A stretch of DNA of 64,000 bases, from the NCBI GenBank assembly GCA_964035575.1, contig OZ037855.1:62001-126000 (forward strand). Reading direction: 5' to 3'. The notes beneath the pieces were generated by a model. The model had not been told where the DNA came from. It saw nothing but the letters and a program-made list of their open reading frames with translations, and did not search any database. Shown here in pieces: positions 1 through 64,000 of the stretch (within the stretch, counting starts at the first letter, position 1; every line of letters starts with the position of its first letter). The stretch is from Rhynchopus sp. YZ270_cl-10 (lineage: Eukaryota; Euglenozoa; Diplonemea; Diplonemida; Diplonemidae). The position numbers and the translations under genes were made by a program.

Positions 1-140
1 ACTAATTCTAGTCTAAGCCTTATCATTTCGACCCTTTTTGGGGGTGAAAGACTCGCTGGATTCGAAAAGCAATACTAAGGTTATACTAAGTCTAACCCTT
101 CTCAGACGCCTTTTGTGGATCCAACGAGGAAAAAATAAAA

Positions 141-180
141 GGTGAAAGTGCAAACGCCTCACCGTTCATCACGCGGCATG
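141..180 (+). repeat. hairpin repeat R4
   Basis: GGTGAAAGTGCAAACGCCTC, ACCGTTCATCACGCGGCATG. Confidence 0.7.
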
Positions 181-983
181 CAAAAAAATAAATAAAATGG
201 CTTAGAAAAAAAGACAGGAACATGACGTGTGTGCCAAATGCTAACACAACAAATAACAAAATCCCGCCAACTGTGTACTCCTACGTTCAAAGTGGAACAC
301 TAAACTACAAAGGGAGTTCTCAGAAACCAAACGTACAGATGCAATATTTAAGGACATACGGCGTGCATTGATCGGCTTTGCCCCGAAAAAAGAAGGGGTT
401 GTTTTCATTTGCCCCGCAAACTATTGGTTGTTTTGAATAGGCGCAGCACACGAAAAACGTAAACGGAATGTTGGTAAGATGGTGTTGAGTTATCACTTTC
501 TAGCTTAGCCACTGTAAAAGTGAAAAAAAACAACGTGAAAAAGATGGCCGAGTATGCACCACAAAATCTTAAAAGTAAAGTTGCTTTTTTGATACTAACA
601 AATGAAGAGCAGAAGGGCATACCACTGGGAATTCTGATCCGCCATTTTCTCAATTTTTTTTTTAAAAGAACACATCTCAAAAGGAAAACACACTTTTTAA
701 ATAGAAAAAAAGGGACCCACACACGGTACTGGGTACGCCACATCACGTTTCCTTTTGAAGAATGCATTTTTTTTTTTTTTCGTTCTTTTTGATAATTTGT
801 TGGAGTGCAGCAGCCACCTTTTTTTGCGGCCACTTAGCCTACACTCATGCAAGAAAACAACTTTTTTGTCAGTCAAAAAATAGCTCTTTCCCCCTCTAGC
901 CATGAACTGTGTAGGCGCTCGTAACCAAATAAATATTGGGAAAACTACCTTTAAAAAAACACAGATTCAGTGAGGGCGAGGAA

Positions 984-1127
984 GAAAAATAGTAACTCTG
1001 ATAGGTAAAAGGGGGAAAAATGTTTATTCGTTGATTGCTCAATTACCCCCCTGTTGGAGGGGGTGATTGGCGACCGTATCTGAGTAACTACTTCTCCTTT
1101 AAGCTACGCTTTGTAGGTATAAAAAAC
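984..1127 (+). repeat. structured repeat R7, copy 1
   Basis: Starts AATAGTAACTCTGATAGGTA. It contains CAATTACCCCCC-loop-GGGGGTGATTG (11-bp stem), GGCGACCGTATCTGAG, TTCTCCTTTAAG and CTACGCTTTGTAG (small hairpin). It matches 58532-58671, and the upstream GTCAGTCAAAAAAT is shared too. It may derive from a structured RNA; family unknown. Confidence 0.75.
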
Positions 1128-1380
1128 AAAAACTTGCACTTTTTTTTAAAAAAAAAATGGGCGCCAAAGTCGCTACACAAGAGAATCTCTTTAACTATGA
1201 GGGGGTTGCCTACCTAAGGGTGATTCTGTACTGCAATGGTTTTGTATGTGGCCGTTGTGTACACAGAAAAAAACGAGTACAGATTCTTGGCTTAGTGCAG
1301 ACACATTGAGGGAGACTATTTTGTGCAGAGTTCAAGTGGTTATTTTATTTATTTTTCGTTATTTTGTATGTCCTACAATC

Positions 1381-1427
1381 ACCTACCGAGGTAGGGGTCT
1401 GTGCTCAAAATCTCCCGGAGGCTATTG
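1381..1427 (+). repeat. hairpin repeat R6
   Basis: CCTACCGAGGTAGG forms the first hairpin; then GTCTGTGCTCAAAATCTCCC and GGAGGCT. Confidence 0.6.
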
Positions 1428-2086
1428 TACTGAAGAGGATAGACGCAAGAAAAAAAAAGGGTTTTCATTTGCATGTAGCATTTTTTTTTTTTTTGTGATA
1501 ATCTGTATTGCTGGGCCAAACTGGGCTAAACTGTTTTTTTCCCCCACCTTTGATAAAATAAATGGTGGCTTAGTGAGATTGACAGTTCATTTAAAAAATC
1601 ATTTTATCCCTTCCCTATTTGCTTCAGTTGGAAGAAGGGTGAAGGGACATGAGGGTTGGGGGTTGTGTTATTCCTAAAAAAGAAAAATGTGGTGCCAATT
1701 TGAGAATTGAGAAACGATATTTCCTCCTCTCTCCCAGAGGTTTAAAAAAAAATGGCATTTACCGAGGAGCACTGTTGATTCTAAGGGTATAGACGGGGGT
1801 TTTCGTTTTCGTTTTAGGTTTTTTCTTTTTTTTTTCGTTTTTTTCGTTTTTTTGATTATTTTTGATTATTTTTCCCCACTGAAAATTTTGTTGTTGAAGT
1901 TAAAGTGACAAGATACGCCACGTTGTATTGCTCATCTCCCATTTTTTTTTAATTTTTGTCAAAATATAACTCTCGTTCTTTTACATAAATACCCGGCCTC
2001 ACAATATAAAACTACAAGGAAAACTCTGAGACTTTGCAAGACGAGTATGGAGTATGTGCACACTCATCTTTCAAATAAAAATAAAA

Positions 2087-2128
2087 GGTTGGTAAGATGA
2101 ATCTCAGCCTCAGTGCTGAGTCAACCTA
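2087..2128 (+). repeat. hairpin repeat R3
   Basis: GGTTGGTAAGATGAATCTCA, GCCTCAGTGCTGAGTCAACC. CTCAGC and GCTGAG pair; the stem differs from the consensus but still pairs. Confidence 0.65.
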
Positions 2129-3124
2129 CAAAAAAAAAAATTGGATGAAATAATTTTTTGGTGCAGAAAGTGTTCTACAATCCCGGTCTCTACTGCCGTA
2201 TACAGACGAAAGGGAGCGGCAGAAGAAGGGGGGAAGGACCCGCTTTAGGGGCAAAGAGCAAAAAGAAGGAGGGGAAAAGAAGAAAAAAAAACTTCTAAAA
2301 ATGTGTGTACCTCTACACATCTCACAAGAAGAAAAAAAGGGGGATTTTTTGGGTACAATATGATGTTAAGTTTCAGTGCTTAGCATCAATCCCAACTCAA
2401 TAAAAAAAAAAGCCTGAAAGATCGTATCACTGACATTCCTGTAGGGAAAAAAATGGGTGGAGTAAAAAAGGGGGCGTTTGAAAGCAGTTTGGTGGGTAGT
2501 TCCTGAGAGCATTTTTTGTCCCAGAGTGTGTGGTGTGAAAAAAAAATGCAAGGACTGAGGCAGTGTTTCATGGCCTTTTGTTTTCTTTTGTTTTCGTTTT
2601 TTTTTGAAAACTCAGAAAAAAAACCATGCAACAAAATAAATCCTCTACGCCCACCCTCTGCCAGCTTACTTCAGACTTTGATTCGATTTTTTTTTTAGAC
2701 ATCTTACGCTCCATCAACGAAACGAAAATAATTGGAACACAAGGGAGCAACACCTTGTGTGAAGTCAGCGACTCGGGGGGGGGTTTTTTTTTGTGTGGAA
2801 AAACTTTTGGTTTGCCAAGGATATGTTGCATGTGTGCACTAGGCATTTACCATCGCATGCTGTGTGTGTGTGCAGGACTCAGTCTGTACTGCTGCCTCGA
2901 ACCAATACATTAGGGACAAAAAAAAAGTGTGTGTTTTTTAATGTGATTTGTGTATGAGGATTTGTTCATTGAAAATTTTGGTTATATCAGTGTGAAAACC
3001 GAAAACATTATTAATTGGCTGTTCTTCACTGTAAGTTTTCATAAATAATTATGCCCTCAGGTTTTTTGCGTTATTGAGCTTTTTTTGAATACCCTTTTGT
3101 GTTTCAGAGAGAAAAAAAAAGAGC

Positions 3125-3174
3125 GGCTGAAAGTGCAAACGCCTCACCGTTCCTCGGAGAGACGCAGTCACTGG
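3125..3174 (+). repeat. hairpin repeat R4
   Basis: GGCTGAAAGTGCAAACGCCT, CACCGTTCCTCGG, GACGCAGTCACTGGCC. Confidence 0.75.
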
Positions 3175-4100
3175 CCAACAAAATATCTATAATATTGTCA
3201 GGGTATTTTTTGGTCGTCTTTTTGGAGCGTCATAAATCAAAAGACAGTCGCATTGTTGTAATAAAAAACTTTTTGGTAATGCCCGATAAAAAAACTGGGG
3301 GGGGAACAAGAAGTCTTGAAATAGGCTCTGATTCAGTAGAGATTGCGTTGGAATTAAAATTTAAATAAAATGGTGGGCAGGCCAGACTTCGCTTTGGTCG
3401 CAACACCTTCAAAAAAAAAACAAAAAAAAAAAGTTGGAAAAAAAAATGTTGGTTCAGATGAACGTCAGACAAAATGAACGATTTAGCCACCTTCCAAGAA
3501 GAAAACTTGATTAGGTGAAATGTGCTGGAAGGCAGTGACAAAAAAAACACAAAGGAGTAATTGCCAAATGGTTCTCCAGAAAAACTCCAGAAAAACTCCA
3601 TTCAGAAAAACGCTCCTAAAGCCAACAAAGAAAAAAGAAGATGATAACTAACCCAACACTGCCTAGTTACCTTGAAAAAAAAAAACAGAAAAAAAACATG
3701 GGGGTATGGGGTGTGGGGTGGAGGGTGGGAGAAAACTGATAATGTTTTTCTGGCAACGTGACAGCAACCTACTTCGGGGTGTGGAAAAGCGAAATGAGCA
3801 TTTTCCTTGTTCCGCTGTGGTGCAAGCGTCCCAGAAGCAGTGTACGGGATGGGGTGGGTGGGGCGGAAAAGGGGGAACACATGGCATTTTTTCCTATGTA
3901 GGAGGCGTGAACGCTGGACTACCCGATGTGTTCTGTAAAAAAAAAACAAAACAAAACAAAAAAAAAAATGATCACCTAACCTACCCAGGCGGGTTTAGTG
4001 CAGGCACTTCAATCTGCTTCAATCTCTCTCATATGTTTTCTTGTGGTTCTATGGCAGGGGTTCCACACCACTCAAGGCAGTGGGGGCATCTTCCCTGTTC

Positions 4101-4149
4101 TTGAAAACTTGGTATGAGGTAGTGCAGACACCCGAGGATGGGCACTATA
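4101..4149 (+). repeat. hairpin repeat R1 (diverged copy)
   Basis: TTGAAAACTTGG, then TAGTGCAGACACCCGAGGAT and GGCACTATA. The AGTGC/GCACT stem is kept. Confidence 0.5.
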
Positions 4150-5111
4150 CTTTCGTTCTTATTTCGAAAGAGGCTACACAGGCAGCAACTGAAACACTAT
4201 TGTTTTGAATGCACCCATATCTTTTGATAAAAAGCAGTTTTTTTTGAGTATTTAGGATAAAAAAAAACGCCAGACAAAAAGCAAAAAAAAAAAAGTCAAG
4301 GAAAAACACTACCCAATTTTTTTTTTCTTTCGCGAATACCATTCTGCGAGTGGTCGTAAAAAGGAATCGGGGGAGAGAGGTGGGTGGTGTGTTGCAGTTT
4401 TATCCTAAGATTTGTCACAAAAAAAAAGGGGGGTTCCATAGCACTTTCTGAGATTAGATGAATTCAGGGAAAGGTGATAGGACTGCAACCAGTATTTGCC
4501 TCATATTGAAAGTCTTTTGGCGACTCCAAAAAAAAAAAAAAAAAAAAAAAAAAGGCAACAAAAACTGACAGAGTCCCTTTACCACAAAAAATTATCCGTT
4601 TCCAGTGCCTTTTTTACAGTAAATAATGACCTCAAAAAAAATTGGGCCCTTTTTTTTTTTTGCGTTCATTTTATACGACAGTCGCCCATTTGGAGGTTGG
4701 GTTCGCATGACCACCGTACTATTTTTTTTAGATACTGAATAATTCACTATAACCTAGGTAGGCGTGACGCTGGCTGCTCTTTTCTCTTTTTGATAAATTA
4801 TTGGGGTGTGAAGAGATTTATGCCGTCTCTCAGCAAAAAACTCCACTTTTCCCAATTATTCTTTTTTCCTTTTCTTTTTATTTTTGTTGGAAAGAACGTT
4901 TTTGTTTTGTCATCATTTCATAGAGAGAAAGAGCACCGTAGAGTGGCTTTCTTTCGGACGTCGTTCATGTATGTAAAAACATTCGGAAAAGTAAAATGCG
5001 AAAAAATGTTTTACGAAAGTAAAAATCTGCTCGAATATTAATGCTCCGAACATTTTAGTAGGACCAAGAAAGCCACTCTACAGTGATTGATACACCTTTT
5101 TTTTGCTGTTT

Positions 5112-5163
5112 GCTTTGATAATTTGTTGGATTAGTGTAACTGCCACATCGACAGTCTTCACTG
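5112..5163 (+). repeat. hairpin repeat R2 (diverged)
   Basis: TTTGATAATTTGTTGGATTA, GTGTAACTGCCACATCGACA, GTCTTCACTG. Confidence 0.6.
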
Positions 5164-5448
5164 CTTTTTTTTATTATTCACCCTATTTTTCCCCTCACAA
5201 AAAAATGGGAAAAAACGTTGATAGTGCAAAAAACGCCCTATAAGACGCGATCACCAGGAGGGGGAAAAAAAGCTGAGGGGTTTTGATTACATCAAAAAGG
5301 GTAATCAGGGGGGGGGAAGGTTTCATTTCTTGATAAAAGGGGGAGGTTGTCATGATCCTGGAGACCAAAGAGAGAAAGAAAAGCGGCTATGGATAGAAGA
5401 GGGGGTTTTTTTGGTCATATGCATGTAACCGAGACTCATTTTATTGAA

Positions 5449-5498
5449 AGCTTTTGGTTGTATTAGTGTAGACACACCCGAGGATGAACCCCACTTTA
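5449..5498 (+). repeat. hairpin repeat R1 (diverged copy)
   Basis: TTGGTTGTATTAGTGTAGAC, ACACCCGAGGATGAAC, CCCACTTTA. Confidence 0.6.
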
Positions 5499-5522
5499 CT
5501 ACCTTTGGTTGTTTCGACAATA

Positions 5523-5570
5523 GCCTACCGAGGTAGGCGCAGGTTCTGTACAGCGTCGCCTGAAGGCTAT
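5523..5570 (+). repeat. hairpin repeat R6
   Basis: CCTACCGAGGTAGGCG, AGGTTCTGTACAGCGTCGCC, TGAAGGCT. Confidence 0.65.
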
Positions 5571-5937
5571 TTTTAAAAAAAATTTTACGCAGGTACTCTT
5601 TTGTCTGTTTATCGAGTTAACTCGGGAAGGGGGGGACTACAAGTGCAACGACGTTTACTTCATAATTGATTGGTTTTTGGGAGGAAAAAAAAAAGGGCAG
5701 AAAAAAGGAGAGGAGAAAAAGAAAAAACTATTTAAAAAAATCAGGAAAATGTGCGTCGCACTATGTGTGCACGTAAAAAAATGAGTAATGTTCCGCAGGG
5801 AAAATGGCCCATTGATTTCAAACACAATTTTATATAACAACGGTGATCAAAAATACATGGTATCACAACGAGGGGATAAAAACAGATAGAGAGAGAGAGA
5901 GAGAGATACTAACGCATGTGTGAGTGGAGCACTAAAT

Positions 5938-5980
5938 TGTTGGTTTAGCGTAGCTGCCATTCAGACAAAGTCTTCACTGT
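5938..5980 (+). repeat. hairpin repeat R2 (diverged)
   Basis: TTGTTGGTTTAGCGTAGCTG, CCATTCAGACAAAGTCTTCA, CTG. Confidence 0.5.
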
Positions 5981-6857
5981 CAAATTTTATTTTATTTTGT
6001 TGTGTCATTTACTACATTCTCGATATGGCTCATCATCGATACCACTGGTATTCACCCACATTGTTTGTTTAAAAAAAAAAATGAAAATGGAAAAAGGAAT
6101 ATTCCCAATACGAAGAAATGGCACACGACACAGAAGAAAATATTTTTTTTGTTTTGTTCAGAGAGACAGGAGACCTGTATTTTTTTTTTATATAAATTTG
6201 GCTTTCTCACCCTTTGATAAGCTTTATTGGCTTACCTTAGGTTAGCTGTAATGATCTTTTTTCTTTTCTTTTTGCATTGGATGTGTGTTGGGACACCTCA
6301 CCCAACCCAGAAGAATATTTTTTTTTTTTTTTTTGTGTGGAAGAGCTCTCCGACACTCAAGAAATAAAATAGTTTAGATGTCATTCATGATGAACCTGCC
6401 TTGGAGTTTTTGATCACTTTGAAAAGAGCCTTATAGATGGGCCTCACGTACAAGCGAGATGTGCCCTCTGCTCAGCTGTTTTATTTAGTTTCATATGATA
6501 TTCACATTGCAACTCCATCAAAACATACGAGTCTTCGTATAGTCAAAGAAAGGGGTACACTCATGCTGTCCATCGTTTGGTCCTCCCCATTGATGGGTTG
6601 ATCCTGACCCGGTATTGTATGTGCAGAACAATCAATCTCTAAGATATTTCGTGCGGTTCTTTGTTCACTTCTGTCTTTTTTTTGTTCATTTTTTTGTATT
6701 AGTGTAGACTAATCCTTTTGTATGTGGCAGGGAGGGGTAAAGCGGCGGGAAAAGAAAAAGAGTTGGGTCAGATAACAAAGGCTTCATTAGGTCACCCAAA
6801 GAGAAAGAAAATTTTGAAGGGAAAAAAACCCCCGCCCTTCTACGTACCCACACAGTC

Positions 6858-6942
6858 GCGAAACACGTTCTCCAAGTGTCCCAGGGGGGGGAATAACACA
6901 ATGATACCATTAGAGTCACCCATAGGAACAGGAGAGAGATAT
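6858..6942 (+). repeat. repeat R9, left half (split by the 6943 insertion)
   Basis: ACCATTAGAGTCACCCATAG and upstream bases match 11930-12015. The right half continues at 8055. Confidence 0.7.
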
Positions 6943-8054
6943 CAGTCGCTCCCCCGAAAAGTGTCAATTTGAGAAACCCCCAAAAAAAAGTCAAATTTTT
7001 TTTGAAAAAAGTACGTATTTGGGCTTAAATTTGCCCGCTGATTCCATTGGAGCAAGAATTTTGAACTTTTGAAAAAATCAAATTTAGTCAGATCCCAAAA
7101 AAACGGTTTTTGCCGAAAATCTCTCCAAAATCCCAGGATATCAGCCTATTTTTCCGGAGCTGGAAAATGCGCTGTTCGTCGTTTCCGGAGTCCGCGCAAT
7201 AAAATGCAAAAAAAATCGAGAAGATTAGTGGAGTAGAAATTTAGTGAAAGGTGGTCCACGGGGTTATTGCACTTTACCACTGTATTTATATAGGTAAAAA
7301 CCCATGTACAAGAAAACCGTACGAAAAAAGCGGCCTTTTTTGTTGATTGGGGGACAGCTGCTTCTTCCTGTCCTCTCGCTTCACCCGCATGTAGGAGTAC
7401 TGCTCCGATGCGCACTGCCTGATCTGTGACCCCCTTTTTTTTGGTCACACAGGGTGTACAGAGGTCGTGTACAGAGAGTGGATTCCCCCTGTCTGCGCGA
7501 GACAGGCAACGTACACCCAGCTCTTCTCGTGACCTCAGGTTGACGGTCAGCTGAAGACACCAGGACCCAGGGTACGCACGTATTTCGGCAGGACTGCGAT
7601 CTGCCACCCTTTCACGCAGTTGTCACAAAAGCAACATGTTCCAGCATTACCAGTACAGGTTCTGTAATATGAGCCATTTTCCTTAGTGTTTTCCCCTATT
7701 AAAAGTAGTGAAATTTCGATTTGTGGGGTAGAGCCGCCAGCCCACAGGAAAAAAATGGGGTTCAAAAAAAAAAAAAAAAAGTACGGAATTGAAAGATTTT
7801 TGACGAATGAATCCAAAGAAAGCATTCTCGGAAAGTTTTTTCGGCTTTTGGTCGGTCCACAGGTCAGTTTCCTTAGACCACTTTTTCGGCCCTCGTACCC
7901 GAATCCCAGGAAATTAAATATTTTTTTTCCCCCTCGAAAACGCGCTGTTCGTCGTTTCCGCGCGATAAAATGCAAAAAAAATCGATAAGATTAGTGGAGT
8001 AGAAATTTAGTGAAAGGTGGTCCACCAAATTGACACTTTTCGGGGGAGCGACTG
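6943..8054. mobile_element. TIR DNA transposon, hAT-like ends, TSD unclear
   Basis: A 1,112-bp element bounded by near-perfect 29-33 bp inverted repeats, CAGTCGCTCCCCCGAAAAGT and onward. ATAT abuts both ends. The flanks (6858-6942 and 8055-8114) together match 11930-12085, which lacks the insertion. Inside, a block with CTGTTCGTCGTTTCC, GATAAAATGC and TTAGTGGAGTAG occurs twice (about 7165-7255 and 7935-8025). No transposase frame recognised; probably non-autonomous. Confidence 0.75.
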
Positions 8055-8114
8055 ATATATCTGGTGCAAGAGTACCAGTTTTCCGTGCAGGCATACATCG
8101 TGAATCTCTGCAGA
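8055..8114 (+). repeat. repeat R9, right half
   Basis: GAGTACCAGTTTTCCGTGCA then GGCATACATCGTGAATCTC matches 12016-12085. Confidence 0.7.
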
Positions 8115-8371
8115 AAAGCGGATATTGTCAAAAAAGAAATAAAAGACGTCACCAGCCTTGTACAGCTCCCCAAGGAAGCAGAACACATCTTTTTGTTTTT
8201 CAAAAGAAAACATTTGCGTTATAGCCAGTAGTGGTCCCAAAAGTGGCAATGGGAGGGGGGGTAAAGCGGCGGGAAAAGAAAAAATCCCCCCTTTGGACGA
8301 GAAGGGCAGAAGAGGTTGATAACAAAAAAAAAAATGATTGAGAGTGCAAAACACCTCTGCTCCGTGCACGA

Positions 8372-8518
8372 CGGACCAGTCAAGGGTACTACTAGTGGAA
8401 CAACTCGCCACGAAGACTAGATGCCAACTCTACTAATGATATCAAACTATAAAACTAGTCGTAAAACACTAGTCATTTTGGATAGTAGCACTATTAGGAG
8501 TCCCCCTGACTAGTCCAC
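8372..8518. repeat. imperfect foldback, ACTAGT-rich
   Basis: GGACCAGTCAAGGGTACTAC at the left and its inverted counterpart GGACTAGTCAGGGGGACTCC at the right bracket several ACTAGT motifs. It may be a diverged MITE; no target duplication seen. Confidence 0.35.
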
Positions 8519-9363
8519 CGTGTGGGGCTTTCTAACCCCGGAGTGACGTAAAAAGGGGGGTCAAATACACCTTTTTTTGAATTTTTTTTTTTTTTTTTGG
8601 AGAAAAAAAGGGTGGTTCGTTTTGGAGGTTGGATCAGAATCGGCGGTAGAGCGAGAAAAAGAGGGGAGGAAAGAAACTAATTTCATATACTTTCCATTCA
8701 CAACGAACAGAAAGAAGGAAAAAAACAGTTTATACTGGTATGACCACTCAAGCCTGGCGAAGTAGAGTGCAAAAACACCTCACCATACACAATGGCGGGC
8801 ACACACTTCTTCTCTTGGGGTTATCTAACCCCAGCGAGCACTTCACTTGGTATGCACACGGTTACCACGAGGGAGATTGTAACGCATATGATCATTTGAC
8901 CCCAACCAGAGGAAGAGGACGGAAAGGGGTGATGAGAACACGCTGAACATCCTGAATTTCTTTATTACCATCAGAACACAGCAAATTACTTGCAATTTGA
9001 TATATTTCTGACAGGTAACATGAACCACAACATTCAATACGGTCTCCATTCGAGTGAGGGGGTCTTTGAGTAATAGCGGTGTGGTGTCGGTGGAGGTATT
9101 TGAGTAAATCGACGAAAAGTGTCGGTGGGGGGGGGGGGGGGGGAAATGGGTGTTCTGGTTTCGTTTTTAGGGACGTTCCAGACAAAAGAAATAATTGTCC
9201 TAGACGTGAGTTTTTTCGCTTATGGGAGGCTATTTTTTCCTCAAATAGCTACGTTTTTTTAAAGTATAAACGAAAAAAATGTGGTCATCACAAACACCTT
9301 GTTGCAAGATTTCTCTACTAAAACAAAAACAACAAAAAAAAACAAAACAAAAAAAGAGAGAAT

Positions 9364-9415
9364 TTGTTGGAAGTGCAAACGACCCACCGTTCATCGGCGG
9401 ACGTACGCACTGACC
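9364..9415 (+). repeat. hairpin repeat R4
   Basis: TGTTGGAAGTGCAAACGACC, CACCGTTCATCGGCGGACGT, ACGCACTGACC. GTGC/GCAC stem. Confidence 0.75.
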
Positions 9416-9684
9416 AAAAAAAGAAGAAAAAAAGGCAAAATAAACCCTTTTTTTTGTAATGCGACTCATCACACATCTACAAAAAAAATGGCGTTTTGTT
9501 TTTCCAACCAAAAGAAAAGTGGAGTTGATAGTGCAACGATGCAGGCAACTGAAAAAAAGCGGGTGGGTGGGGTGAGGGATATTTTGAGTAAAATATGAAG
9601 TGAGAAGCACTAGAAAAAAAAAACCAATAAACAGTAGGGAAGAGGAACGGGGAATTTGAATAGGGTTTTTATGAAGTCTTTTTT

Positions 9685-9735
9685 TTGAAAACTTGGTTGT
9701 ATTAGTGTAGCCACCCTAGAGTGTGCTCCACTATA
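9685..9735 (+). repeat. hairpin repeat R1
   Basis: After poly(T): TTGAAAACTTGGTTGTATTA, GTGTAGCCACCCTAGAGTGT, GCTCCACTATA. TAGTG and CACTA form the stem. Confidence 0.8.
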
Positions 9736-10123
9736 CCTTGCAGGAAGAGGGACCGGGAAGACAGAGAAAAAAGCGACCAAAAATAAAATAAAAAAGACAA
9801 GGAAATGTAAAAGGGAATTCCCCCCTGCCAAAATAGTGTAGGCGCAAATGGAGGTGGAGTGAAAAGTGTGATTCACGGCAAAGTCAATACTGTGGGAGGG
9901 TGAAAAGGACCCAATAAAGAGCAGAGGTTTTTCGAAGAAAAGGCGTAAAGGGTTCAAGACATATGGGACAAAAAAAAACAGAGTTTTTCTTTTGGGTTTT
10001 TTTGGGGAATATTGTTGTAAAAGTGGTGTGGCCCGCCCCTCGATTTAACCCACTTTTGGGCCATTCTTGGGCCATTCTTGAGCCGTGTTTTTTTAGGTGT
10101 ATTTTTTAATTTTTTTGCCCTTT

Positions 10124-10399
10124 ACACAGTATACACAGTATACACAGTATACACAGTATACACAGTATACACAGTATACACAATATACACAGTATACACA
10201 GTATACACAGTATACACAGTATACACAGTATACACAGTATACACAGTATACACAGTATACACAGTATACACAGTATACACAGTATACACAGTATACACAG
10301 TATACACAGTATACACAGTATACACAGTATACACAGTATACACAGTATACACAGTATACACAGTATACACAGTATACACAGTATACACAGTATACACAG
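10124..10399. repeat. 9-bp minisatellite (GTATACACA)n
   Basis: About 30 copies, nearly perfect (one AATATAC variant near 10182). Open frames through it in several registers are repeat artefacts. Confidence 0.98.
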
Positions 10400-10408
10400 G
10401 GGATTGGG

Positions 10409-10805
10409 AGTACAGTACAGTACAGTACAGTACAGTACAGTACAGTACAGTACAGTACAGTACAGTACAGTACAGTACAGTACAGTACAGTACAGTACAG
10501 TACAGTACAGTACAGTACAGTACAGTACAGTACAGTACAGTACAGTACAGTACAGTACAGTACAGTACAGTACAGTACAGTACAGTACAGTACAGTACAG
10601 TACAGTACAGTACAGTACAGTACAGTACAGTACAGTACAGTACAGTACAGTACAGTACAGTACAGTACAGTACAGTACAGTACAGTACAGTACAGTACAG
10701 TACAGTACAGTACAGTACAGTACAGTACAGTACAGTACAGTACAGTACAGTACAGTACAGTACAGTACAGTACAGTACAGTACAGTACAGTACAGTACAG
10801 TACAG
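10409..10805. repeat. 5-bp satellite (TACAG)n
   Basis: About 79 apparently perfect copies, separated from the 9-bp array by only GGGATTGGG-type bases. True length in the genome may differ from the assembly. Confidence 0.98.
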
Positions 10806-11430
10806 ATTTTAGCCACCGTGTTGTGAATTATTCCTAACCGAAAGGTTCGGACCACCCCAAATTTCCCCTCCAGTCACTATGCAGAGGTGCCTCCGGGTCA
10901 GACCTAGCGTGAAAACCACCCCAAAAAAAACACCGGGTAACAAATTAAAAAAGGGACCCCCCCTCGATTTAACTCGGGCCACACCATTTAAAAGCATTAT
11001 TTTTTTTTTTTTGACAACAAACAGTGAGGCGGGACAACAGCAACATAACTAGAGAGAGAGGGAAACATAGAAAAAATAAATCAGAAGAAGAAGAAATACA
11101 AGAAAACTTTATTTGGCGTATGAGCTAAACCCGCCACACACAATCTTAAAAATAGGCAAGAAAAAGAAAAGAGAAAAATGTCAGACAAAAAAAAAAATAA
11201 GGATGAAACAGAAATTATCGTATCGCAGATAACAAAGAATTTTACTACCGAAAAAAACCAACATTTTTTTACCGTAGCTCTTTTTGGCTTTGAGAAAAAA
11301 AATTGTTCGAACAATTTTGAAAAATATGGTAGTAACAGGAGAAGCTTGTATTTTAAAAAAAACTTCCCTGTTTTAACAATAATGTTCTCGAGGTTTTCAC
11401 TTCGTTTTGCTTCACACGTTGCGTCGATAA

Positions 11431-11475
11431 TCGCCTACGGATATAGGTCGTGTACACAGCGTCACCCTAAGGCTC
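11431..11475 (+). repeat. hairpin repeat R6
   Basis: CGCCTACGGATATAGGTCGT, GTACACAGCGTCACCCTAAG, GCT. Confidence 0.6.
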
Positions 11476-11929
11476 TGTACTTAATTATAGAAGCAAATTG
11501 TCCAAACCGTCAGCTTTTTTAAATAAAAAACCTGATTTGTGAAACCCGAGGAATGAGCTCCGAGCTCACCATACTAAACACATTTTTTTTTTTTTTTTTT
11601 TTTTGCTTTTTTTTTTGTTTACTTTTTTGTTCATTTAAGGTGGTGCGACATGTAAGAACGCGACAGAAAATAAGGCGAAAAAAAGAATAGTTTGACAGAT
11701 GACCTATAAGCCTCAGACAGCTCTTATGTCATCTAAAATAAGGAGGAAGAAAAAACTGGAAACTCATGAAATGAACAAGCCTCCACTTGAGGTAATCGAA
11801 CGTCAGTTTTTTTTTTTTTTTTTTTTTTTTTTGTGATTTTACAAAGATTTGTTTTGTCCTTTTGCTGTGCCTTGTACAGCAAGCAAAGAACATCATGTAA
11901 AACCGCACCAACACGCCTGTTGCAACACT

Positions 11930-12085
11930 GAACGGAAACACTTTCTCCAGACGTCCAAAGGCGAAACAATAACACTAAGCAATGCTACCATTAGAGTCAC
12001 CCATAGGAACCCTATAGAGACATATGTCCGGTACAAAAAGAGTACCAGTTTTCCGTGCAGGCATACACCGTGAATCTCTGCAGAC
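11930..12085 (+). repeat. repeat R9, uninterrupted copy
   Basis: This carries both halves of R9 joined, and so serves as the pre-insertion state for the 6943-8054 element. Confidence 0.75.
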
Positions 12086-12182
12086 ACACAGATAGAAAAA
12101 GGAGTTTTGCAAGACATCTGTGATACGCCGTTAGCGTACTCTCGATGGACAGGCAATAATGAAAAGAAAGAAAAAAATAAAA

Positions 12183-12222
12183 GTGGAAGTTGATAGTGCA
12201 TAAACGCCTGGACGCAGGCACC
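12183..12222 (+). repeat. hairpin repeat R4
   Basis: GAAGTTGATAGTGCATAAAC, GCCTGGACGCAGGCACC. Confidence 0.65.
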
Positions 12223-12803
12223 AAAAAAAGAATAAGGGGGGCAGCAGGTTGCTTTAGTAACTGAAAAGAAAAACAAAAAAAAAACAGAATACGAGCAAAA
12301 CGGAGGTCACGTTAGGTTCAAAATCCGGCTCTTCAAAATGAATTTTCTCATTGATATTAACACAAGCGAGAAAGACGGGACTTCCCAAAAATACAACCCT
12401 TTATTTTGAAGTAAAAATAAAGGGAGTGAAACAAATTCAGATACTTTTCTCTTCGGGAAAAAGGATGCATCATGAACTTTAAGAAAAAAACCAGAAGTGC
12501 GCTAACATATGAAGTTGGCAATGCAATTATTTTGTTGTTAGCTTTTTTTGCTAAATGCCAACTCCATTGTGTACACGACTGTTTTTTATCTCTTTGCACC
12601 AGGTTTGTTGTATTTTTCTCCCCTTTTTCTTCTCGCAAAAAGAAAATTGTTTCGCAAACAGATAGATCAAACCTAAGGTTGTAAATGTGACCCTACCTTT
12701 TTCTCGTTCTTTTCTGGAGGGGGGATTTGTGTTAAAATTATTTTATGGCTGTAGTCTCGTTGAGACTATGTTCCACTCTCAATTATATACACAAAAAAAA
12801 AAA

Positions 12804-12843
12804 AGTTGATAGTGCAAAACGCCTCACGGACGCAGGCACTGAC
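12804..12843 (+). repeat. hairpin repeat R4
   Basis: GTTGATAGTGCAAAACGCCT, CACGGACGCAGGCACTGAC. AGTGC and GCACT pair. Confidence 0.8.
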
Positions 12844-14024
12844 AAGAAAAGAAAACACTTCATGTGAGGGCAAAAAAAAAAAAAAAAAATAAGGAGGAAA
12901 AAAAAACTAAGAGAGAAAAAAGTTTGGGTAAGTAAGAAACGAAAACCTGTCGCTAGGACATAGTCATTTTTGAGTACTGAAAGCAATCTCGAACGACTTA
13001 ATCTTCTACCAGGGGCCTACGGTATGTTTTTTTTTTTGTTTTTGTTTTTGTTTTTTTATATTCTGTTCGTGTATCCGCCATGTTCAAACAGTCGCTTGGA
13101 AACCCACCACGTTGAAAAAGAGACAGGTAGTAGGGAAGGGAAATAAGATGAAAATAAGACTCAGTGCTTAACCACACCCCTGAAAAGAAATAGAAACTCT
13201 GGGTGTGTGTGAGGGGGGAAACGAACCACAACAAAACAAGAGATGTCAGAGAATAAAGAAAACGTAAAAAAAAAATCAGCACATCAAAGGGACAGCATAA
13301 CATTATATCATGCTCTAATCGCAGTAGGGTGTTGGGAGAAAAAACGGGAAGGTGGGTTTTTTTTTGTCGCCCAAGGGTGTGGTTTTTGTAGGATCGATGA
13401 CAATAAAATCACCATTTGTTGGGTGTGTTACGGAACAACTATCAAGGACATGTCAAGGACATGTCAATATAGACCCCCTGCGGAACACCAAAAAATTACG
13501 CAATGGAGTCTTATTATAATGGTGCTGTAAAAAAGAACAGAAGAAAAAAAAAACAAGAGAAAAAAAAACGCTTTTTGTTTCTATCGGCGTTTTCAACAAA
13601 ATATACATTTTTGTTTTACCCTTTTGTAAAACATTTACGAGCAAGAACTTTTTGAAAACTGATTTTTAAAGGAAATTTCGCAAACCCATAAACGAAAGTA
13701 TCCCAAGGGGGTTGGGGGTGGGCACTAAAGAAAAGAACACAACGATGCAGGGATTGAAAATATTTTTGTTCTGTCGTTTTGACCAATACTGAGTCATACC
13801 ACCATGCTGCCATCATTACTTCTGTTTTTGAAGACGTTTGTCCCATTTGGTTGTGATGGGGGTTTCTTCTGTATAAAACAATAGAAACTGATGGGACAAC
13901 AGTAGTGCAGTCTTCACAATATGGCTCAGGTCTGGACTCAATGTTGGCTCTAGAAAGGTAATTTCCTCCCATTTTGTTGCACCGAAAGCTGTCCTGCGTT
14001 TCCGGTTTTCTAAAATACTGTGTG

Positions 14025-14489
14025 CATAGGTTTCGAACGCGCGTTCGAAAATCGAAAACGCGCAAATCCAAAATCGGAAAACGCGCACATGAAAAAAAAA
14101 AAAAAAACGCGCGTTCGAAAAGCTGGACGCGCGTAAAAAAAAAAGGGCGTTTTTTTTTTTTTTTTTTCAAACGCGCGTTCGAAAAAGTGGTTTTTTCGAA
14201 CGCGCGTTTGAAAAACTGGACGCGCGTTCGAAAAAACCACTTTTCGAACGCGCGTTCGAAAAACCTCCCCACGTAAACATGAGGCTTCCACTTTTTCGAA
14301 CGCCCGTTTTTTTTTTTTCCGTTTTTCAAACGCGCGTTTTTTTTCTCGTTTTTTCCGAACGCGCGTTTTTTTTCGTTTTTCAAACGCGCGTTTTTTTTTC
14401 GTTTTTTCCGAACGCGCGTTTTTTTTTTCGTTTTTCAAACGCGCACTCGAAAACGCCCTAAAAACGCGAACGCGCGTTCGAAACCTATG
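14025..14489. mobile_element. foldback element P1: palindromic GCGCG/TTCGAA termini, 6-bp TSD
   Basis: A 465-bp element. Its ends are perfect 23-bp inverted repeats starting CATAGGTTTCGAACG. It is flanked by TGTGTG on both sides (14019-14024 and 14490-14495). The whole interior is built from ACGCGCGTTCGAA-like units separated by A or T runs, with the units shifting orientation near the middle. There is no coding capacity; the long minus-strand open frame here just reads the repeats. Confidence 0.85.
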
Positions 14490-14699
14490 TGTGTGGTGAA
14501 AAAAAAAATCGGCATAAAAAATAGGGTTCGGGTGGGAACTACAATAACAAAAAATACAATCAAGGGGCTGTAAAAGAGAAGTGTTGTATGTCACCAAGGT
14601 TAACCCCGATTGGTTCATTTTGCACTGATAAGCATAATAGGCAGGTTCTGACTACTTAAATGTCGCCCCGAAGGGGCTAGAGAAACTACAGAGGGCGGC

Positions 14700-14735
14700 A
14701 CACCTCATCCCTGAAGTGCGGAAGAGATGAGGGGC
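14700..14735 (+). repeat. hairpin repeat R10
   Basis: ACACCTCATCCCTGAAGTGC, GGAAGAGATGAGG. CCTCATC/GATGAGG is a perfect 7-bp stem. Confidence 0.6.
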
Positions 14736-14888
14736 ATTCGGAACGCAACTCTGGTACCTTTCAGATGGTGTGCGTCTCTGCGAAGCTCTTATGTCGTGCA
14801 AAATAAAGGGGCTAACCAAGGGCTAGGGCGGGCGCACACATGACCTAGATATGTGCAGCAACACCCTGGACGAAAAGAAAAGTAAATA

Positions 14889-14921
14889 TTAAGATGAACG
14901 TGCCTCACAGTGCACAATACA
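14889..14921 (+). repeat. hairpin repeat R3 (short-stem variant)
   Basis: TTAAGATGAACGTGCCTCAC, AGTGCACAA. GTGC/GCAC stem. Confidence 0.6.
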
Positions 14922-15243
14922 TCAAAAAAATGGAAGTTAGTGCAAACAAACCAAAAAAGTGTTGAGATTTTGTGCGAACTGTAGCAGCAGGCACAATAAA
15001 AGAATGAAAAGTTGTGAGCTAAGCCTCACTTTTCGTTTGGTCACCTTCAAAAAGAATAGGGTGAAATAACATCAGCTCGGATCTCAGCCCCCATATCATT
15101 TGCCGCAGGAAAAAAATGGGTTGGGATATAGGCTCATAGCTACTTTACTTTCGCAGCCTAATGTGTCTTGTGGTGTCTGTTTGTACACCAGAAAAAAAAA
15201 ATGGGGTAAGTATAAATCAATACAAAGAACAAACAAAAGAAAA

Positions 15244-15291
15244 GTTGGAAGTGCAAACGCCTCACCGTGTATATGCACGACGCAGACGCCA
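15244..15291 (+). repeat. hairpin repeat R4
   Basis: GTTGGAAGTGCAAACGCCTC, ACCGTGTATATGCACGACGC. Confidence 0.7.
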
Positions 15292-16672
15292 TAAACTGTA
15301 ATCATGACACAAAAGAAAACTTTGAAAAAAATGTGGTGTGTTTCGCGTGTGAGGTGCGCACATCCACAGTGTGTTAATAAATGCACTACTTCTGATCTTA
15401 GTGTCGCCAGATGAAAATGCACAGGGGAGTTTGAAGGGGGTGGTTTTAAAAGAAAAACGTTTTTTTTTTTTTTTTGTTTGGCAAGATATACCTAAGCCTC
15501 TCTCGCTTAAGAAACAGAAAAGGCTATTGTCAGATTGACTCAGTGTCACTTCGTCACCTAAACACCTTTTAAAAACATAGTGCGGATAACGTGGCAAAGA
15601 TGAGTGCAAGAGAGGGCTTGTGGGCTCGCTATGCTATGACACCGTTGTCGATCCTTATCCATAAAAACAATAATGACACAAAAAGAAAAACACACATATG
15701 GGTGGAAGGTGGGGTGCGGGGGAATATTAAGTTTTTTTGCTAATAATTTTCCAACTTTTTCTTCACTTTTTTCAGCTATTTTTCTGGCCCTGCTGCCACT
15801 TTTGTTTTCTGTACGTTCAGCTCGTTTTCTGAGTGGTGCCTGGGTACTGGGCAGTTGTGTGCGGTGTGTACACACTGTACAGTGTGGTCTCCCTGCTTGC
15901 AGGGCTCAAGCGCGCCAGGCGGGCGCCTATCTGCTCGTCTGTTCTTGGTGACCATGTGATAAAAGTGTTTCACAGTTGGAAGATTATCAGCAAAACTATG
16001 TTTTCACCTCAAAAAGTCGGTAAAAAAATAGCGATTTTTATTTTTTGCAAACAAGGAAAAGAGAAAGGATTTACTCTAAAAGATAAAGCACTTTATTCAT
16101 ACAAGTAAAACGGACGTCACGGAAATGAAAAAAAAATGCTCGACCCACTGCCGTCGTTGCCGTGAAAAATAAAAAAAAACGGCCGTGAAAAAAAAGCGTA
16201 CAAAAATTTCACGGCCGTTAAAAAAAAACAACGGCCGTGAAATTTTTGTACAAGTCTTTGAAGGAAGACACAGTGAAATATGAGAAAAAGCGCCACTCAA
16301 GAACCATCCCACCTGATTTTTACCCCTGAAGAAAAGGAGGGTAGGGCAGGAGAGGACCGGTTAAGTGGTATCGCACAGAAAACTGCGCTGGGTACTGGGT
16401 ACTCTTGTAGGGTCTTGTTGCCTTTTGGCACATGTATTGTGTCCACGGTGTGTTGTGTTCACTGCTCTGAAGGTGCTGGCTCTCATCTACCTGATGGGGT
16501 AAGTGACACACGCATCTGACCCGCCATCTGTAATCTTCTGGTTTCAACACTGCCTTTCAGTTCAGCGTCCCGAGCGTCTCACAACCTCTTATTACTCTTT
16601 GCCCGAGAAGGATGTGTTTGGACTCACTCAAACCCCGTTCATCACTCTTGTGCCAAAGAAAGTGAAGTTATT

Positions 16673-16726
16673 AATGCAGGCACCTCCGACTGACCCACGT
16701 ACGATGCCAGCCATCCGGATGAAAGC
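16673..16726 (+). repeat. repeat R8, inside P2
   Basis: ATGCAGGCACCTCCGACTGA, CCCACGTACGATGCCAGCCA, TCCGGATGAAA. GGCA and TGCC bracket the unit. Shared with 49054 and, shortened, 47290. Confidence 0.7.
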
Positions 16727-18163
16727 ACAAGTACCCTGCGGCCAACAACAGAAGATGTAAAAAGGAAACCTAATGACTGGCCCGTACCGTAAGAGAACGA
16801 GGGCGGTTCACAACCGCTCGTCAGCCGGCGGCCCACCTTCCGTTGAAGAGTTGTGAGCTTACATGTACTGCAGTTCGCTGCACCCAACGCTTGATGCACG
16901 ATAGTCTACACAAGAGAGCAGAAACCCAAAAACACAAAAAGGGGAGGGCAGGGGGGTCACAACATCTCTCTCTTGGCGCCCCATGCTGTACCGACAGTTG
17001 GGCCTCACCCTTTCTCTTAGGGATATACATGGACGTCCTTACAGGCAGCACACCGTAACCCAAAGGCGTGGCAGAGAGACTCCGCAGAGCGACTCTGGCC
17101 TGACCGCTGGCCATTTATGCTCCGGGTGCGAGCACCCATCATAGCATAGTGGGGCCAGCCTGACCCAGCATTTATATACCCTGCCAGGGTGAACTTGCTT
17201 AAAAGAGGGCAGGGGCGTTTAGACCCTGAGGACTAGGGGAAGTCCCGCATACCCAACAGAAAGACAAAGGCTATGCACTGGTGATAAAGGAGAGGCAGGG
17301 TTGCTGAAAAACAAAAAGACCCTGAAGGCACAAAAACGCCCCGCATACCCCTCCTCGCCTCCTGTTTTGTAATCTCTCAGGTAGGAGACATCGGTTCGAG
17401 CGGTCAACACCTTCATAGAGTTTCTGGAGGAACAGACCCCCGGATGCAATTTAAGGTACAGCCCAGGACCTAACCCTACCTGAAAGAAAACATCGGACAA
17501 ACAGTACAAGTTCACGGGAGCAAAAGGGCGGACCCCTCCCTCTGCGCGTTTCTCGCCAACGTAGCGAAGAAGATCCAGAGGTGTCCAGAACGTGATGCGG
17601 TCTATTTTCCGACAAAAAAGACGGAGGATAGTGCGCGTGACCAGTTGTTCAATGGTGTGCTGATTCTGTCGGAAGACTTTGCACTGGAAGCTGAAGAACA
17701 CTGCAAATGGTTCAACACAGATGAGGTTCGTCTCACAGTATTGCTGTGCGCTCCACAACGGAAAGCCCATCAAATATGAGAAGAGTACTTTGCTCAAGAA
17801 CCGGTTACAAGTGCTGAAACACGAGAAATATGCCACTCCGAAGAACCCGGAGCACGTACAAGTGCTCAGAAATGCCACACTCCAACCACAATGAACAGTG
17901 GGGTAAAAACGTGGGCGGGCAGCGGGAGACCAGCGCAGTGAGGAGAGCCAGGAGCGCAGGGCACGCAGGTGATGGTTTGGATAAGTCCATTTCCTGTGAG
18001 AGTGGAATCCGGTCGAAGTCATAGTGGGGCGGAACAAAGGTTGCAGCTGAGCTGTTCTCCAGGCGTGAGTGGCAGATTGTTGATACGGAGGCTGTTGTTC
18101 AGAGACAACCGGTGTATGAGGATGCTCCCCATCAGACGCTGGAGGTAGCATCAATACTGTCCT

Positions 18164-18346
18164 TCAGGGCAGTAGGGATAACTCCACAGTTCGACACACA
18201 GTAGGCCACGGCGACCTGCCAGCAGTTGTGACGGAGTGGAAACTAGGATCTGAGCGTAAAGCATTGCAGGCAGGGCAGGACCACCATAAGTGCTCGTTCG
18301 TGTCGTCAGCTTCCCAATCGCAGTGGGGCCAATTTTTTTTTTGCAC
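18164..18346 (-). pseudogene. non-LTR retrotransposon (LINE) ORF2 C-terminal fragment
   Basis: The minus strand encodes PHCDWEADDTNEHLWWSCPAC, whose CxxC-like...H....C spacing resembles the zinc knuckle near the C-terminus of many LINE ORF2 proteins. Just downstream another frame reads YCVSNCGVIPTAL, like the closing 'C...GIVP' of such proteins, suggesting one frameshift. The rest of the reverse transcriptase is absent because the enclosing element ends about 230 bp upstream. Family cannot be told. Confidence 0.4.
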
Positions 18347-19186
18347 TTTTTATGTTGCTTTTACCCCCCCAAGACTGACTTGGGAGGGATGGGAAAGGGG
18401 GTCTGGCCCTGTCTACGAACGAAAAAGAAGAAACAAGCAAAAAGCGTGGAAATATTTCACGGCCGTGATCAATGCAAAATTTCACGGCCGTTAAATTTTT
18501 CAGATTTTCTTCACGGCCGTGACCTCCCCGACAAAAAAAATTTATTCCCGTCGTGACGGCCGTTATACTTGTATGTTTATTTTGCTTTTAAAATTTATTT
18601 TTCGTTACTTTAGTCTAAAAGAAGAAAAATTCTTGGGTTGTGTATGTAGCAAGTTTTTGTTTGTTTTTTATCGACTTCCTCAGTGAGGTAAGCCAAGCGT
18701 CAAGTCAAGGCAGAAAAAAAAATGTGGAAAAAAAAAACCAATTTGTTTGACCAGAAAGCATACTATACTGTGGGGATGGGTGTAGGTTGTGGGTTTGGGT
18801 TTGGGAGAGAAAAGAAGGGAAATGCCTGGGGAAAAGAATGGATGGAACGTGCCCCTCTGCGCACATCTAAAATAAAAAATTTTCTTTGAAATACAAAAAA
18901 ACCCCTCTCATGACAGTGGCCTTTAGCCTTTAGGGTGCCTGACCACACCGTGGACCCAAAACCACTACTCGAGTTAGAGGTTTACATCTGAATTGTCCCT
19001 CTCGACTGCTTCCTATCATCAGTCAGATGAATGAACAGGAGCATTGGAGATGAGGTGTGTGAGGACGGTTTGATGTGGAGGTTGTGGGGTAAAAGAAAAA
19101 CGTTGGTAATATTAACAATAGAGCCTCAAGTGGAAAAACAGGGGTTTGTCACTCCAGTATTTGCCACATTTGTATTTTTTTTTTTT

Positions 19187-19242
19187 TTTGAAAAAATGTT
19201 GGAATAGTGTAGTTGCCACATGTGCAAGTGTCCACTGTCCCT
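19187..19242 (+). repeat. hairpin repeat R2 (diverged)
   Basis: GAAAAAATGTTGGAATAGTG, TAGTTGCCACATGTGCAAGT, GTCCACTGTCC. Confidence 0.6.
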
Positions 19243-19348
19243 AAAGTCTCTCACATTTTTTAAAAATTTCGTTTCATTAGACCTACGGGTAGGAGGTACC
19301 TCAAAATAATGGTAACAAGGCTAAGTTACACCCTTACATTTTAAGGTA

Positions 19349-19408
19349 TTTCATATACTTCCTATTCTACTGAATAGAAGGTATAATAGGGTGCACTAAA
19401 TGCACCCC
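19349..19408 (+). repeat. hairpin repeat R5
   Basis: TTTCATATACTTCCTATTCT, ACTGAATAGAAGGTATAATA, GGGTGCACTAAATG. CTATTC-TACT-GAATAG is a perfect hairpin nested in TATAC/GTATA. Confidence 0.85.
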
Positions 19409-21493
19409 GCGACACTCCTGTTTAAAAAAGGAGGATAGCGCACGAAGGGCAATCCTCAAAAAAAAAAAAGGGAAAATAAATACTTTCGTTCTCAGATCGG
19501 AAAAAAAGGGGGTATGTCAAGAAATTGTCATGCGGGGGTACCACAAAAAGCCGCAACAATAAAACACAGCTGGGAACAAAAACTCTTCTCATAACATAGG
19601 CCGGCCCGTAGGGAGGGATTTCGGGTCTTACTCTTCTTCCGCCCAAAAAAATAAAACTCCCCGATGTGGAGTCTTTACCTCTCCTGCCTTTTTTTGTTGT
19701 TGGAACATCTTTGTGGTAACCCTGTGCATCTTCTTCTTGGGCAGAGACAGACATCTTATCATAAGCAAAAGGGTGCAAATGTCTTGCTGGCCCGGTGGGG
19801 GGAAAAACAACGGCAGCATTTTTGCACCCATTTACCTGTAAGAAACTACCAAGCACTGCAAAAGAGAAGCAAAAAAAAAACACTAGTGTGCATGTGTATG
19901 GTGTATGTGTTGTGTGGAAGAGGAGGGGAGGGAAGTGAAAAGATGGCAGATTGTTGATATACCTGAGTGTATTTTACTAAATGCATCAAGAGTCTTAGAG
20001 GCCAGGTAAAAATGCAAACAGGATAACACAATATAGACACCAGGGTGGGGGGGTGCGCTTGCTTTACTAAAAAGAACTTTAAAGGGACAAAAGAGTTGGA
20101 GAAAAGAACCTAAGGCTGTTTTTGCATCGTCTTGAAACCTGGCTTTAGGAGGCGAGAAGAAAATAATAGAGAAAAAAAGCTGGAGGTGGTGAAATGGTGT
20201 GTGTGGTAAAACCACCGCTCAATCGCCACTCTAGTCCCTCTCTGGCGTTGTATTGAGACTACACCTGACTTCCACCTCTCCACTGTGTACGTTGAAAAAC
20301 TAACAAAAATCTTTCAGAGAAAGAAAAACATGGATAGACAAACAATCTTTACAAAAAAAACACATCCCTGCAAATCTCAAAATTTCCGAAAAAAAGAAAA
20401 AAGGGAGGAGAAAAAAAACGGAAGTGTCTGTGTTTTTTTTTTTTGCTCGACTGAGCAAGTTCACTTCAGACTTTTTGCACACAACTAGATTAGTTTTTTT
20501 TCGGGGGTTTTTATGACCCCTCTAATCCCGAAGTACAGAGGTCTGCGCTCTCTCTTCACCTTTTTTTTGATAAAAATGTATCCAAGAGTTTCATATCTGG
20601 GTCTCGGAAGACCGTTATTTTTAGCTACGTCGACGTATCACCTGTCCAAAGCAAAGTTCTGTACACAAAGTCACCAGGAGGCAAGATGCATTTCAAATAA
20701 AATAGATGCAAATTGCCACACAGCGTCGCTAGATTTTTCGGAGGGTGATGATTTTTTTTTTCCTCTTCTTTTTCACTCTAACCTACAGAGGTAGGCGTGG
20801 ATACGATTCCTTTTTTTGTTTAAAAATCGCTCCACTTTTTTGACGTGAACAAACGGTTGATGGAACATGGTATATGAACAGATAAAAATGCAAGGTGAAA
20901 AAACCCCTCCCGAAAACGAAAAAAAGCGAGGAAAAAAAAAGAGGGTCCCCGTGGAAATCAAATAGCCTCTCTCTGCGTGGGGATTGTGACAACTTTTATT
21001 ATTTTCACAAAAAAAAAAAAAAAAAAAAAAAAAACAATTGGTCACCACCTGTGTGATGTCCACGGACAACTCTTTTTTTGATAATCTGTTGGTGTAGGCT
21101 CAAACGAGACAGTTTTTCTTTTTCTTTTACCCCCAGAAGTGCACACGTTATTCACACGTTTGACGCTTGACAAAAAGAGCCTTACTTACACAATCTCACG
21201 CGAATGGGTCCAGGACAACTGCGTTTGGTTCGCAATACACTCGACACCCTTTTACGTCATCAATACCAGCCATTGAGGGGAAAATGGCTTTGCTCATAGG
21301 TATTAACGTTGGCTCATTTTTTTTCTTCATTTCTTTTGTATTTTTTTTTTTTGTAAAAAGGCGGAAAAAATAACGTGATGACACTCAAGTGTTTAGCCGC
21401 CTTTAAAAACCACCCCAGGAAGGAAAAAAATCACCAAAAAGACTTCACAAGATGAACCTCTTTGAACAACAATCATGAAGAAAGAGAAAAGCT

Positions 21494-21530
21494 TATAAGA
21501 TGAACCTAAACCTCTCGTGCTTAGCCACCT
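21494..21530 (+). repeat. hairpin repeat R3
   Basis: ATAAGATGAACCTAAACCTC, TCGTGCTTAGCCACCT. Confidence 0.8.
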
Positions 21531-21540
21531 AAAGAAAATC

Positions 21541-21572
21541 TTGTCAGATGAATGTGCCTCCCGTGCACAATC
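21541..21572 (+). repeat. hairpin repeat R3 (short-stem variant)
   Basis: TTGTCAGATGAATGTGCCTC, CCGTGCACAATC; lies just after another R3 copy. Confidence 0.6.
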
Positions 21573-21951
21573 TAGAGAACAGTTGGCAAGACAAAAAAGA
21601 TGGTCGGATCCTCTCGTTATCTGGTCACTATAATAAAACATCACAAAACCCACGCGTTTTCGGCTTTGAAGTACGACGGGAGGGGAGAGTAAAAAAAAAC
21701 ACGAGGAAAAATAGTTGAATCAGTGGAGGGTCAACCCATCGACCCAAAAGGAAGGGGTACTTTTCGTGCACTGATATTCTGTAAATTGATTACGTTTTTT
21801 GTTTTTTGTAGCCTTCTCTTGTGTGAATTGCTCCAGTGTAGCGTAACCCAAAGCTGTGTGTGTGTGAGGGGGTATCCTCCAGCACAAGAGCTTTCTTCTT
21901 TTTTGAGCAAAACCCCTGTCGAAGATGCTACTTTGCGGGTCTTTTTGTTTT

Positions 21952-21992
21952 GTTATTGTCGACAATCAACTTTACAATTGGGTATAAACTCG
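21952..21992 (+). repeat. repeat R11
   Basis: GTTATTGTCGACAATCAACT, TTACAATTGGGTATAAAC; shared with 58281. Confidence 0.55.
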
Positions 21993-23208
21993 GGGCACAC
22001 ATGTCTAGCAACAGCTATAGATATTCCTACAGCTCTGTTCGGATTTACACAACAAAACTTACAAAACAAAGACGCAAAATATTTTTCGCAATAATGCCGA
22101 TTGATTTTTTGGTTCGCTGACTGAGCGTCCAAATGTTAAGGACAAATATCCCTGCCTAAGAGTCTGATGAGGGTCGCTTTGTGTGTAACCCTCTGTCAAA
22201 AACCACCGTATTTTTATGAAATATGATCGTTTTTGCGACTCTTTTTTCTCTATCCTTTTTCATAGTATAGTTCACAGAAGGTTTCTTTGTTTTGTTTTGA
22301 TTTGAGGAAAAATGAGGTTAGTGCTGATATTTTTGTTTGTCACAAATGGAGACATGTTTGTGTAGTTGCATATGTCCATCAATATCGCGAAGTTCACAGC
22401 CCAGGGAAGACTTGATGCTGCTATTTTAGGTGGAAACAACGCTATGAACGGGGCCTTGTGTTCAGTACCCCCTTCACATTCTTTTCTAATAAAAAAAAAT
22501 AACTCTAAAAACGGTCAGAGATGATTTACACACGACGTATCTCCGTTGTGAATCCAAAAAATATCATTTTTTTTAAATAATTTGAGAACTATTCTGTAGG
22601 TGTGCTCTCTCAAAAGCAGAGTGGCTTGTCTTTTTTTTGTTCTGCTTTAGAATAATACACAGGGGGAAAAACTGATTTTTTTGTTGGTTTTATTTGTTGT
22701 GGAAATTCTTTTCCGCTGTTTTTTTTTTTTTTTTGTTTTTTTTTTTTTTTGGGTGCCGTTTGAAAAAAATGGGGTGCTATGAAGAAAATTTGAAAGAAAA
22801 TGTGCGTCAGAACAACGCACATACAATAGAAGGAAAATATAATTTGAAAAAAAAAACTTTAAAAGAGTCTTTTAGACGCGTTGCGCACCCCATCCTCGTG
22901 CACACATGCATCTTAGCAGAGACAAACATATGAGGAGGCTCTGGGCCTCCCTTTCTCCTGTTTTTTTTAAATTTATTTTTCTTGTCTCGAATCTTGGTTT
23001 TAGATGGCTCACAAAGGGACTCACCACCCCCGATAGGACGGGGTGTGTGTGTGTGTGTGAAATATATTCTTCAATAGATTATTTGCCGTATTTTTGCCAA
23101 AAAATAATGAAATTCGGAGGGAAAAAACCCAACAATTATAAATGAGCCAAAACCAGAGAGGAGAGACATCAAAATGGAATAAATAAAAAAACAGGGGGTT
23201 TTTTAAAG

Positions 23209-23231
23209 AAGACAGATAAAGAGACAGAGAT

Positions 23232-23270
<39 letters not shown>

Positions 23271-23272
23271 AA
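23209..23272. repeat. (GA)n-rich microsatellite
   Basis: AGACAGATA then long GA runs with GATA interruptions. Confidence 0.9.
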
Positions 23273-24264
23273 ACACGCAAATATATATTTTGCACAAAGC
23301 CTGAAAGGAGAAATATAGAGGAAGAAAATTTGGAGAAGGAGAGAAAAAAAAAAAAAGAGAAGTTGAAACGTGCTAAAACGCAGCTCAGTCGAGATGCGTT
23401 TTAGAGAAAAAAAAAACGTACAGAGGAGGTTCTTGCATTTAACTTTACTAAGGTTAATCTGACACACACAAAAAATTGTTTTCCCCCTGGTATTTGAGCA
23501 GGTAAACGAACTACTGCGGGAGGGACAGTGCATATGAAAGCAGTTTGATATTTCCATATACGGTGGGCATATTTTCCTATTTGAAAGCAATTTTGTAAAA
23601 AGGTCTTTGCCCCACACAAAGCTGACAGTGTACTGTCCCCCTCACGCACCGGTAAGATATACTGACTGTAAAAATGTTTGACTTTTCCAGGTTTTTAGGA
23701 GAGTTTAACCCTTTTGACGGTCAGGATATGCTGCCAGTACAGTAGGTCAATGTACAATGCAACCTGAAGGCTGTTCAACACGATATGTCTTTTCACTTTC
23801 GCAATTATCCCTCAAAAACAGGAGGAAAAAGGGACAAAGGGAATAGAATAGTATTAATGGAGGGGTTAAGGGTTGTGGACACATGAGGGAGGAAGAAACA
23901 ATGAAAATATGAAAAATGCTTCTTGTGCATGTCCCATGAAAAAAAAATCAACAGAGAGAAGGAAAAAAGAACGCAAAACTAAGGGGGGTTATTTTTTGCA
24001 TTCTCCGCGTGCGCTTTAGGGAAAGTAGAGGGGGTTTTTTGTGATTTTTGTGATAAAAATCAGGGGGGTTTTTTGGTTCGCTTCAAAGGGAAGATGGGAG
24101 ATGGGTGAGGGAAAGATGTGGAGGGGGGGGGGAAATACTGTTTTGTGGTTTCTGAAGGTTGAGGATTGGGAAAAAATGGTGCTTCGGAAAGTGGGGTGAA
24201 GAGGGAAAGGGACAAAAAAATAACCAAGAAATCAAGAAATCAAGAAATCAAGAAAAAAAAATTA

Positions 24265-24300
24265 CAAGATGAACCTAAGCCCCTCTGTGCTTGGCCACCT
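24265..24300 (+). repeat. hairpin repeat R3
   Basis: CAAGATGAACCTAAGCCCCT, CTGTGCTTGGCCACCT. Confidence 0.8.
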
Positions 24301-25586
24301 CGAGAAAAAAAGGGGGGGAGGGAAGGGGGGAGGGGATGGGCACAACGAAAGGGTATGTTCCCACGAGCGTGGAGGGGGGGGGGGGGGAAGGGGAGGGGGG
24401 TGTGGGATTATTGGGGAGAGAGGGAGAAAAAAATGAAGAAAAAAAAAAAAAGCAAAGAATACTTCTGAAAAAAATAACTAACCCCCAAGAGGGAAGAGTT
24501 GGAAAACGTAAAACGTAAAACGTAAAAACCTGAGTGTGTTGTGTGTGCACAGCCTGAGAGTTGAACACTGAACACCTAAAACAGAGACCACCTCTCAGGA
24601 CATAGAAAATCAATAAGGCGGTTGGACAGATTCCACCCCCAAAATACCCAATTTTATGCATGCCTACGAGTCAACCAAATAACCAACTAAATAATAGAAT
24701 AAAAAATCACACGCATTTAGCTGTGAATCCCCTCAAAGAAGTTTCCGGATACTGTTTGGCTTCAATTTCTCGCGAAATCTCCTGAGGGGTTTTTTTTTTG
24801 TGGCATTTGACGTCTTGTTTGAATTTTTTTTTTTGACTTTTTTTGTATTCGTGCATCGGGTTTTCAGTGAGGGGAAGATAATCTGATTTTGCATTGGGAA
24901 CTGGGTTGAATGAATACAATGTACCCCCCGGCTATAGGGAGGTTTAATGGGGTTTTTTTGATTTTTTGTTACTTTTGTGTTCTTCTTTTGTTTTTTTTTT
25001 TGCATCCGGATTTAAGGGTGCCGGTATGTACCCCGCCAGTAAACTTTCTTGAATAAAAAGAGAAAATAAATATAAAAAAAACTGTTGATGAAATAAGTTT
25101 AGTTGCCACACAAAAAATCCCCTCCTTTTTATTTATTTTTTTTATTTTTTTCGATTCGGCTTCAGATGGCGTTTCAATCGTACAGATAGCTCCAAAAGTA
25201 AGGGGGAAAAGTGTGGCAAAAAAAAAAAAACACAAGGTGAAGACATGCGTTGTGTCTGGCAACAGAGCACAGCTGGTACTTCTCAAAAAAAAACATAAAA
25301 ATAAAAATAAAAGGGTGGGTGAGGTGAGTGAGGGGTATGGGAAATGTATCCCACATAAGTTTTGTTCATATCCCATCGTCGTATATTCAGCCGAAAAAGT
25401 TTCTGGTTTTCCGCTGTTGCGGTGATCGATCAGGTAGGAGGTATTCGCTTGACGCTATTATTTTGTTACATTTTTTTATCCCCTTCTTTTCTTTGATTCT
25501 TTTGCTCTGTTGGCTTATCCACCAAATTCAGACAGTTTATGTATGTGCACTCTCTGTGTTTGCTGCCCATGAATTCGTATCACTTT

Positions 25587-25634
25587 TTGAAAACTTGGTT
25601 GTATTAGTGTAGCCACAGGATGAACTCCACTATA
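25587..25634 (+). repeat. hairpin repeat R1
   Basis: Same head; the loop is replaced by CCACAGGATGAA; tail CTCCACTATAAG. Confidence 0.75.
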
Positions 25635-25673
25635 AGTACTTTTTGTTTATATCAACCTACGGGCCACAGACAG

Positions 25674-25714
25674 CACACCTCATCCCCATAGTGTGTGGGC
25701 AGTGATGAGAAGGG
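25674..25714 (+). repeat. hairpin repeat R10
   Basis: GCACACCTCATCCCCATAGT, GTGTGGGCAGTGATGAGAAG. Confidence 0.6.
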
Positions 25715-25734
25715 AAGAAAAGAAGGAGAAAAGC

Positions 25735-25770
25735 TGCTAAGATGAACCTAAGGCCTTGTGCTTAGTCACC
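25735..25770 (+). repeat. hairpin repeat R3
   Basis: GCTAAGATGAACCTAAGGCC, TTGTGCTTAGTCACC. Confidence 0.8.
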
Positions 25771-26624
25771 CAAAATAATACCTTTGCATTTGCGTTACAT
25801 CCCCCTGTTGTCTTTCACCTGCACAAGCCTTTTAGAAACTTATCGCCGTGTGGGAAATGAGCGTTTTAGTTACTGTTCCGAAGAAAGAAAAAAAATACGA
25901 GGGGGGGTTTTTTTTTTTAGATAGACTCAAGGGGTTTGCAATACAATCTTGAAAACAAAATATCAAGTCGAAAAAATTATTTTGCCCCTATGTTGTTGGC
26001 CATTTCGCGAATTTTCGTTCAAAAATTGAGGAAAATCAGGGAAAGGAGTGGGTGGGTGGGTTGTGTGCGGACAAAAAAAAACATTGACAATGTCACAAAA
26101 GAAAAGACACAATTTTTTTTTGTCGAAAAAAAAAAAAAATGAATGTGAAAAAAATCAAAATATGGGGTGGGGAAAATACTTCGCAAAATGTGCCAAACAG
26201 CGTGAGTTTGTAAGGCACATAGCGTTCTTGTTGCGTGCGTCACACATCAGAAAATAAAATTTGGTTTACCAATGACCAAAGAAGTGCCACCTTTTTAAAA
26301 AAAGGCGAATGCTTACAGACGGCAGGTCTGAACTTCCCAAAGGAAGATGGTGGCAGAAAGACACACACACACACACACATGAGACGTTACGACACTTTGA
26401 ACCAAACTAAAAAGGTTCAGTTGGTAAGAGCATTATGTTATGCTTTGCAGAATTTTGTCCCCACCCCCCCGAGCCAGAATTTCCCCCAAAAAAAATATGA
26501 CACAAAAAGCTCTCACTTTTTTTCTAGACTGGGCTTTTTTGGGTGGATGCAAAAAAAAAAAAACACCTTTAGATCTGTCACCAAACGCCTCAATTTTTTT
26601 AAAAGAATTGCTATTTTTTTTTTT

Positions 26625-27701
26625 TTAGGCCTGCGTCTCCTTCTCCTTCTCCTTCTCATCCTCGTCCTCTCCTTCTTCCTCGCTCATCAGCATTGCCTGT
26701 TGGATGATGTGCATGAGACCGCCGTCATCGTCGTCGTAGTCGTCAGCCTGCTCCATCTCTTTGTCAACAACCATCAGTTGGTGGACGGAGGAGAGTGCGG
26801 ACGACCCGGAGCTGGCCGAGGCGAAGGAACCCTCTGTGAGCCCTGCGGTGGCTGTGCCGCTGGCTGTTGCCGTGACGCTTGCTGTCAGGTCCAAAGCATT
26901 GGGTGAGCGGGTTCCCTGCGAAGGCGGGGTAGTGGACCCATCGCGTGCACCCTTCTTCTTCTTCGGAAGGTCCGGCTTGATCACACTGTCTCCAAAACGC
27001 TTGCTCCTCTCTGCGAGGGTTTCTTTGTGCTTGAAAACGTGAAGCGAAGTGCAGTTCTCCTTCGAACAGCTCATCGCATCCTGAAACTCCTTGCATGGTA
27101 CCAGAAGGGAGGGGTGCCCTTTGAATTGTTCTTGGCATTCGCGGCAGCGGAGGGTAATGACTCCAGCCTTGCTGCGGACGTTGTCCCAGGAGTTGTGCGA
27201 GCAGGGGCGTTCTTCGGCGAAGATTGCTGCCTTCTTTTTCGGCTTTTTTGTTGGTTCCGGCTTTTCTGCCTCGGCAGACAGAACGTCAGAGGAAGGAGAG
27301 GTGTTTGGGAGCGGCTGGGTGGGCTGGTCGGGGACCGAGGTTCCCTTCTCCTGCTGGGTTTGGAGCCGCTGCATCTTTTCCTGGAGCTGGTTGATCTCGT
27401 TCTGCTGCTGCTGCATCTGCATTGCCTGCATTGCGAGGAGCGCCTGCGGGTCGCCCCCCACACCCATACCCATACCCATGCCCATTGGGTTCACCATCTG
27501 CGGCATCATCATAGGGTTCATGGGGTTCGCCATCATCATCGGGTTTGCAACCATCCCTCCCATCCCCATCGGGGGTGCGCCAAGCATGCCAGGCATCATC
27601 GACTGCATCCCGTACACACTCTGAGGCAAAGGCATTCCTCCCATTCCCATAGGGGGAAGGCCCATGGCGGGGGTCATCATCTGGTGGGGCATGCCGGTCA
27701 T
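26625..27701 (-). CDS. Met-rich zinc-binding protein, function unknown
   Basis: This 358-residue protein is not one I can name. Residues 1-85 are extremely rich in Met, Pro and Gly (repeated PMGMGG and NPMM blocks). Residues 86-118 are Gln-rich and could form a short coiled coil. A basic Pro/Lys linker leads to a Cys/His module at about 167-221: C167, H169, C186, C189, C203, C212, C217 and H221, with SWDNVR and LRCREC around the first ligands. The C-terminus is Ser/Ala/Thr-rich, then acidic (DDYDDDD, EEEGEDEDEKE). The CxH..WDNVR...LRCRxC pattern reminds me of zinc modules in kinetoplastid hypothetical proteins, some linked to RNA; that is memory, not a search. The start is set by a 41-nt leader behind a strong pyrimidine tract and AG. 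It is the last gene of the minus-strand island. Coding is supported by its even composition and high third-position GC against an AT-rich surround. Confidence 0.85.
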   Translation of the reverse strand: MTGMPHQMMTPAMGLPPMGMGGMPLPQSVYGMQSMMPGMLGAPPMGMGGMVANPMMMANPMNPMMMPQMVNPMGMGMGMGVGGDPQALLAMQAMQMQQQQNEINQLQEKMQRLQTQQEKGTSVPDQPTQPLPNTSPSSDVLSAEAEKPEPTKKPKKKAAIFAEERPCSHNSWDNVRSKAGVITLRCRECQEQFKGHPSLLVPCKEFQDAMSCSKENCTSLHVFKHKETLAERSKRFGDSVIKPDLPKKKKGARDGSTTPPSQGTRSPNALDLTASVTATASGTATAGLTEGSFASASSGSSALSSVHQLMVVDKEMEQADDYDDDDGGLMHIIQQAMLMSEEEGEDEDEKEKEKETQA

Positions 27702-27742
27702 TATGTTGTGTTGTGTTGTTTTGGTACTAAAAACAGAATACC

Positions 27743-27770
27743 CTGCAGGTGAGGGGGGTGGGGTGCGAGG
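27743..27770 (-). promoter_or_regulatory. putative trans-splice acceptor, zinc protein gene
   Basis: On the minus strand a C-rich tract (CGCACCCCACCCCCCCTCACCTGC read 5' to 3', in part) runs directly into AG at 27744-27743, 41 nt before the ATG. No ATG lies between. This is the layout expected for spliced-leader addition in Euglenozoa; no transcript evidence is available here. Confidence 0.55.
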
Positions 27771-28879
27771 TATTGAAAATCGGTTATTTTTTCATGTTGA
27801 GGAAAGTCGCTAGCGGAGATACAGGAAGCATGTGAGGGAATTGCCAGCAGCATAAAAAAGGTGCATACGATGCTGACTGACACCAAGTGCACGGTGGTAG
27901 AAAAAGAGTCAGCAAGAATATCGACGCCTTCTTCCAGTACACCTCTACATTTACGCAGGCTGAGGGGAACTAAGTAAAGATAAAAGGGTGCGAGGAGGGC
28001 GAGGAGGGTCTGTGGTTGGGTATTATCCATATAAAACTGTACTGTGCAGAACACAGTGTACTCTGTGCACAAAAGCACAAGACGCCGGAAAAAAGGGAAA
28101 AGGAAAAGGGAAAGTGGGATTGATAAGAGTAACGAAAGGGCACCACAACCGTTGGCTTGCCTCCACGATGACCCTGCACCTTGGTGTCCTCTCCCCTGCC
28201 TGTCTATAAGACCTTCTCTTCGCACACTCAAGTGGACAGCCACCTTATGCACAGAAGAACGGTGAGGCAGAGGGACACAGACCGCAAAGGCGGGGCAAGG
28301 CAGAACAACGCAAACCACTGTGCACACAGCTGCACCTCAGCTGCCGTGTCGTTAGTAGAGTAGAACGAGAGCAAAGAAAAGAAAAGAAAATAGAAAACAG
28401 AAAATAGAGGGAAAGCGCAACAAGAGAGGAAGAGAACCCTTTTTGCCCACCTGCCGAGCACACACCGGCAGCCACAGCGGCGGGCAGGTCTTGGTTGTAT
28501 ATTGTGTCGCTATTGCACTGCACACAGCTGCTCTCCTCGCAAGAGGCGTAACAGCCTCCACGAGGCTTCCAAAGCTGCTGCAGGACAATATCAGAATAAT
28601 GTGCAAAAATAAATTGCAAAAGTGAGGACGAAAACAAAAAGGTAGATGTAAAATAAAAGGTCGCGCACCCCACCGCACCAGTCCACCCGTATCCACACAG
28701 CCGTCTCCACAGTTAAGAGAGTGGCGGTGGCATCGTCAAAGAAAGAAGGCTGCAGGGCAATGGAATGTGGTGTATGTCAGAAGCAGGAGGCATTCTGCAC
28801 CTAGTAGCGTGGACAGAAGAGGCAGTCATAGATGCTGCTTAGAAGGGAGAGTGGAGAGTGGGGAGGTGCCTGCCGCTGC
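27771..28879. other. spacer between zinc protein and LPMO copy A
   Basis: No gene is supported here. From about 27944 to the LPMO stop codon the sequence matches 38832-39767 with a constant offset of 10,888 bases and no visible indel. Open frames in this stretch recur at the second site only because the DNA is duplicated; they have no signal peptide, domain or leader/acceptor context. Confidence 0.7.
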
Positions 28880-29926
28880 TCACATGCACTGTGCGTAGTA
28901 CGCGTTGTAGGCCACACACGTGGCACCTGCCTGCCCCTCGCAGCAGGCACGGTCCTGCTTGCACGCAGCGTACACACATTGCACATCAGTCGTGCACACG
29001 GGAAGGGTCGGTGGTGTTGTTGTCGTTGGTGTTGGTGTTGGTGCTGGGGCTTGCGTTGGTGCCGGCTGTGGTGTTGTGACAGGTGGTGTTGGCGGTGGTG
29101 TCGAAGGCGACGGTGCACCCTGCACACACTGTGCGTAGTGTGTCTTGTAGACAGCACAGGACGCACCTGCCTGCTCCTCGCAGCAGGCAGGGTCCTGCAC
29201 ACACGCAACGTACATGCAGTGCACAGCCTCCAACATCGTGCACGCGACAGGAGGTGTCGCAGGTGAGGTCGGCACAGGGACTGGTGCTGTTGGCACAGGC
29301 ACAGGCGGGCTGCCACCACCACCACCAGAGAACATGACGTCAATCACGTTGAAGAAGCTGTTCGACGTGTCGCCCACATCCCACACACTCAGAATGATGT
29401 GGTACCCCTCCAGCGTCGGCACGTTGCATGTGTGGTCCGTCGTCATCGGCGGCATCTTCATGCCTCCGTCCACAACACAGAACGGTGCGTCCTCAAACGT
29501 TGCGCGTGTCAGCGGTGCATTCGGGTTCCACCCTGCCCGCGTCATGTAGTACGTGTAGTCCTTCGTCACGTGGTTTGCGTTGAACGTCCACGTGAACTTC
29601 GTGGCCCCACCCGACATCGGCACCTTCCCCCAGCGTGTCGCCGTCTGCTCGTTCAGCTCCGGGAAGCGCGAGTGTGCACCTCCTGCCGGGATCGTCCCGT
29701 CTGCCGGCCACCCGTCCGGACCCTCGATGCTGAAGGGCTCCCACATGATCTGCCCGCAGTTCGTGTTCTTTTCTGAAGCGGGGGTGTGGATGTTCGAACA
29801 GAGCTCCGCACGCGACGGTGGGTCCAACACGTGCCCGTGTCCGTACGCCTGCGACGCACACAGCAGCACGCAGAGGGTGCGCGACATTGCCATTTTGTGT
29901 TGTTTGTTTGTAATGTGCTTTAAAAT
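27944..29926. repeat. segmental duplication, unit 1 (partner 38832-40820)
   Basis: The unit contains LPMO copy A, its leader and about 935 bases of 3' flank. The partner is colinear at a constant offset of 10,888 across the 3' flank and first part of the gene; the only length change I see is 6 nt in the Pro/Val linker. Confidence 0.9.
28880..29893 (-). CDS. secreted AA10-type LPMO with two Cys-rich modules (copy A)
   Basis: This 337-residue secreted copper enzyme should cleave cellulose or chitin oxidatively. A signal peptide (1-18, MAMSRTLCVLLC core) is followed by mature HGHVLDPPSR; H19 would be the N-terminal half of the copper histidine brace and H108 (NANHVTKDYTYYMT) the other. Further AA10 landmarks are PFC at 137-139, HTCNVP at 154-159, GYHIILSVWDVGDT at 163-176 and SFFNVIDV at 179-186. 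After a Gly/Pro/Val/Thr linker (190-217) come two seven-cysteine modules (218-256 and about 298-336), spaced C-x5/7-C-x4-C-x5-CC-x7-C-x9-C and ending YAQC; these are probably substrate-binding. AA10 enzymes are mostly bacterial, so ancient lateral transfer is likely. The start is fixed by the signal peptide and a 33-nt leader identical in all three LPMO-bearing genes. Substrate cannot be told from sequence. Confidence 0.93.
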   Translation of the reverse strand: MAMSRTLCVLLCASQAYGHGHVLDPPSRAELCSNIHTPASEKNTNCGQIMWEPFSIEGPDGWPADGTIPAGGAHSRFPELNEQTATRWGKVPMSGGATKFTWTFNANHVTKDYTYYMTRAGWNPNAPLTRATFEDAPFCVVDGGMKMPPMTTDHTCNVPTLEGYHIILSVWDVGDTSNSFFNVIDVMFSGGGGGSPPVPVPTAPVPVPTSPATPPVACTMLEAVHCMYVACVQDPACCEEQAGASCAVYKTHYAQCVQGAPSPSTPPPTPPVTTPQPAPTQAPAPTPTPTTTTPPTLPVCTTDVQCVYAACKQDRACCEGQAGATCVAYNAYYAQCM

Positions 29927-29955
29927 CTGTGTGGAGTGGTGGGGGAGGTGAGTGG
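29927..29955 (-). promoter_or_regulatory. putative trans-splice acceptor, LPMO copy A
   Basis: On the minus strand CTCACCTCCCCCACCACTCC leads to ACACAG, with AG at 29928-29927. The predicted mature leader begins ATTTTAAAGCACATTAC and is 33 nt long, the same as in the other two LPMO-bearing genes. Confidence 0.6.
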
Positions 29956-30482
29956 CTTTTGGTGGGGGAAGTGAATATTGAAAAGATAGGTGTTCATTTG
30001 TCTTTTTGTTGGGGGGTCTTTGTTTTTACATTTGTATCGATAGGCATGCTTCTGACGCGTCGCCACACGCCAAGCGCGGCAAAAAAGAGTGGCAGACAAA
30101 GCTCTTCCCTCCCTGTGGGGTGACAGGGTGGACTGAGGTGCTGCGGTGGGTGGTTTGATTTGCTCAGCGCGAGACGGCCCGACAAGAAGCACTCCTAGGG
30201 GTTTGTTTCCTCATCGCCAGGGGGCAGGGGACTCCCAATATGTTTTCTTTTCTTTTATTTTGTTTTATTTTTTCCTTTGTTTTGTGTTATCTCCTTATCT
30301 AACTGTGACCTCTTCGGCCACGTCCATCCGTGTGTCGTGCTTTTGTTCTTCTTCTTCTTCTTCTTCTCGTCATGTCAGCACGGACGGTGCCTTTCTTTGC
30401 GGCGCTTTGGGTGACTTTTTTTTTTGTTGGAACAGCAAAATAGCAAATTCGAAGAAGCGTGGCAGAGACACAGACCTCACGA
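29956..30482. other. spacer between LPMO copy A and alpha-tubulin
   Basis: This is probably the alpha-tubulin 3' untranslated region plus intergenic DNA. On the plus strand it shows T-rich tracts (30240-30300), a CTT run (30348-30367) and poly(T) at 30417-30427. No gene or recognised repeat is seen. Confidence 0.6.
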
Positions 30483-31859
<1,377 letters not shown>

Positions 31860-31869
31860 TTATAGCGGA

Positions 31870-31898
31870 CTGTTAGTGGTGTGTTGGGGTGTGCATTG
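31870..31898 (-). promoter_or_regulatory. putative trans-splice acceptor, alpha-tubulin
   Basis: On the minus strand a C/A-rich tract (CACCCCAACACACCACTAAC) precedes AG at 31871-31870. A second AG lies nearer the ATG (AAACAG, about 31842). The first has the better tract. The leader between them is CA-rich like those of the other island genes. Confidence 0.4.
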
Positions 31899-33021
31899 TT
31901 GGGGGAATGGTACCGACAAGAGTTCTTTTATTTCATTTCTTTCTGTCTTTGCCATTGTTTATCACGGGTCACGTTTCTTCAGAGACACATCCTTTATGAC
32001 TACATCCTAAAAGACTGCTCAGCACGCAAACACACCCACACATGGTCTATAAGCACAACACCAGTAAAATCCAAGGAAGAACACTGCAAGTATCGCGTTC
32101 TGCACCAAGAGAACCTTGGGGCATGCGCGACATCCAGTACGCCTTGCGACATTGTTGTTGTTGTTGTTTTTTTTTTTTTTTTTTTTTGTCTACATTTTTT
32201 GTGGTTTCTCTCTTTGCAACTGTATTGTCTACACACACAGCTTCTCCTCTTGAAGGGGCATTGAAGCCACTGCAAAAGGTCAAAGCTGGGTTGGCAATAC
32301 CAAAACAAATACTCCACAAAAAGACGAGAACAAAACGGGAAAAAAATAAAGTAAGTTGGAATAGAAAAAGAGACCCTGCGCCCGATGGGAGGTTCGTGGA
32401 ACACAAAAGAAAGACCACTTCTGAGGTAACAGAAAGCAGGTTGGGGGGCAAAGGCGCAGAGGTTGGGGTGGGAAAGGGAACGAAAGGAAGAGAAAAGCTG
32501 GTAAGATGAACCTAAGCCTCGTCTGCTGAAGTCACCTTGACCGACCGAAATACGGCACATATGACGCACCTTGTGTCGTGTGCTCAGTAAAGAATACCTT
32601 CGACGGAAATAAAACACTACGTGTAGAAGCAGACTTGTTTCAGGAAAAGAGTGCAGCTTCGTTAGGCTCACGTTTGTGCTGAACCGAAAAAAACTGTATT
32701 TTGGGGGGGAGAATAAAAAGGGCCGAATAGAGTTCGGATCATAGAATAGAGAGCAAACATAGGTGCAGGCAGACAAAGCATGCCTGGGTAGACAAGAGAA
32801 ATTTTAGACAAAAAAAAAAAAGAGAGGAAGAAGAAACAGAACAAAGCGACGGAAGGCGGGATATGAAGGAAGAGAGGAGTCACCACAACACGAAAAGGTG
32901 TTGTCTCGTGTCCCCACACACCTACACACATGTGTGCCCTCACCGGTTGTCGCTTGTTCGCCCTTGTTTGTATGTAAGTAAGAGAGAGGAGTGAACCCTC
33001 CTTCATGTGATAAATAGACGC
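31899..33021. other. spacer between alpha-tubulin and LPMO-GH5 gene
   Basis: No gene is supported. It holds a poly(T) tract (about 32167-32187), one plus-strand AAGATGAACC hairpin repeat (32501-32537) and A-rich stretches. The longest open frame (minus strand, 258 codons) is low in complexity, has no domain, and runs through the poly(T) tract as poly-Lys. Confidence 0.6.
32501..32537 (+). repeat. hairpin repeat R3 inside the gene island
   Basis: GTAAGATGAACCTAAGCCTC, GTCTGCTGAAGTCACCTT. The head is intact but the 3' arm is diverged. It lies antisense to the flanking genes. Confidence 0.7.
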
Positions 33022-35295
33022 TCACCCAAGCACCTTGCACGACCAGCCGCCTCCAGGTGTGCACGTTCTGAGGCACTGTGCGTACCACTGCGACTGCTCG
33101 TAGCACTGTGTGCCGCTCTCACAGCACGCTGTGGCCCCCAGACAGTTCGAATACATAGACAGCGTCGACCCGCTGCACGCACTCGACGGCACAGGCACAG
33201 GTGCTGTGGGCACAGGTGCAGGCGGTGTGGGTGGGGATGTTGCCGGTGGCGGTGACGAGCTCTGCATGCACTCTGCGTACCACGTGTCGAACTGTGCACA
33301 CGGCGTCCCTGCTGCAGCACAGCAGCTGGCATCACGCTTGCACGCACTGTACACACAGAAGGCAGAGGCACAGGCAGGCGGGGTCGGCACAGGGGCTGGC
33401 ACCGTGGGCACAGGCACAGGCACAGGCTGTGTGGGTGGGGACGTTGCTGGTGGTGTTGGCGGTGTGGGCACGGGCACAGGGGGAACGGGAACGGGAGCAG
33501 GTCCGCCACAGGGAACAGCATTCGTTCTGATGTACGTGCGCACATAGCTCCCCGTGCACGACACACTGTCCCAGTCGCCAGAGGCACACGCCCCAGACTG
33601 CAGTGCCGCCGACACCTCTGCCTTGTCCGCCAGACTCCACGACGTCCAGCTCAGCTTCACACCCTGCGACCCTGCGCTCTTGAAGCCCTCCAGGAACGCC
33701 TGCGCGTTGTCGAGGAAGGGACCCCCGTCACCGCTCGCCTCAGACGTGCCCCACTCACTCACAAACAGCGGGATCTGCGACGCAACCTCCTGCACACGCG
33801 ACTGCAGGTGTGTGTGCGACCCGGCGTAGAAGTGGAACACGTACATGACATTGTGCGGGAGGTCCACAGGGCGCGCCGCTGCCTCGTGGATGTCTTGGCT
33901 CCACGTCGGCGTCCCCGCAAGCACCACTGTCTCCGCATCCTCCGCACGGATCAGCGCCAGGATGCGGTTGTGGTAGCTCACAACCTCGCCCCAGCTCACA
34001 CCGTTGGGCTCGTTTGCAATCTCGTACAGCACGTGGCTCTCGTCCTTCAGCGTCCGTGCCATGTCCTGCCAGAACGCGTCTGCCCCGTCGTACTCAGCGT
34101 CATTCGGGTTCCCAGGGGACAGCATGTGCCAGTCCACAATCACGTAGATCCCGAGCTCCTTGCACCACTGCACAATGTCCAGCACGGTCTGCTTCAGCGC
34201 CGGGTTGTTCCCGTAGCCCCCTTCCCCGATGTACATTGCTGCCCGGAACACGTTGATGCCCCACCGCGTCACCAGGTGTGTGATGCTTTCCTTCGTGTAG
34301 CAGTTCGCAAACCAGTGCAGCCCGTGGCTGCTCATCCCCATCAGCTGCACAGCCTCCCCCTGTGCCCCCACAAGCTGCAGCCCCGACAGACGCAGCTTCC
34401 CGTGGCACGTTGCGAACCCGGTGTTGTCCACTGCAGCCACGTTTGCGTCCAGCCCGCTTGGAAGCGCGCATGTCGACCCGCTGCCTCCACCACCGCCACC
34501 ACCACCTCCACCACCGCCACCCTGCCACGCACACTGGCCGGTGTGCTGGCAGCAGCACTTGCAGTAGCACTCGCTCCCGTCGTCTGTGTTGCACTTTGCA
34601 CCGTTGGCAGTCCAGTCGCAGCCGCATCCACTTGTGTCGCTTGGGCAGGCCCCGTTGCTTGGAACCGGCACAGGTGCAGGCACAGGAGCTGTTGGCACAG
34701 GCACAGGCGGGCTGCCACCACCACCACCAGAGAACATGACGTCAATCACGTTGAAGAAGCTGTTCGACGTGTCGCCCACATCCCACACACTCAGAATGAT
34801 GTGGTACCCCTCCAGCGTCGGCACGTTGCACGTGTGGTCCGTCGTCATCGGCGGCATCTTCATGCCTCCGTCCACAACACAGAACGGTGCGTCCTCAAAC
34901 GTTGCGCGTGTCAGCGGTGCATTCGGGTTCCACCCTGCCCGCGTCATGTAGTACGTGTAGTCCTTCGTCACGTGGTTTGCGTTGAACGTCCACGTGAACT
35001 TCGTGGCCCCACCCGACATCGGCACCTTCCCCCAGCGTGTCGCCGTCTGCTCGTTCAGCTCCGGGAAGCGCGAGTGTGCACCTCCTGCCGGAATCGTCCC
35101 GTCTGCCGGCCACCCGTCCGGACCCTCGATGCTGAAGGGCTCCCACATGATCTGCCCGCAGTTCGTGTTCTTCTCTGAAGCGGGGGTGTGGATGTTCGAA
35201 CAGAGCTCCGCACGCGACGGTGGGTCCAACACGTGCCCGTGTCCGTACGCCTGCGACGCACACAGCAGCACGCAGAGGGTGCGCGCCATTGCCAT
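33022..35295 (-). CDS. secreted LPMO (AA10)-GH5 endoglucanase fusion with Cys-rich modules
   Basis: This 757-residue multidomain cellulase starts MAMARTLC. The frame is open further upstream, but this ATG matches the other LPMO genes and follows the same 33-nt leader. Order: signal peptide 1-18; AA10 LPMO 19-189 (H19, H108), nearly identical to the stand-alone copies; Pro/Val linker; a 12-Cys segment (217-255); a run of 13 Gly; then a GH5 barrel (about 276-600) resembling bacterial GH5_2 endoglucanases (VQLMGMSSHGLHW, DWHMLSPG). The expected acid/base is E429 (YEIANEPNG) and the nucleophile E514 (VSEWGTS); SWTSWSLADK is also family-typical. Long Pro/Val/Thr linkers join two C-terminal Cys modules. 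The first matches the LPMO modules; the last (ACCESGTQC...QWYAQC) resembles fungal CBM1. It should nick crystalline cellulose oxidatively and hydrolyse the released chains. Confidence 0.93.
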   Translation of the reverse strand: MAMARTLCVLLCASQAYGHGHVLDPPSRAELCSNIHTPASEKNTNCGQIMWEPFSIEGPDGWPADGTIPAGGAHSRFPELNEQTATRWGKVPMSGGATKFTWTFNANHVTKDYTYYMTRAGWNPNAPLTRATFEDAPFCVVDGGMKMPPMTTDHTCNVPTLEGYHIILSVWDVGDTSNSFFNVIDVMFSGGGGGSPPVPVPTAPVPAPVPVPSNGACPSDTSGCGCDWTANGAKCNTDDGSECYCKCCCQHTGQCAWQGGGGGGGGGGGGGSGSTCALPSGLDANVAAVDNTGFATCHGKLRLSGLQLVGAQGEAVQLMGMSSHGLHWFANCYTKESITHLVTRWGINVFRAAMYIGEGGYGNNPALKQTVLDIVQWCKELGIYVIVDWHMLSPGNPNDAEYDGADAFWQDMARTLKDESHVLYEIANEPNGVSWGEVVSYHNRILALIRAEDAETVVLAGTPTWSQDIHEAAARPVDLPHNVMYVFHFYAGSHTHLQSRVQEVASQIPLFVSEWGTSEASGDGGPFLDNAQAFLEGFKSAGSQGVKLSWTSWSLADKAEVSAALQSGACASGDWDSVSCTGSYVRTYIRTNAVPCGGPAPVPVPPVPVPTPPTPPATSPPTQPVPVPVPTVPAPVPTPPACASAFCVYSACKRDASCCAAAGTPCAQFDTWYAECMQSSSPPPATSPPTPPAPVPTAPVPVPSSACSGSTLSMYSNCLGATACCESGTQCYEQSQWYAQCLRTCTPGGGWSCKVLG

Positions 35296-35328
35296 TTTGT
35301 GTTGTTTGTTTGTAATGTGCTTTAAAAT
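34676..35328. repeat. LPMO module shared with copies A and C
   Basis: The leader, signal peptide, AA10 domain and first linker residues of the fusion gene match 29281-29926 and the copy C equivalent almost base for base. Similarity ends in the Pro/Val linker. The GH5 part has no partner in the window. Confidence 0.85.
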
Positions 35329-35350
35329 CTGTGTGGAGTGGTGGGTGAGG
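35329..35350 (-). promoter_or_regulatory. putative trans-splice acceptor, LPMO-GH5 gene
   Basis: AG at 35330-35329 is preceded on the minus strand by CACCCACCACTCCACAC. The 33-nt leader is identical to those at 29894-29926 and 40788-40820. Confidence 0.6.
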
Positions 35351-35842
35351 TGCCTACATGGGACGTTCCCTGTCAGTGCTAGATGAGGGACATGAAGCGA
35401 ACTGTGGTTAAAGGTGCAGGACTGTGTGGCAACAGGTCTGGATTGAGGCAACTCGTCGCTGAGCGTGTGAAGAAGGCAGGGGTTTGCTGTTACTGTAAAA
35501 CCTACCCCTGGTCATCCTCGACCTGTCTTGTTCTCTGTTGTGATTGTTTGTGATTGTGGGCGATCAGGTGGATGGAGGGTATTGCTTTTTGTTTAACTTG
35601 GAGAAGCTGGCGGTTAGTGTTATTTTTTCATTCATTCATCTCCAAAGTATGTAGACAGAGTCAAGGCCACCTTAGGCAAAAGGGTTTTGTCACCACTGTA
35701 TGTTTGGTGATTCCTCCCACCATAGAAGAAAGAGAAAATAGTGGTACCAGAACCAGAACGCACGGATCGCGTGGAGTTTGGTCTTTCAAAACTCTGATGT
35801 TTGTTGTCTTACTGTTGGCACCTTTCATTTGTGGAAATGGGT
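35351..35842. other. spacer upstream of LPMO-GH5 gene
   Basis: No gene is supported. The last 37 bases or so (from about 35806) match the sequence downstream of the second WD40 gene and belong to the WD40 tandem duplication. The rest appears single-copy within this window. Confidence 0.6.
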
Positions 35843-36960
35843 TCAAGACAGGTGTGATATGTCAGCAATCTCAACACCCATATCCCTCCCGCACATCACC
35901 ACACCACCACAGCTGCTCATTGCAACACCGTAAGAAGTACACGCATCAAATTCACAACGTAACAGTTCTTTGCCTGTTGAGATGGACCACACGCACAATG
36001 TACCAGGAGAGTAGGCAGCAACAATGTCGTTGGTCAAAGCAACATCAGTTAAGAAGATTTCTGAGTCGTCTTCAAATACACATTCACCTGTTTCAATGTT
36101 CCAGACACGCAAACAGATGTCCGTACACGCTGAAATGAAACGTTGGTTTGGTGACAGTGCTACAAAACGAACATCAGAAGGGCATGTCAGAACAAGCACC
36201 TCCACCCCTGTCGTGTAGTCCCAGATGGTGATATCGTTGCTGTTGTTGCCAAACATCGCCACCCTGTCGCCTGTCACAACCATGACGTTCTTGCACTTCG
36301 CAATGTGGTCCCATTCATGCACAACATCACCTGTTGCAATGTCCCACACCTGCAAACCCTTGTTCTCGCAGCACAACAGCAACTTTGTCCCACACGGTGA
36401 CCATGCCGTGGTCTTCCACTCATTTTCATCTTCAAAGGAGTGCTCCAAGGCACCTGTCTTCACATCATGAACCTCAACACACTGCGCGTCCTTGTGCACG
36501 CATGAGATCCACTGACTGCACGGTGAGAAGGATGGGATGGATTGCAACAAGCAAGGGAAGTGGCACAAACTCTCATGTGTTTCCGTGTCGAAGATGGACA
36601 CATCATCATTCGTGCGAGACGTCACTGCAAGGTACCTATCACACGGGGAGAGTGTGAGGGAGTGTGTCGCCTCCGAACCTTGTATCACCCCAGGAGTGAT
36701 GTTGGCACCAGTGCAGTACAGCTCAACGGCACATCCCTCATCCATCTCCGTGTCGCAGATGCGCAAGTCGTCGTTGCCGATGTCGCCACCGCCTCTCATC
36801 CGCACACCAACATGTCGAGCGCGTGGCACGCCAAGCTCCGCAACAAGCTTCCCCTTCACCTGTGCAAGGGTGGCGCTCCCGTCCACTTCTATCACACAGC
36901 TTGCAGACTCGAAGTGTCCTGTGATGTCCATGTTCAGGGGAGTAACTTTGTGTTCTGTGG
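35806..36960. repeat. WD40 tandem duplication, unit 1
   Basis: This matches 37421-38575, including about 35-40 bases of 3' flank and the leader/acceptor. Confidence 0.85.
35843..36931 (-). CDS. ubiquitin-like/WD40-repeat protein, copy 1
   Basis: This is a 362-residue protein. Residues 1-75 look like a ubiquitin-like fold: CVIEVDGSATLAQVKGKLVAELG, then GGDIGNDDLRICDTEMDEGCAVEL, which tracks the ubiquitin strand-helix-strand pattern. The rest is WD40-like blades with recurring S-x-C-x-x-(Y/W)-(L/I)-x-(V/C) starts and closing dipeptides such as IFD, VWD, IWD, VWN and VWS; five to seven blades form one propeller. There is no signal peptide or membrane segment, so it is a cytosolic or nuclear scaffold of unknown partner. 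Codon bias is weaker than in tubulin, suggesting lower expression. It ends ADISHLS, whereas its tandem neighbour ends VDIVDI. The leader is 23 nt. The ubiquitin-like call is inference from pattern. Confidence 0.88.
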   Translation of the reverse strand: MDITGHFESASCVIEVDGSATLAQVKGKLVAELGVPRARHVGVRMRGGGDIGNDDLRICDTEMDEGCAVELYCTGANITPGVIQGSEATHSLTLSPCDRYLAVTSRTNDDVSIFDTETHESLCHFPCLLQSIPSFSPCSQWISCVHKDAQCVEVHDVKTGALEHSFEDENEWKTTAWSPCGTKLLLCCENKGLQVWDIATGDVVHEWDHIAKCKNVMVVTGDRVAMFGNNSNDITIWDYTTGVEVLVLTCPSDVRFVALSPNQRFISACTDICLRVWNIETGECVFEDDSEIFLTDVALTNDIVAAYSPGTLCVWSISTGKELLRCEFDACTSYGVAMSSCGGVVMCGRDMGVEIADISHLS

Positions 36961-36986
36961 GGACAGCTGTGTGGGGAGCAGGTAGG
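36955..36986 (-). promoter_or_regulatory. putative trans-splice acceptor, WD40 copy 1
   Basis: On the minus strand CTGCTCCCCACACAGCTGTC leads to CCCACAG, with AG at 36956-36955. A second AG lies about 12 nt upstream. The equivalent AG in copy 2 is conserved. Confidence 0.5.
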
Positions 36987-37460
36987 AGAGGCTACTGCGA
37001 GAATGCAGGTGAATGAAAAGCATGTGGCCTGGGTAAGTGTCTGCATAGTATGCGCCCCGTGATAAAAAGGCGAAGAGACATGTTATGTGTCGGCCCATGT
37101 CGCCACCTATTCAACAGAAGAGGAACACAAAGAAGTGTGGTCAGGAGAGAGGTTGCATGCATTGTGAACACGAGAATCGGAAACTTTTATCTTTGTGTAT
37201 TTGTTGTTGAAACGGTGATGCATCATTAATTGTTTATTGTCTCCAACGCGAGGCTGGTATAATGACGGCATATCACAAAAATAACCAAATCATCCAGTGC
37301 GCTTCTTCCTTCCCATGTTGGTGCGTACATGTAACATGTTGACAAAGGCCCAGACAGCTGCATACCCGTATCTTCCTATGTGGAGTTACCCAGGCAAGGT
37401 GCAGGAAAGGGAAGCAAAGTCAGATGGCGCCTTTCATTTGTGGAAATGGGTTCAAGAGTG
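36987..37460. other. spacer between the two WD40 genes
   Basis: No gene is supported. Positions 37421-37460 match the 3' flank of copy 1 (from 35806), so the tandem unit includes about 40 bases of 3' flank. The rest is single-copy here. Confidence 0.6.
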
Positions 37461-38575
37461 TCAGATGTCAACAATATCAACACCCCCATCCCTGCCGTGG
37501 ATCACAACACCACCACAGCTGCTCATTGCAACACCGTAAGAATAGCAGTGATCAAATTCACGACGTAACAGTTCTTTGCCTGTTGAGATGGACCACACGC
37601 ACGATGTAGTGGGAGAGTAGGCTGCAACAATGTCGTTCGACACAGCAATATCACTCCAGAAGCTTCGTCCTCGTGAAAAGTCGTTTCCAAATACACACTC
37701 ACCTGTTTCAATGTTCCAGACACGCACACAGACGTCTGTACACGCTGAAATGAAACGTTGGTTTGGTGACAGTGCTACAAAACGAACATCAGAAGGGCAT
37801 GTCAGAACAAGCACCTCCACCCCTGTCGTGTAGTCCCAGATGGTGATATCGTTGCTGTTGTTGCCAAACATCGCCACCCTGTCGCCTGTCACAACCATGA
37901 CGTTCTTGCACTTCACAATGTGGTCCCATTCATGCACAACATCACCTGTTGCAATGTCCCACACCTGCAAACCCTTCCCGCACGACAACAACCTTGTTCC
38001 ACCGGGTGACCATGCTGTGGCCAACATCTCATCATTTTCATCTTCAAAGGAGTGCTCCAAGGCGCCTGTCTTCACGTCATGAACCTCAACACAGTACATG
38101 TCCTTGTGCACGCATGAGATCCACTGACTGCACGGCGAGAAGGATGGGATGGAATAAGAAAAGCAAGGGAAGTAGCACAAACTCACATGTGTTTCCGTGT
38201 CGAAGATGGTCACACTATTATCACAATGCATTACTGCAAGGTACCTATCACACGGGGAGAGAGTGAGGGAGTACGTCTCCTCCCAACCTTGTATCACCCC
38301 AGGAGTGATGTTGGCACCAGTGCAGTACAGCTCAACGGCACATCCCTCATCCATCTCCGTGTCGCAGATGCGCAAGTCGTCGTTGCCGATGTCGCCACCG
38401 CCTCTCATCCGCACACCAACATGTCGAACACGTGGCACGCCAAGCTCCGCAACAAGCTTCCCCTTCACCTGTGCAAGGGTGGCGCTCCCGTCCACTTCTA
38501 TCACACAGCTTGCAGACTCGAAGTGTCCTGTGATGTCCATGTTCAGGGGAGTAACTCTGTTCTGTGGGGACAGGT
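37421..38575. repeat. WD40 tandem duplication, unit 2
   Basis: Partner of 35806-36960. Long blocks are near-identical and are interrupted by diverged blades. Confidence 0.85.
37461..38540 (-). CDS. ubiquitin-like/WD40-repeat protein, copy 2
   Basis: This 359-residue paralogue sits immediately upstream of copy 1 in transcription order. The frame is open 50 codons further upstream, but the ATG at 38540 aligns with copy 1 and follows a 21-nt leader with a conserved acceptor. The N-terminal ubiquitin-like region (1-75) is almost identical to copy 1 (one visible change, PRVRH for PRARH). The central blades around NNSNDITIWDYTTGVEVL are also nearly identical, while several other blades differ: MHCDNSVTIFD against SRTNDDVSIFD, an inserted SRGRSFWSDIAV, and a changed C-terminus. 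The uneven divergence suggests either relaxed selection on particular blade faces or patchy gene conversion. Function is unknown. Confidence 0.88.
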   Translation of the reverse strand: MDITGHFESASCVIEVDGSATLAQVKGKLVAELGVPRVRHVGVRMRGGGDIGNDDLRICDTEMDEGCAVELYCTGANITPGVIQGWEETYSLTLSPCDRYLAVMHCDNSVTIFDTETHVSLCYFPCFSYSIPSFSPCSQWISCVHKDMYCVEVHDVKTGALEHSFEDENDEMLATAWSPGGTRLLSCGKGLQVWDIATGDVVHEWDHIVKCKNVMVVTGDRVAMFGNNSNDITIWDYTTGVEVLVLTCPSDVRFVALSPNQRFISACTDVCVRVWNIETGECVFGNDFSRGRSFWSDIAVSNDIVAAYSPTTSCVWSISTGKELLRREFDHCYSYGVAMSSCGGVVIHGRDGGVDIVDI

Positions 38576-38598
38576 GTGTGGGGAGGGCAGGTAGGAGA
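38562..38598 (-). promoter_or_regulatory. putative trans-splice acceptor, WD40 copy 2
   Basis: On the minus strand a pyrimidine-rich tract (CTCTCCTACCTGCCCTCC, then CCACACACCTGTCCCCAC) ends in AG at 38563-38562, the site conserved with copy 1. Two more AGs lie closer to the ATG. Confidence 0.5.
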
Positions 38599-39767
38599 GG
38601 GGCGGGGTGGTGTTTGTGAAGGAAACGAGATGTGTTGTCATTTGCAAAAACAAGAGAGATAGCTCCTCGGCCAGCTGGAGCTCCTCCCACCTTCCCACAA
38701 GGATGCCTGTGAGTTACGCAGAAACGAGTACTAGGCTGCTGCAGAAGCTGACCGAGCTAGCCGACAGCACACATGCGACGCTGACGTACACCACAAGTGC
38801 ACGTGGAAGAAAAAGACTCACGAGAACCACCTCTACATGTACGCAGGCTGAGGGGAACTAAGTAAAGATAAAAGGGTGCGAGGAGGGCGAGGAGGGTCTG
38901 TGGTTGGGTATTATCCATATAAAACTGTACTGTGCAGAACACAGTGTACTCTGTGCACAAAAGCACAAGACGCCGGAAAAAAGGGAAAAGGAAAAGGGAA
39001 AGTGGGATTGATAAGAGTAACGAAAGGGCACCACAACCGTTGGCTTGCCTCCACGATGACCCTGCACCTTGGTGTCCTCTCCCCTGCCTGTCTATAAGAC
39101 CTTCTCTTCGCACACTCAAGTGGACAGCCACCTTATGCACAGAAGAACGGTGAGGCAGAGGGACACAGACCGCAAAGGCGGGGCAAGGCAGAACAACGCA
39201 AACCACTGTGCACACAGCTGCACCTCAGCTGCCGTGTCGTTAGTAGAGTAGAACGAGAGCAAAGAAAAGAAAAGAAAATAGAAAACAGAAAATAGAGGGA
39301 AAGCGCAACAAGAGAGGAAGAGAACCCTTTTTGCCCACCTGCCGAGCACACACCGGCAGCCACAGCGGCGGGCAGGTCTTGGTTGTATATTGTGTCGCTA
39401 TTGCACTGCACACAGCTGCTCTCCTCGCAAGAGGCGTAACAGCCTCCACGAGGCTTCCAAAGCTGCTGCAGGACAATATCAGAATAATGTGCAAAAATAA
39501 ATTGCAAAAGTGAGGACGAAAACAAAAAGGTAGATGTAAAATAAAAGGTCGCGCACCCCACCGCACCAGTCCACCCGTATCCACACAGCCGTCTCCACAG
39601 TTAAGAGAGTGGCGGTGGCATCGTCAAAGAAAGAAGGCTGCAGGGCAATGGAATGTGGTGTATGTCAGAAGCAGGAGGCATTCTGCACCTAGTAGCGTGG
39701 ACAGAAGAGGCAGTCATAGATGCTGCTTAGAAGGGAGAGTGGAGAGTGGGGAGGTGCCTGCCGCTGC
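38599..39767. other. spacer between WD40 copy 2 and LPMO copy C
   Basis: Positions 38832-39767 are a near-perfect copy of 27944-28879. 38776-38831 is a weaker match to the bases upstream of 27944, so the duplication tails off rather than ending sharply. No gene is supported. Confidence 0.7.
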
Positions 39768-40820
39768 TCACATGCACTGTGCGTAGTACGCGTTGTAGGC
39801 CACACACGTGGCACCTGCCTGCCCCTCGCAGCAGGCACGGTCCTGCTTGCACGCAGCGTACACACATTGCACATCAGTCGTGCACACGGGAAGGGTCGGT
39901 GGTGTTGTTGTCGTTGGTGTTGGTGTTGGTGCTGGGGCTTGCGTTGGTGCCGGCTGTGGTGTTGTGACAGGTGGTGTTGGCGGTGGTGTCGAAGGCGACG
40001 GTGCACCCTGCACACACTGTGCGTAGTGTGTCTTGTAGACAGCACAGGACGCACCTGCCTGCTCCTCGCAGCAGGCAGGGTCCTGCACACACGCAACGTA
40101 CATGCAGTGCACAGCCTCCAACATCGTGCACGCGACAGGAGGTGTCGCAGGTGAGGTCGGCACAGGGACTGGTGCTGTTGGCACAGGCACAGGCACAGGC
40201 ACAGGCGGGCTCGCACCACCAGAGAACATGACGTCAATCACGTTGAAGAAGCTGTTCGACGTGTCGCCCACATCCCACACACTCAGAATGATGTGGTACC
40301 CCTCCAGCGTCGGCACGTTGCATGTGTGGTCCGTCGTCATCGGCGGCATCTTCATGCCTCCGTCCACAACACAGAACGGTGCGTCCTCAAACGTTGCGCG
40401 TGTCAGCGGTGCATTCAGGTTCCACCCTGCCCGCGTCATGTAGTACGTGTAGTCCTTCGTCACGTGGTTTGCGTTGAACGTCCACGTGAACTTCGTGGCC
40501 CCACCCGACATCGGCACCTTCCCCCAGCGTGTCGCCGTCTGCTCGTTCAGCTCCGGGAAGCGCGAGTGTGCACCTCCTGCCGGAATCGTCCCGTCTGCCG
40601 GCCACCCGTCCGGACCCTCGATGCTGAAGGGCTCCCACATGATCTGCCCGCAGTTCGTGTTCTTCTCTGAAGCGGGGGTGTGGATGTTCGAACAGAGCTC
40701 CGCACGCGACGGTGGGTCCAACACGTGCCCGTGTCCGTACGCCTGCGACGCACACAGCAGCACGCAGAGGGTGCGCGCCATTGCCATTTTGTGTTGTTTG
40801 TTTGTAATGTGCTTTAAAAT
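38832..40820. repeat. segmental duplication, unit 2 (partner 27944-29926)
   Basis: The unit contains LPMO copy C. The noncoding part looks as conserved as the coding part, which implies a very recent duplication or gene conversion. The upstream edge coincides with the splice acceptor. Confidence 0.9.
39768..40787 (-). CDS. secreted AA10-type LPMO with two Cys-rich modules (copy C)
   Basis: This 339-residue near-duplicate of copy A has the same signal peptide, histidine brace (H19, H108), linker and two seven-cysteine modules. Visible protein differences are A for S at position 4, WNLNAP for WNPNAP in the catalytic domain, and the linker, where GGGGGSPPVPVP is replaced by GGASPPVPVPVPVP (net two residues longer, a repeat-slippage change). 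The frame stays open upstream of this ATG, through a poly-Lys stretch encoded by a poly(T) tract on the plus strand. I start at 40787 because the signal peptide, the 33-nt leader and the acceptor match the other two genes. It is the first gene of the island in transcription order, if transcription starts on its far side. Confidence 0.93.
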   Translation of the reverse strand: MAMARTLCVLLCASQAYGHGHVLDPPSRAELCSNIHTPASEKNTNCGQIMWEPFSIEGPDGWPADGTIPAGGAHSRFPELNEQTATRWGKVPMSGGATKFTWTFNANHVTKDYTYYMTRAGWNLNAPLTRATFEDAPFCVVDGGMKMPPMTTDHTCNVPTLEGYHIILSVWDVGDTSNSFFNVIDVMFSGGASPPVPVPVPVPTAPVPVPTSPATPPVACTMLEAVHCMYVACVQDPACCEEQAGASCAVYKTHYAQCVQGAPSPSTPPPTPPVTTPQPAPTQAPAPTPTPTTTTPPTLPVCTTDVQCVYAACKQDRACCEGQAGATCVAYNAYYAQCM

Positions 40821-40862
40821 CTGTATTGGGTGTGAAGAGAGAGAAGGGAAGGGAGGAGAAAA
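40821..40862 (-). promoter_or_regulatory. putative trans-splice acceptor, LPMO copy C
   Basis: This is the best acceptor in the window. On the minus strand CTCCTCCCTTCCCTTCTCTC is followed by TTCACACCCAATACAG, with AG at 40822-40821. Homology to the other LPMO loci stops within about 2 nt of this AG, so this tract is unrelated to theirs yet serves an identical leader. Confidence 0.65.
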
Positions 40863-41034
40863 GATAGGAATAAAAGAGTTCGTTTTTTCTTCTGTAGTTG
40901 CTTTTTTTTTTTTTTTTTTTTTGCGTGTTCTTTTTTGTTTTTGGGGTGAGGAGGGGGTAACCTTTTTAGTTGTCGTCTTTTTTAAAATCAGGTTTTTATT
41001 TTGTCTGTGCCTCACGGTTCGTTCTCTTTTTTTT

Positions 41035-41095
41035 TGATAAATTGTTGGAGTAGTGTAGTTGCCTCGGTTGTGTTGCTACAGTTGTGCAATCTCCA
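41035..41095 (+). repeat. hairpin repeat R2
   Basis: After poly(T): TTGATAAATTGTTGGAGTAG, TGTAGTTGCCTCGGTTGTGT, TGCTACAGTTGTGCAATCTC. About 60 bp, nearly identical to 61183. Confidence 0.8.
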
Positions 41096-41564
41096 TTTTT
41101 CCAACTCTCTATCCAAAACAGTCACCTTCGCCGTTTACGAAGGGATAGTGGACCTGCTCATATCCTTTTGCCTCTTAAAAATATCATCAGTCACAATATA
41201 ATTCTGACTCTAATAAAACAAAAAAAGAGAATGGAGGCAGAAAAATAAATCGAAATAAGGGACTCAGCAACACAGCACAGACATTATTTTTAAAATAGCA
41301 TTTCTTTGTGTGGGGGGTAAGGGGAGATGAGGAGGGTTGCAGTCAAAAGTAAGCATGGTGCAGTGGATAGGGGAGTCAAATGGAGAGGAACTGTGTTGGC
41401 AAAAAAAAACATAATTAAAAGGCTGGTAACATGTTGACCAAAAGCCTTTTGTTTTTTTTTGTTTTGTTTTTGCGTTGACCTAACAAAAGAATTCTCTCTT
41501 TTGAAAGAATATCTTGCCAACGCAATTAAAAAACAAAAGTAAAAAAAAGTAAAAAAAAAAAATA

Positions 41565-41600
41565 GTAGATACACCTAAGCATCGCGTGTGCTTGGTTACC
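41565..41600 (+). repeat. hairpin repeat R3
   Basis: GTAGATACACCTAAGCATCG, CGTGTGCTTGGTTACC. Confidence 0.65.
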
Positions 41601-42128
41601 TTACGATTTTTAGATTGGTTTTTGGGATGTGGCGCAATGTTGTCACACAGGTCAAGCCTGACATTATAGTCGCCTAAAAAAAAAAAGAATAAATTTAAAA
41701 AGGAAAAAAATAGTCCTGTATACGCACACCCAGAGCCTCGTGGCAAACCCACAGCATCGGAGAGGAGAGAGAAAAAATTTTTTTTAAAAGAGTTGGGGAA
41801 AGGGGACCTACCTACGGGGGAGGTAGACTTATTTTTACCAATAATTTTCCAGTCCAGGACAATTTTTCATGGACCAGAACAACAGGAAAAACTTTTTTTT
41901 TTTCTCTTCTCGAAAGCTTTGCTGTGATGTACGTCAATGAATGTGGCTGCGGGTGGTGACTATTACAATATCCTTTAAAAATTTTGAAGAAAAAAAAATC
42001 GGAGCATGTGCAGTTGCCCCTCTTGTGTTGATATTGTTGTTATTATACAAATATCTCCATATGTTGTCTCTAAATCTGAGACCAGAAAAAGGTGATGACT
42101 TTTTTTTTGTAGTGTTCGTAGTGGTTTT

Positions 42129-42230
42129 GTATTCGAACAAATTATCGACCGTAAAAAAGGTCGAACTTTCAGAAAAATCCTGAAAAGGTCCAACAGTAGT
42201 ACGGTCGATAATTTTGTACGAAGTACGACC
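42129..42230. repeat. imperfect inverted repeat
   Basis: ATTCGAACAAATTATCGACC on the left pairs with GTCGATAATTTTGTACGAA on the right around a 50-bp loop. MITE-like, with no clear target duplication. Confidence 0.45.
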
Positions 42231-42475
42231 ATAAGAAGGGTTGCACTGCCCAACTGTCCAGTTCCATATTCTTCAGTCCGACTGTAGCATAAAGGGAAAG
42301 TGATACAGTGTGACACTTTGCCCTCCTTTTTTTCGTGACTGAATTTATTGGGGAAAAAAATCACAGTTTTTGCTTGATTCTTCTCTCCTACCCAAAAGGC
42401 AGGTCCACATTATTTTTTTTTATTTTTTTTAAAAAAACTGCAACTTCCAAATATTATTTTTTTTTTTGCTATTTT

Positions 42476-44573
42476 CAGTGTTTCCCAGCATCTCACCTAA
42501 CTCTGAAAATAGGTGAGATTTTGCGGTTTTGCGGGTTTTTGTATAGGTGTGGCGAGCCCGGGCGCGCTTCGCGCGCCCGGGTCCCCACCTTAGCTCAAGT
42601 TGGGGGCCTCCGGCGGAATGTGAGAATTTCTCGGAGTTCGGCACTTCATTGATATTTGCACCAGTACATTTACAAAATAAACGGCAGTCATGGCAGGCAT
42701 GACACCCAAGCGAAGCCACGGTACGCATCATTTCTAAAAATTGTTGACATAAATGTCACTGTCGTTGGAAGATTGGAGGGTCAACTTGTTTTTGTGCCCA
42801 AAATTTCTCAGCACTGCTGACCAGGGACATTGGGAACATAGGGATTTTTGCGGAGCAAAAAAAAAATCAAACAAATGGCGCCGCAGGCGAAAAAAAATTA
42901 GGGTACAGTGTAAAAATCTATCTTTTTTACAGCACATAGTCACACACCTATTATGGTCCTAACCCTTTTTTGCGGAGCAAAAAAGGGAAAATGGCGCCGC
43001 AGGCAAAAAAAAATTGAGGTACAGCCTGGATGGTGCGGTCAGCAACCCAGTTCCCCATGGTACTCACGTGGTTCAACCATGATTTTTTTTTTTTTTTTTT
43101 CCTGCAGGTGAGATTTCTCACCAGACCTGACGCTAAACAGTTACGAAAATCGCACTTTTTGGGCTTGGAATTCGGGTTTTTTTACGGGTTTTTTTACACG
43201 GGAAAAAGGTACATTTTTCGACCCTGGCCCATGTCTGGTGGTGAAAATCATAATTTTTTTGCCCACATGATACGTTTCGAACACACTTATCGCTAAATAT
43301 GCCGTTTTCCCCGAAAATTTTGAGAACCCCACGTCCAATTTCTTTCGTTTTTGGTGCTCCGGGAGGGGTCGATATTGACAGGTCGCTGACAGGTCGCTGA
43401 CACAGGGACTCTATACACACACCCCCTGATATTGACAGGTCGTTGACCGACTTCCGAAAGCACCAGTTTTGGAGAAAAAAAAATTCGCGCTGCGCGCGAA
43501 AAAGGTCCTCAGAAGCTCAATTCCGAAAGCAAATACGGGGAGCGAAGTCTTCCAACTCCTCCGCCATCAGCAGGAACACCTCCGTTTTCTCTTGAACCTG
43601 TTACGCTTGTGCTGAGAAACAAGGCAACAGCGTGTTCAAGAATATTCCCCATCTTTCCGTTGTTAAACTCGGTGCCTGTTCATGAAGAACCATCAGCTTC
43701 TCAATAGTGCTGTGAGAAAGGCGGTGGCGTCTCTTTGCGTAGATGTAGTCAGGAGAGAGAATCCTTGTTCAACAGCAACCAAAGACGGGGAGTGCACTAC
43801 CGGTGCAGCCTACAAAACCCGTGCGAGAGTGTCCCCATTTTCCAAGAAAACTTCGAAAAAACCGCGTTCTGGCGAAGCCACGGTACGCCACATTTCAAAA
43901 TTGCGCTTAAAATTGCACTTTTTTCGCAGCCAAACTATGTCATAAGAAGGGTGTAATGCAAGCTTGCGCCGCAGGCGCACGGTACGCTACTTTTTTCTTT
44001 GGCCATATCCTTCTTTCTCACTCCTTATTGGGTTCGACGTGCTCCGTCCGTCAAATGGTGGGGTCACAACATGCAGCAAAGTTTGCAACTACGCAAACTG
44101 CCCCCACGTTCACTTTGTACTTTTCCTTCAGAAGACAAGTACCATCGGGAACATACGGAACTGAATTTTTTTTTGCGAAGCAAAAAAAAATAATATAAAA
44201 TGGCGCCGCAGGCGAAAAAAATTAGGGTACGGTGTAAAAATATAGCTATTTACACCACAGAGCAGTCACTCAACGAACCCTTTTTGCGGAGCAAAAAATG
44301 AAAAATGGCGCCGCAGGCAAAAAAAAAAATTGAAGGTACAGCCTCCCGGGTCAACCCTACAGAATTTTCCCGTAAAAAAAAAAAGACTCCTCAAAATTTC
44401 CCGGAAAAAAAAAGGATTTCCCGCGTAAAATTTCCCGTAAAAAAAACGACCTCTCAAGGATTTTGGAATTCCACTACGCGGTTTAGCAACATCCCTGTTT
44501 CTCACCTCACTTTTTTTTTTTTTTTTTTTTTTGTGAGATTTCTCACCCCAAAATCTCACCGTGGGAAACACTG
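42476..44573. mobile_element. hAT-like DNA transposon, 8-bp TSD
   Basis: A 2,098-bp element with ends CAGTGTTTCCCA and inverted partner, followed by GGTGAGATTTT near both ends. A perfect 8-bp duplication GCTATTTT flanks it (42468-42475, 44574-44581). Those ends and an 8-bp TSD are classic for hAT. The interior has a GC hairpin (42555-42592), a duplicated block (about 42800-43020 and 44095-44340) with TTTGCGGAGCAAAAA and ATGGCGCCGCAGGC, and a GACAGGTCGCTG tandem (43377-43400). No transposase is recognised in any frame; non-autonomous or decayed. Confidence 0.88.
43966..43985 (+). repeat. 20-bp motif shared between element families
   Basis: GCGCCGCAGGCGCACGGTAC. Its reverse complement occurs at 60438-60457 in P4, and 19 of 20 bases at 63114-63132. 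Confidence 0.75.
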
Positions 44574-44930
44574 GCTATTTTCAACAACACCGTTCCGAAA
44601 AAAATACCCTATTATTGTTCCTTTCTCTTCTTTTTGGAATGGGGGAAAAAAAGGGAAAACGGAGAGTTGCATAAAAGGTAAGACAAAGGTAAAGTGAGTG
44701 TGCATTATTGTGTGTATTACGCGCCACAGACATACACAAAAAAAAAAAAAAACACAGTACCTGGCGTACGAAGAGAGAGGTGAAGAGGAAACAAAAGAGG
44801 GGATGGGGGGGGATCAGAGGAAGGGGGTTTTTTGAGTTTTTCTCGTGTTGTTTTTCAAGCGCGCATCGGAATTGTTTTCCTCCCATTGCTTGTAGATATG
44901 CAGTGCACATACAACGTTACAAAGGAACAG

Positions 44931-44978
44931 CGGGAAGTGCAAACCACCTAACCGGATAACCAGCAGACGCAAGCACTG
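44931..44978 (+). repeat. hairpin repeat R4
   Basis: CGGGAAGTGCAAACCACCTA, ACCGGATAACCAGCAGACGC, AAGCACTG. Confidence 0.65.
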
Positions 44979-46597
44979 AAAACAAAATGGCGCGATACTC
45001 GCCCTTCCCTGAAGGGGAAAATTTTTTTTTTTAAATGGCAAAGAAATTTGTATAGCGTGCAGACATAACACCTAGGCAGGCACATAAAAACCTCTCCTAA
45101 ATATAATCGACCCATTTCACAAGAAACACAAAAAAATATGAAAAATTTGGGGTATTTTTTGGGGGACACACGTTTTCCCCACTCTTTAAAAATATTTTTG
45201 TTGTATTTTCTTTTTATTTGCTAACTGCAGACTCTTTTGCCTGAAAACTGACCGATTAATGAGCTTGTTTTTATCCTGGTATTCAGTTCTTCCAAATTAG
45301 CAACAAAAAAAAAAGTAGCGACAAAGATTACACCGTGCCGTGGATGGCAGTGCAAAGGGATGCTGGTTTCGCCAGACATCTCCTAAAATCCTATAAAAAA
45401 AGGGGCATGTATTAGCAGAGGAATTGAAATTTCGAAACACTCTGAATCCCCTTTGTTTTGTTCTTTTATTTTCTGATTTTATTTGAAAGTTGTTTACAAA
45501 AAAAAATTCGTTTGGCTCTTTACCCCACCTGAAGGGGGGATTGAGACAATTAGTACCTTGGGCGCACTGCGGCAAACCACTAGGTATTTTTTTTTCTTCT
45601 TGACAACAAAAAACACAGTGGGGGTAAACATCGCTCACGATGTGGAATTTTAACATCCTTTTTGTTCACGATGTGAAAACGACGATGTTGAGTTGTCACC
45701 ACTCAAACAAAAAAAAAACGATGTTACACCCACACCATGACAAAATAAAAATATGAAAAAAAAGGGGTTGTGGGTAAGGGTTTGAAAATGTGTGCCAAAA
45801 AAAAAAGTGGGTTTTTGGAGAGAAAAAAAAAACACTGAACTGAAAAAGACAGCGGCACGGCTGTCAGAACATTGGTGTCAGCGTTATACCTACATAGTAG
45901 AGATACAATGAAAATAATACCGTATTTTCGAAAATAAAATATGAACCAGAAAAATAGGTCCATTACAGTAAAAGAAAGAATCTCAAAAAGTCCATAATTA
46001 TTCCGGTCCATACTTTTTCGAAAACACGGTAATAAAAAAGGGAGGGTCAGCGTACACAGAAGGACCCATACCAAAAAAAAAAGGCGGAATAAAAAAAAAA
46101 AAAAAATGGTCGCAAAAAAAAAAAAAAAAAAATAACAAAAAAGTAGTTTTTGAAAAATACAAATAATTTGATAATGGGGATGGAAAAATAAATAGAAAAT
46201 CGAATGAATTTGACCCCAGTATTTGTTCTAGTGGGTCTCTGAGCCCTTGCTTCATTGCCCTACAAATCATAAGCAAGATACTATTGGGTCTCGTATGGGA
46301 TTTTTGACAGACGGTACGTGTCAGAGATTCACCAAAATCTCTCAGGTCTGCCCCATACTTTAGAATTATTTTTTTTTTGCTTGGAACACGATTTGAACAC
46401 TCTCTGGTTCATTTAGTTTCAAAAAAAAAAAAAAAAACAACCTGGTCTTGAAAAATAATGTAGTTGCCACTTAACGTGCAACCTCCACCAGATTCTGTTC
46501 CAGGCCTTTTCTGGTCTTCACTTTTATATCGTAGTTGGAAGGGGGGGTAAACTGACACGCACGAGAGAAAAAAAAACATGGAAATCAAAAAGTGAAA

Positions 46598-46715
46598 CAG
46601 CTGTACACGGTGATCCTGTTGGAAAATTACACGCGTAATTACGCGTGGAATTTCACCTGTTTTGGACCCCGTAACATAGCACGTATTTCCCAACAGGGTC
46701 ACCGTGTAAACACTG
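46598..46715. mobile_element. small foldback MITE, hAT-like ends
   Basis: About 118 bp. Ends CAGCTGTACACGG and (inverted) CAGTGTTTACACGG continue into GTGA(T/C)CCTGTTGG. ACGCGTAATTACGCGT forms an inner palindrome. No matching 8-bp flank seen. Confidence 0.5.
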
Positions 46716-46953
46716 GATCCTCCGTAACGAAACCCATGGGGGAGGGTGGACTTGGTCAAGTTGTGGGAACATGCAGCACACGGTAGGATATTGAAGTCAG
46801 ATGTCGCCGTCATCATCCAGATGATTGAACGCCTTTTTATTATTGGCATCAACAACTTCACAAATTGCGTTCTTGTACTCTGTAATGTCAGCTCTTGTTC
46901 TAAGAGTCCATTGTATTAGTACAGATTGGGTTTAATGAATTTGTAAAGTTTGG

Positions 46954-47008
46954 TAAAACTTGGTTTGCATTAGTGTAGACACACCCGAGGTACGAGGTGC
47001 GCACTTAA
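46954..47008 (+). repeat. hairpin repeat R1 (diverged)
   Basis: AAAACTTGGTTTGCATTAGT, GTAGACACACCCGAGG; followed by poly(T) at 47011. Confidence 0.55.
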
Positions 47009-47289
47009 TACGTTTTTTTTTTTTTTTTTTTTTTTTTAAATGTGTGCAAGAACCAGAGGATACGCAACTACGGTGCTTGTACTCAACACAATAAGTCAGA
47101 GGGTAAATATACTTTTCCAAAAATACAAAAAAAAAATTGATAGCAAAAAGAGGTAATCATATGGGAAGACCCATTTATATGCTGCACTCCACCCAGGGTT
47201 TATTAGCTCAGCTTACATAGGTACTCAAAAAAGAAGAAGATTAATTTCATTTTCCTTTCAAAAGAGAAAGTTGAGAAATAGTTATTTCA

Positions 47290-47332
47290 TGCGGGAGCCT
47301 CCGACTGACGCCCCGGATGATAGCAGACGAAA
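47290..47332 (+). repeat. repeat R8 (shortened)
   Basis: TGCGGGAGCCTCCGACTGAC, GCCCCGGATGATAGCAGAC. Confidence 0.5.
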
Positions 47333-47593
47333 AAGATGAATGTACTTCAAATAGCAAATAAGCAAATAGCAAATAAGCAACGTACACATCCTTTTAATAG
47401 GGGGTCAAGACTGTTTTCTTTCTTTGTACTGATACGCGTGGTAGTGGTCACATCTGCGATACAATAAGCAGCGTCCAATAACTTCCCGCGTAGAAAAAAA
47501 AATTGGTACTGATTTGTGTGGGATTTGTACCACAATCTCAATAGCAGTTGAAAAAAAAGGGGACAGGAAGGCTGAAAATTTCAAAAATATCAT

Positions 47594-48536
47594 CAGTCCT
47601 ATTCGTGGTCCTTTACCCCCCCCCCCCCTTTGGGTCGGTGAACCGGAAATTTTGGAAAAAGGGGGGTAAAATAAGGGGGGGGGGGTAAAGGAGGGGGTAA
47701 GGGGGGGGGGGGGGGGGGTAAAGGACCATGTTATGGGTTTGGTCATGTTTTTGGGTGGGAAGGGGGTACTTTTTCATACACCGTGGGGTGAAATTTTGTG
47801 CAACACAGTGTGACGACACATGATCTAATGATAAATGTATCGTCTGAAAAAAATTCTCACCTCCTTGCGACCTCGCAAGTGGTCATGAATCATGGAAATC
47901 CACATCATCCACATCATCTTTCTGCCTGTGCCTGTACCATGACTGGTCAGGGATGACGATGTTGCCTCAGATTCCGTGAGGTGTCCCAAACGTATCGCCC
48001 ACGCGGCACAAACGTACCCACCTGCACCCATCTACCTGCACACCCGATGAAAAACAGGGGTGAAGGATTATTTGCACTTTACCCTTTCCTCATTTCGAGC
48101 TTGTCTCCAGCTTCAAATCAGACCAGTCCTACAGTCTCCGGATGTACGACCCGCTGAACACATCAGCCCCTACCAGCAAACCATTAAACAAAACAGGTAC
48201 GCGCGGCATTATGTGAAACTATCACCCCATAATTACACGCCAGGTGGTGTTTTGTCACGAGGGACCTAAACCCCCTCGCTTCGCTCGTGGGTTTAGGTCC
48301 CTCGTGGCAAAACACCACCTGGCGTGTCGCGGTGATAATTACCCAAAAATTGCCTGGTGGCTGGTACTTTACCCCCCCAGGGGGGTAAAGTACCAGCCAC
48401 AACAGGGTACTATAAGGGGGGGGGGGGTAAAGGACCATGTTATTTTGGCCTGAACCGTTTTTTTCTGAAAAAGGGGGTAAAATAAGGGGGGGGGGGTAAA
48501 GGAAGGGGGGGGGGTAAAGGACCACGAATAGGACTG
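47594..48536. mobile_element. G-tract foldback element with nested hairpins
   Basis: A 943-bp element with inverted ends CAGTCCTATTCGTGGTCC and TTTACCCCCCCC. Internal copies of GGTAAAGGACCA(T/C)G and G/C runs of 8-17 repeat many times. Nested inside are a long hairpin (48235-48327, about 40-bp arms) and a second one (about 48357-48402). I could not define a target-site duplication because the flanks are A-rich. No coding capacity. Confidence 0.65.
48235..48327. repeat. long near-perfect hairpin
   Basis: Arms starting ACACGCCAGGTGGTGTTTTG pair over about 40 bp with one visible mismatch, around a short CTCGCTTCGCTCG-type loop. It sits within the 47594-48536 element. Confidence 0.85.
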
Positions 48537-49053
48537 ATAAAAAAATATGAAGCTGCCAAAACGTCATACAAACGTATCTGAAAAAGTTGGGGGAAAAGCG
48601 TGAACACCTAATTTTTGGCCCTGAGTTTTTCCGGTGTTTTTACCAGTGTTACACTGACAGACACCGGCAAACTCAGAGTAAAAATCGGGTGGTTTGATCG
48701 AGCCATACGACGCTTAGCCCCCTTCAAAAAAATACTTGGTCAGTGCGCTGCTAAAAGACAGCACACATGCACGCACAACCGGGAGGGTGAGAGAGAGAGA
48801 GAAGAGGAAATAGGGATTGAGGAGGGGACTGGGTCCACGAAAAGAAGAAAGGGCTTTTTGTTTAGGGGATGAAGGTAAGAGAGGGAGAGGGGGAGGGTGT
48901 ATTTTCTACCAATGATTCTTGTATCGACCTCGCACCAATAGGTGCGTTCCACCTAAGGTGTTTTGGATACGCTTTTTTACTCTTTTTGTTTTGTTTTGAA
49001 ACATTGGGAAAATTGTCACTTGTAGGGGAAATAATTGATTGAAAAAATAACAA

Positions 49054-49107
49054 AGTGCAGGCACCTCCGACTGACCCTCGGTGCGATGCCAGTCCAGGAT
49101 GAAAATC
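49054..49107 (+). repeat. repeat R8
   Basis: GTGCAGGCACCTCCGACTGA, CCCTCGGTGCGATGCCAGTC, CAGGATGAAAA. CACC/GGTG pair here. Confidence 0.7.
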
Positions 49108-49182
49108 ACAAAATTAAAGTAAAGCAGATCACACCTCTGATGCAGGCACGTCATCGTCTCTGCTGGAAAAAAAAATATTTTG

Positions 49183-49220
49183 TGAAGATGATAGCCAAGC
49201 CTCTCTGTGCTTGGTCAACT
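49183..49220 (+). repeat. hairpin repeat R3
   Basis: GAAGATGATAGCCAAGCCTC, TCTGTGCTTGGTCAACTT. The stem is CCAAGC/GCTTGG rather than CTAAGC/GCTTAG: paired changes. Confidence 0.75.
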
Positions 49221-49845
49221 TGGAAAAAATAATGGTTTGATAATGCACAAAACCACGTCCTCTGACAGCAGTACTAAAACAAATAAAGAACAACAAAACT
49301 CAAAGACGCCGTGTTGTTGTTTTTTTGCAGAAAAAAATATACCTTCCAACAGGGAACCAGGCACACACCAAAAATAATCGTCAAAAAATAGGGGAAATAA
49401 GAGAGACAAAGAGTTTTTTGGGGGGAAAACATGCAGAGGATGAATTTCGACCCCAGCACACGTGGTCCAACACAAAGAAAAATGAGGGAAAATAAACGGA
49501 ATGAATGTGTTTGTCATGTACACATACCATAAAAACAAAAAGGAAAAGCTTGGAATTGTGATTGCGGACACAATCCTGTTGAATGTTTTTTTCTATTTAC
49601 AAAAATTCGCCTAATAAGAAGCCTCCACAAACTTTCTATTTGAACAAAGAAGGGGGGAAATCCTATAGGTATTTTTGCAAAAGAAAAAATAAAAAATTGG
49701 CCGAAGCCCCTACGTGTTTTCCTTTTTCAAAAAAAAAAAAAAAACTTAAATATTTGGGAACAGTGTGCAGAGGTCCGGGCCCCCCTTTATTTCATATTTT
49801 ACTTTTTGTCCCCCTTTTTCCTTGTCCATTTTTTCCTTTTGCTAA

Positions 49846-49892
49846 AATTGTTGGAACAGTAGTTGACACCTGTTGTGCAAAGCCCACTTTTA
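49846..49892 (+). repeat. hairpin repeat R2 (diverged)
   Basis: AAAATTGTTGGAACAGTAGT, TGACACCTGTTGTGCAAAGC, CCACT. Confidence 0.5.
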
Positions 49893-52149
49893 ACTTAGCA
49901 AAAAAATAAATTCTATTGTTAAAAACTCGGTTTGTGTGTCAGGGCTGCCTAGTTGTGTTCGGGGGGTTTTTTTTTCCTTGCTGCACTATTTTTAGAAGAA
50001 AAAAATTGAATCATGTAGTCACCACCTTTTGTGTGATCTGCACAGCAATTTTTACATAATATGATGTTGATGTGATTTGAAAGGGGAAAAAAAAATGCAA
50101 ATGTAGTCTTCTTTTTCTTTTTCAGCGAACAAATCATGGTTTCCCCCCCCTTCCCACACCCCTTATTCTTCAGGAAATGTAAAGAAAACAGGGGGCTGGA
50201 TAACACAAGATAGTGCCGGGTTCTGGGTGGTATTTTGTTCCTTTTTTGTGGGTGGGAAGAGGTGTGAACAATGCAATGTAGTAGAGAATGGGTGAAGGTT
50301 TTGGGATGCCCTCAAGGAAGACAAAAAGACAATAAATGGAACGCAAGAAAACAAAAATGGACCGTTACATATTGAGAAAACACAAAGCTGTCGTAAATAT
50401 TTTTTTCAAGAAAATCTTAAAGAGAATCTCTGCATCGAAGAAACCCTTTGAAAGATGAATGCGCACACCCAAAAGAAACCCCTGAAAAAATATAACAACA
50501 CCTGGTGGCAAATAAGCCCTGTGCAAAAAAAAAAACCTCACCAAAATGCTGTTTGGTCCCTTTCCGTTTATTTGCGTAGATTTGTGTGGTAGATGTAAAC
50601 CAATGTTTCTTTCTTCTTGACCCAAAGAAACGTATTACCTTTTTACCTTTTTTTTCGTTTTACCCATATCTCAGTACGAACATCAACACCACACCTCTTG
50701 CCCCCGCACACCATGATTATTTCTTTTTGAAAAAAAAAGTAGAAGTCAAGTGATTACAATATTACAGTTGAAAAATTTCAAAAAGAACAAAAAAAAAAAG
50801 TGATATTGACGAATGTTGAGGTCAAGTTCCGAAGAAGCTCTGAACGACAAAAAAAAAGTCCGACGTTTTTTTTTTTTTGTGCTAAGAAGTTTGGATTTGA
50901 TGACAAAAAAAAAAAACGAAAAATCTGAGGGCGCAAGCCGAGATTACGCATGCACTAATAAAGAAAGTCATCATTTTTTTTTTTTGGGGGAAATATATCA
51001 TAATTTATATGCGTCAGAACAGTTGTGGGTACTGCGTGTGTTTTTTTTTAAAAATAAAAGGATCAAAAGTGGACACAAATGTGTTTTTCCTATTTGCAAA
51101 AAATATCCACTTTTTGGAGTTGTGTTCATTTTGGTCTACAGCACTGTCATGTACGCAACCCTCTTGGGAGATTGAGAATAAGACAATGCCGAGGTGACCA
51201 GAAGGGAGACTTTTTTTTGAAGAAAATTTTTACTAAATTATATTCATTCAAAATTTGAAGGGAAAAGGGGGGTGATACTGATGGGTTGTTTCTTTGTTCT
51301 TCTTTTTGATTTGTTTGATTTGTTTGATTTTGTTGTTTTTTTTTTTGTTTTGTGATGTTTTGTTTTTTTTGACAAAAGTGTTGCACAACAAATAATTGCT
51401 ATCGAAAAAAAAAACGGGGTGTGCTGTGGATATGGGGGAACCGAACCCACGCCCCTGGAACTCCACCCTGTAGAAATAATCTACAACACGCCCAGCACTC
51501 TGCTCTTCTGCAGGTATGAGCATAATTTGAACACGGCGCTAATGATATTTGTTTTTTTGTTTTTTTTCAAATAATCCCCTCAACTAGGGAACCACAAAAA
51601 GATAAATAAAAAGTATTTTCATCATATGCAATCAATAAATTGATAGTATATGGTGAGGGATCAACAAAAATGGTCCCATCTTAATAAAAAGTAACACTTC
51701 ATTACACACTGGATAAGAAAACAGTTCTTCCTGTCGTCTCCTCACTCTTTTGGCCCAACCTTCGAATCCTAACAAGAACTTGTCAGAAGGTGGGCCTCAA
51801 AATTGTTGATTGAATAAAAACTGCACGGAGGTGCCACACACAGTCTCTATTTTAAAAAATGTGAGTTTGCTCAAAAATAAAATTTGCAAAACTACATTTC
51901 AAACAAAAAACCAACAAAAAAAAACCTGAAAACGAGAATGTATTTCACAAAGACAAGCCTCAACCCATTGTGTTCCGTTGATCCCCTTATCCCTCATGGT
52001 GAGGAGATCAGGACGGAGGTGTAACGGAGGTGAACGAAACGGCGATACGGGGGAGGTGACGGCTGTGAGTGATCATTGTCAGGTTATTCAATTGAAAAAG
52101 ATATGGCGGAGACGTACAAAAAAATTACTGTAAATACACAAAAAAAGAA

Positions 52150-52182
52150 AAGTTGTAAGGTGGATGTGCCTCGTGCACATAT
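52150..52182 (+). repeat. hairpin repeat R3 (short-stem variant)
   Basis: AGTTGTAAGGTGGATGTGCC, TCGTGCACAT. Confidence 0.55.
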
Positions 52183-52203
52183 CAAAAAAGAAAGAAAAAG
52201 GTT

Positions 52204-52260
52204 TTATAAGATGAACCAAGCCTCATCGACGACACAGCATCACTGTACTTAGCCACCTAT
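52204..52260 (+). repeat. hairpin repeat R3 with loop insertion
   Basis: TATAAGATGAACCAAGCCTC, about 20 extra bases, then GTACTTAGCCACCT. Confidence 0.65.
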
Positions 52261-52357
52261 AAAAATAAATCTGAGCACATTTTCGGAAGCATTTTATTCT
52301 ACTAATTTAAGGGGGAAAAAAATGCGACTCTAATAAATTTCTTCGTCATTTTTTTTT

Positions 52358-52408
52358 TTGAAAACTTAGCTATATTAGTGTAGCCACCCTAGAGTGTCCT
52401 ACACTAAC
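52358..52408 (+). repeat. hairpin repeat R1
   Basis: TAGTGTAG...CTACACTA pairs perfectly (8 bp), while other copies have CTCCACTA opposite TAGTGTAG. Confidence 0.8.
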
Positions 52409-53140
52409 TACAACACACTTTTTTTTTTGAAACTTTCAGTACAGAGTCAGACACTGCAAGGAGGTGACCACTGCTTTTTTACTTCTTTTTTTTCCTGCTA
52501 TTGTCTGACTGCGTGGATAACACGCTGTTTTCGATTGTGAGGATTTTTTTTAAAAAGGGAGGGTTGTAATAAAAGAAAAAATACATAAGAAACTGAATAG
52601 AGCCTATTTTTTTGGTAGAAAATGAAATAAAATAAACGCAAACAAAACAAAAAAAATGTGGTATCTTATGTCCTAAAACACAGCAAAAACAAAAAAAATC
52701 TTAAACTAATCTTTTGAAAGACAAAAACCTCCAAAGGAAGAGATACAATGTCTTAACAGCAACATAGCATATGAGCAACATGCACGCTGCTCGGATGACA
52801 GCTACATTTTACTCCAAAAACAAAACAAACAGAACATTAGTTTCATGAACAAAAAAAATCAAAATCAAAAAAGTCGAAAATTTTATGTACAGGAACCCTC
52901 CTCTCTGTGAACAGCGCTCAAACAAGAGGGGAATTACAGGCACAAAATAAGAGGGAAAACAACATAAAATATAAATTTGGTAAGATGAACCTAAGCCACC
53001 TCATAAAGAGAACAAAAGTAAGCCCCAGTAAGAAATAACAATATTTTTTTTTTTTGAATGTGTCTCTCTTATGAACACATCTATAAAATAAAGAGAAGTT
53101 GAAAGTGAAAACGACTCACTAAAGTAACCAGAATGCAGGG

Positions 53141-53988
53141 CAGGGCACTAGCTAGGTGCTTTTTTGCGGTTTCAAAACCGCAAAAACCCGGTTTTGCGGT
53201 TTGGCGAAAAAAAAAAAAAAAAAAAAAACGGAAAATCTTGGGGCAGAAAAAAAAAATATGTGGGGGGTTTTGGGCACTGTTGGGCCCCCTCGCCCGACCC
53301 CCAGATGACTGGCATGATAGCACCTTAATTTTCTTCTGCTCGCTGCGCTCACGGAAGTACACCCTAAAAAAATTTCCGCTCGCTTCGCTCGCGGAGTTAA
53401 CCCATATTTTTTTTGCCTGCGGCGCCATTTTCCTTTTTTGCTTCGAAAAGGGTTTGTTGAGTGTAAAACCGGCATCTTTACACCGTACCCTAATTTTTTT
53501 TGCCTGCGGCGCCATTTATTATTTTACAATGTCTTCGGGAAGACCCTTGCAATTTGGGCAGTTGCATTTTGCAACCGAAAATGCAATATCGATTCGGGTA
53601 GAGGGGTGGTCCGCGATCGGGGAGATTAAGTCAGAGCATAGTGAGCCGGCGTGCCACCGCGGACATGGAGGAGTGTGTGATAGAATGGTCGACAGCAAAC
53701 AGGAGACTGGGGGGAGTATGTGCGAACGTCGGAAGCTGTGCAGACCATGCGGCAACACATGCTCACGCACAGAAGCATTCTGATACATGCAATGAAGTTG
53801 GCAGGAGATTCCACCAGGGGTCAGTCGGGTTTAGCCCCGTAAAAAATGCCCCGTAAGTAACCCCTTCCCAAAATCTCCCCGTCCCTCATTCGTGTGTTTT
53901 CCCTTCTAGTTTGTCGCCGCGCGAATTTTTTTTTTGAAACCGCAAAACCGCAAAAAAACGGGAAAAAAAAAGTCTAGCTAGTGCCCTG
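53141..53988. mobile_element. hAT-like non-autonomous element, 8-bp TSD
   Basis: An 848-bp element with ends CAGGGCACTAGCTAG, perfectly inverted over 15 bp, and an 8-bp duplication ATGCAGGG (53133-53140, 53989-53996). GCGGTTTTGCGGTTT palindromic units lie next to both ends. It carries, inverted, the GCCTGCGGCGCCATTT / TTTTTTGC module of 42476-44573, twice (about 53418-53450 and 53503-53520), so the two elements are related despite different termini. Confidence 0.88.
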
Positions 53989-54586
53989 ATGCAGGGCACA
54001 AAAAATCAAAAAAAAAAAATTTTTTTTTGGGGTTCCACCACCCCCTCGCCACTCCCGAAACCCTCTACCCTCATTCATGGCAATTTAATCTCCATCCTGG
54101 CTTGGCGAAGTAGGAAGACGCTCTCTTGTTGGGCTTCTTGAATCAACTAAAAAACAAGCCTAAAACAGAGCCACACTCCGACAAGACCTGAACAAGCGAT
54201 ATGGAAAGCTGTGAAAAAGGGAGAGGGTACTTCGGGAAAAAAATTCAAGTAAGAGAGGCTTCGGGGGATAACGGTTTTTTTTTTATAGTGCAAACCCGTG
54301 GGATGCACTGACAAAAAGGGGGGTGGGAGACATGCAAAAGAGAAAGGGGGATACTCCCTAGGGCGGGATACAAATAATTCAAAACAAAAAACTACCACAC
54401 TCAGTGAATAAGTGTGATCAGAAAGGGGGCAAAGGGGGGGGAGGAAATGGTTGGTAGCAAGGTGGTTAGGGACGCCAAAAAAATTGTCTTTTTACTATTT
54501 TTTGACAAAAAAAATGAAGGGACAAAAAAGAATCGCGAGAGAAGAAGGGTTTTTGCAGGTATTTATGTGTTTTTTTTTTTTTTTTT

Positions 54587-54635
54587 TTGAAAACTTGGTT
54601 GTATTAGTGTAGCCACCCGAGTGTGCTCCACTATA
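54587..54635 (+). repeat. hairpin repeat R1
   Basis: After a long poly(T), the same sequence as 9685 with one short deletion in the loop. Confidence 0.8.
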
Positions 54636-54717
54636 AGTTTTTTTTAAAATAAATCTGTTTTAGCGTGATACCTATACAGAGGCAGTGTTCACCAGACTTT
54701 TTTTTGTGTTATAATTG

Positions 54718-54775
54718 TTTCATATACTAACTATTCTACTGAATAGAAGGTATAATAGGGTGCACTAAATGTACC
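54718..54775 (+). repeat. hairpin repeat R5
   Basis: Near-identical to the 19349 copy, including the GGGTGCACTAAATG tail. Confidence 0.85.
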
Positions 54776-57700
54776 CAAACTATGTGTGTTGTCAAAAAAA
54801 TCACATTGGGAGGACCTCCCCTTTCAGGATGGTGTTCATGGTTTTGTCCTCTTTCCGATCTTTTGTTTTTGATCTTTGGTTTTCCGACAAAAAGAAATTC
54901 GCTTGATTTGAAGACAAAAAAAAATATGCAAAAGGAGAGAATGGGGAATTCCCAAAAGAAAACTTGAAAGATTGTATGTGCATCTCGTGCACACACATCT
55001 TTAAAAAAAGCCCCGGCGCATAATTAGTCCAACACTTCTGTAAACACCTTGTCTCGGGGAGAGAAGGGGACGTCTTTTCCCTCCTTTTAGATTTGCGCAA
55101 AAAAAGAAGAAAATACTGCAAGGCAAATCAGCTGTTACCTTGGTACAGTATTTTTTTTTGGGGGGTATTGTGTGTGGAACTCACAATACTGGAATAGGAG
55201 AGGGGGTACGGAGAAAGACATTTTCGCAAATAAAATAACAAAAAAAGAAAAAAGTCGAACAAAGATGAGTGCCTCAGTTTGGTGCACCTACACCTCAAAA
55301 AAAAAAAAACCAGCAAGTTACCAATAATTCAAAAAAAAAGGAGGGCAACTCGATACACGAGAAACTAAAGTATGGACACGCAAATAAAAAAAGGGGGGAA
55401 AAAAATATGTCAGAAAACCCTCAGTAATGAGCGTGTTCAACGGCCAACAGTATAACGTGTTTGCGAAAAGAATAAAGACTGTGGCGAAGAAGAAAAAAAA
55501 GAGGCGAAACATTTTGCGGGTGCGAAAAAATGGGTGGTAATATAACCACTCAAATGGGTTGCAAAGAAGAAGAAAAAATACCGCAAAATAATCAACAAAG
55601 CATGCTTGGCTTGAATCGGGAAAAAACGCCCTACCTAGCAATGTCTATTAAAAAAAAAAAAAAAGACCTGGAACATGAAATTCACCAACCTCTCATTTGA
55701 GAGGTGATTCATTTTCTCAACAAAAGAAAACATACAAAAAAAAAAGGCACGCACGATGTTGTGGGGGGAAGGATGGTTTTGGCAGTCGGTTCTCTTTTTT
55801 TTTCCCGAATAAGAACCGGCTATGTGCCCCCGTTTGATTTCTAGAACAGAAACAAAAACGGAAGTTGAAAAACAGTGCAAAACGCCTCTGCGGGCGTGGA
55901 AACAAAAAAAAACAAAAACAAAAAAAAGTATTCCGTTCAAAAATAAAATAAAGACAAAAGCTAACTCCAGGAACCATGAACGATAATGTGGAAGGGAGGG
56001 AAAAAAGTGGTTTTCTGGGTAGGACGGAAGATTTGAGTTTTTGTGATACACAGGATAGTGCGTCACTATACATGTGGCAAGGGGGGTTTTTCCCCCCAAC
56101 TCAGTTCCTTTTTTTTGCTGTCAAAAAAAAAATTTTTGAAAACCCCCATTTTCCCCTACGACCTCAATATTTTTTTCGTAGTCCGTAACACTGTTACCTT
56201 GTCATCTTTTTGAGCGGAAAGAGGGAAAAAAAAAAAACACGCAAATTTTTCTGAAAAACAGAAAAATGGAATCCATAGGAAGTCTTTTTCTTATCATGAA
56301 AGGGAGGAGGGAAATTGAGGAAATGTGGGTGCGTTTGGAGAATAAGAAGAAGAAGAAGGAAAGGGAAAAGTTTGGAAAATATGAACCCAATTTTTTCAGT
56401 GACTGAGTCACCTCGTTCCTTCTTCTGCTATTCCACAACGAACTCTATGGTGTTTTTGAAAAAAAAAAAAAAAAAGGGCTATTCTTTTAGTAGTATGGGA
56501 TAGGTAAAATGAGGACCACGCGAACCTAATCCTCACTTCACTCCAACAAAAAAAAAAATGGTAAAAAAAACACACCCAACTCCCTTTTCCTTATGGTATA
56601 TTTCACAAGGAAGGCCGGGAAGTAGGTAGTTTTTTATTTTTTTTTTGCTACTAAAGTATATTATTGTTTCCTGTAAGGTGAACCCCTTTGTGTGTTTTTT
56701 TTTTTATGTGTGATTTCGCACCCATCCCCAAGCCCTTAGGGGAAGGACGAATGGGGGGAAGGGATTTTGGGAAATGGGGATTGTCTTTTAAGTATTTTGA
56801 AATGTAGTTTTTATTTTCTTTTTTTTTGTTTTGCTGTTTCCAGAAAAAGATGTTTGTGTTGTAGTAAAACGTGCATGATCTTCCCTCTATCCCTTAGATT
56901 TTGGTTTCTCTTTGGGGATTGGCTGCACTATTACACTTACACAATATTTTCTTTTTTTGTTTTTTGTTTTTGCTTTTTTTGAAAATACAAGAATTACTCA
57001 TAACCCTGATCCAGGTATGGGACAAAAAAAAAATGGTATATTTTTTCTAACATTTTTTATTTATTTTGGAAACAACAGAAAAATGTTGAAAGGATTTGAA
57101 AATAAACACACACGACATAACGGTAGGGGGGTTTTCACCACAAATGGTTATTTTGCGGATATTTTGGAGAAATACGCATAAACAGTAAACAAAAATTACC
57201 GGTAGAAGAAATAAAAGAAACCTGCAAAGGATAACAGATTGCATGATGTCTGCATCTGATGGTACACACCACATCGTCAAAAAAGACTTTCGAAAAAACA
57301 TGAAAGAAAAAAATACGTTCTAAAGAAAAAGGTTTGGGGAGGGGTAGTGTTGGGCATTGACTACACAGACCCCCATGTGGACCCCATATTTTTCTGAAAG
57401 CACAAAAAAAAAAACATGGGAAGAACTGAGGGTGATTTTCGTGGAAAAATGGAAAATCGTTGGTGTTGTAACTTAGGACATACATTCAGGGATCTTTTTG
57501 TAAAAAAGTTGTGGGAAAGAGGGGGGGGAAAGGATAAAAAGTCGCATTCTCAAGGCTGTTAACACTGGAAGAAGCGCGCAGTTCCTTTTTCCCCTTTTAG
57601 AGGCGAAGAAAAAAGAAAGCTTGAAAAAATGATGTGTCTCTGCACATAAAAAAAAAAGTTGTGGGTAAGATGGTGCAGGTCTCTCATATTGTCACCAAAA

Positions 57701-57806
57701 ATAGTGAAAACTTTAAAGGGTAATTCTTTCATCTCCTTTTTTGTTCTACTGAATAGAAAGAAGATGAAATAATGAAAGTTTGAAAAAAAAAAAATGGGGG
57801 ATGGGA

Positions 57807-58266
57807 CATAGATGGTAGTCGGCCCGAGTCGGGCCGAGTTTTTGGAAAATCTGGGAGTCGGGCCGACTCGGGCCGACTTTTTTTTATTTTTTTTTTTTTT
57901 CAAAAGTCGGGCCGACTCGGGCCGAGTCGAAAAAAAAAATTTTTTTTTTAAAAAAGTCGGCCCGAGTCGAAAAAAAAAGTCGGCCCGAGTCGGCCCGAGT
58001 CAGGTCCCGTCGGCCCCCCCACAGTAAAATCTTTTCCAAAAAAAAAAAAACCAAAAAAAAACAAAACAAAAAAAAAAAAACCCAAAAAAAAAAAACCAAA
58101 AAAAATTCGACTCGGCCCGACTCGGGCCGACTTTTTTTTTGAGTCGGGCCGAGTTTTTTCGACTCGGCCCGACTCGGGCCGACCCTGAAAAAAAAAATTT
58201 TGAAAAAAAAAATAACGAAAAGTGGTCGGCCCGAGTCGGCCCGACTCGGCCCGACTACCATCTATG
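57807..58266. mobile_element. foldback element P3: CGGCCCGAGTCGG termini, 6-bp TSD
   Basis: A 460-bp element. The ends begin CATAGATGGTAGTCGG and are inverted with one mismatch in the first 31 bases. ATGGGA flanks both sides (57801-57806, 58267-58272). The interior is almost entirely AGTCGGCCCGAGTCGG-type palindromic units plus A/T runs. No coding capacity. Confidence 0.85.
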
Positions 58267-58280
58267 ATGGGATAAGGATA

Positions 58281-58324
58281 TTTATTGTTGTTGACAATCA
58301 ACTTTACACCGAAATCGGGTAAAG
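58281..58324 (+). repeat. repeat R11
   Basis: TTTATTGTTGTTGACAATCA, ACTTTACACCGAAATCGGGT. Confidence 0.55.
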
Positions 58325-58531
58325 ATTTTTTTTTGTACTCAAAATGCCGGCCAGAAGCCTGATAATCTGTTTGATGAAAAAAAGTGTAGTTTTGTCATCC
58401 CTTGCGCTCCGAGAGAAAGAGGGCAGCTGGTTCTACGATTTTTCTTGCCTCTCTAAGGAGAAATAACACAAAAGTCAGTCAAAAAATGAAGTATTTTTGC
58501 AAAAAAAAAAAAAAAAAAAAAAAAAACTGCG

Positions 58532-58671
58532 GGAAAAAATAGTAACTCTGATAGGTAAGTAAAAGGAAAAAAGGTTTTTTCGTTGATTGCACAATTACCC
58601 TGTTTGAGGGGTGATTGGCGACCGTATCTGAGGAACTATTTCTCCTTTAAGCTACGCTTGTAGGAATAAAA
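58532..58671 (+). repeat. structured repeat R7, copy 2
   Basis: As copy 1, but the C/G stem is shorter on both sides (CAATTACCC / GGGTGATTG), and the 3' hairpin is CTACGCTTGTAG. Confidence 0.75.
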
Positions 58672-59029
58672 AAAAATACCAAGTCGGAGTTCAGTTCAGG
58701 TTAGGGAGAGAGACAGAGAAAGAGACCAGCAGAGAGGAGACAGGAATTAAAGAAAAGACGTTTTTTCGTCTTTTGGAACAACAAAAAAAAGAGGGGGTAC
58801 CATTGCCGGTATCTTTTCACTGTACTTCTCTCTCTCTCTCGCCCTCTGAAGGTTGTTGTATTTTGTGTGATTTTTTATCAGAATGTATCAGAAAAATGGT
58901 GCACTTTGCGTAAGCCTTTTTTCTGGCACAAACCTGCAAGCATTGCGGAAATCACTAAGGTAGGGTTGTTGGGGGTATAGATGCTTCAAAATACAATCAA
59001 AACAATCGCCAACCAAATACCCCACCATT

Positions 59030-61154
59030 CATGGCTGTGTAACTTAAGCTAAAAAAAAAACTTAAGTTTTCTCCGAAATCCTCCGGAAAATTTAAGCGAC
59101 TTAAGCTACTGAAAAAAAAAACTTAAATTAAAAAACTTAAGTTTTCGAGAAAAAAACTTAAGTTTTTTTAGAAAAAAAACGTAACTTAAGTTTTTTTAAA
59201 AAAAAAACAGCTTAAGTTACCAACTTAAGTCACTTAAGTTAGCTTAAGTTACAGTTTTTTTTGTTTTTTTTTTTTTTTTTGTTTTTGCTTGGACGATGAA
59301 CTTCACTGAAGGGGCCGGATACCCGTAGTTTCCTGATGCAGCATCCCTACTGAAAATTCCAAATGAGGGTGACCACCCAATCAAATCGGACTTATCACTG
59401 CACCCGCGTGCGGTCAAGTGCACACGTGTGGGGCGATTATTCGGAGTAGACATGACAGTGAAATATCGATGGTAAAATGGCTGGTACATGCCAGTCATTT
59501 TCCACTTTCCGAAACGTAAATATTTTGCAACGAAATATTATGATTGGCGTGGCTGCATAACCGATTACCCGTGTTTCTACCAGTTGTCACCCTCATAGGG
59601 GATACACGTGTTGGGGGAAAAATTTTTCGTCGGTGAAGCTTTTAAACGGCGGCATTTGCATTTCCGGAATCCGTCCGGCCAGTGGTGGGGTCAATTTGCC
59701 GAAACGTACAAGTTCTCGTTTTTGGTCAATTTCCGCACAGTACACAGGTACACAGGTACACAGGTACACAGGTACACAGGTACACAGGTACACAGGTACA
59801 CAGGTACACAGGTACACAGGTACACAGGTACACAGGTACATAATCTGTGGTGGTCAAAAGTGCAAAATTCTTTCGTCAATGCATTTTTTGAGGACCTGTT
59901 ATACCTAGAGAATATGGTCAGATCACTCTTCGGACCACCTGAAGCTTCACACCCAAGCCAAGCAAAAGGGGAAAAAAAAAAAAAAAAAAAACGATGACTT
60001 AAGGCAGGCTATTTCCTAAATCTGAGTTTCGATTTTAGGATTTGAGATTTTGGAAATGCCGCACTTTTTTTACCGACCAAATTTTCCCGGTTGCCGCACT
60101 TTTTTTTCGCCTAAGGGGGAAGGTAGGTAGGGCACTTCTGTCTGGGAAAAAGTGACCAGGGAAAAAAATGTTGGGGTCCCGTACTCCCAAATGTGCGAAA
60201 TAAGCAAGAATAAAGTATTTTTGCGCACATGTGTTAAAAAAAAATCCGCCTCCGGCGGGGTTCGTTTTCGAGGGTTTTCAGAGATCACGATATGAGGATT
60301 CCTTAAGAAACCATTGAATCTTATTTCAGAATAATAGTACCTTAGAGTGTTTTTGGACACATATGACCCCGCCGTGGAGAGCAATCGGCTCGTGCAATCA
60401 AAAGAAAGTGGAGAAAAGGTACAAAAAAAAAAGTTGGGTACCGTGCGCCTGCGGCGCTTCTTGTTCCCTACCAGTTTCTACAGGCAAACACTTGCCCCCT
60501 TTACCTTACACTGACGGATTTTGACCAAAACCAAGAACTTGTCCATTTCGGCAAATTGACCCCACCACACAACGCACGGATTCCGGAAATGCAAATGCCG
60601 GTGTTTTCGGGCATTTTCATGTTTCAAGACGTCAGGATCAGGGAGAGAAAATTTGGTTGTGGGATTTACCTTGGCCCTCTTTACCCTACATGGATTTTGA
60701 CCAAAACCAAGAATTTGTCCATTTCGGCAAAGTGACCCCACCACAGCGCGGGCGGATTCCGGAAATTCCAATCGCGGTATGTTTTGGAGCTGAAACCCCA
60801 CTGTTTTTTTCAGGGGGAAAATTGCTTCCGAATGTCGGAATTTTCCGAATTTTCCTGAAAATGACCCTTGTTTACGAGTATGGGTTCATATTTTGCGAAA
60901 ATTTAAGTCACTAAATTTTTGTCCATTTTTCCGAATATGCCCCACCACAAGCCGGGATTGGCTCGGAAATGCAACAAAACGCCCTCTTGGGCGGAAAAAA
61001 ACCTCACAAAAATGCCGCACTTTTTTTGCATTTCTTTTTCGAAATTTTGGAAAAAACGCCCCAGAGTTAGGAAATAGCCTGGACTTAAGGTAACTTAAGC
61101 GACTTAAGTTTTTTTTTTAAAAAAAACTTAAGTCACTTAAGTTACACAGCCATG
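59030..61154. mobile_element. foldback element P4: CTTAAG termini, 6-bp TSD
   Basis: A 2,125-bp element. The ends are CATGGCTGTGTAACTTAAG, perfectly inverted over 19 bp. ACCATT flanks both sides (59024-59029, 61155-61160). Subterminal arrays of AACTTAAGTT lie at 59045-59255 and 61080-61145. Inside are an 8-bp minisatellite, several copies of an ~85-bp unit, and sequence shared with 62955-63650. No transposase recognised. Confidence 0.88.
59741..59840. repeat. 8-bp minisatellite (GTACACAG)n inside P4
   Basis: About 12 perfect copies. Confidence 0.97.
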
Positions 61155-61182
61155 ACCATTCATTCCCTTTTTTTTTTTTTTT

Positions 61183-61250
61183 TGATAAATTGTTGGAGTA
61201 GTGTAGTTGCCTCGGTTGTGTTGCCACAGTTGTGCAATCTCCACTGTCCA
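61183..61250 (+). repeat. hairpin repeat R2
   Basis: Near-identical to 41035-41095, and lies a few bases beyond the right target duplication of P4. Confidence 0.8.
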
Positions 61251-61276
61251 ATTTTTTTTTTGCGTTCTCCAAATTT

Positions 61277-61311
<35 letters not shown>

Positions 61312-62954
61312 GCCTTAGAAAATAAACCTCGATTTAAAAAAGGGGGTAATTCTTCAATACTTCACTTACTGATCTGCTCTTGTGTATATCACTCCGCGAA
61401 AGAGTAGGTTTGTTGGGTATGACATTAGTTTATTTTTGGTTGCGTTTGTTTTTAATAGTGATTTGTTCAAAAAAAAAAAAGGGGGGGGGGAAAGAGGGCA
61501 AAAACCGGAGCTTTGCATTATCTTTTTTCTGTTTCTTTTTTTTTTTTTTTTTTTTTTGAAATAAAATTGAGGGGGTAAAGTAGAAGAAAGGAAATAGAAA
61601 AGGAAAGATGCTCGCTAATGGATTTTTTTTTGTTTTGTTTGTTTTGTTTTGGAAAGACGAACAGAAACACACAAATGGCAAAATAGCCAATCGGCCAGTC
61701 AAACAGCCAAAAAAAAATCAATACATAGACAGTTAGCGTCTCATTCCCCATCATATTATCCCTAATAGGGTACAGGCCCCAAGATAGACAATATAATGCT
61801 TGAGGAAGGGAGGGAGAACCGAAAGGGAGGGGAAAAAAAAACAGGGATTTTTTTTGTTGGCAACAGAACAGTGGGGAAAAAATGAGCTATTTTCATTTTG
61901 CATTTTTTTTTTGTTTGGAAACATATTTTTGGCTTGCTGTTTTTTTGTCATCTTTTTTTTCTTTTCATTTTTTCCTGTTTTGAAATGTTGGGTATTATCT
62001 AAAGTTTTCACTGACACTAGATTTGCAAAGGTCAGGTCAAAAACCAAAGAGTCCACGGGATTTCTGAAAAGCTACACAAAATAAAATAACAATATGTTGT
62101 TTTTCTGTGTCAGGAATGAACACTAACCCTATACTCTAGGGAAATATTGAAGCAATACTACCCTAAGGTCGCGCACCACAGAAGTACGGGATTTGCCGAG
62201 CCGAATGAAAAAGACAACAAACAAACAAACAAAACAAAAAAGAAATTTTTGGAAAGGGTTAAAAAGAGAGAAAACAAGACAAGATAACACGCATGTTTGC
62301 GAATGGGCTCCAAGCTTTTTTAAAAAAGGGAGGGATTTGGAATGCGGGATGCAGGACGGGGGGTGGGAAAATGGAAACTTTATTTTTGTAGAACAAAGGA
62401 GGCCGATACTTGCTTGGCCCCAACAAGAAAAAAAAATGTGTGAACAAGAAAATATTCAAAAGTGCCACTTGTCGTTCCCTCACCCCCCTTCTTTTAGTTG
62501 TTCGATGCGTTGACGCTTCCACACACACTATAAACCACCTGTTGGGTGGTGCTGCGGAGCGCGGTTGGGTGAACGACGTGACACTTTCCGCTCACAAAAG
62601 TAGTGTGCGTAAAAAAAATATGATGACTGGGCACGGGTTTATTCAAAACTGAAGGAATACACTACAACACCATGCAGTGTATAGGCGATGTGTCATGCAC
62701 ATCAACACTTTAGTTACAATGACCCGATTATTTGGCAATTATGTAACCCCCGCGGTATCTGGAAAATCCCGTTTATTGCACAAGTCTTCTTTTTTTATAT
62801 TTTCCCATTTTGGTCACTGGGGGCAAATAAAAATGACTGCACTCAATAGCGTGCAAAAAAAAAAAAAACTGCTATCACAGCAGAGCTCGCGCTAAAGTCC
62901 ATCCCTCATCCCGGGATTTTTGGGGGTTTTGGTAGGAACGTTTTTTTTTTGCAG
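61251..62954. other. gene-free AT-rich DNA
   Basis: Contains a very long poly(A) tract (61279-61310) and poly(T) tracts. No gene or clear repeat recognised apart from A/T runs. Confidence 0.6.
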
Positions 62955-63650
62955 TACGGGGATTTCATTAAGAAACCAGAAGTTCTAATATTGTTGAGTA
63001 AGACCACCACATAGTGGACTTGCATATACATGTGACCCCGCCGTGGAACGCAATTGGCTCGGAAAGTCAAAAGAAAGAGGAGAAAAAAGAAAAGGAAAAA
63101 AAAAAAAGTTGGTTACCGTGCGCCTGCGGCGCTGCCTGTTCCCTTCCAGTTTCTACAGGCAAACACTTGCCCCCTTTACCTTACACTGACGGGTATTGAC
63201 CAAAACCAAGAACTTGTCCATTTCGGCAAATTGACCCCACCACAGAACGGACGAATTCCGGAAATGCAAATGCCGGTGTTTTCGCGCATTTTCATGTTGC
63301 AAGACGTCAGGATCAGGGAGAGAAAATCTGGTTGTGGGATTTACATTGGCCCTCTTTACCCTACATGGATTTTGACCAAAACCAAAAAATTGGCCATTTC
63401 GGCAAAGTGACCCCACCACAGCGCGGACGGATTCCGGAACTTCCAATAGCGGTATGTTTTGGGGCTGAAAACCCACTGATTTTCAGGAGAAAAATTGCTT
63501 CCAAATCTCGGAATTTTCCGAATTTTCCTGAAAATGACCCTTGTTTACGAGTATGGGTTCATATTTTGCGAAAATTTAAGTCACTAAAATTTTGTCCATT
63601 TTTCCGTATATACCCCACCACAAGCCGGGATTGGCCCGGAAATGCCACAA
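62955..63650. mobile_element. fragment homologous to the interior of P4
   Basis: This matches about 60290-60990 closely: GACCCCGCCGTGGA, TACCGTGCGCCTGCGGCGC, two full ~85-bp units and the TTTACGAGTATGGGTTC block in the same order. I do not see the CTTAAG arrays or a terminal repeat at either end, so it is a partial copy or belongs to a related element with different ends. Confidence 0.7.
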
Positions 63651-63859
63651 AACGGGGTTTCCGGGCCTCCCCAGCTAACCTTTTCAAGGAACGTTTTTCC
63701 GTACCCGAAATCCATTTTTTCCCCATTTTTTCCCATAATTAGCGCGACCACTGTATCACAGCTTCGATAACTAAAAACCCTTGCAATAATCCATGGAAAT
63801 TTTTGCATAAACAGCTCATACCCATTCTGGTGCCAGAAAGAGAGAGAGAAAAAAAAAGT

Positions 63860-63902
63860 GAAGTTGATAGATCCAAACGTCTCTAGGACGCAGGCACTGA
63901 CA
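63860..63902 (+). repeat. hairpin repeat R4
   Basis: AAGTTGATAGATCCAAACGT, CTCTAGGACGCAGGCACTGA. Confidence 0.65.
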
Positions 63903-63914
63903 AAAAAATAATAG

Positions 63915-63952
63915 TTTCATATACTAACTATTCTACTGAATAGAAGGTATAA
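63915..63952 (+). repeat. hairpin repeat R5 (without tail)
   Basis: TTTCATATACTAACTATTCT, ACTGAATAGAAGGTATAATA; then A-rich sequence instead of the GGGTGCAC tail. Confidence 0.85.
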
Positions 63953-63967
63953 TAAAAAATAATAATA

Positions 63968-64000
63968 AAAGATGAACGTAGCTGTTCACACGTGCTTAGC
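63968..64000 (+). repeat. hairpin repeat R3, cut by window end
   Basis: AAGATGAACGTAGCTGTTCA, CACGTGCTTAGC; the window ends inside it. Confidence 0.6.

Follow-up and report, generated by a model that had tools for sequence, protein, structure and literature searches.

A class of DNA transposons in Rhynchopus sp. YZ270_cl-10 with 6-bp target duplications, CAY..RTG ends and family-specific internal repeats

The window analysed here, a stretch of 64,000 nucleotides, carries four transposable elements (P1–P4) of a class that now comprises at least seven families, with P5, P6 and P7 as the three further ones. The families resemble MITEs in having terminal inverted repeats and a target duplication of fixed length, and in being dispersed, multicopy (as seen for P1–P6) and, in the copies read, devoid of a recognised transposase gene of their own. 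Our leading reading, held tentatively, treats them as MITE-like, non-autonomous DNA transposons that depend on a transposase acting in trans, the most probable source being a hAT6-like lineage, as suggested by the 6-bp duplications.

Anatomy, copies and target duplications

For P1–P4, the coordinates, CAT..ATG ends and 6-bp duplications given in the earlier note proved exact, and the inverted repeats it describes are present (Table 1); the frequency at which two 6-mers drawn at random from the window coincide is 0.001. The CAT/ATG tips hold for these four elements but not as a rule for the class, as P6 and P7 start with CAC, leaving CAY..RTG as the shared end (third base T or C in 7/7 families). 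The description of P4 needed correction in one respect, as it houses a nested hAT-like element.

Table 1. Positions in the window of the P1–P4 elements, their target duplications and the element nested in P4
Feature	Position	Strand	Details
P1 left target duplication	14019..14024	.	TGTGTG
P1 element	14025..14489	.	465 bp; 23-bp perfect inverted repeat CATAGGTTTCGAACGCGCGTTCG; palindrome array ACGCGCGT
P1 right target duplication	14490..14495	.	TGTGTG
P2 left target duplication	16092..16097	.	TTTATT
P2 element	16098..18575	.	2478 bp; 24-bp inverted repeat, 22/24 matching; palindrome ACGGCCGT by both ends
P2 right target duplication	18576..18581	.	TTTATT
P3 left target duplication	57801..57806	.	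ATGGGA
P3 element	57807..58266	.	460 bp; 31-bp inverted repeat, 30/31 matching; odd palindromes TCGGnCCGA (17), CCGAnTCGG (8)
P3 right target duplication	58267..58272	.	ATGGGA
P4 left target duplication	59024..59029	.	ACCATT
P4 element	59030..61154	.	2125 bp, composite; 19-bp perfect inverted repeat; palindrome ACTTAAGT by both ends
hAT-like element inside P4	60005..61081	.	CAGGCTATTTCCTAA ends; 9-bp flanking repeat GACTTAAGG; hAT-like by ends only
P4 right target duplication	61155..61160	.	ACCATT

The 152-Mb assembly was searched for matches to the ends with at most one mismatch, using the same pattern read backwards as a control. This gave 162 matches for P1 (control, 1), 168 for P2 (control, 5), 126 for P3 and 82 for P4 (control, 0 for both). 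Target duplications were then scored in 49 distinct copies of P1–P7 with both ends within one locus, whereby the nearest right end was used; the sample is non-random, with L015–L034 and L073–L075 chosen for length and the rest taken from the top of the matches listed. An exact 6-bp duplication was seen in 42 of the 49 copies, a 7-bp duplication in three and none in four, and sliding the flanks as a control gave agreement in 2/490 comparisons. Two of the four copies without a duplication agree at 5/6 positions and one seems shifted by 3; in the last (L032), a second right end is present and yields 6 bp. Left ends lacking a right end in the locus fell outside the 49 (two for P1, one each for P2 and P3 and four for P6), and these four further P6 copies, scored separately, had the 6-bp duplication in three cases. 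The 6-bp length was found in all seven families, with P6 represented by 5 copies and P7 by 1.

For all seven families, sites were identified that appear empty and hold the 6-mer just once: P3 (99.2% over 119 bp), P5 (100% over 99 bp), P2 (94.2% over 121 bp), P6 within P4 (99.0% over 97 bp), P4 within a repeat (91.7% over 120 bp) and, as the weakest cases, P1 (88.0% over 100 bp) and P7 within P1 (96.7% over 61 bp, with poly-T). Empty sites with other boundaries had been named beforehand as a finding that would count against these elements; as far as one assembly allows, the elements came through, because the apparent paralogous empty sites match the proposed boundaries. Local alignments of distinct P1–P5 copies gave a median likeness of 92.1–96.3%. 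A simple-sequence or foldback artefact, involving no transposition, might be suspected in DNA where A-runs and palindromes are common and where some of the duplications are homopolymers (e.g. TTTTTT, AAAAAA), but is already contradicted by the single-6-mer sites and by dispersed copies 92–96% alike (median), and we give it practically no credence.

Palindrome arrays and tips

For the internal repeats, 8-bp palindromes in the end regions were counted and compared with the maximum of 300 shuffles. Counts were above this maximum in P1 (12), P2 (9), P4 (12) and P6 (26); no excess over the 300 shuffles was observed in P7 (5, all AAGCGCTT), P5 (4) or P3 (3), the last of which carries the odd palindrome TCGGnCCGA (17 times) instead. 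The family-specific palindromes reported in the earlier note are thus real. Its use of the palindrome layout to define the elements is not supported: an array of AAACGTTT (10 times) is found in L065, a hAT transposon whose duplication is 8 bp long, and an element of 5.8–6.2 kb with mostly 2-bp duplications bears GTCATGAC and GTAATTAC (6 times each), so that palindromes are not diagnostic, and P5 lacks an 8-bp excess. No palindrome excess was found in the five other hAT-type elements scored (those of 954, 891 and 741 aa and two in the window). What stands of the original interpretation is a class with 6-bp duplications, near-constant tips and family-specific internal repeats.

Beyond CAY, 20 of the 21 family pairs agree at merely 3–9 of 17 tip positions. 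The exception is P1 and P7, alike at 11/17 and yet differing in their palindromes (ACGCGCGT and AAGCGCTT, respectively), a pair whose sequences would be consistent with drifting binding sites of related transposases. The low agreement of the other pairs, together with the arrays in 8-bp and 2-bp elements, would fit several unrelated transposase superfamilies that each happen to give 6-bp duplications and CA..TG tips, with no single class behind them. Against such an origin, which we consider doubtful, stand the 6-bp length common to all seven families (with the P6 and P7 numbers noted above), the third base Y in every one of them and the likeness of the P1 and P7 tips.

Coding content and hAT elements of the genome

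No full-length, transposase-encoding member with CAY tips and 6-bp duplications was found among the copies examined, and the frames in the P copies read either belong to nested elements or are without a match. The longest P2 frame lies on the minus strand and encodes 314 aa; this frame recurs in another P2 copy (L022), where it has no Pfam match. By eye, the P2 interior looks retroelement-like in six-frame translation (stops as X). No non-repetitive frame exceeds 153 aa in P6 (L033) or 184 aa in three long P5 copies. Reverse transcriptases in the long copies (20 screened) were considered and read as nested retroelements rather than as the source; RVT_1 was matched in L017 (E 1.2e-11) and L028 (E 1.8e-21), with below-cutoff matches in L015 and L029 (0.018 and 0.028, respectively). 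A pair of frames of 424 and 530 aa in L016 was likewise rejected as source because it belongs to a nested element whose ends are CACCATGGACTCG and whose duplication differs (2 bp in 4/5 copies of that element, the L016 copy itself having 4 A's). Neither frame had a Pfam family match with E ≤ 1; for the 530-aa frame, 5 homologues were found with E ≤ 0.01. The P/THAP9-type RNase H domain (PF21787) and the KDZ domain (PF18758) each gave 0 matches in the genome, where their controls likewise matched nowhere.

Domains of hAT transposases occur in the genome (PF05699, 141 matches; PF04937, 110; PF14291, 46), and 0/297 of these matches lay inside the 146 listed copies of P1–P6 of ∼1.1 kb or longer. 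For the 671-, 741-, 954-, 891- and 712-aa hAT families, a single copy apiece was examined and showed an 8-bp duplication; the 891-aa copy can alternatively be given a 6-bp duplication if its boundary is set one base outwards. Eight copies of a 1066-aa family gave 5 bp in four, 6 bp in one, 1 bp in one and none in one, with the left end not found in the remaining copy; set against the 8 bp seen elsewhere, the 5- and 6-bp cases indicate that the hAT elements of this genome are not uniform in duplication length. Its hAT families also include some of 1100, 1008, 838, 387, 351, 521/140 and 275/249 aa. A 588-aa hAT copy lies within poly-C with an ambiguous 10-bp match, and the ends of a 600-aa family were not found in the stretches read. 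The hAT-type tip motif is CARNG. With T or C as third base, the P families depart from it, as does the 712-aa hAT family here, which starts with TAA; the other hAT tips read were CAG or CAA, and none was CAY. The 671-, 741-, 712- and 588-aa hAT copies adjoin C-rich targets, in contrast to the 6-bp targets, which tend towards A+T. Tips, target composition and the lack of hAT-domain matches in the listed copies all speak against a hAT source.

Candidate sources and significance

hAT6, a group of hAT elements that leaves 6-bp duplications (Kapitonov and Jurka 2007, as cited in PMC12730594), shares this length with the P families (42/49 copies here); these are set apart by having shown no transposase and, judged by the general hAT motif CARNG, probably by their CAY tips, and we do not class them as hAT6 members. 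hAT elements in general have short inverted repeats and give rise to non-autonomous derivatives (PMC3942097); their duplications are usually of 8 bp (PMC12730594, PMC3942097). In Hermes, BED domains bind a quasi-palindromic subterminal repeat pair cooperatively; short motifs are crowded by both ends, as here, but only two repeat pairs are described as palindromic (PMC10368747).

On the leading, hAT6-like reading, a transposase supplied in trans would recognise the CAY tip together with a family-specific palindrome array and link the ends to the target at positions staggered by 6 bp. The palindromes may be bound by paired DNA-binding domains, by analogy with the BED domains of Hermes, and their sequence would shift from one transposase lineage to the next, against an unchanging tip and stagger. 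The likeliest supplier of such an enzyme would be a hAT lineage that leaves 6-bp duplications.

A lineage of transposases that belongs to none of the described superfamilies, making 6-bp duplications at CAY..RTG and using lineage-specific palindromic operators, would account for the difference from the CAG, CAA and TAA tips of the hAT elements read, for the 0/297 result and for the fact that none of the known families compared fits every feature. We regard it as unlikely, though not negligibly so, as 6-bp duplications are already covered by hAT6 and an enzyme missing among the copies listed is weak evidence.

Other systems with similar duplications were compared. Derivation from an element with an rve integrase, either IS3EU/GingerRoot or Polinton, appears very unlikely. 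All have 6-bp duplications, and IS3EU and GingerRoot also have terminal inverted repeats (PMC10045372, PMC12730594); complete IS3EU families and most GingerRoot elements end in TA..TA (PMC10045372) as against CAY..RTG here, and Polinton/Maverick elements are large and coding, with inverted repeats of several hundred bp (PMC12747079) as against 19–31 bp in the window. That the P families are Dada elements is more improbable still, the match being poor: 6–7-bp duplications are a point of likeness (7 bp in 3/49 copies here), but Dada members whose termini are clear lie within genes for small RNAs and terminal inverted repeats are missing from Dada-U6 and Dada-U1, whereas the 46 target sites here vary. 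A tRNA search of the window and 42 loci found none and an Rfam search of the window and 20 loci gave no match, many of these loci being represented by short flanks only. Two MITE families of Mycosphaerella graminicola share 5–6-bp duplications, and the stem "palindrom" is absent from the main text of their description (PMC4522978). Searches of open PMC text listed no account of elements that combine 6-bp duplications with palindrome arrays specific to each family.

It is possible, if rather unlikely, that the families were moved by a lineage of transposases as yet undescribed, whether within hAT or not, that makes 6-bp duplications at CAY..RTG and co-evolves with palindrome arrays specific to its sub-lineages. 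Were this so, tip and stagger would be frozen while the palindrome code turns over, and the pairing of P1 with P7 would represent an intermediate stage.

Transposon families are usually classified by their transposase or by the sequence of their tips. The seven families of this genome have a duplication length and tip letters in common and differ in their internal repeat arrays. Plain DNA transposon groups with 6-bp duplications are few in the literature examined (hAT6, Dada, IS3EU and GingerRoot), and the enzyme would therefore tell whether one of these reaches this host or a new one exists. The families form a natural series for how transposase–DNA recognition changes with activity kept, and the same series bears on how related transposons escape cross-mobilisation.

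CAY..RTG ends and 6-bp target duplications

The earlier note had placed the four elements of the window, P1 to P4, exactly, and their flanking 6-bp repeats are perfect (chance agreement of two random window 6-mers, 0.001). Across the assembly (152.4 Mb, 126 contigs; the window is C23, 62001–126000), the end patterns of P1, P2, P3 and P4 gave 162, 168, 126 and 82 matches with at most one mismatch; reversed patterns, used as a control, gave 1, 5, 0 and 0. A scan of the examined loci identified three additional families nested in P copies: P5 (tip CATACATTGAAATCCC, within a P3 copy; 127 genomic end matches), P6 (tip CACGGATGCTGCCAGATCTG, within a P4 copy; 411) and P7 (tip CACGGCGTACGAAAGCGC, within a P1 copy). 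Among the matches listed, many P5 end pairs lie ~1.06 kb apart, and 28 of the 42 P6 pairs of ~1 kb or more span 2.65–3.20 kb. With the P5–P7 tips added, the common tip is CAY..RTG; CAT alone is too narrow. Of the 21 tip pairs, 20 share 3–9 of the 17 positions past CAY, where equal base frequencies would give 4.25; the P1–P7 pair shares 11. Median identity among distinct copies of P1–P5 was 92.1–96.3% in local alignments.

Duplication length was determined in 49 copies, a non-random sample in which L015–L034 and L073–L075 were loci selected by length. Pairing was redone with the nearest right end only, because the first rule was biased toward matches; this gave 6 bp in 42/49 copies, 7 bp in 3 and none in 4, with a single right-end candidate in 48/49. 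Looser pairing, preferring a right end that gave at least 5 bp, yielded 43, 3 and 3, respectively. When flanks were slid as a control, agreement was seen in 2/490 comparisons. Four extra P6 copies had duplications of 6, 5, 6 and 6 bp. In the loci scan, which retained only duplications of at least 5 bp and counted P copies in, CAT-ended matches had 6 bp in 35/40 cases and CAG-ended matches 8 bp in 10/15.

For empty sites, the sequence examined was searched with 41 joined flanks for element-free matches, low-complexity ones being removed in one run. Counterparts were found for P3 (99.2% over 119 bp), P5 (100% over 99 bp), P2 (94.2% over 121 bp), P6 in P4 (99.0% over 97 bp), P4 in a repeat (91.7% over 120 bp) and P7 in P1 (96.7% over 61 bp, poly-T length varying); that for P1 was weaker (88.0% over 100 bp, target poly-T). 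Most of the 41 flanks had no element-free counterpart among the matches listed. The 6-mer is single in these matches, for P1 and P7 as far as poly-T permits. Apparent empty sites exist for all seven families; they are paralogous repeats, not the alleles the earlier note had envisaged. The 6-bp class is real, and broader than first reported.

Palindrome arrays

Palindromes were counted over 250 bp at either end, or over half of the element, and compared with 300 shuffles. Counts of 8-bp palindromes exceeded the shuffle maximum in P1 (12), P2 (9), P4 (12) and P6 (26); the five in P7, all AAGCGCTT, fell inside the shuffle range, and P5 (4) and P3 (3) showed no excess. Odd palindromes were present in P3 (TCGGnCCGA 17 times, CCGAnTCGG 8 times; 1.7 odd expected). 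P5 is a weak case, since it lacks an 8-bp excess and has 6 odd palindromes versus 1.7 expected. The 671-aa hAT (hAT families are named by protein length; tip CAGTGTTCCTAA, 8-bp duplication CTACCCCC) had 12 palindromes where its shuffles reached at most 10; AAACGTTT accounts for 10 of the 12. A 5.8–6.2 kb element with mostly 2-bp duplications, nested in a P copy, had 13 against 6 in the one copy scored (L016), where arrays are present. Five other hAT-type elements had 2–3 each, not in excess of shuffles. The proposal that architecture defines the class was half right: element-specific arrays occur in most families, but also in an 8-bp hAT and the 2-bp element.

hAT genes and other elements

No transposase gene of their own was recognised in any P-family copy read, and a full-length coding member was not recovered; what the long copies hold is retroelements or different transposons nested in them. 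Searches for P and KDZ domains yielded 0 matches, as did their controls. hAT domains are abundant (PF05699, at least 141 matches with 150 of 201 candidates scored; PF04937, 110; PF14291, 46), and 0/297 hAT-domain positions, entered by hand, fell inside 146 listed P1–P6 intervals of ~1.1 kb or more. Judged by the ends of a single copy per family, five hAT families have 8-bp duplications, and a 1066-aa family has a 5-bp duplication in 4/8 copies; in the latter (L067, L076/L077, L083–L094) an A-run starts within ~10 bases in 8/8 right flanks. In L068, the CAGTGTTTCCCAGC tip of the element at window 42476–44573 recurs, by eye, after a 907-aa hAT gene. DUF659 matches were found in three of the four families of 671, 741, 712 and 588 aa, whose C-rich neighbours possibly reflect target preference. 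The 2-bp element in L016 contains 424- and 530-aa frames, neither with a Pfam match; the latter has distant homologues. Judged from long frames, the window carries alpha-tubulin-like, LPMO-like and WD40-like genes, which point to a eukaryote. Homologues of the one LPMO-like gene searched carry PF03067; the top named ones are bacterial GbpA, and the closest are without names.

Other elements and loci (L, loci of the assembly)
Feature	Location	Ends or motif	Duplication or remark
hAT-like element	window 42476–44573	CAGTGTTTCCCAGC ends	8 bp, GCTATTTT
hAT-like element	window 53141–53988	CAGGGCACTAGCTAG ends	8 bp, ATGCAGGG
671-aa hAT	L065:534–3168	C-rich target CTACCCCC	one copy
741-aa hAT	L062:873–3329	C-rich target CCCCCCTA	one copy
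712-aa hAT	L103/L104	C-rich target CTACCCCC	one copy
588-aa hAT	L105/L106	C-rich target ACCCCCCCCC	one copy
2-bp element	L016:429–6231, L042, L043, L044, L073:2300–2977	CACCATGGACTCG ends	mostly 2 bp
MULE-like layout	L027:547–2754	inverted repeat GGGGAATAGTCAG	9-bp flanking repeat AAATCTTTT
Two abutting tandem arrays	window 10123–10805	TACACAGTA, 30.8 copies; AGTAC, 79.4 copies	
LPMO-like genes	window 28880–41075		repeated (by eye), other genes in between

Proposed source of the mobilizing transposase

The tips, inverted repeats, duplication length, dispersal and arrays are established. hAT5, hAT6 and hAT7 groups have already been published (PMC12730594). A hAT6-like source is the best supported of those known, because short inverted repeats and 6-bp duplications are combined there, as in the P families, and because hAT duplication length already varies in this genome; Y at tip position 3, targets leaning toward A+T and the missing transposase gene speak against it. 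BED domains of Hermes are described as binding cooperatively to a quasi-palindromic pair of subterminal repeats (PMC10368747). With a hAT6-like source as the likeliest, the elements would be moved by a transposase acting in trans, whose paired DNA-binding domains would use the palindromes.
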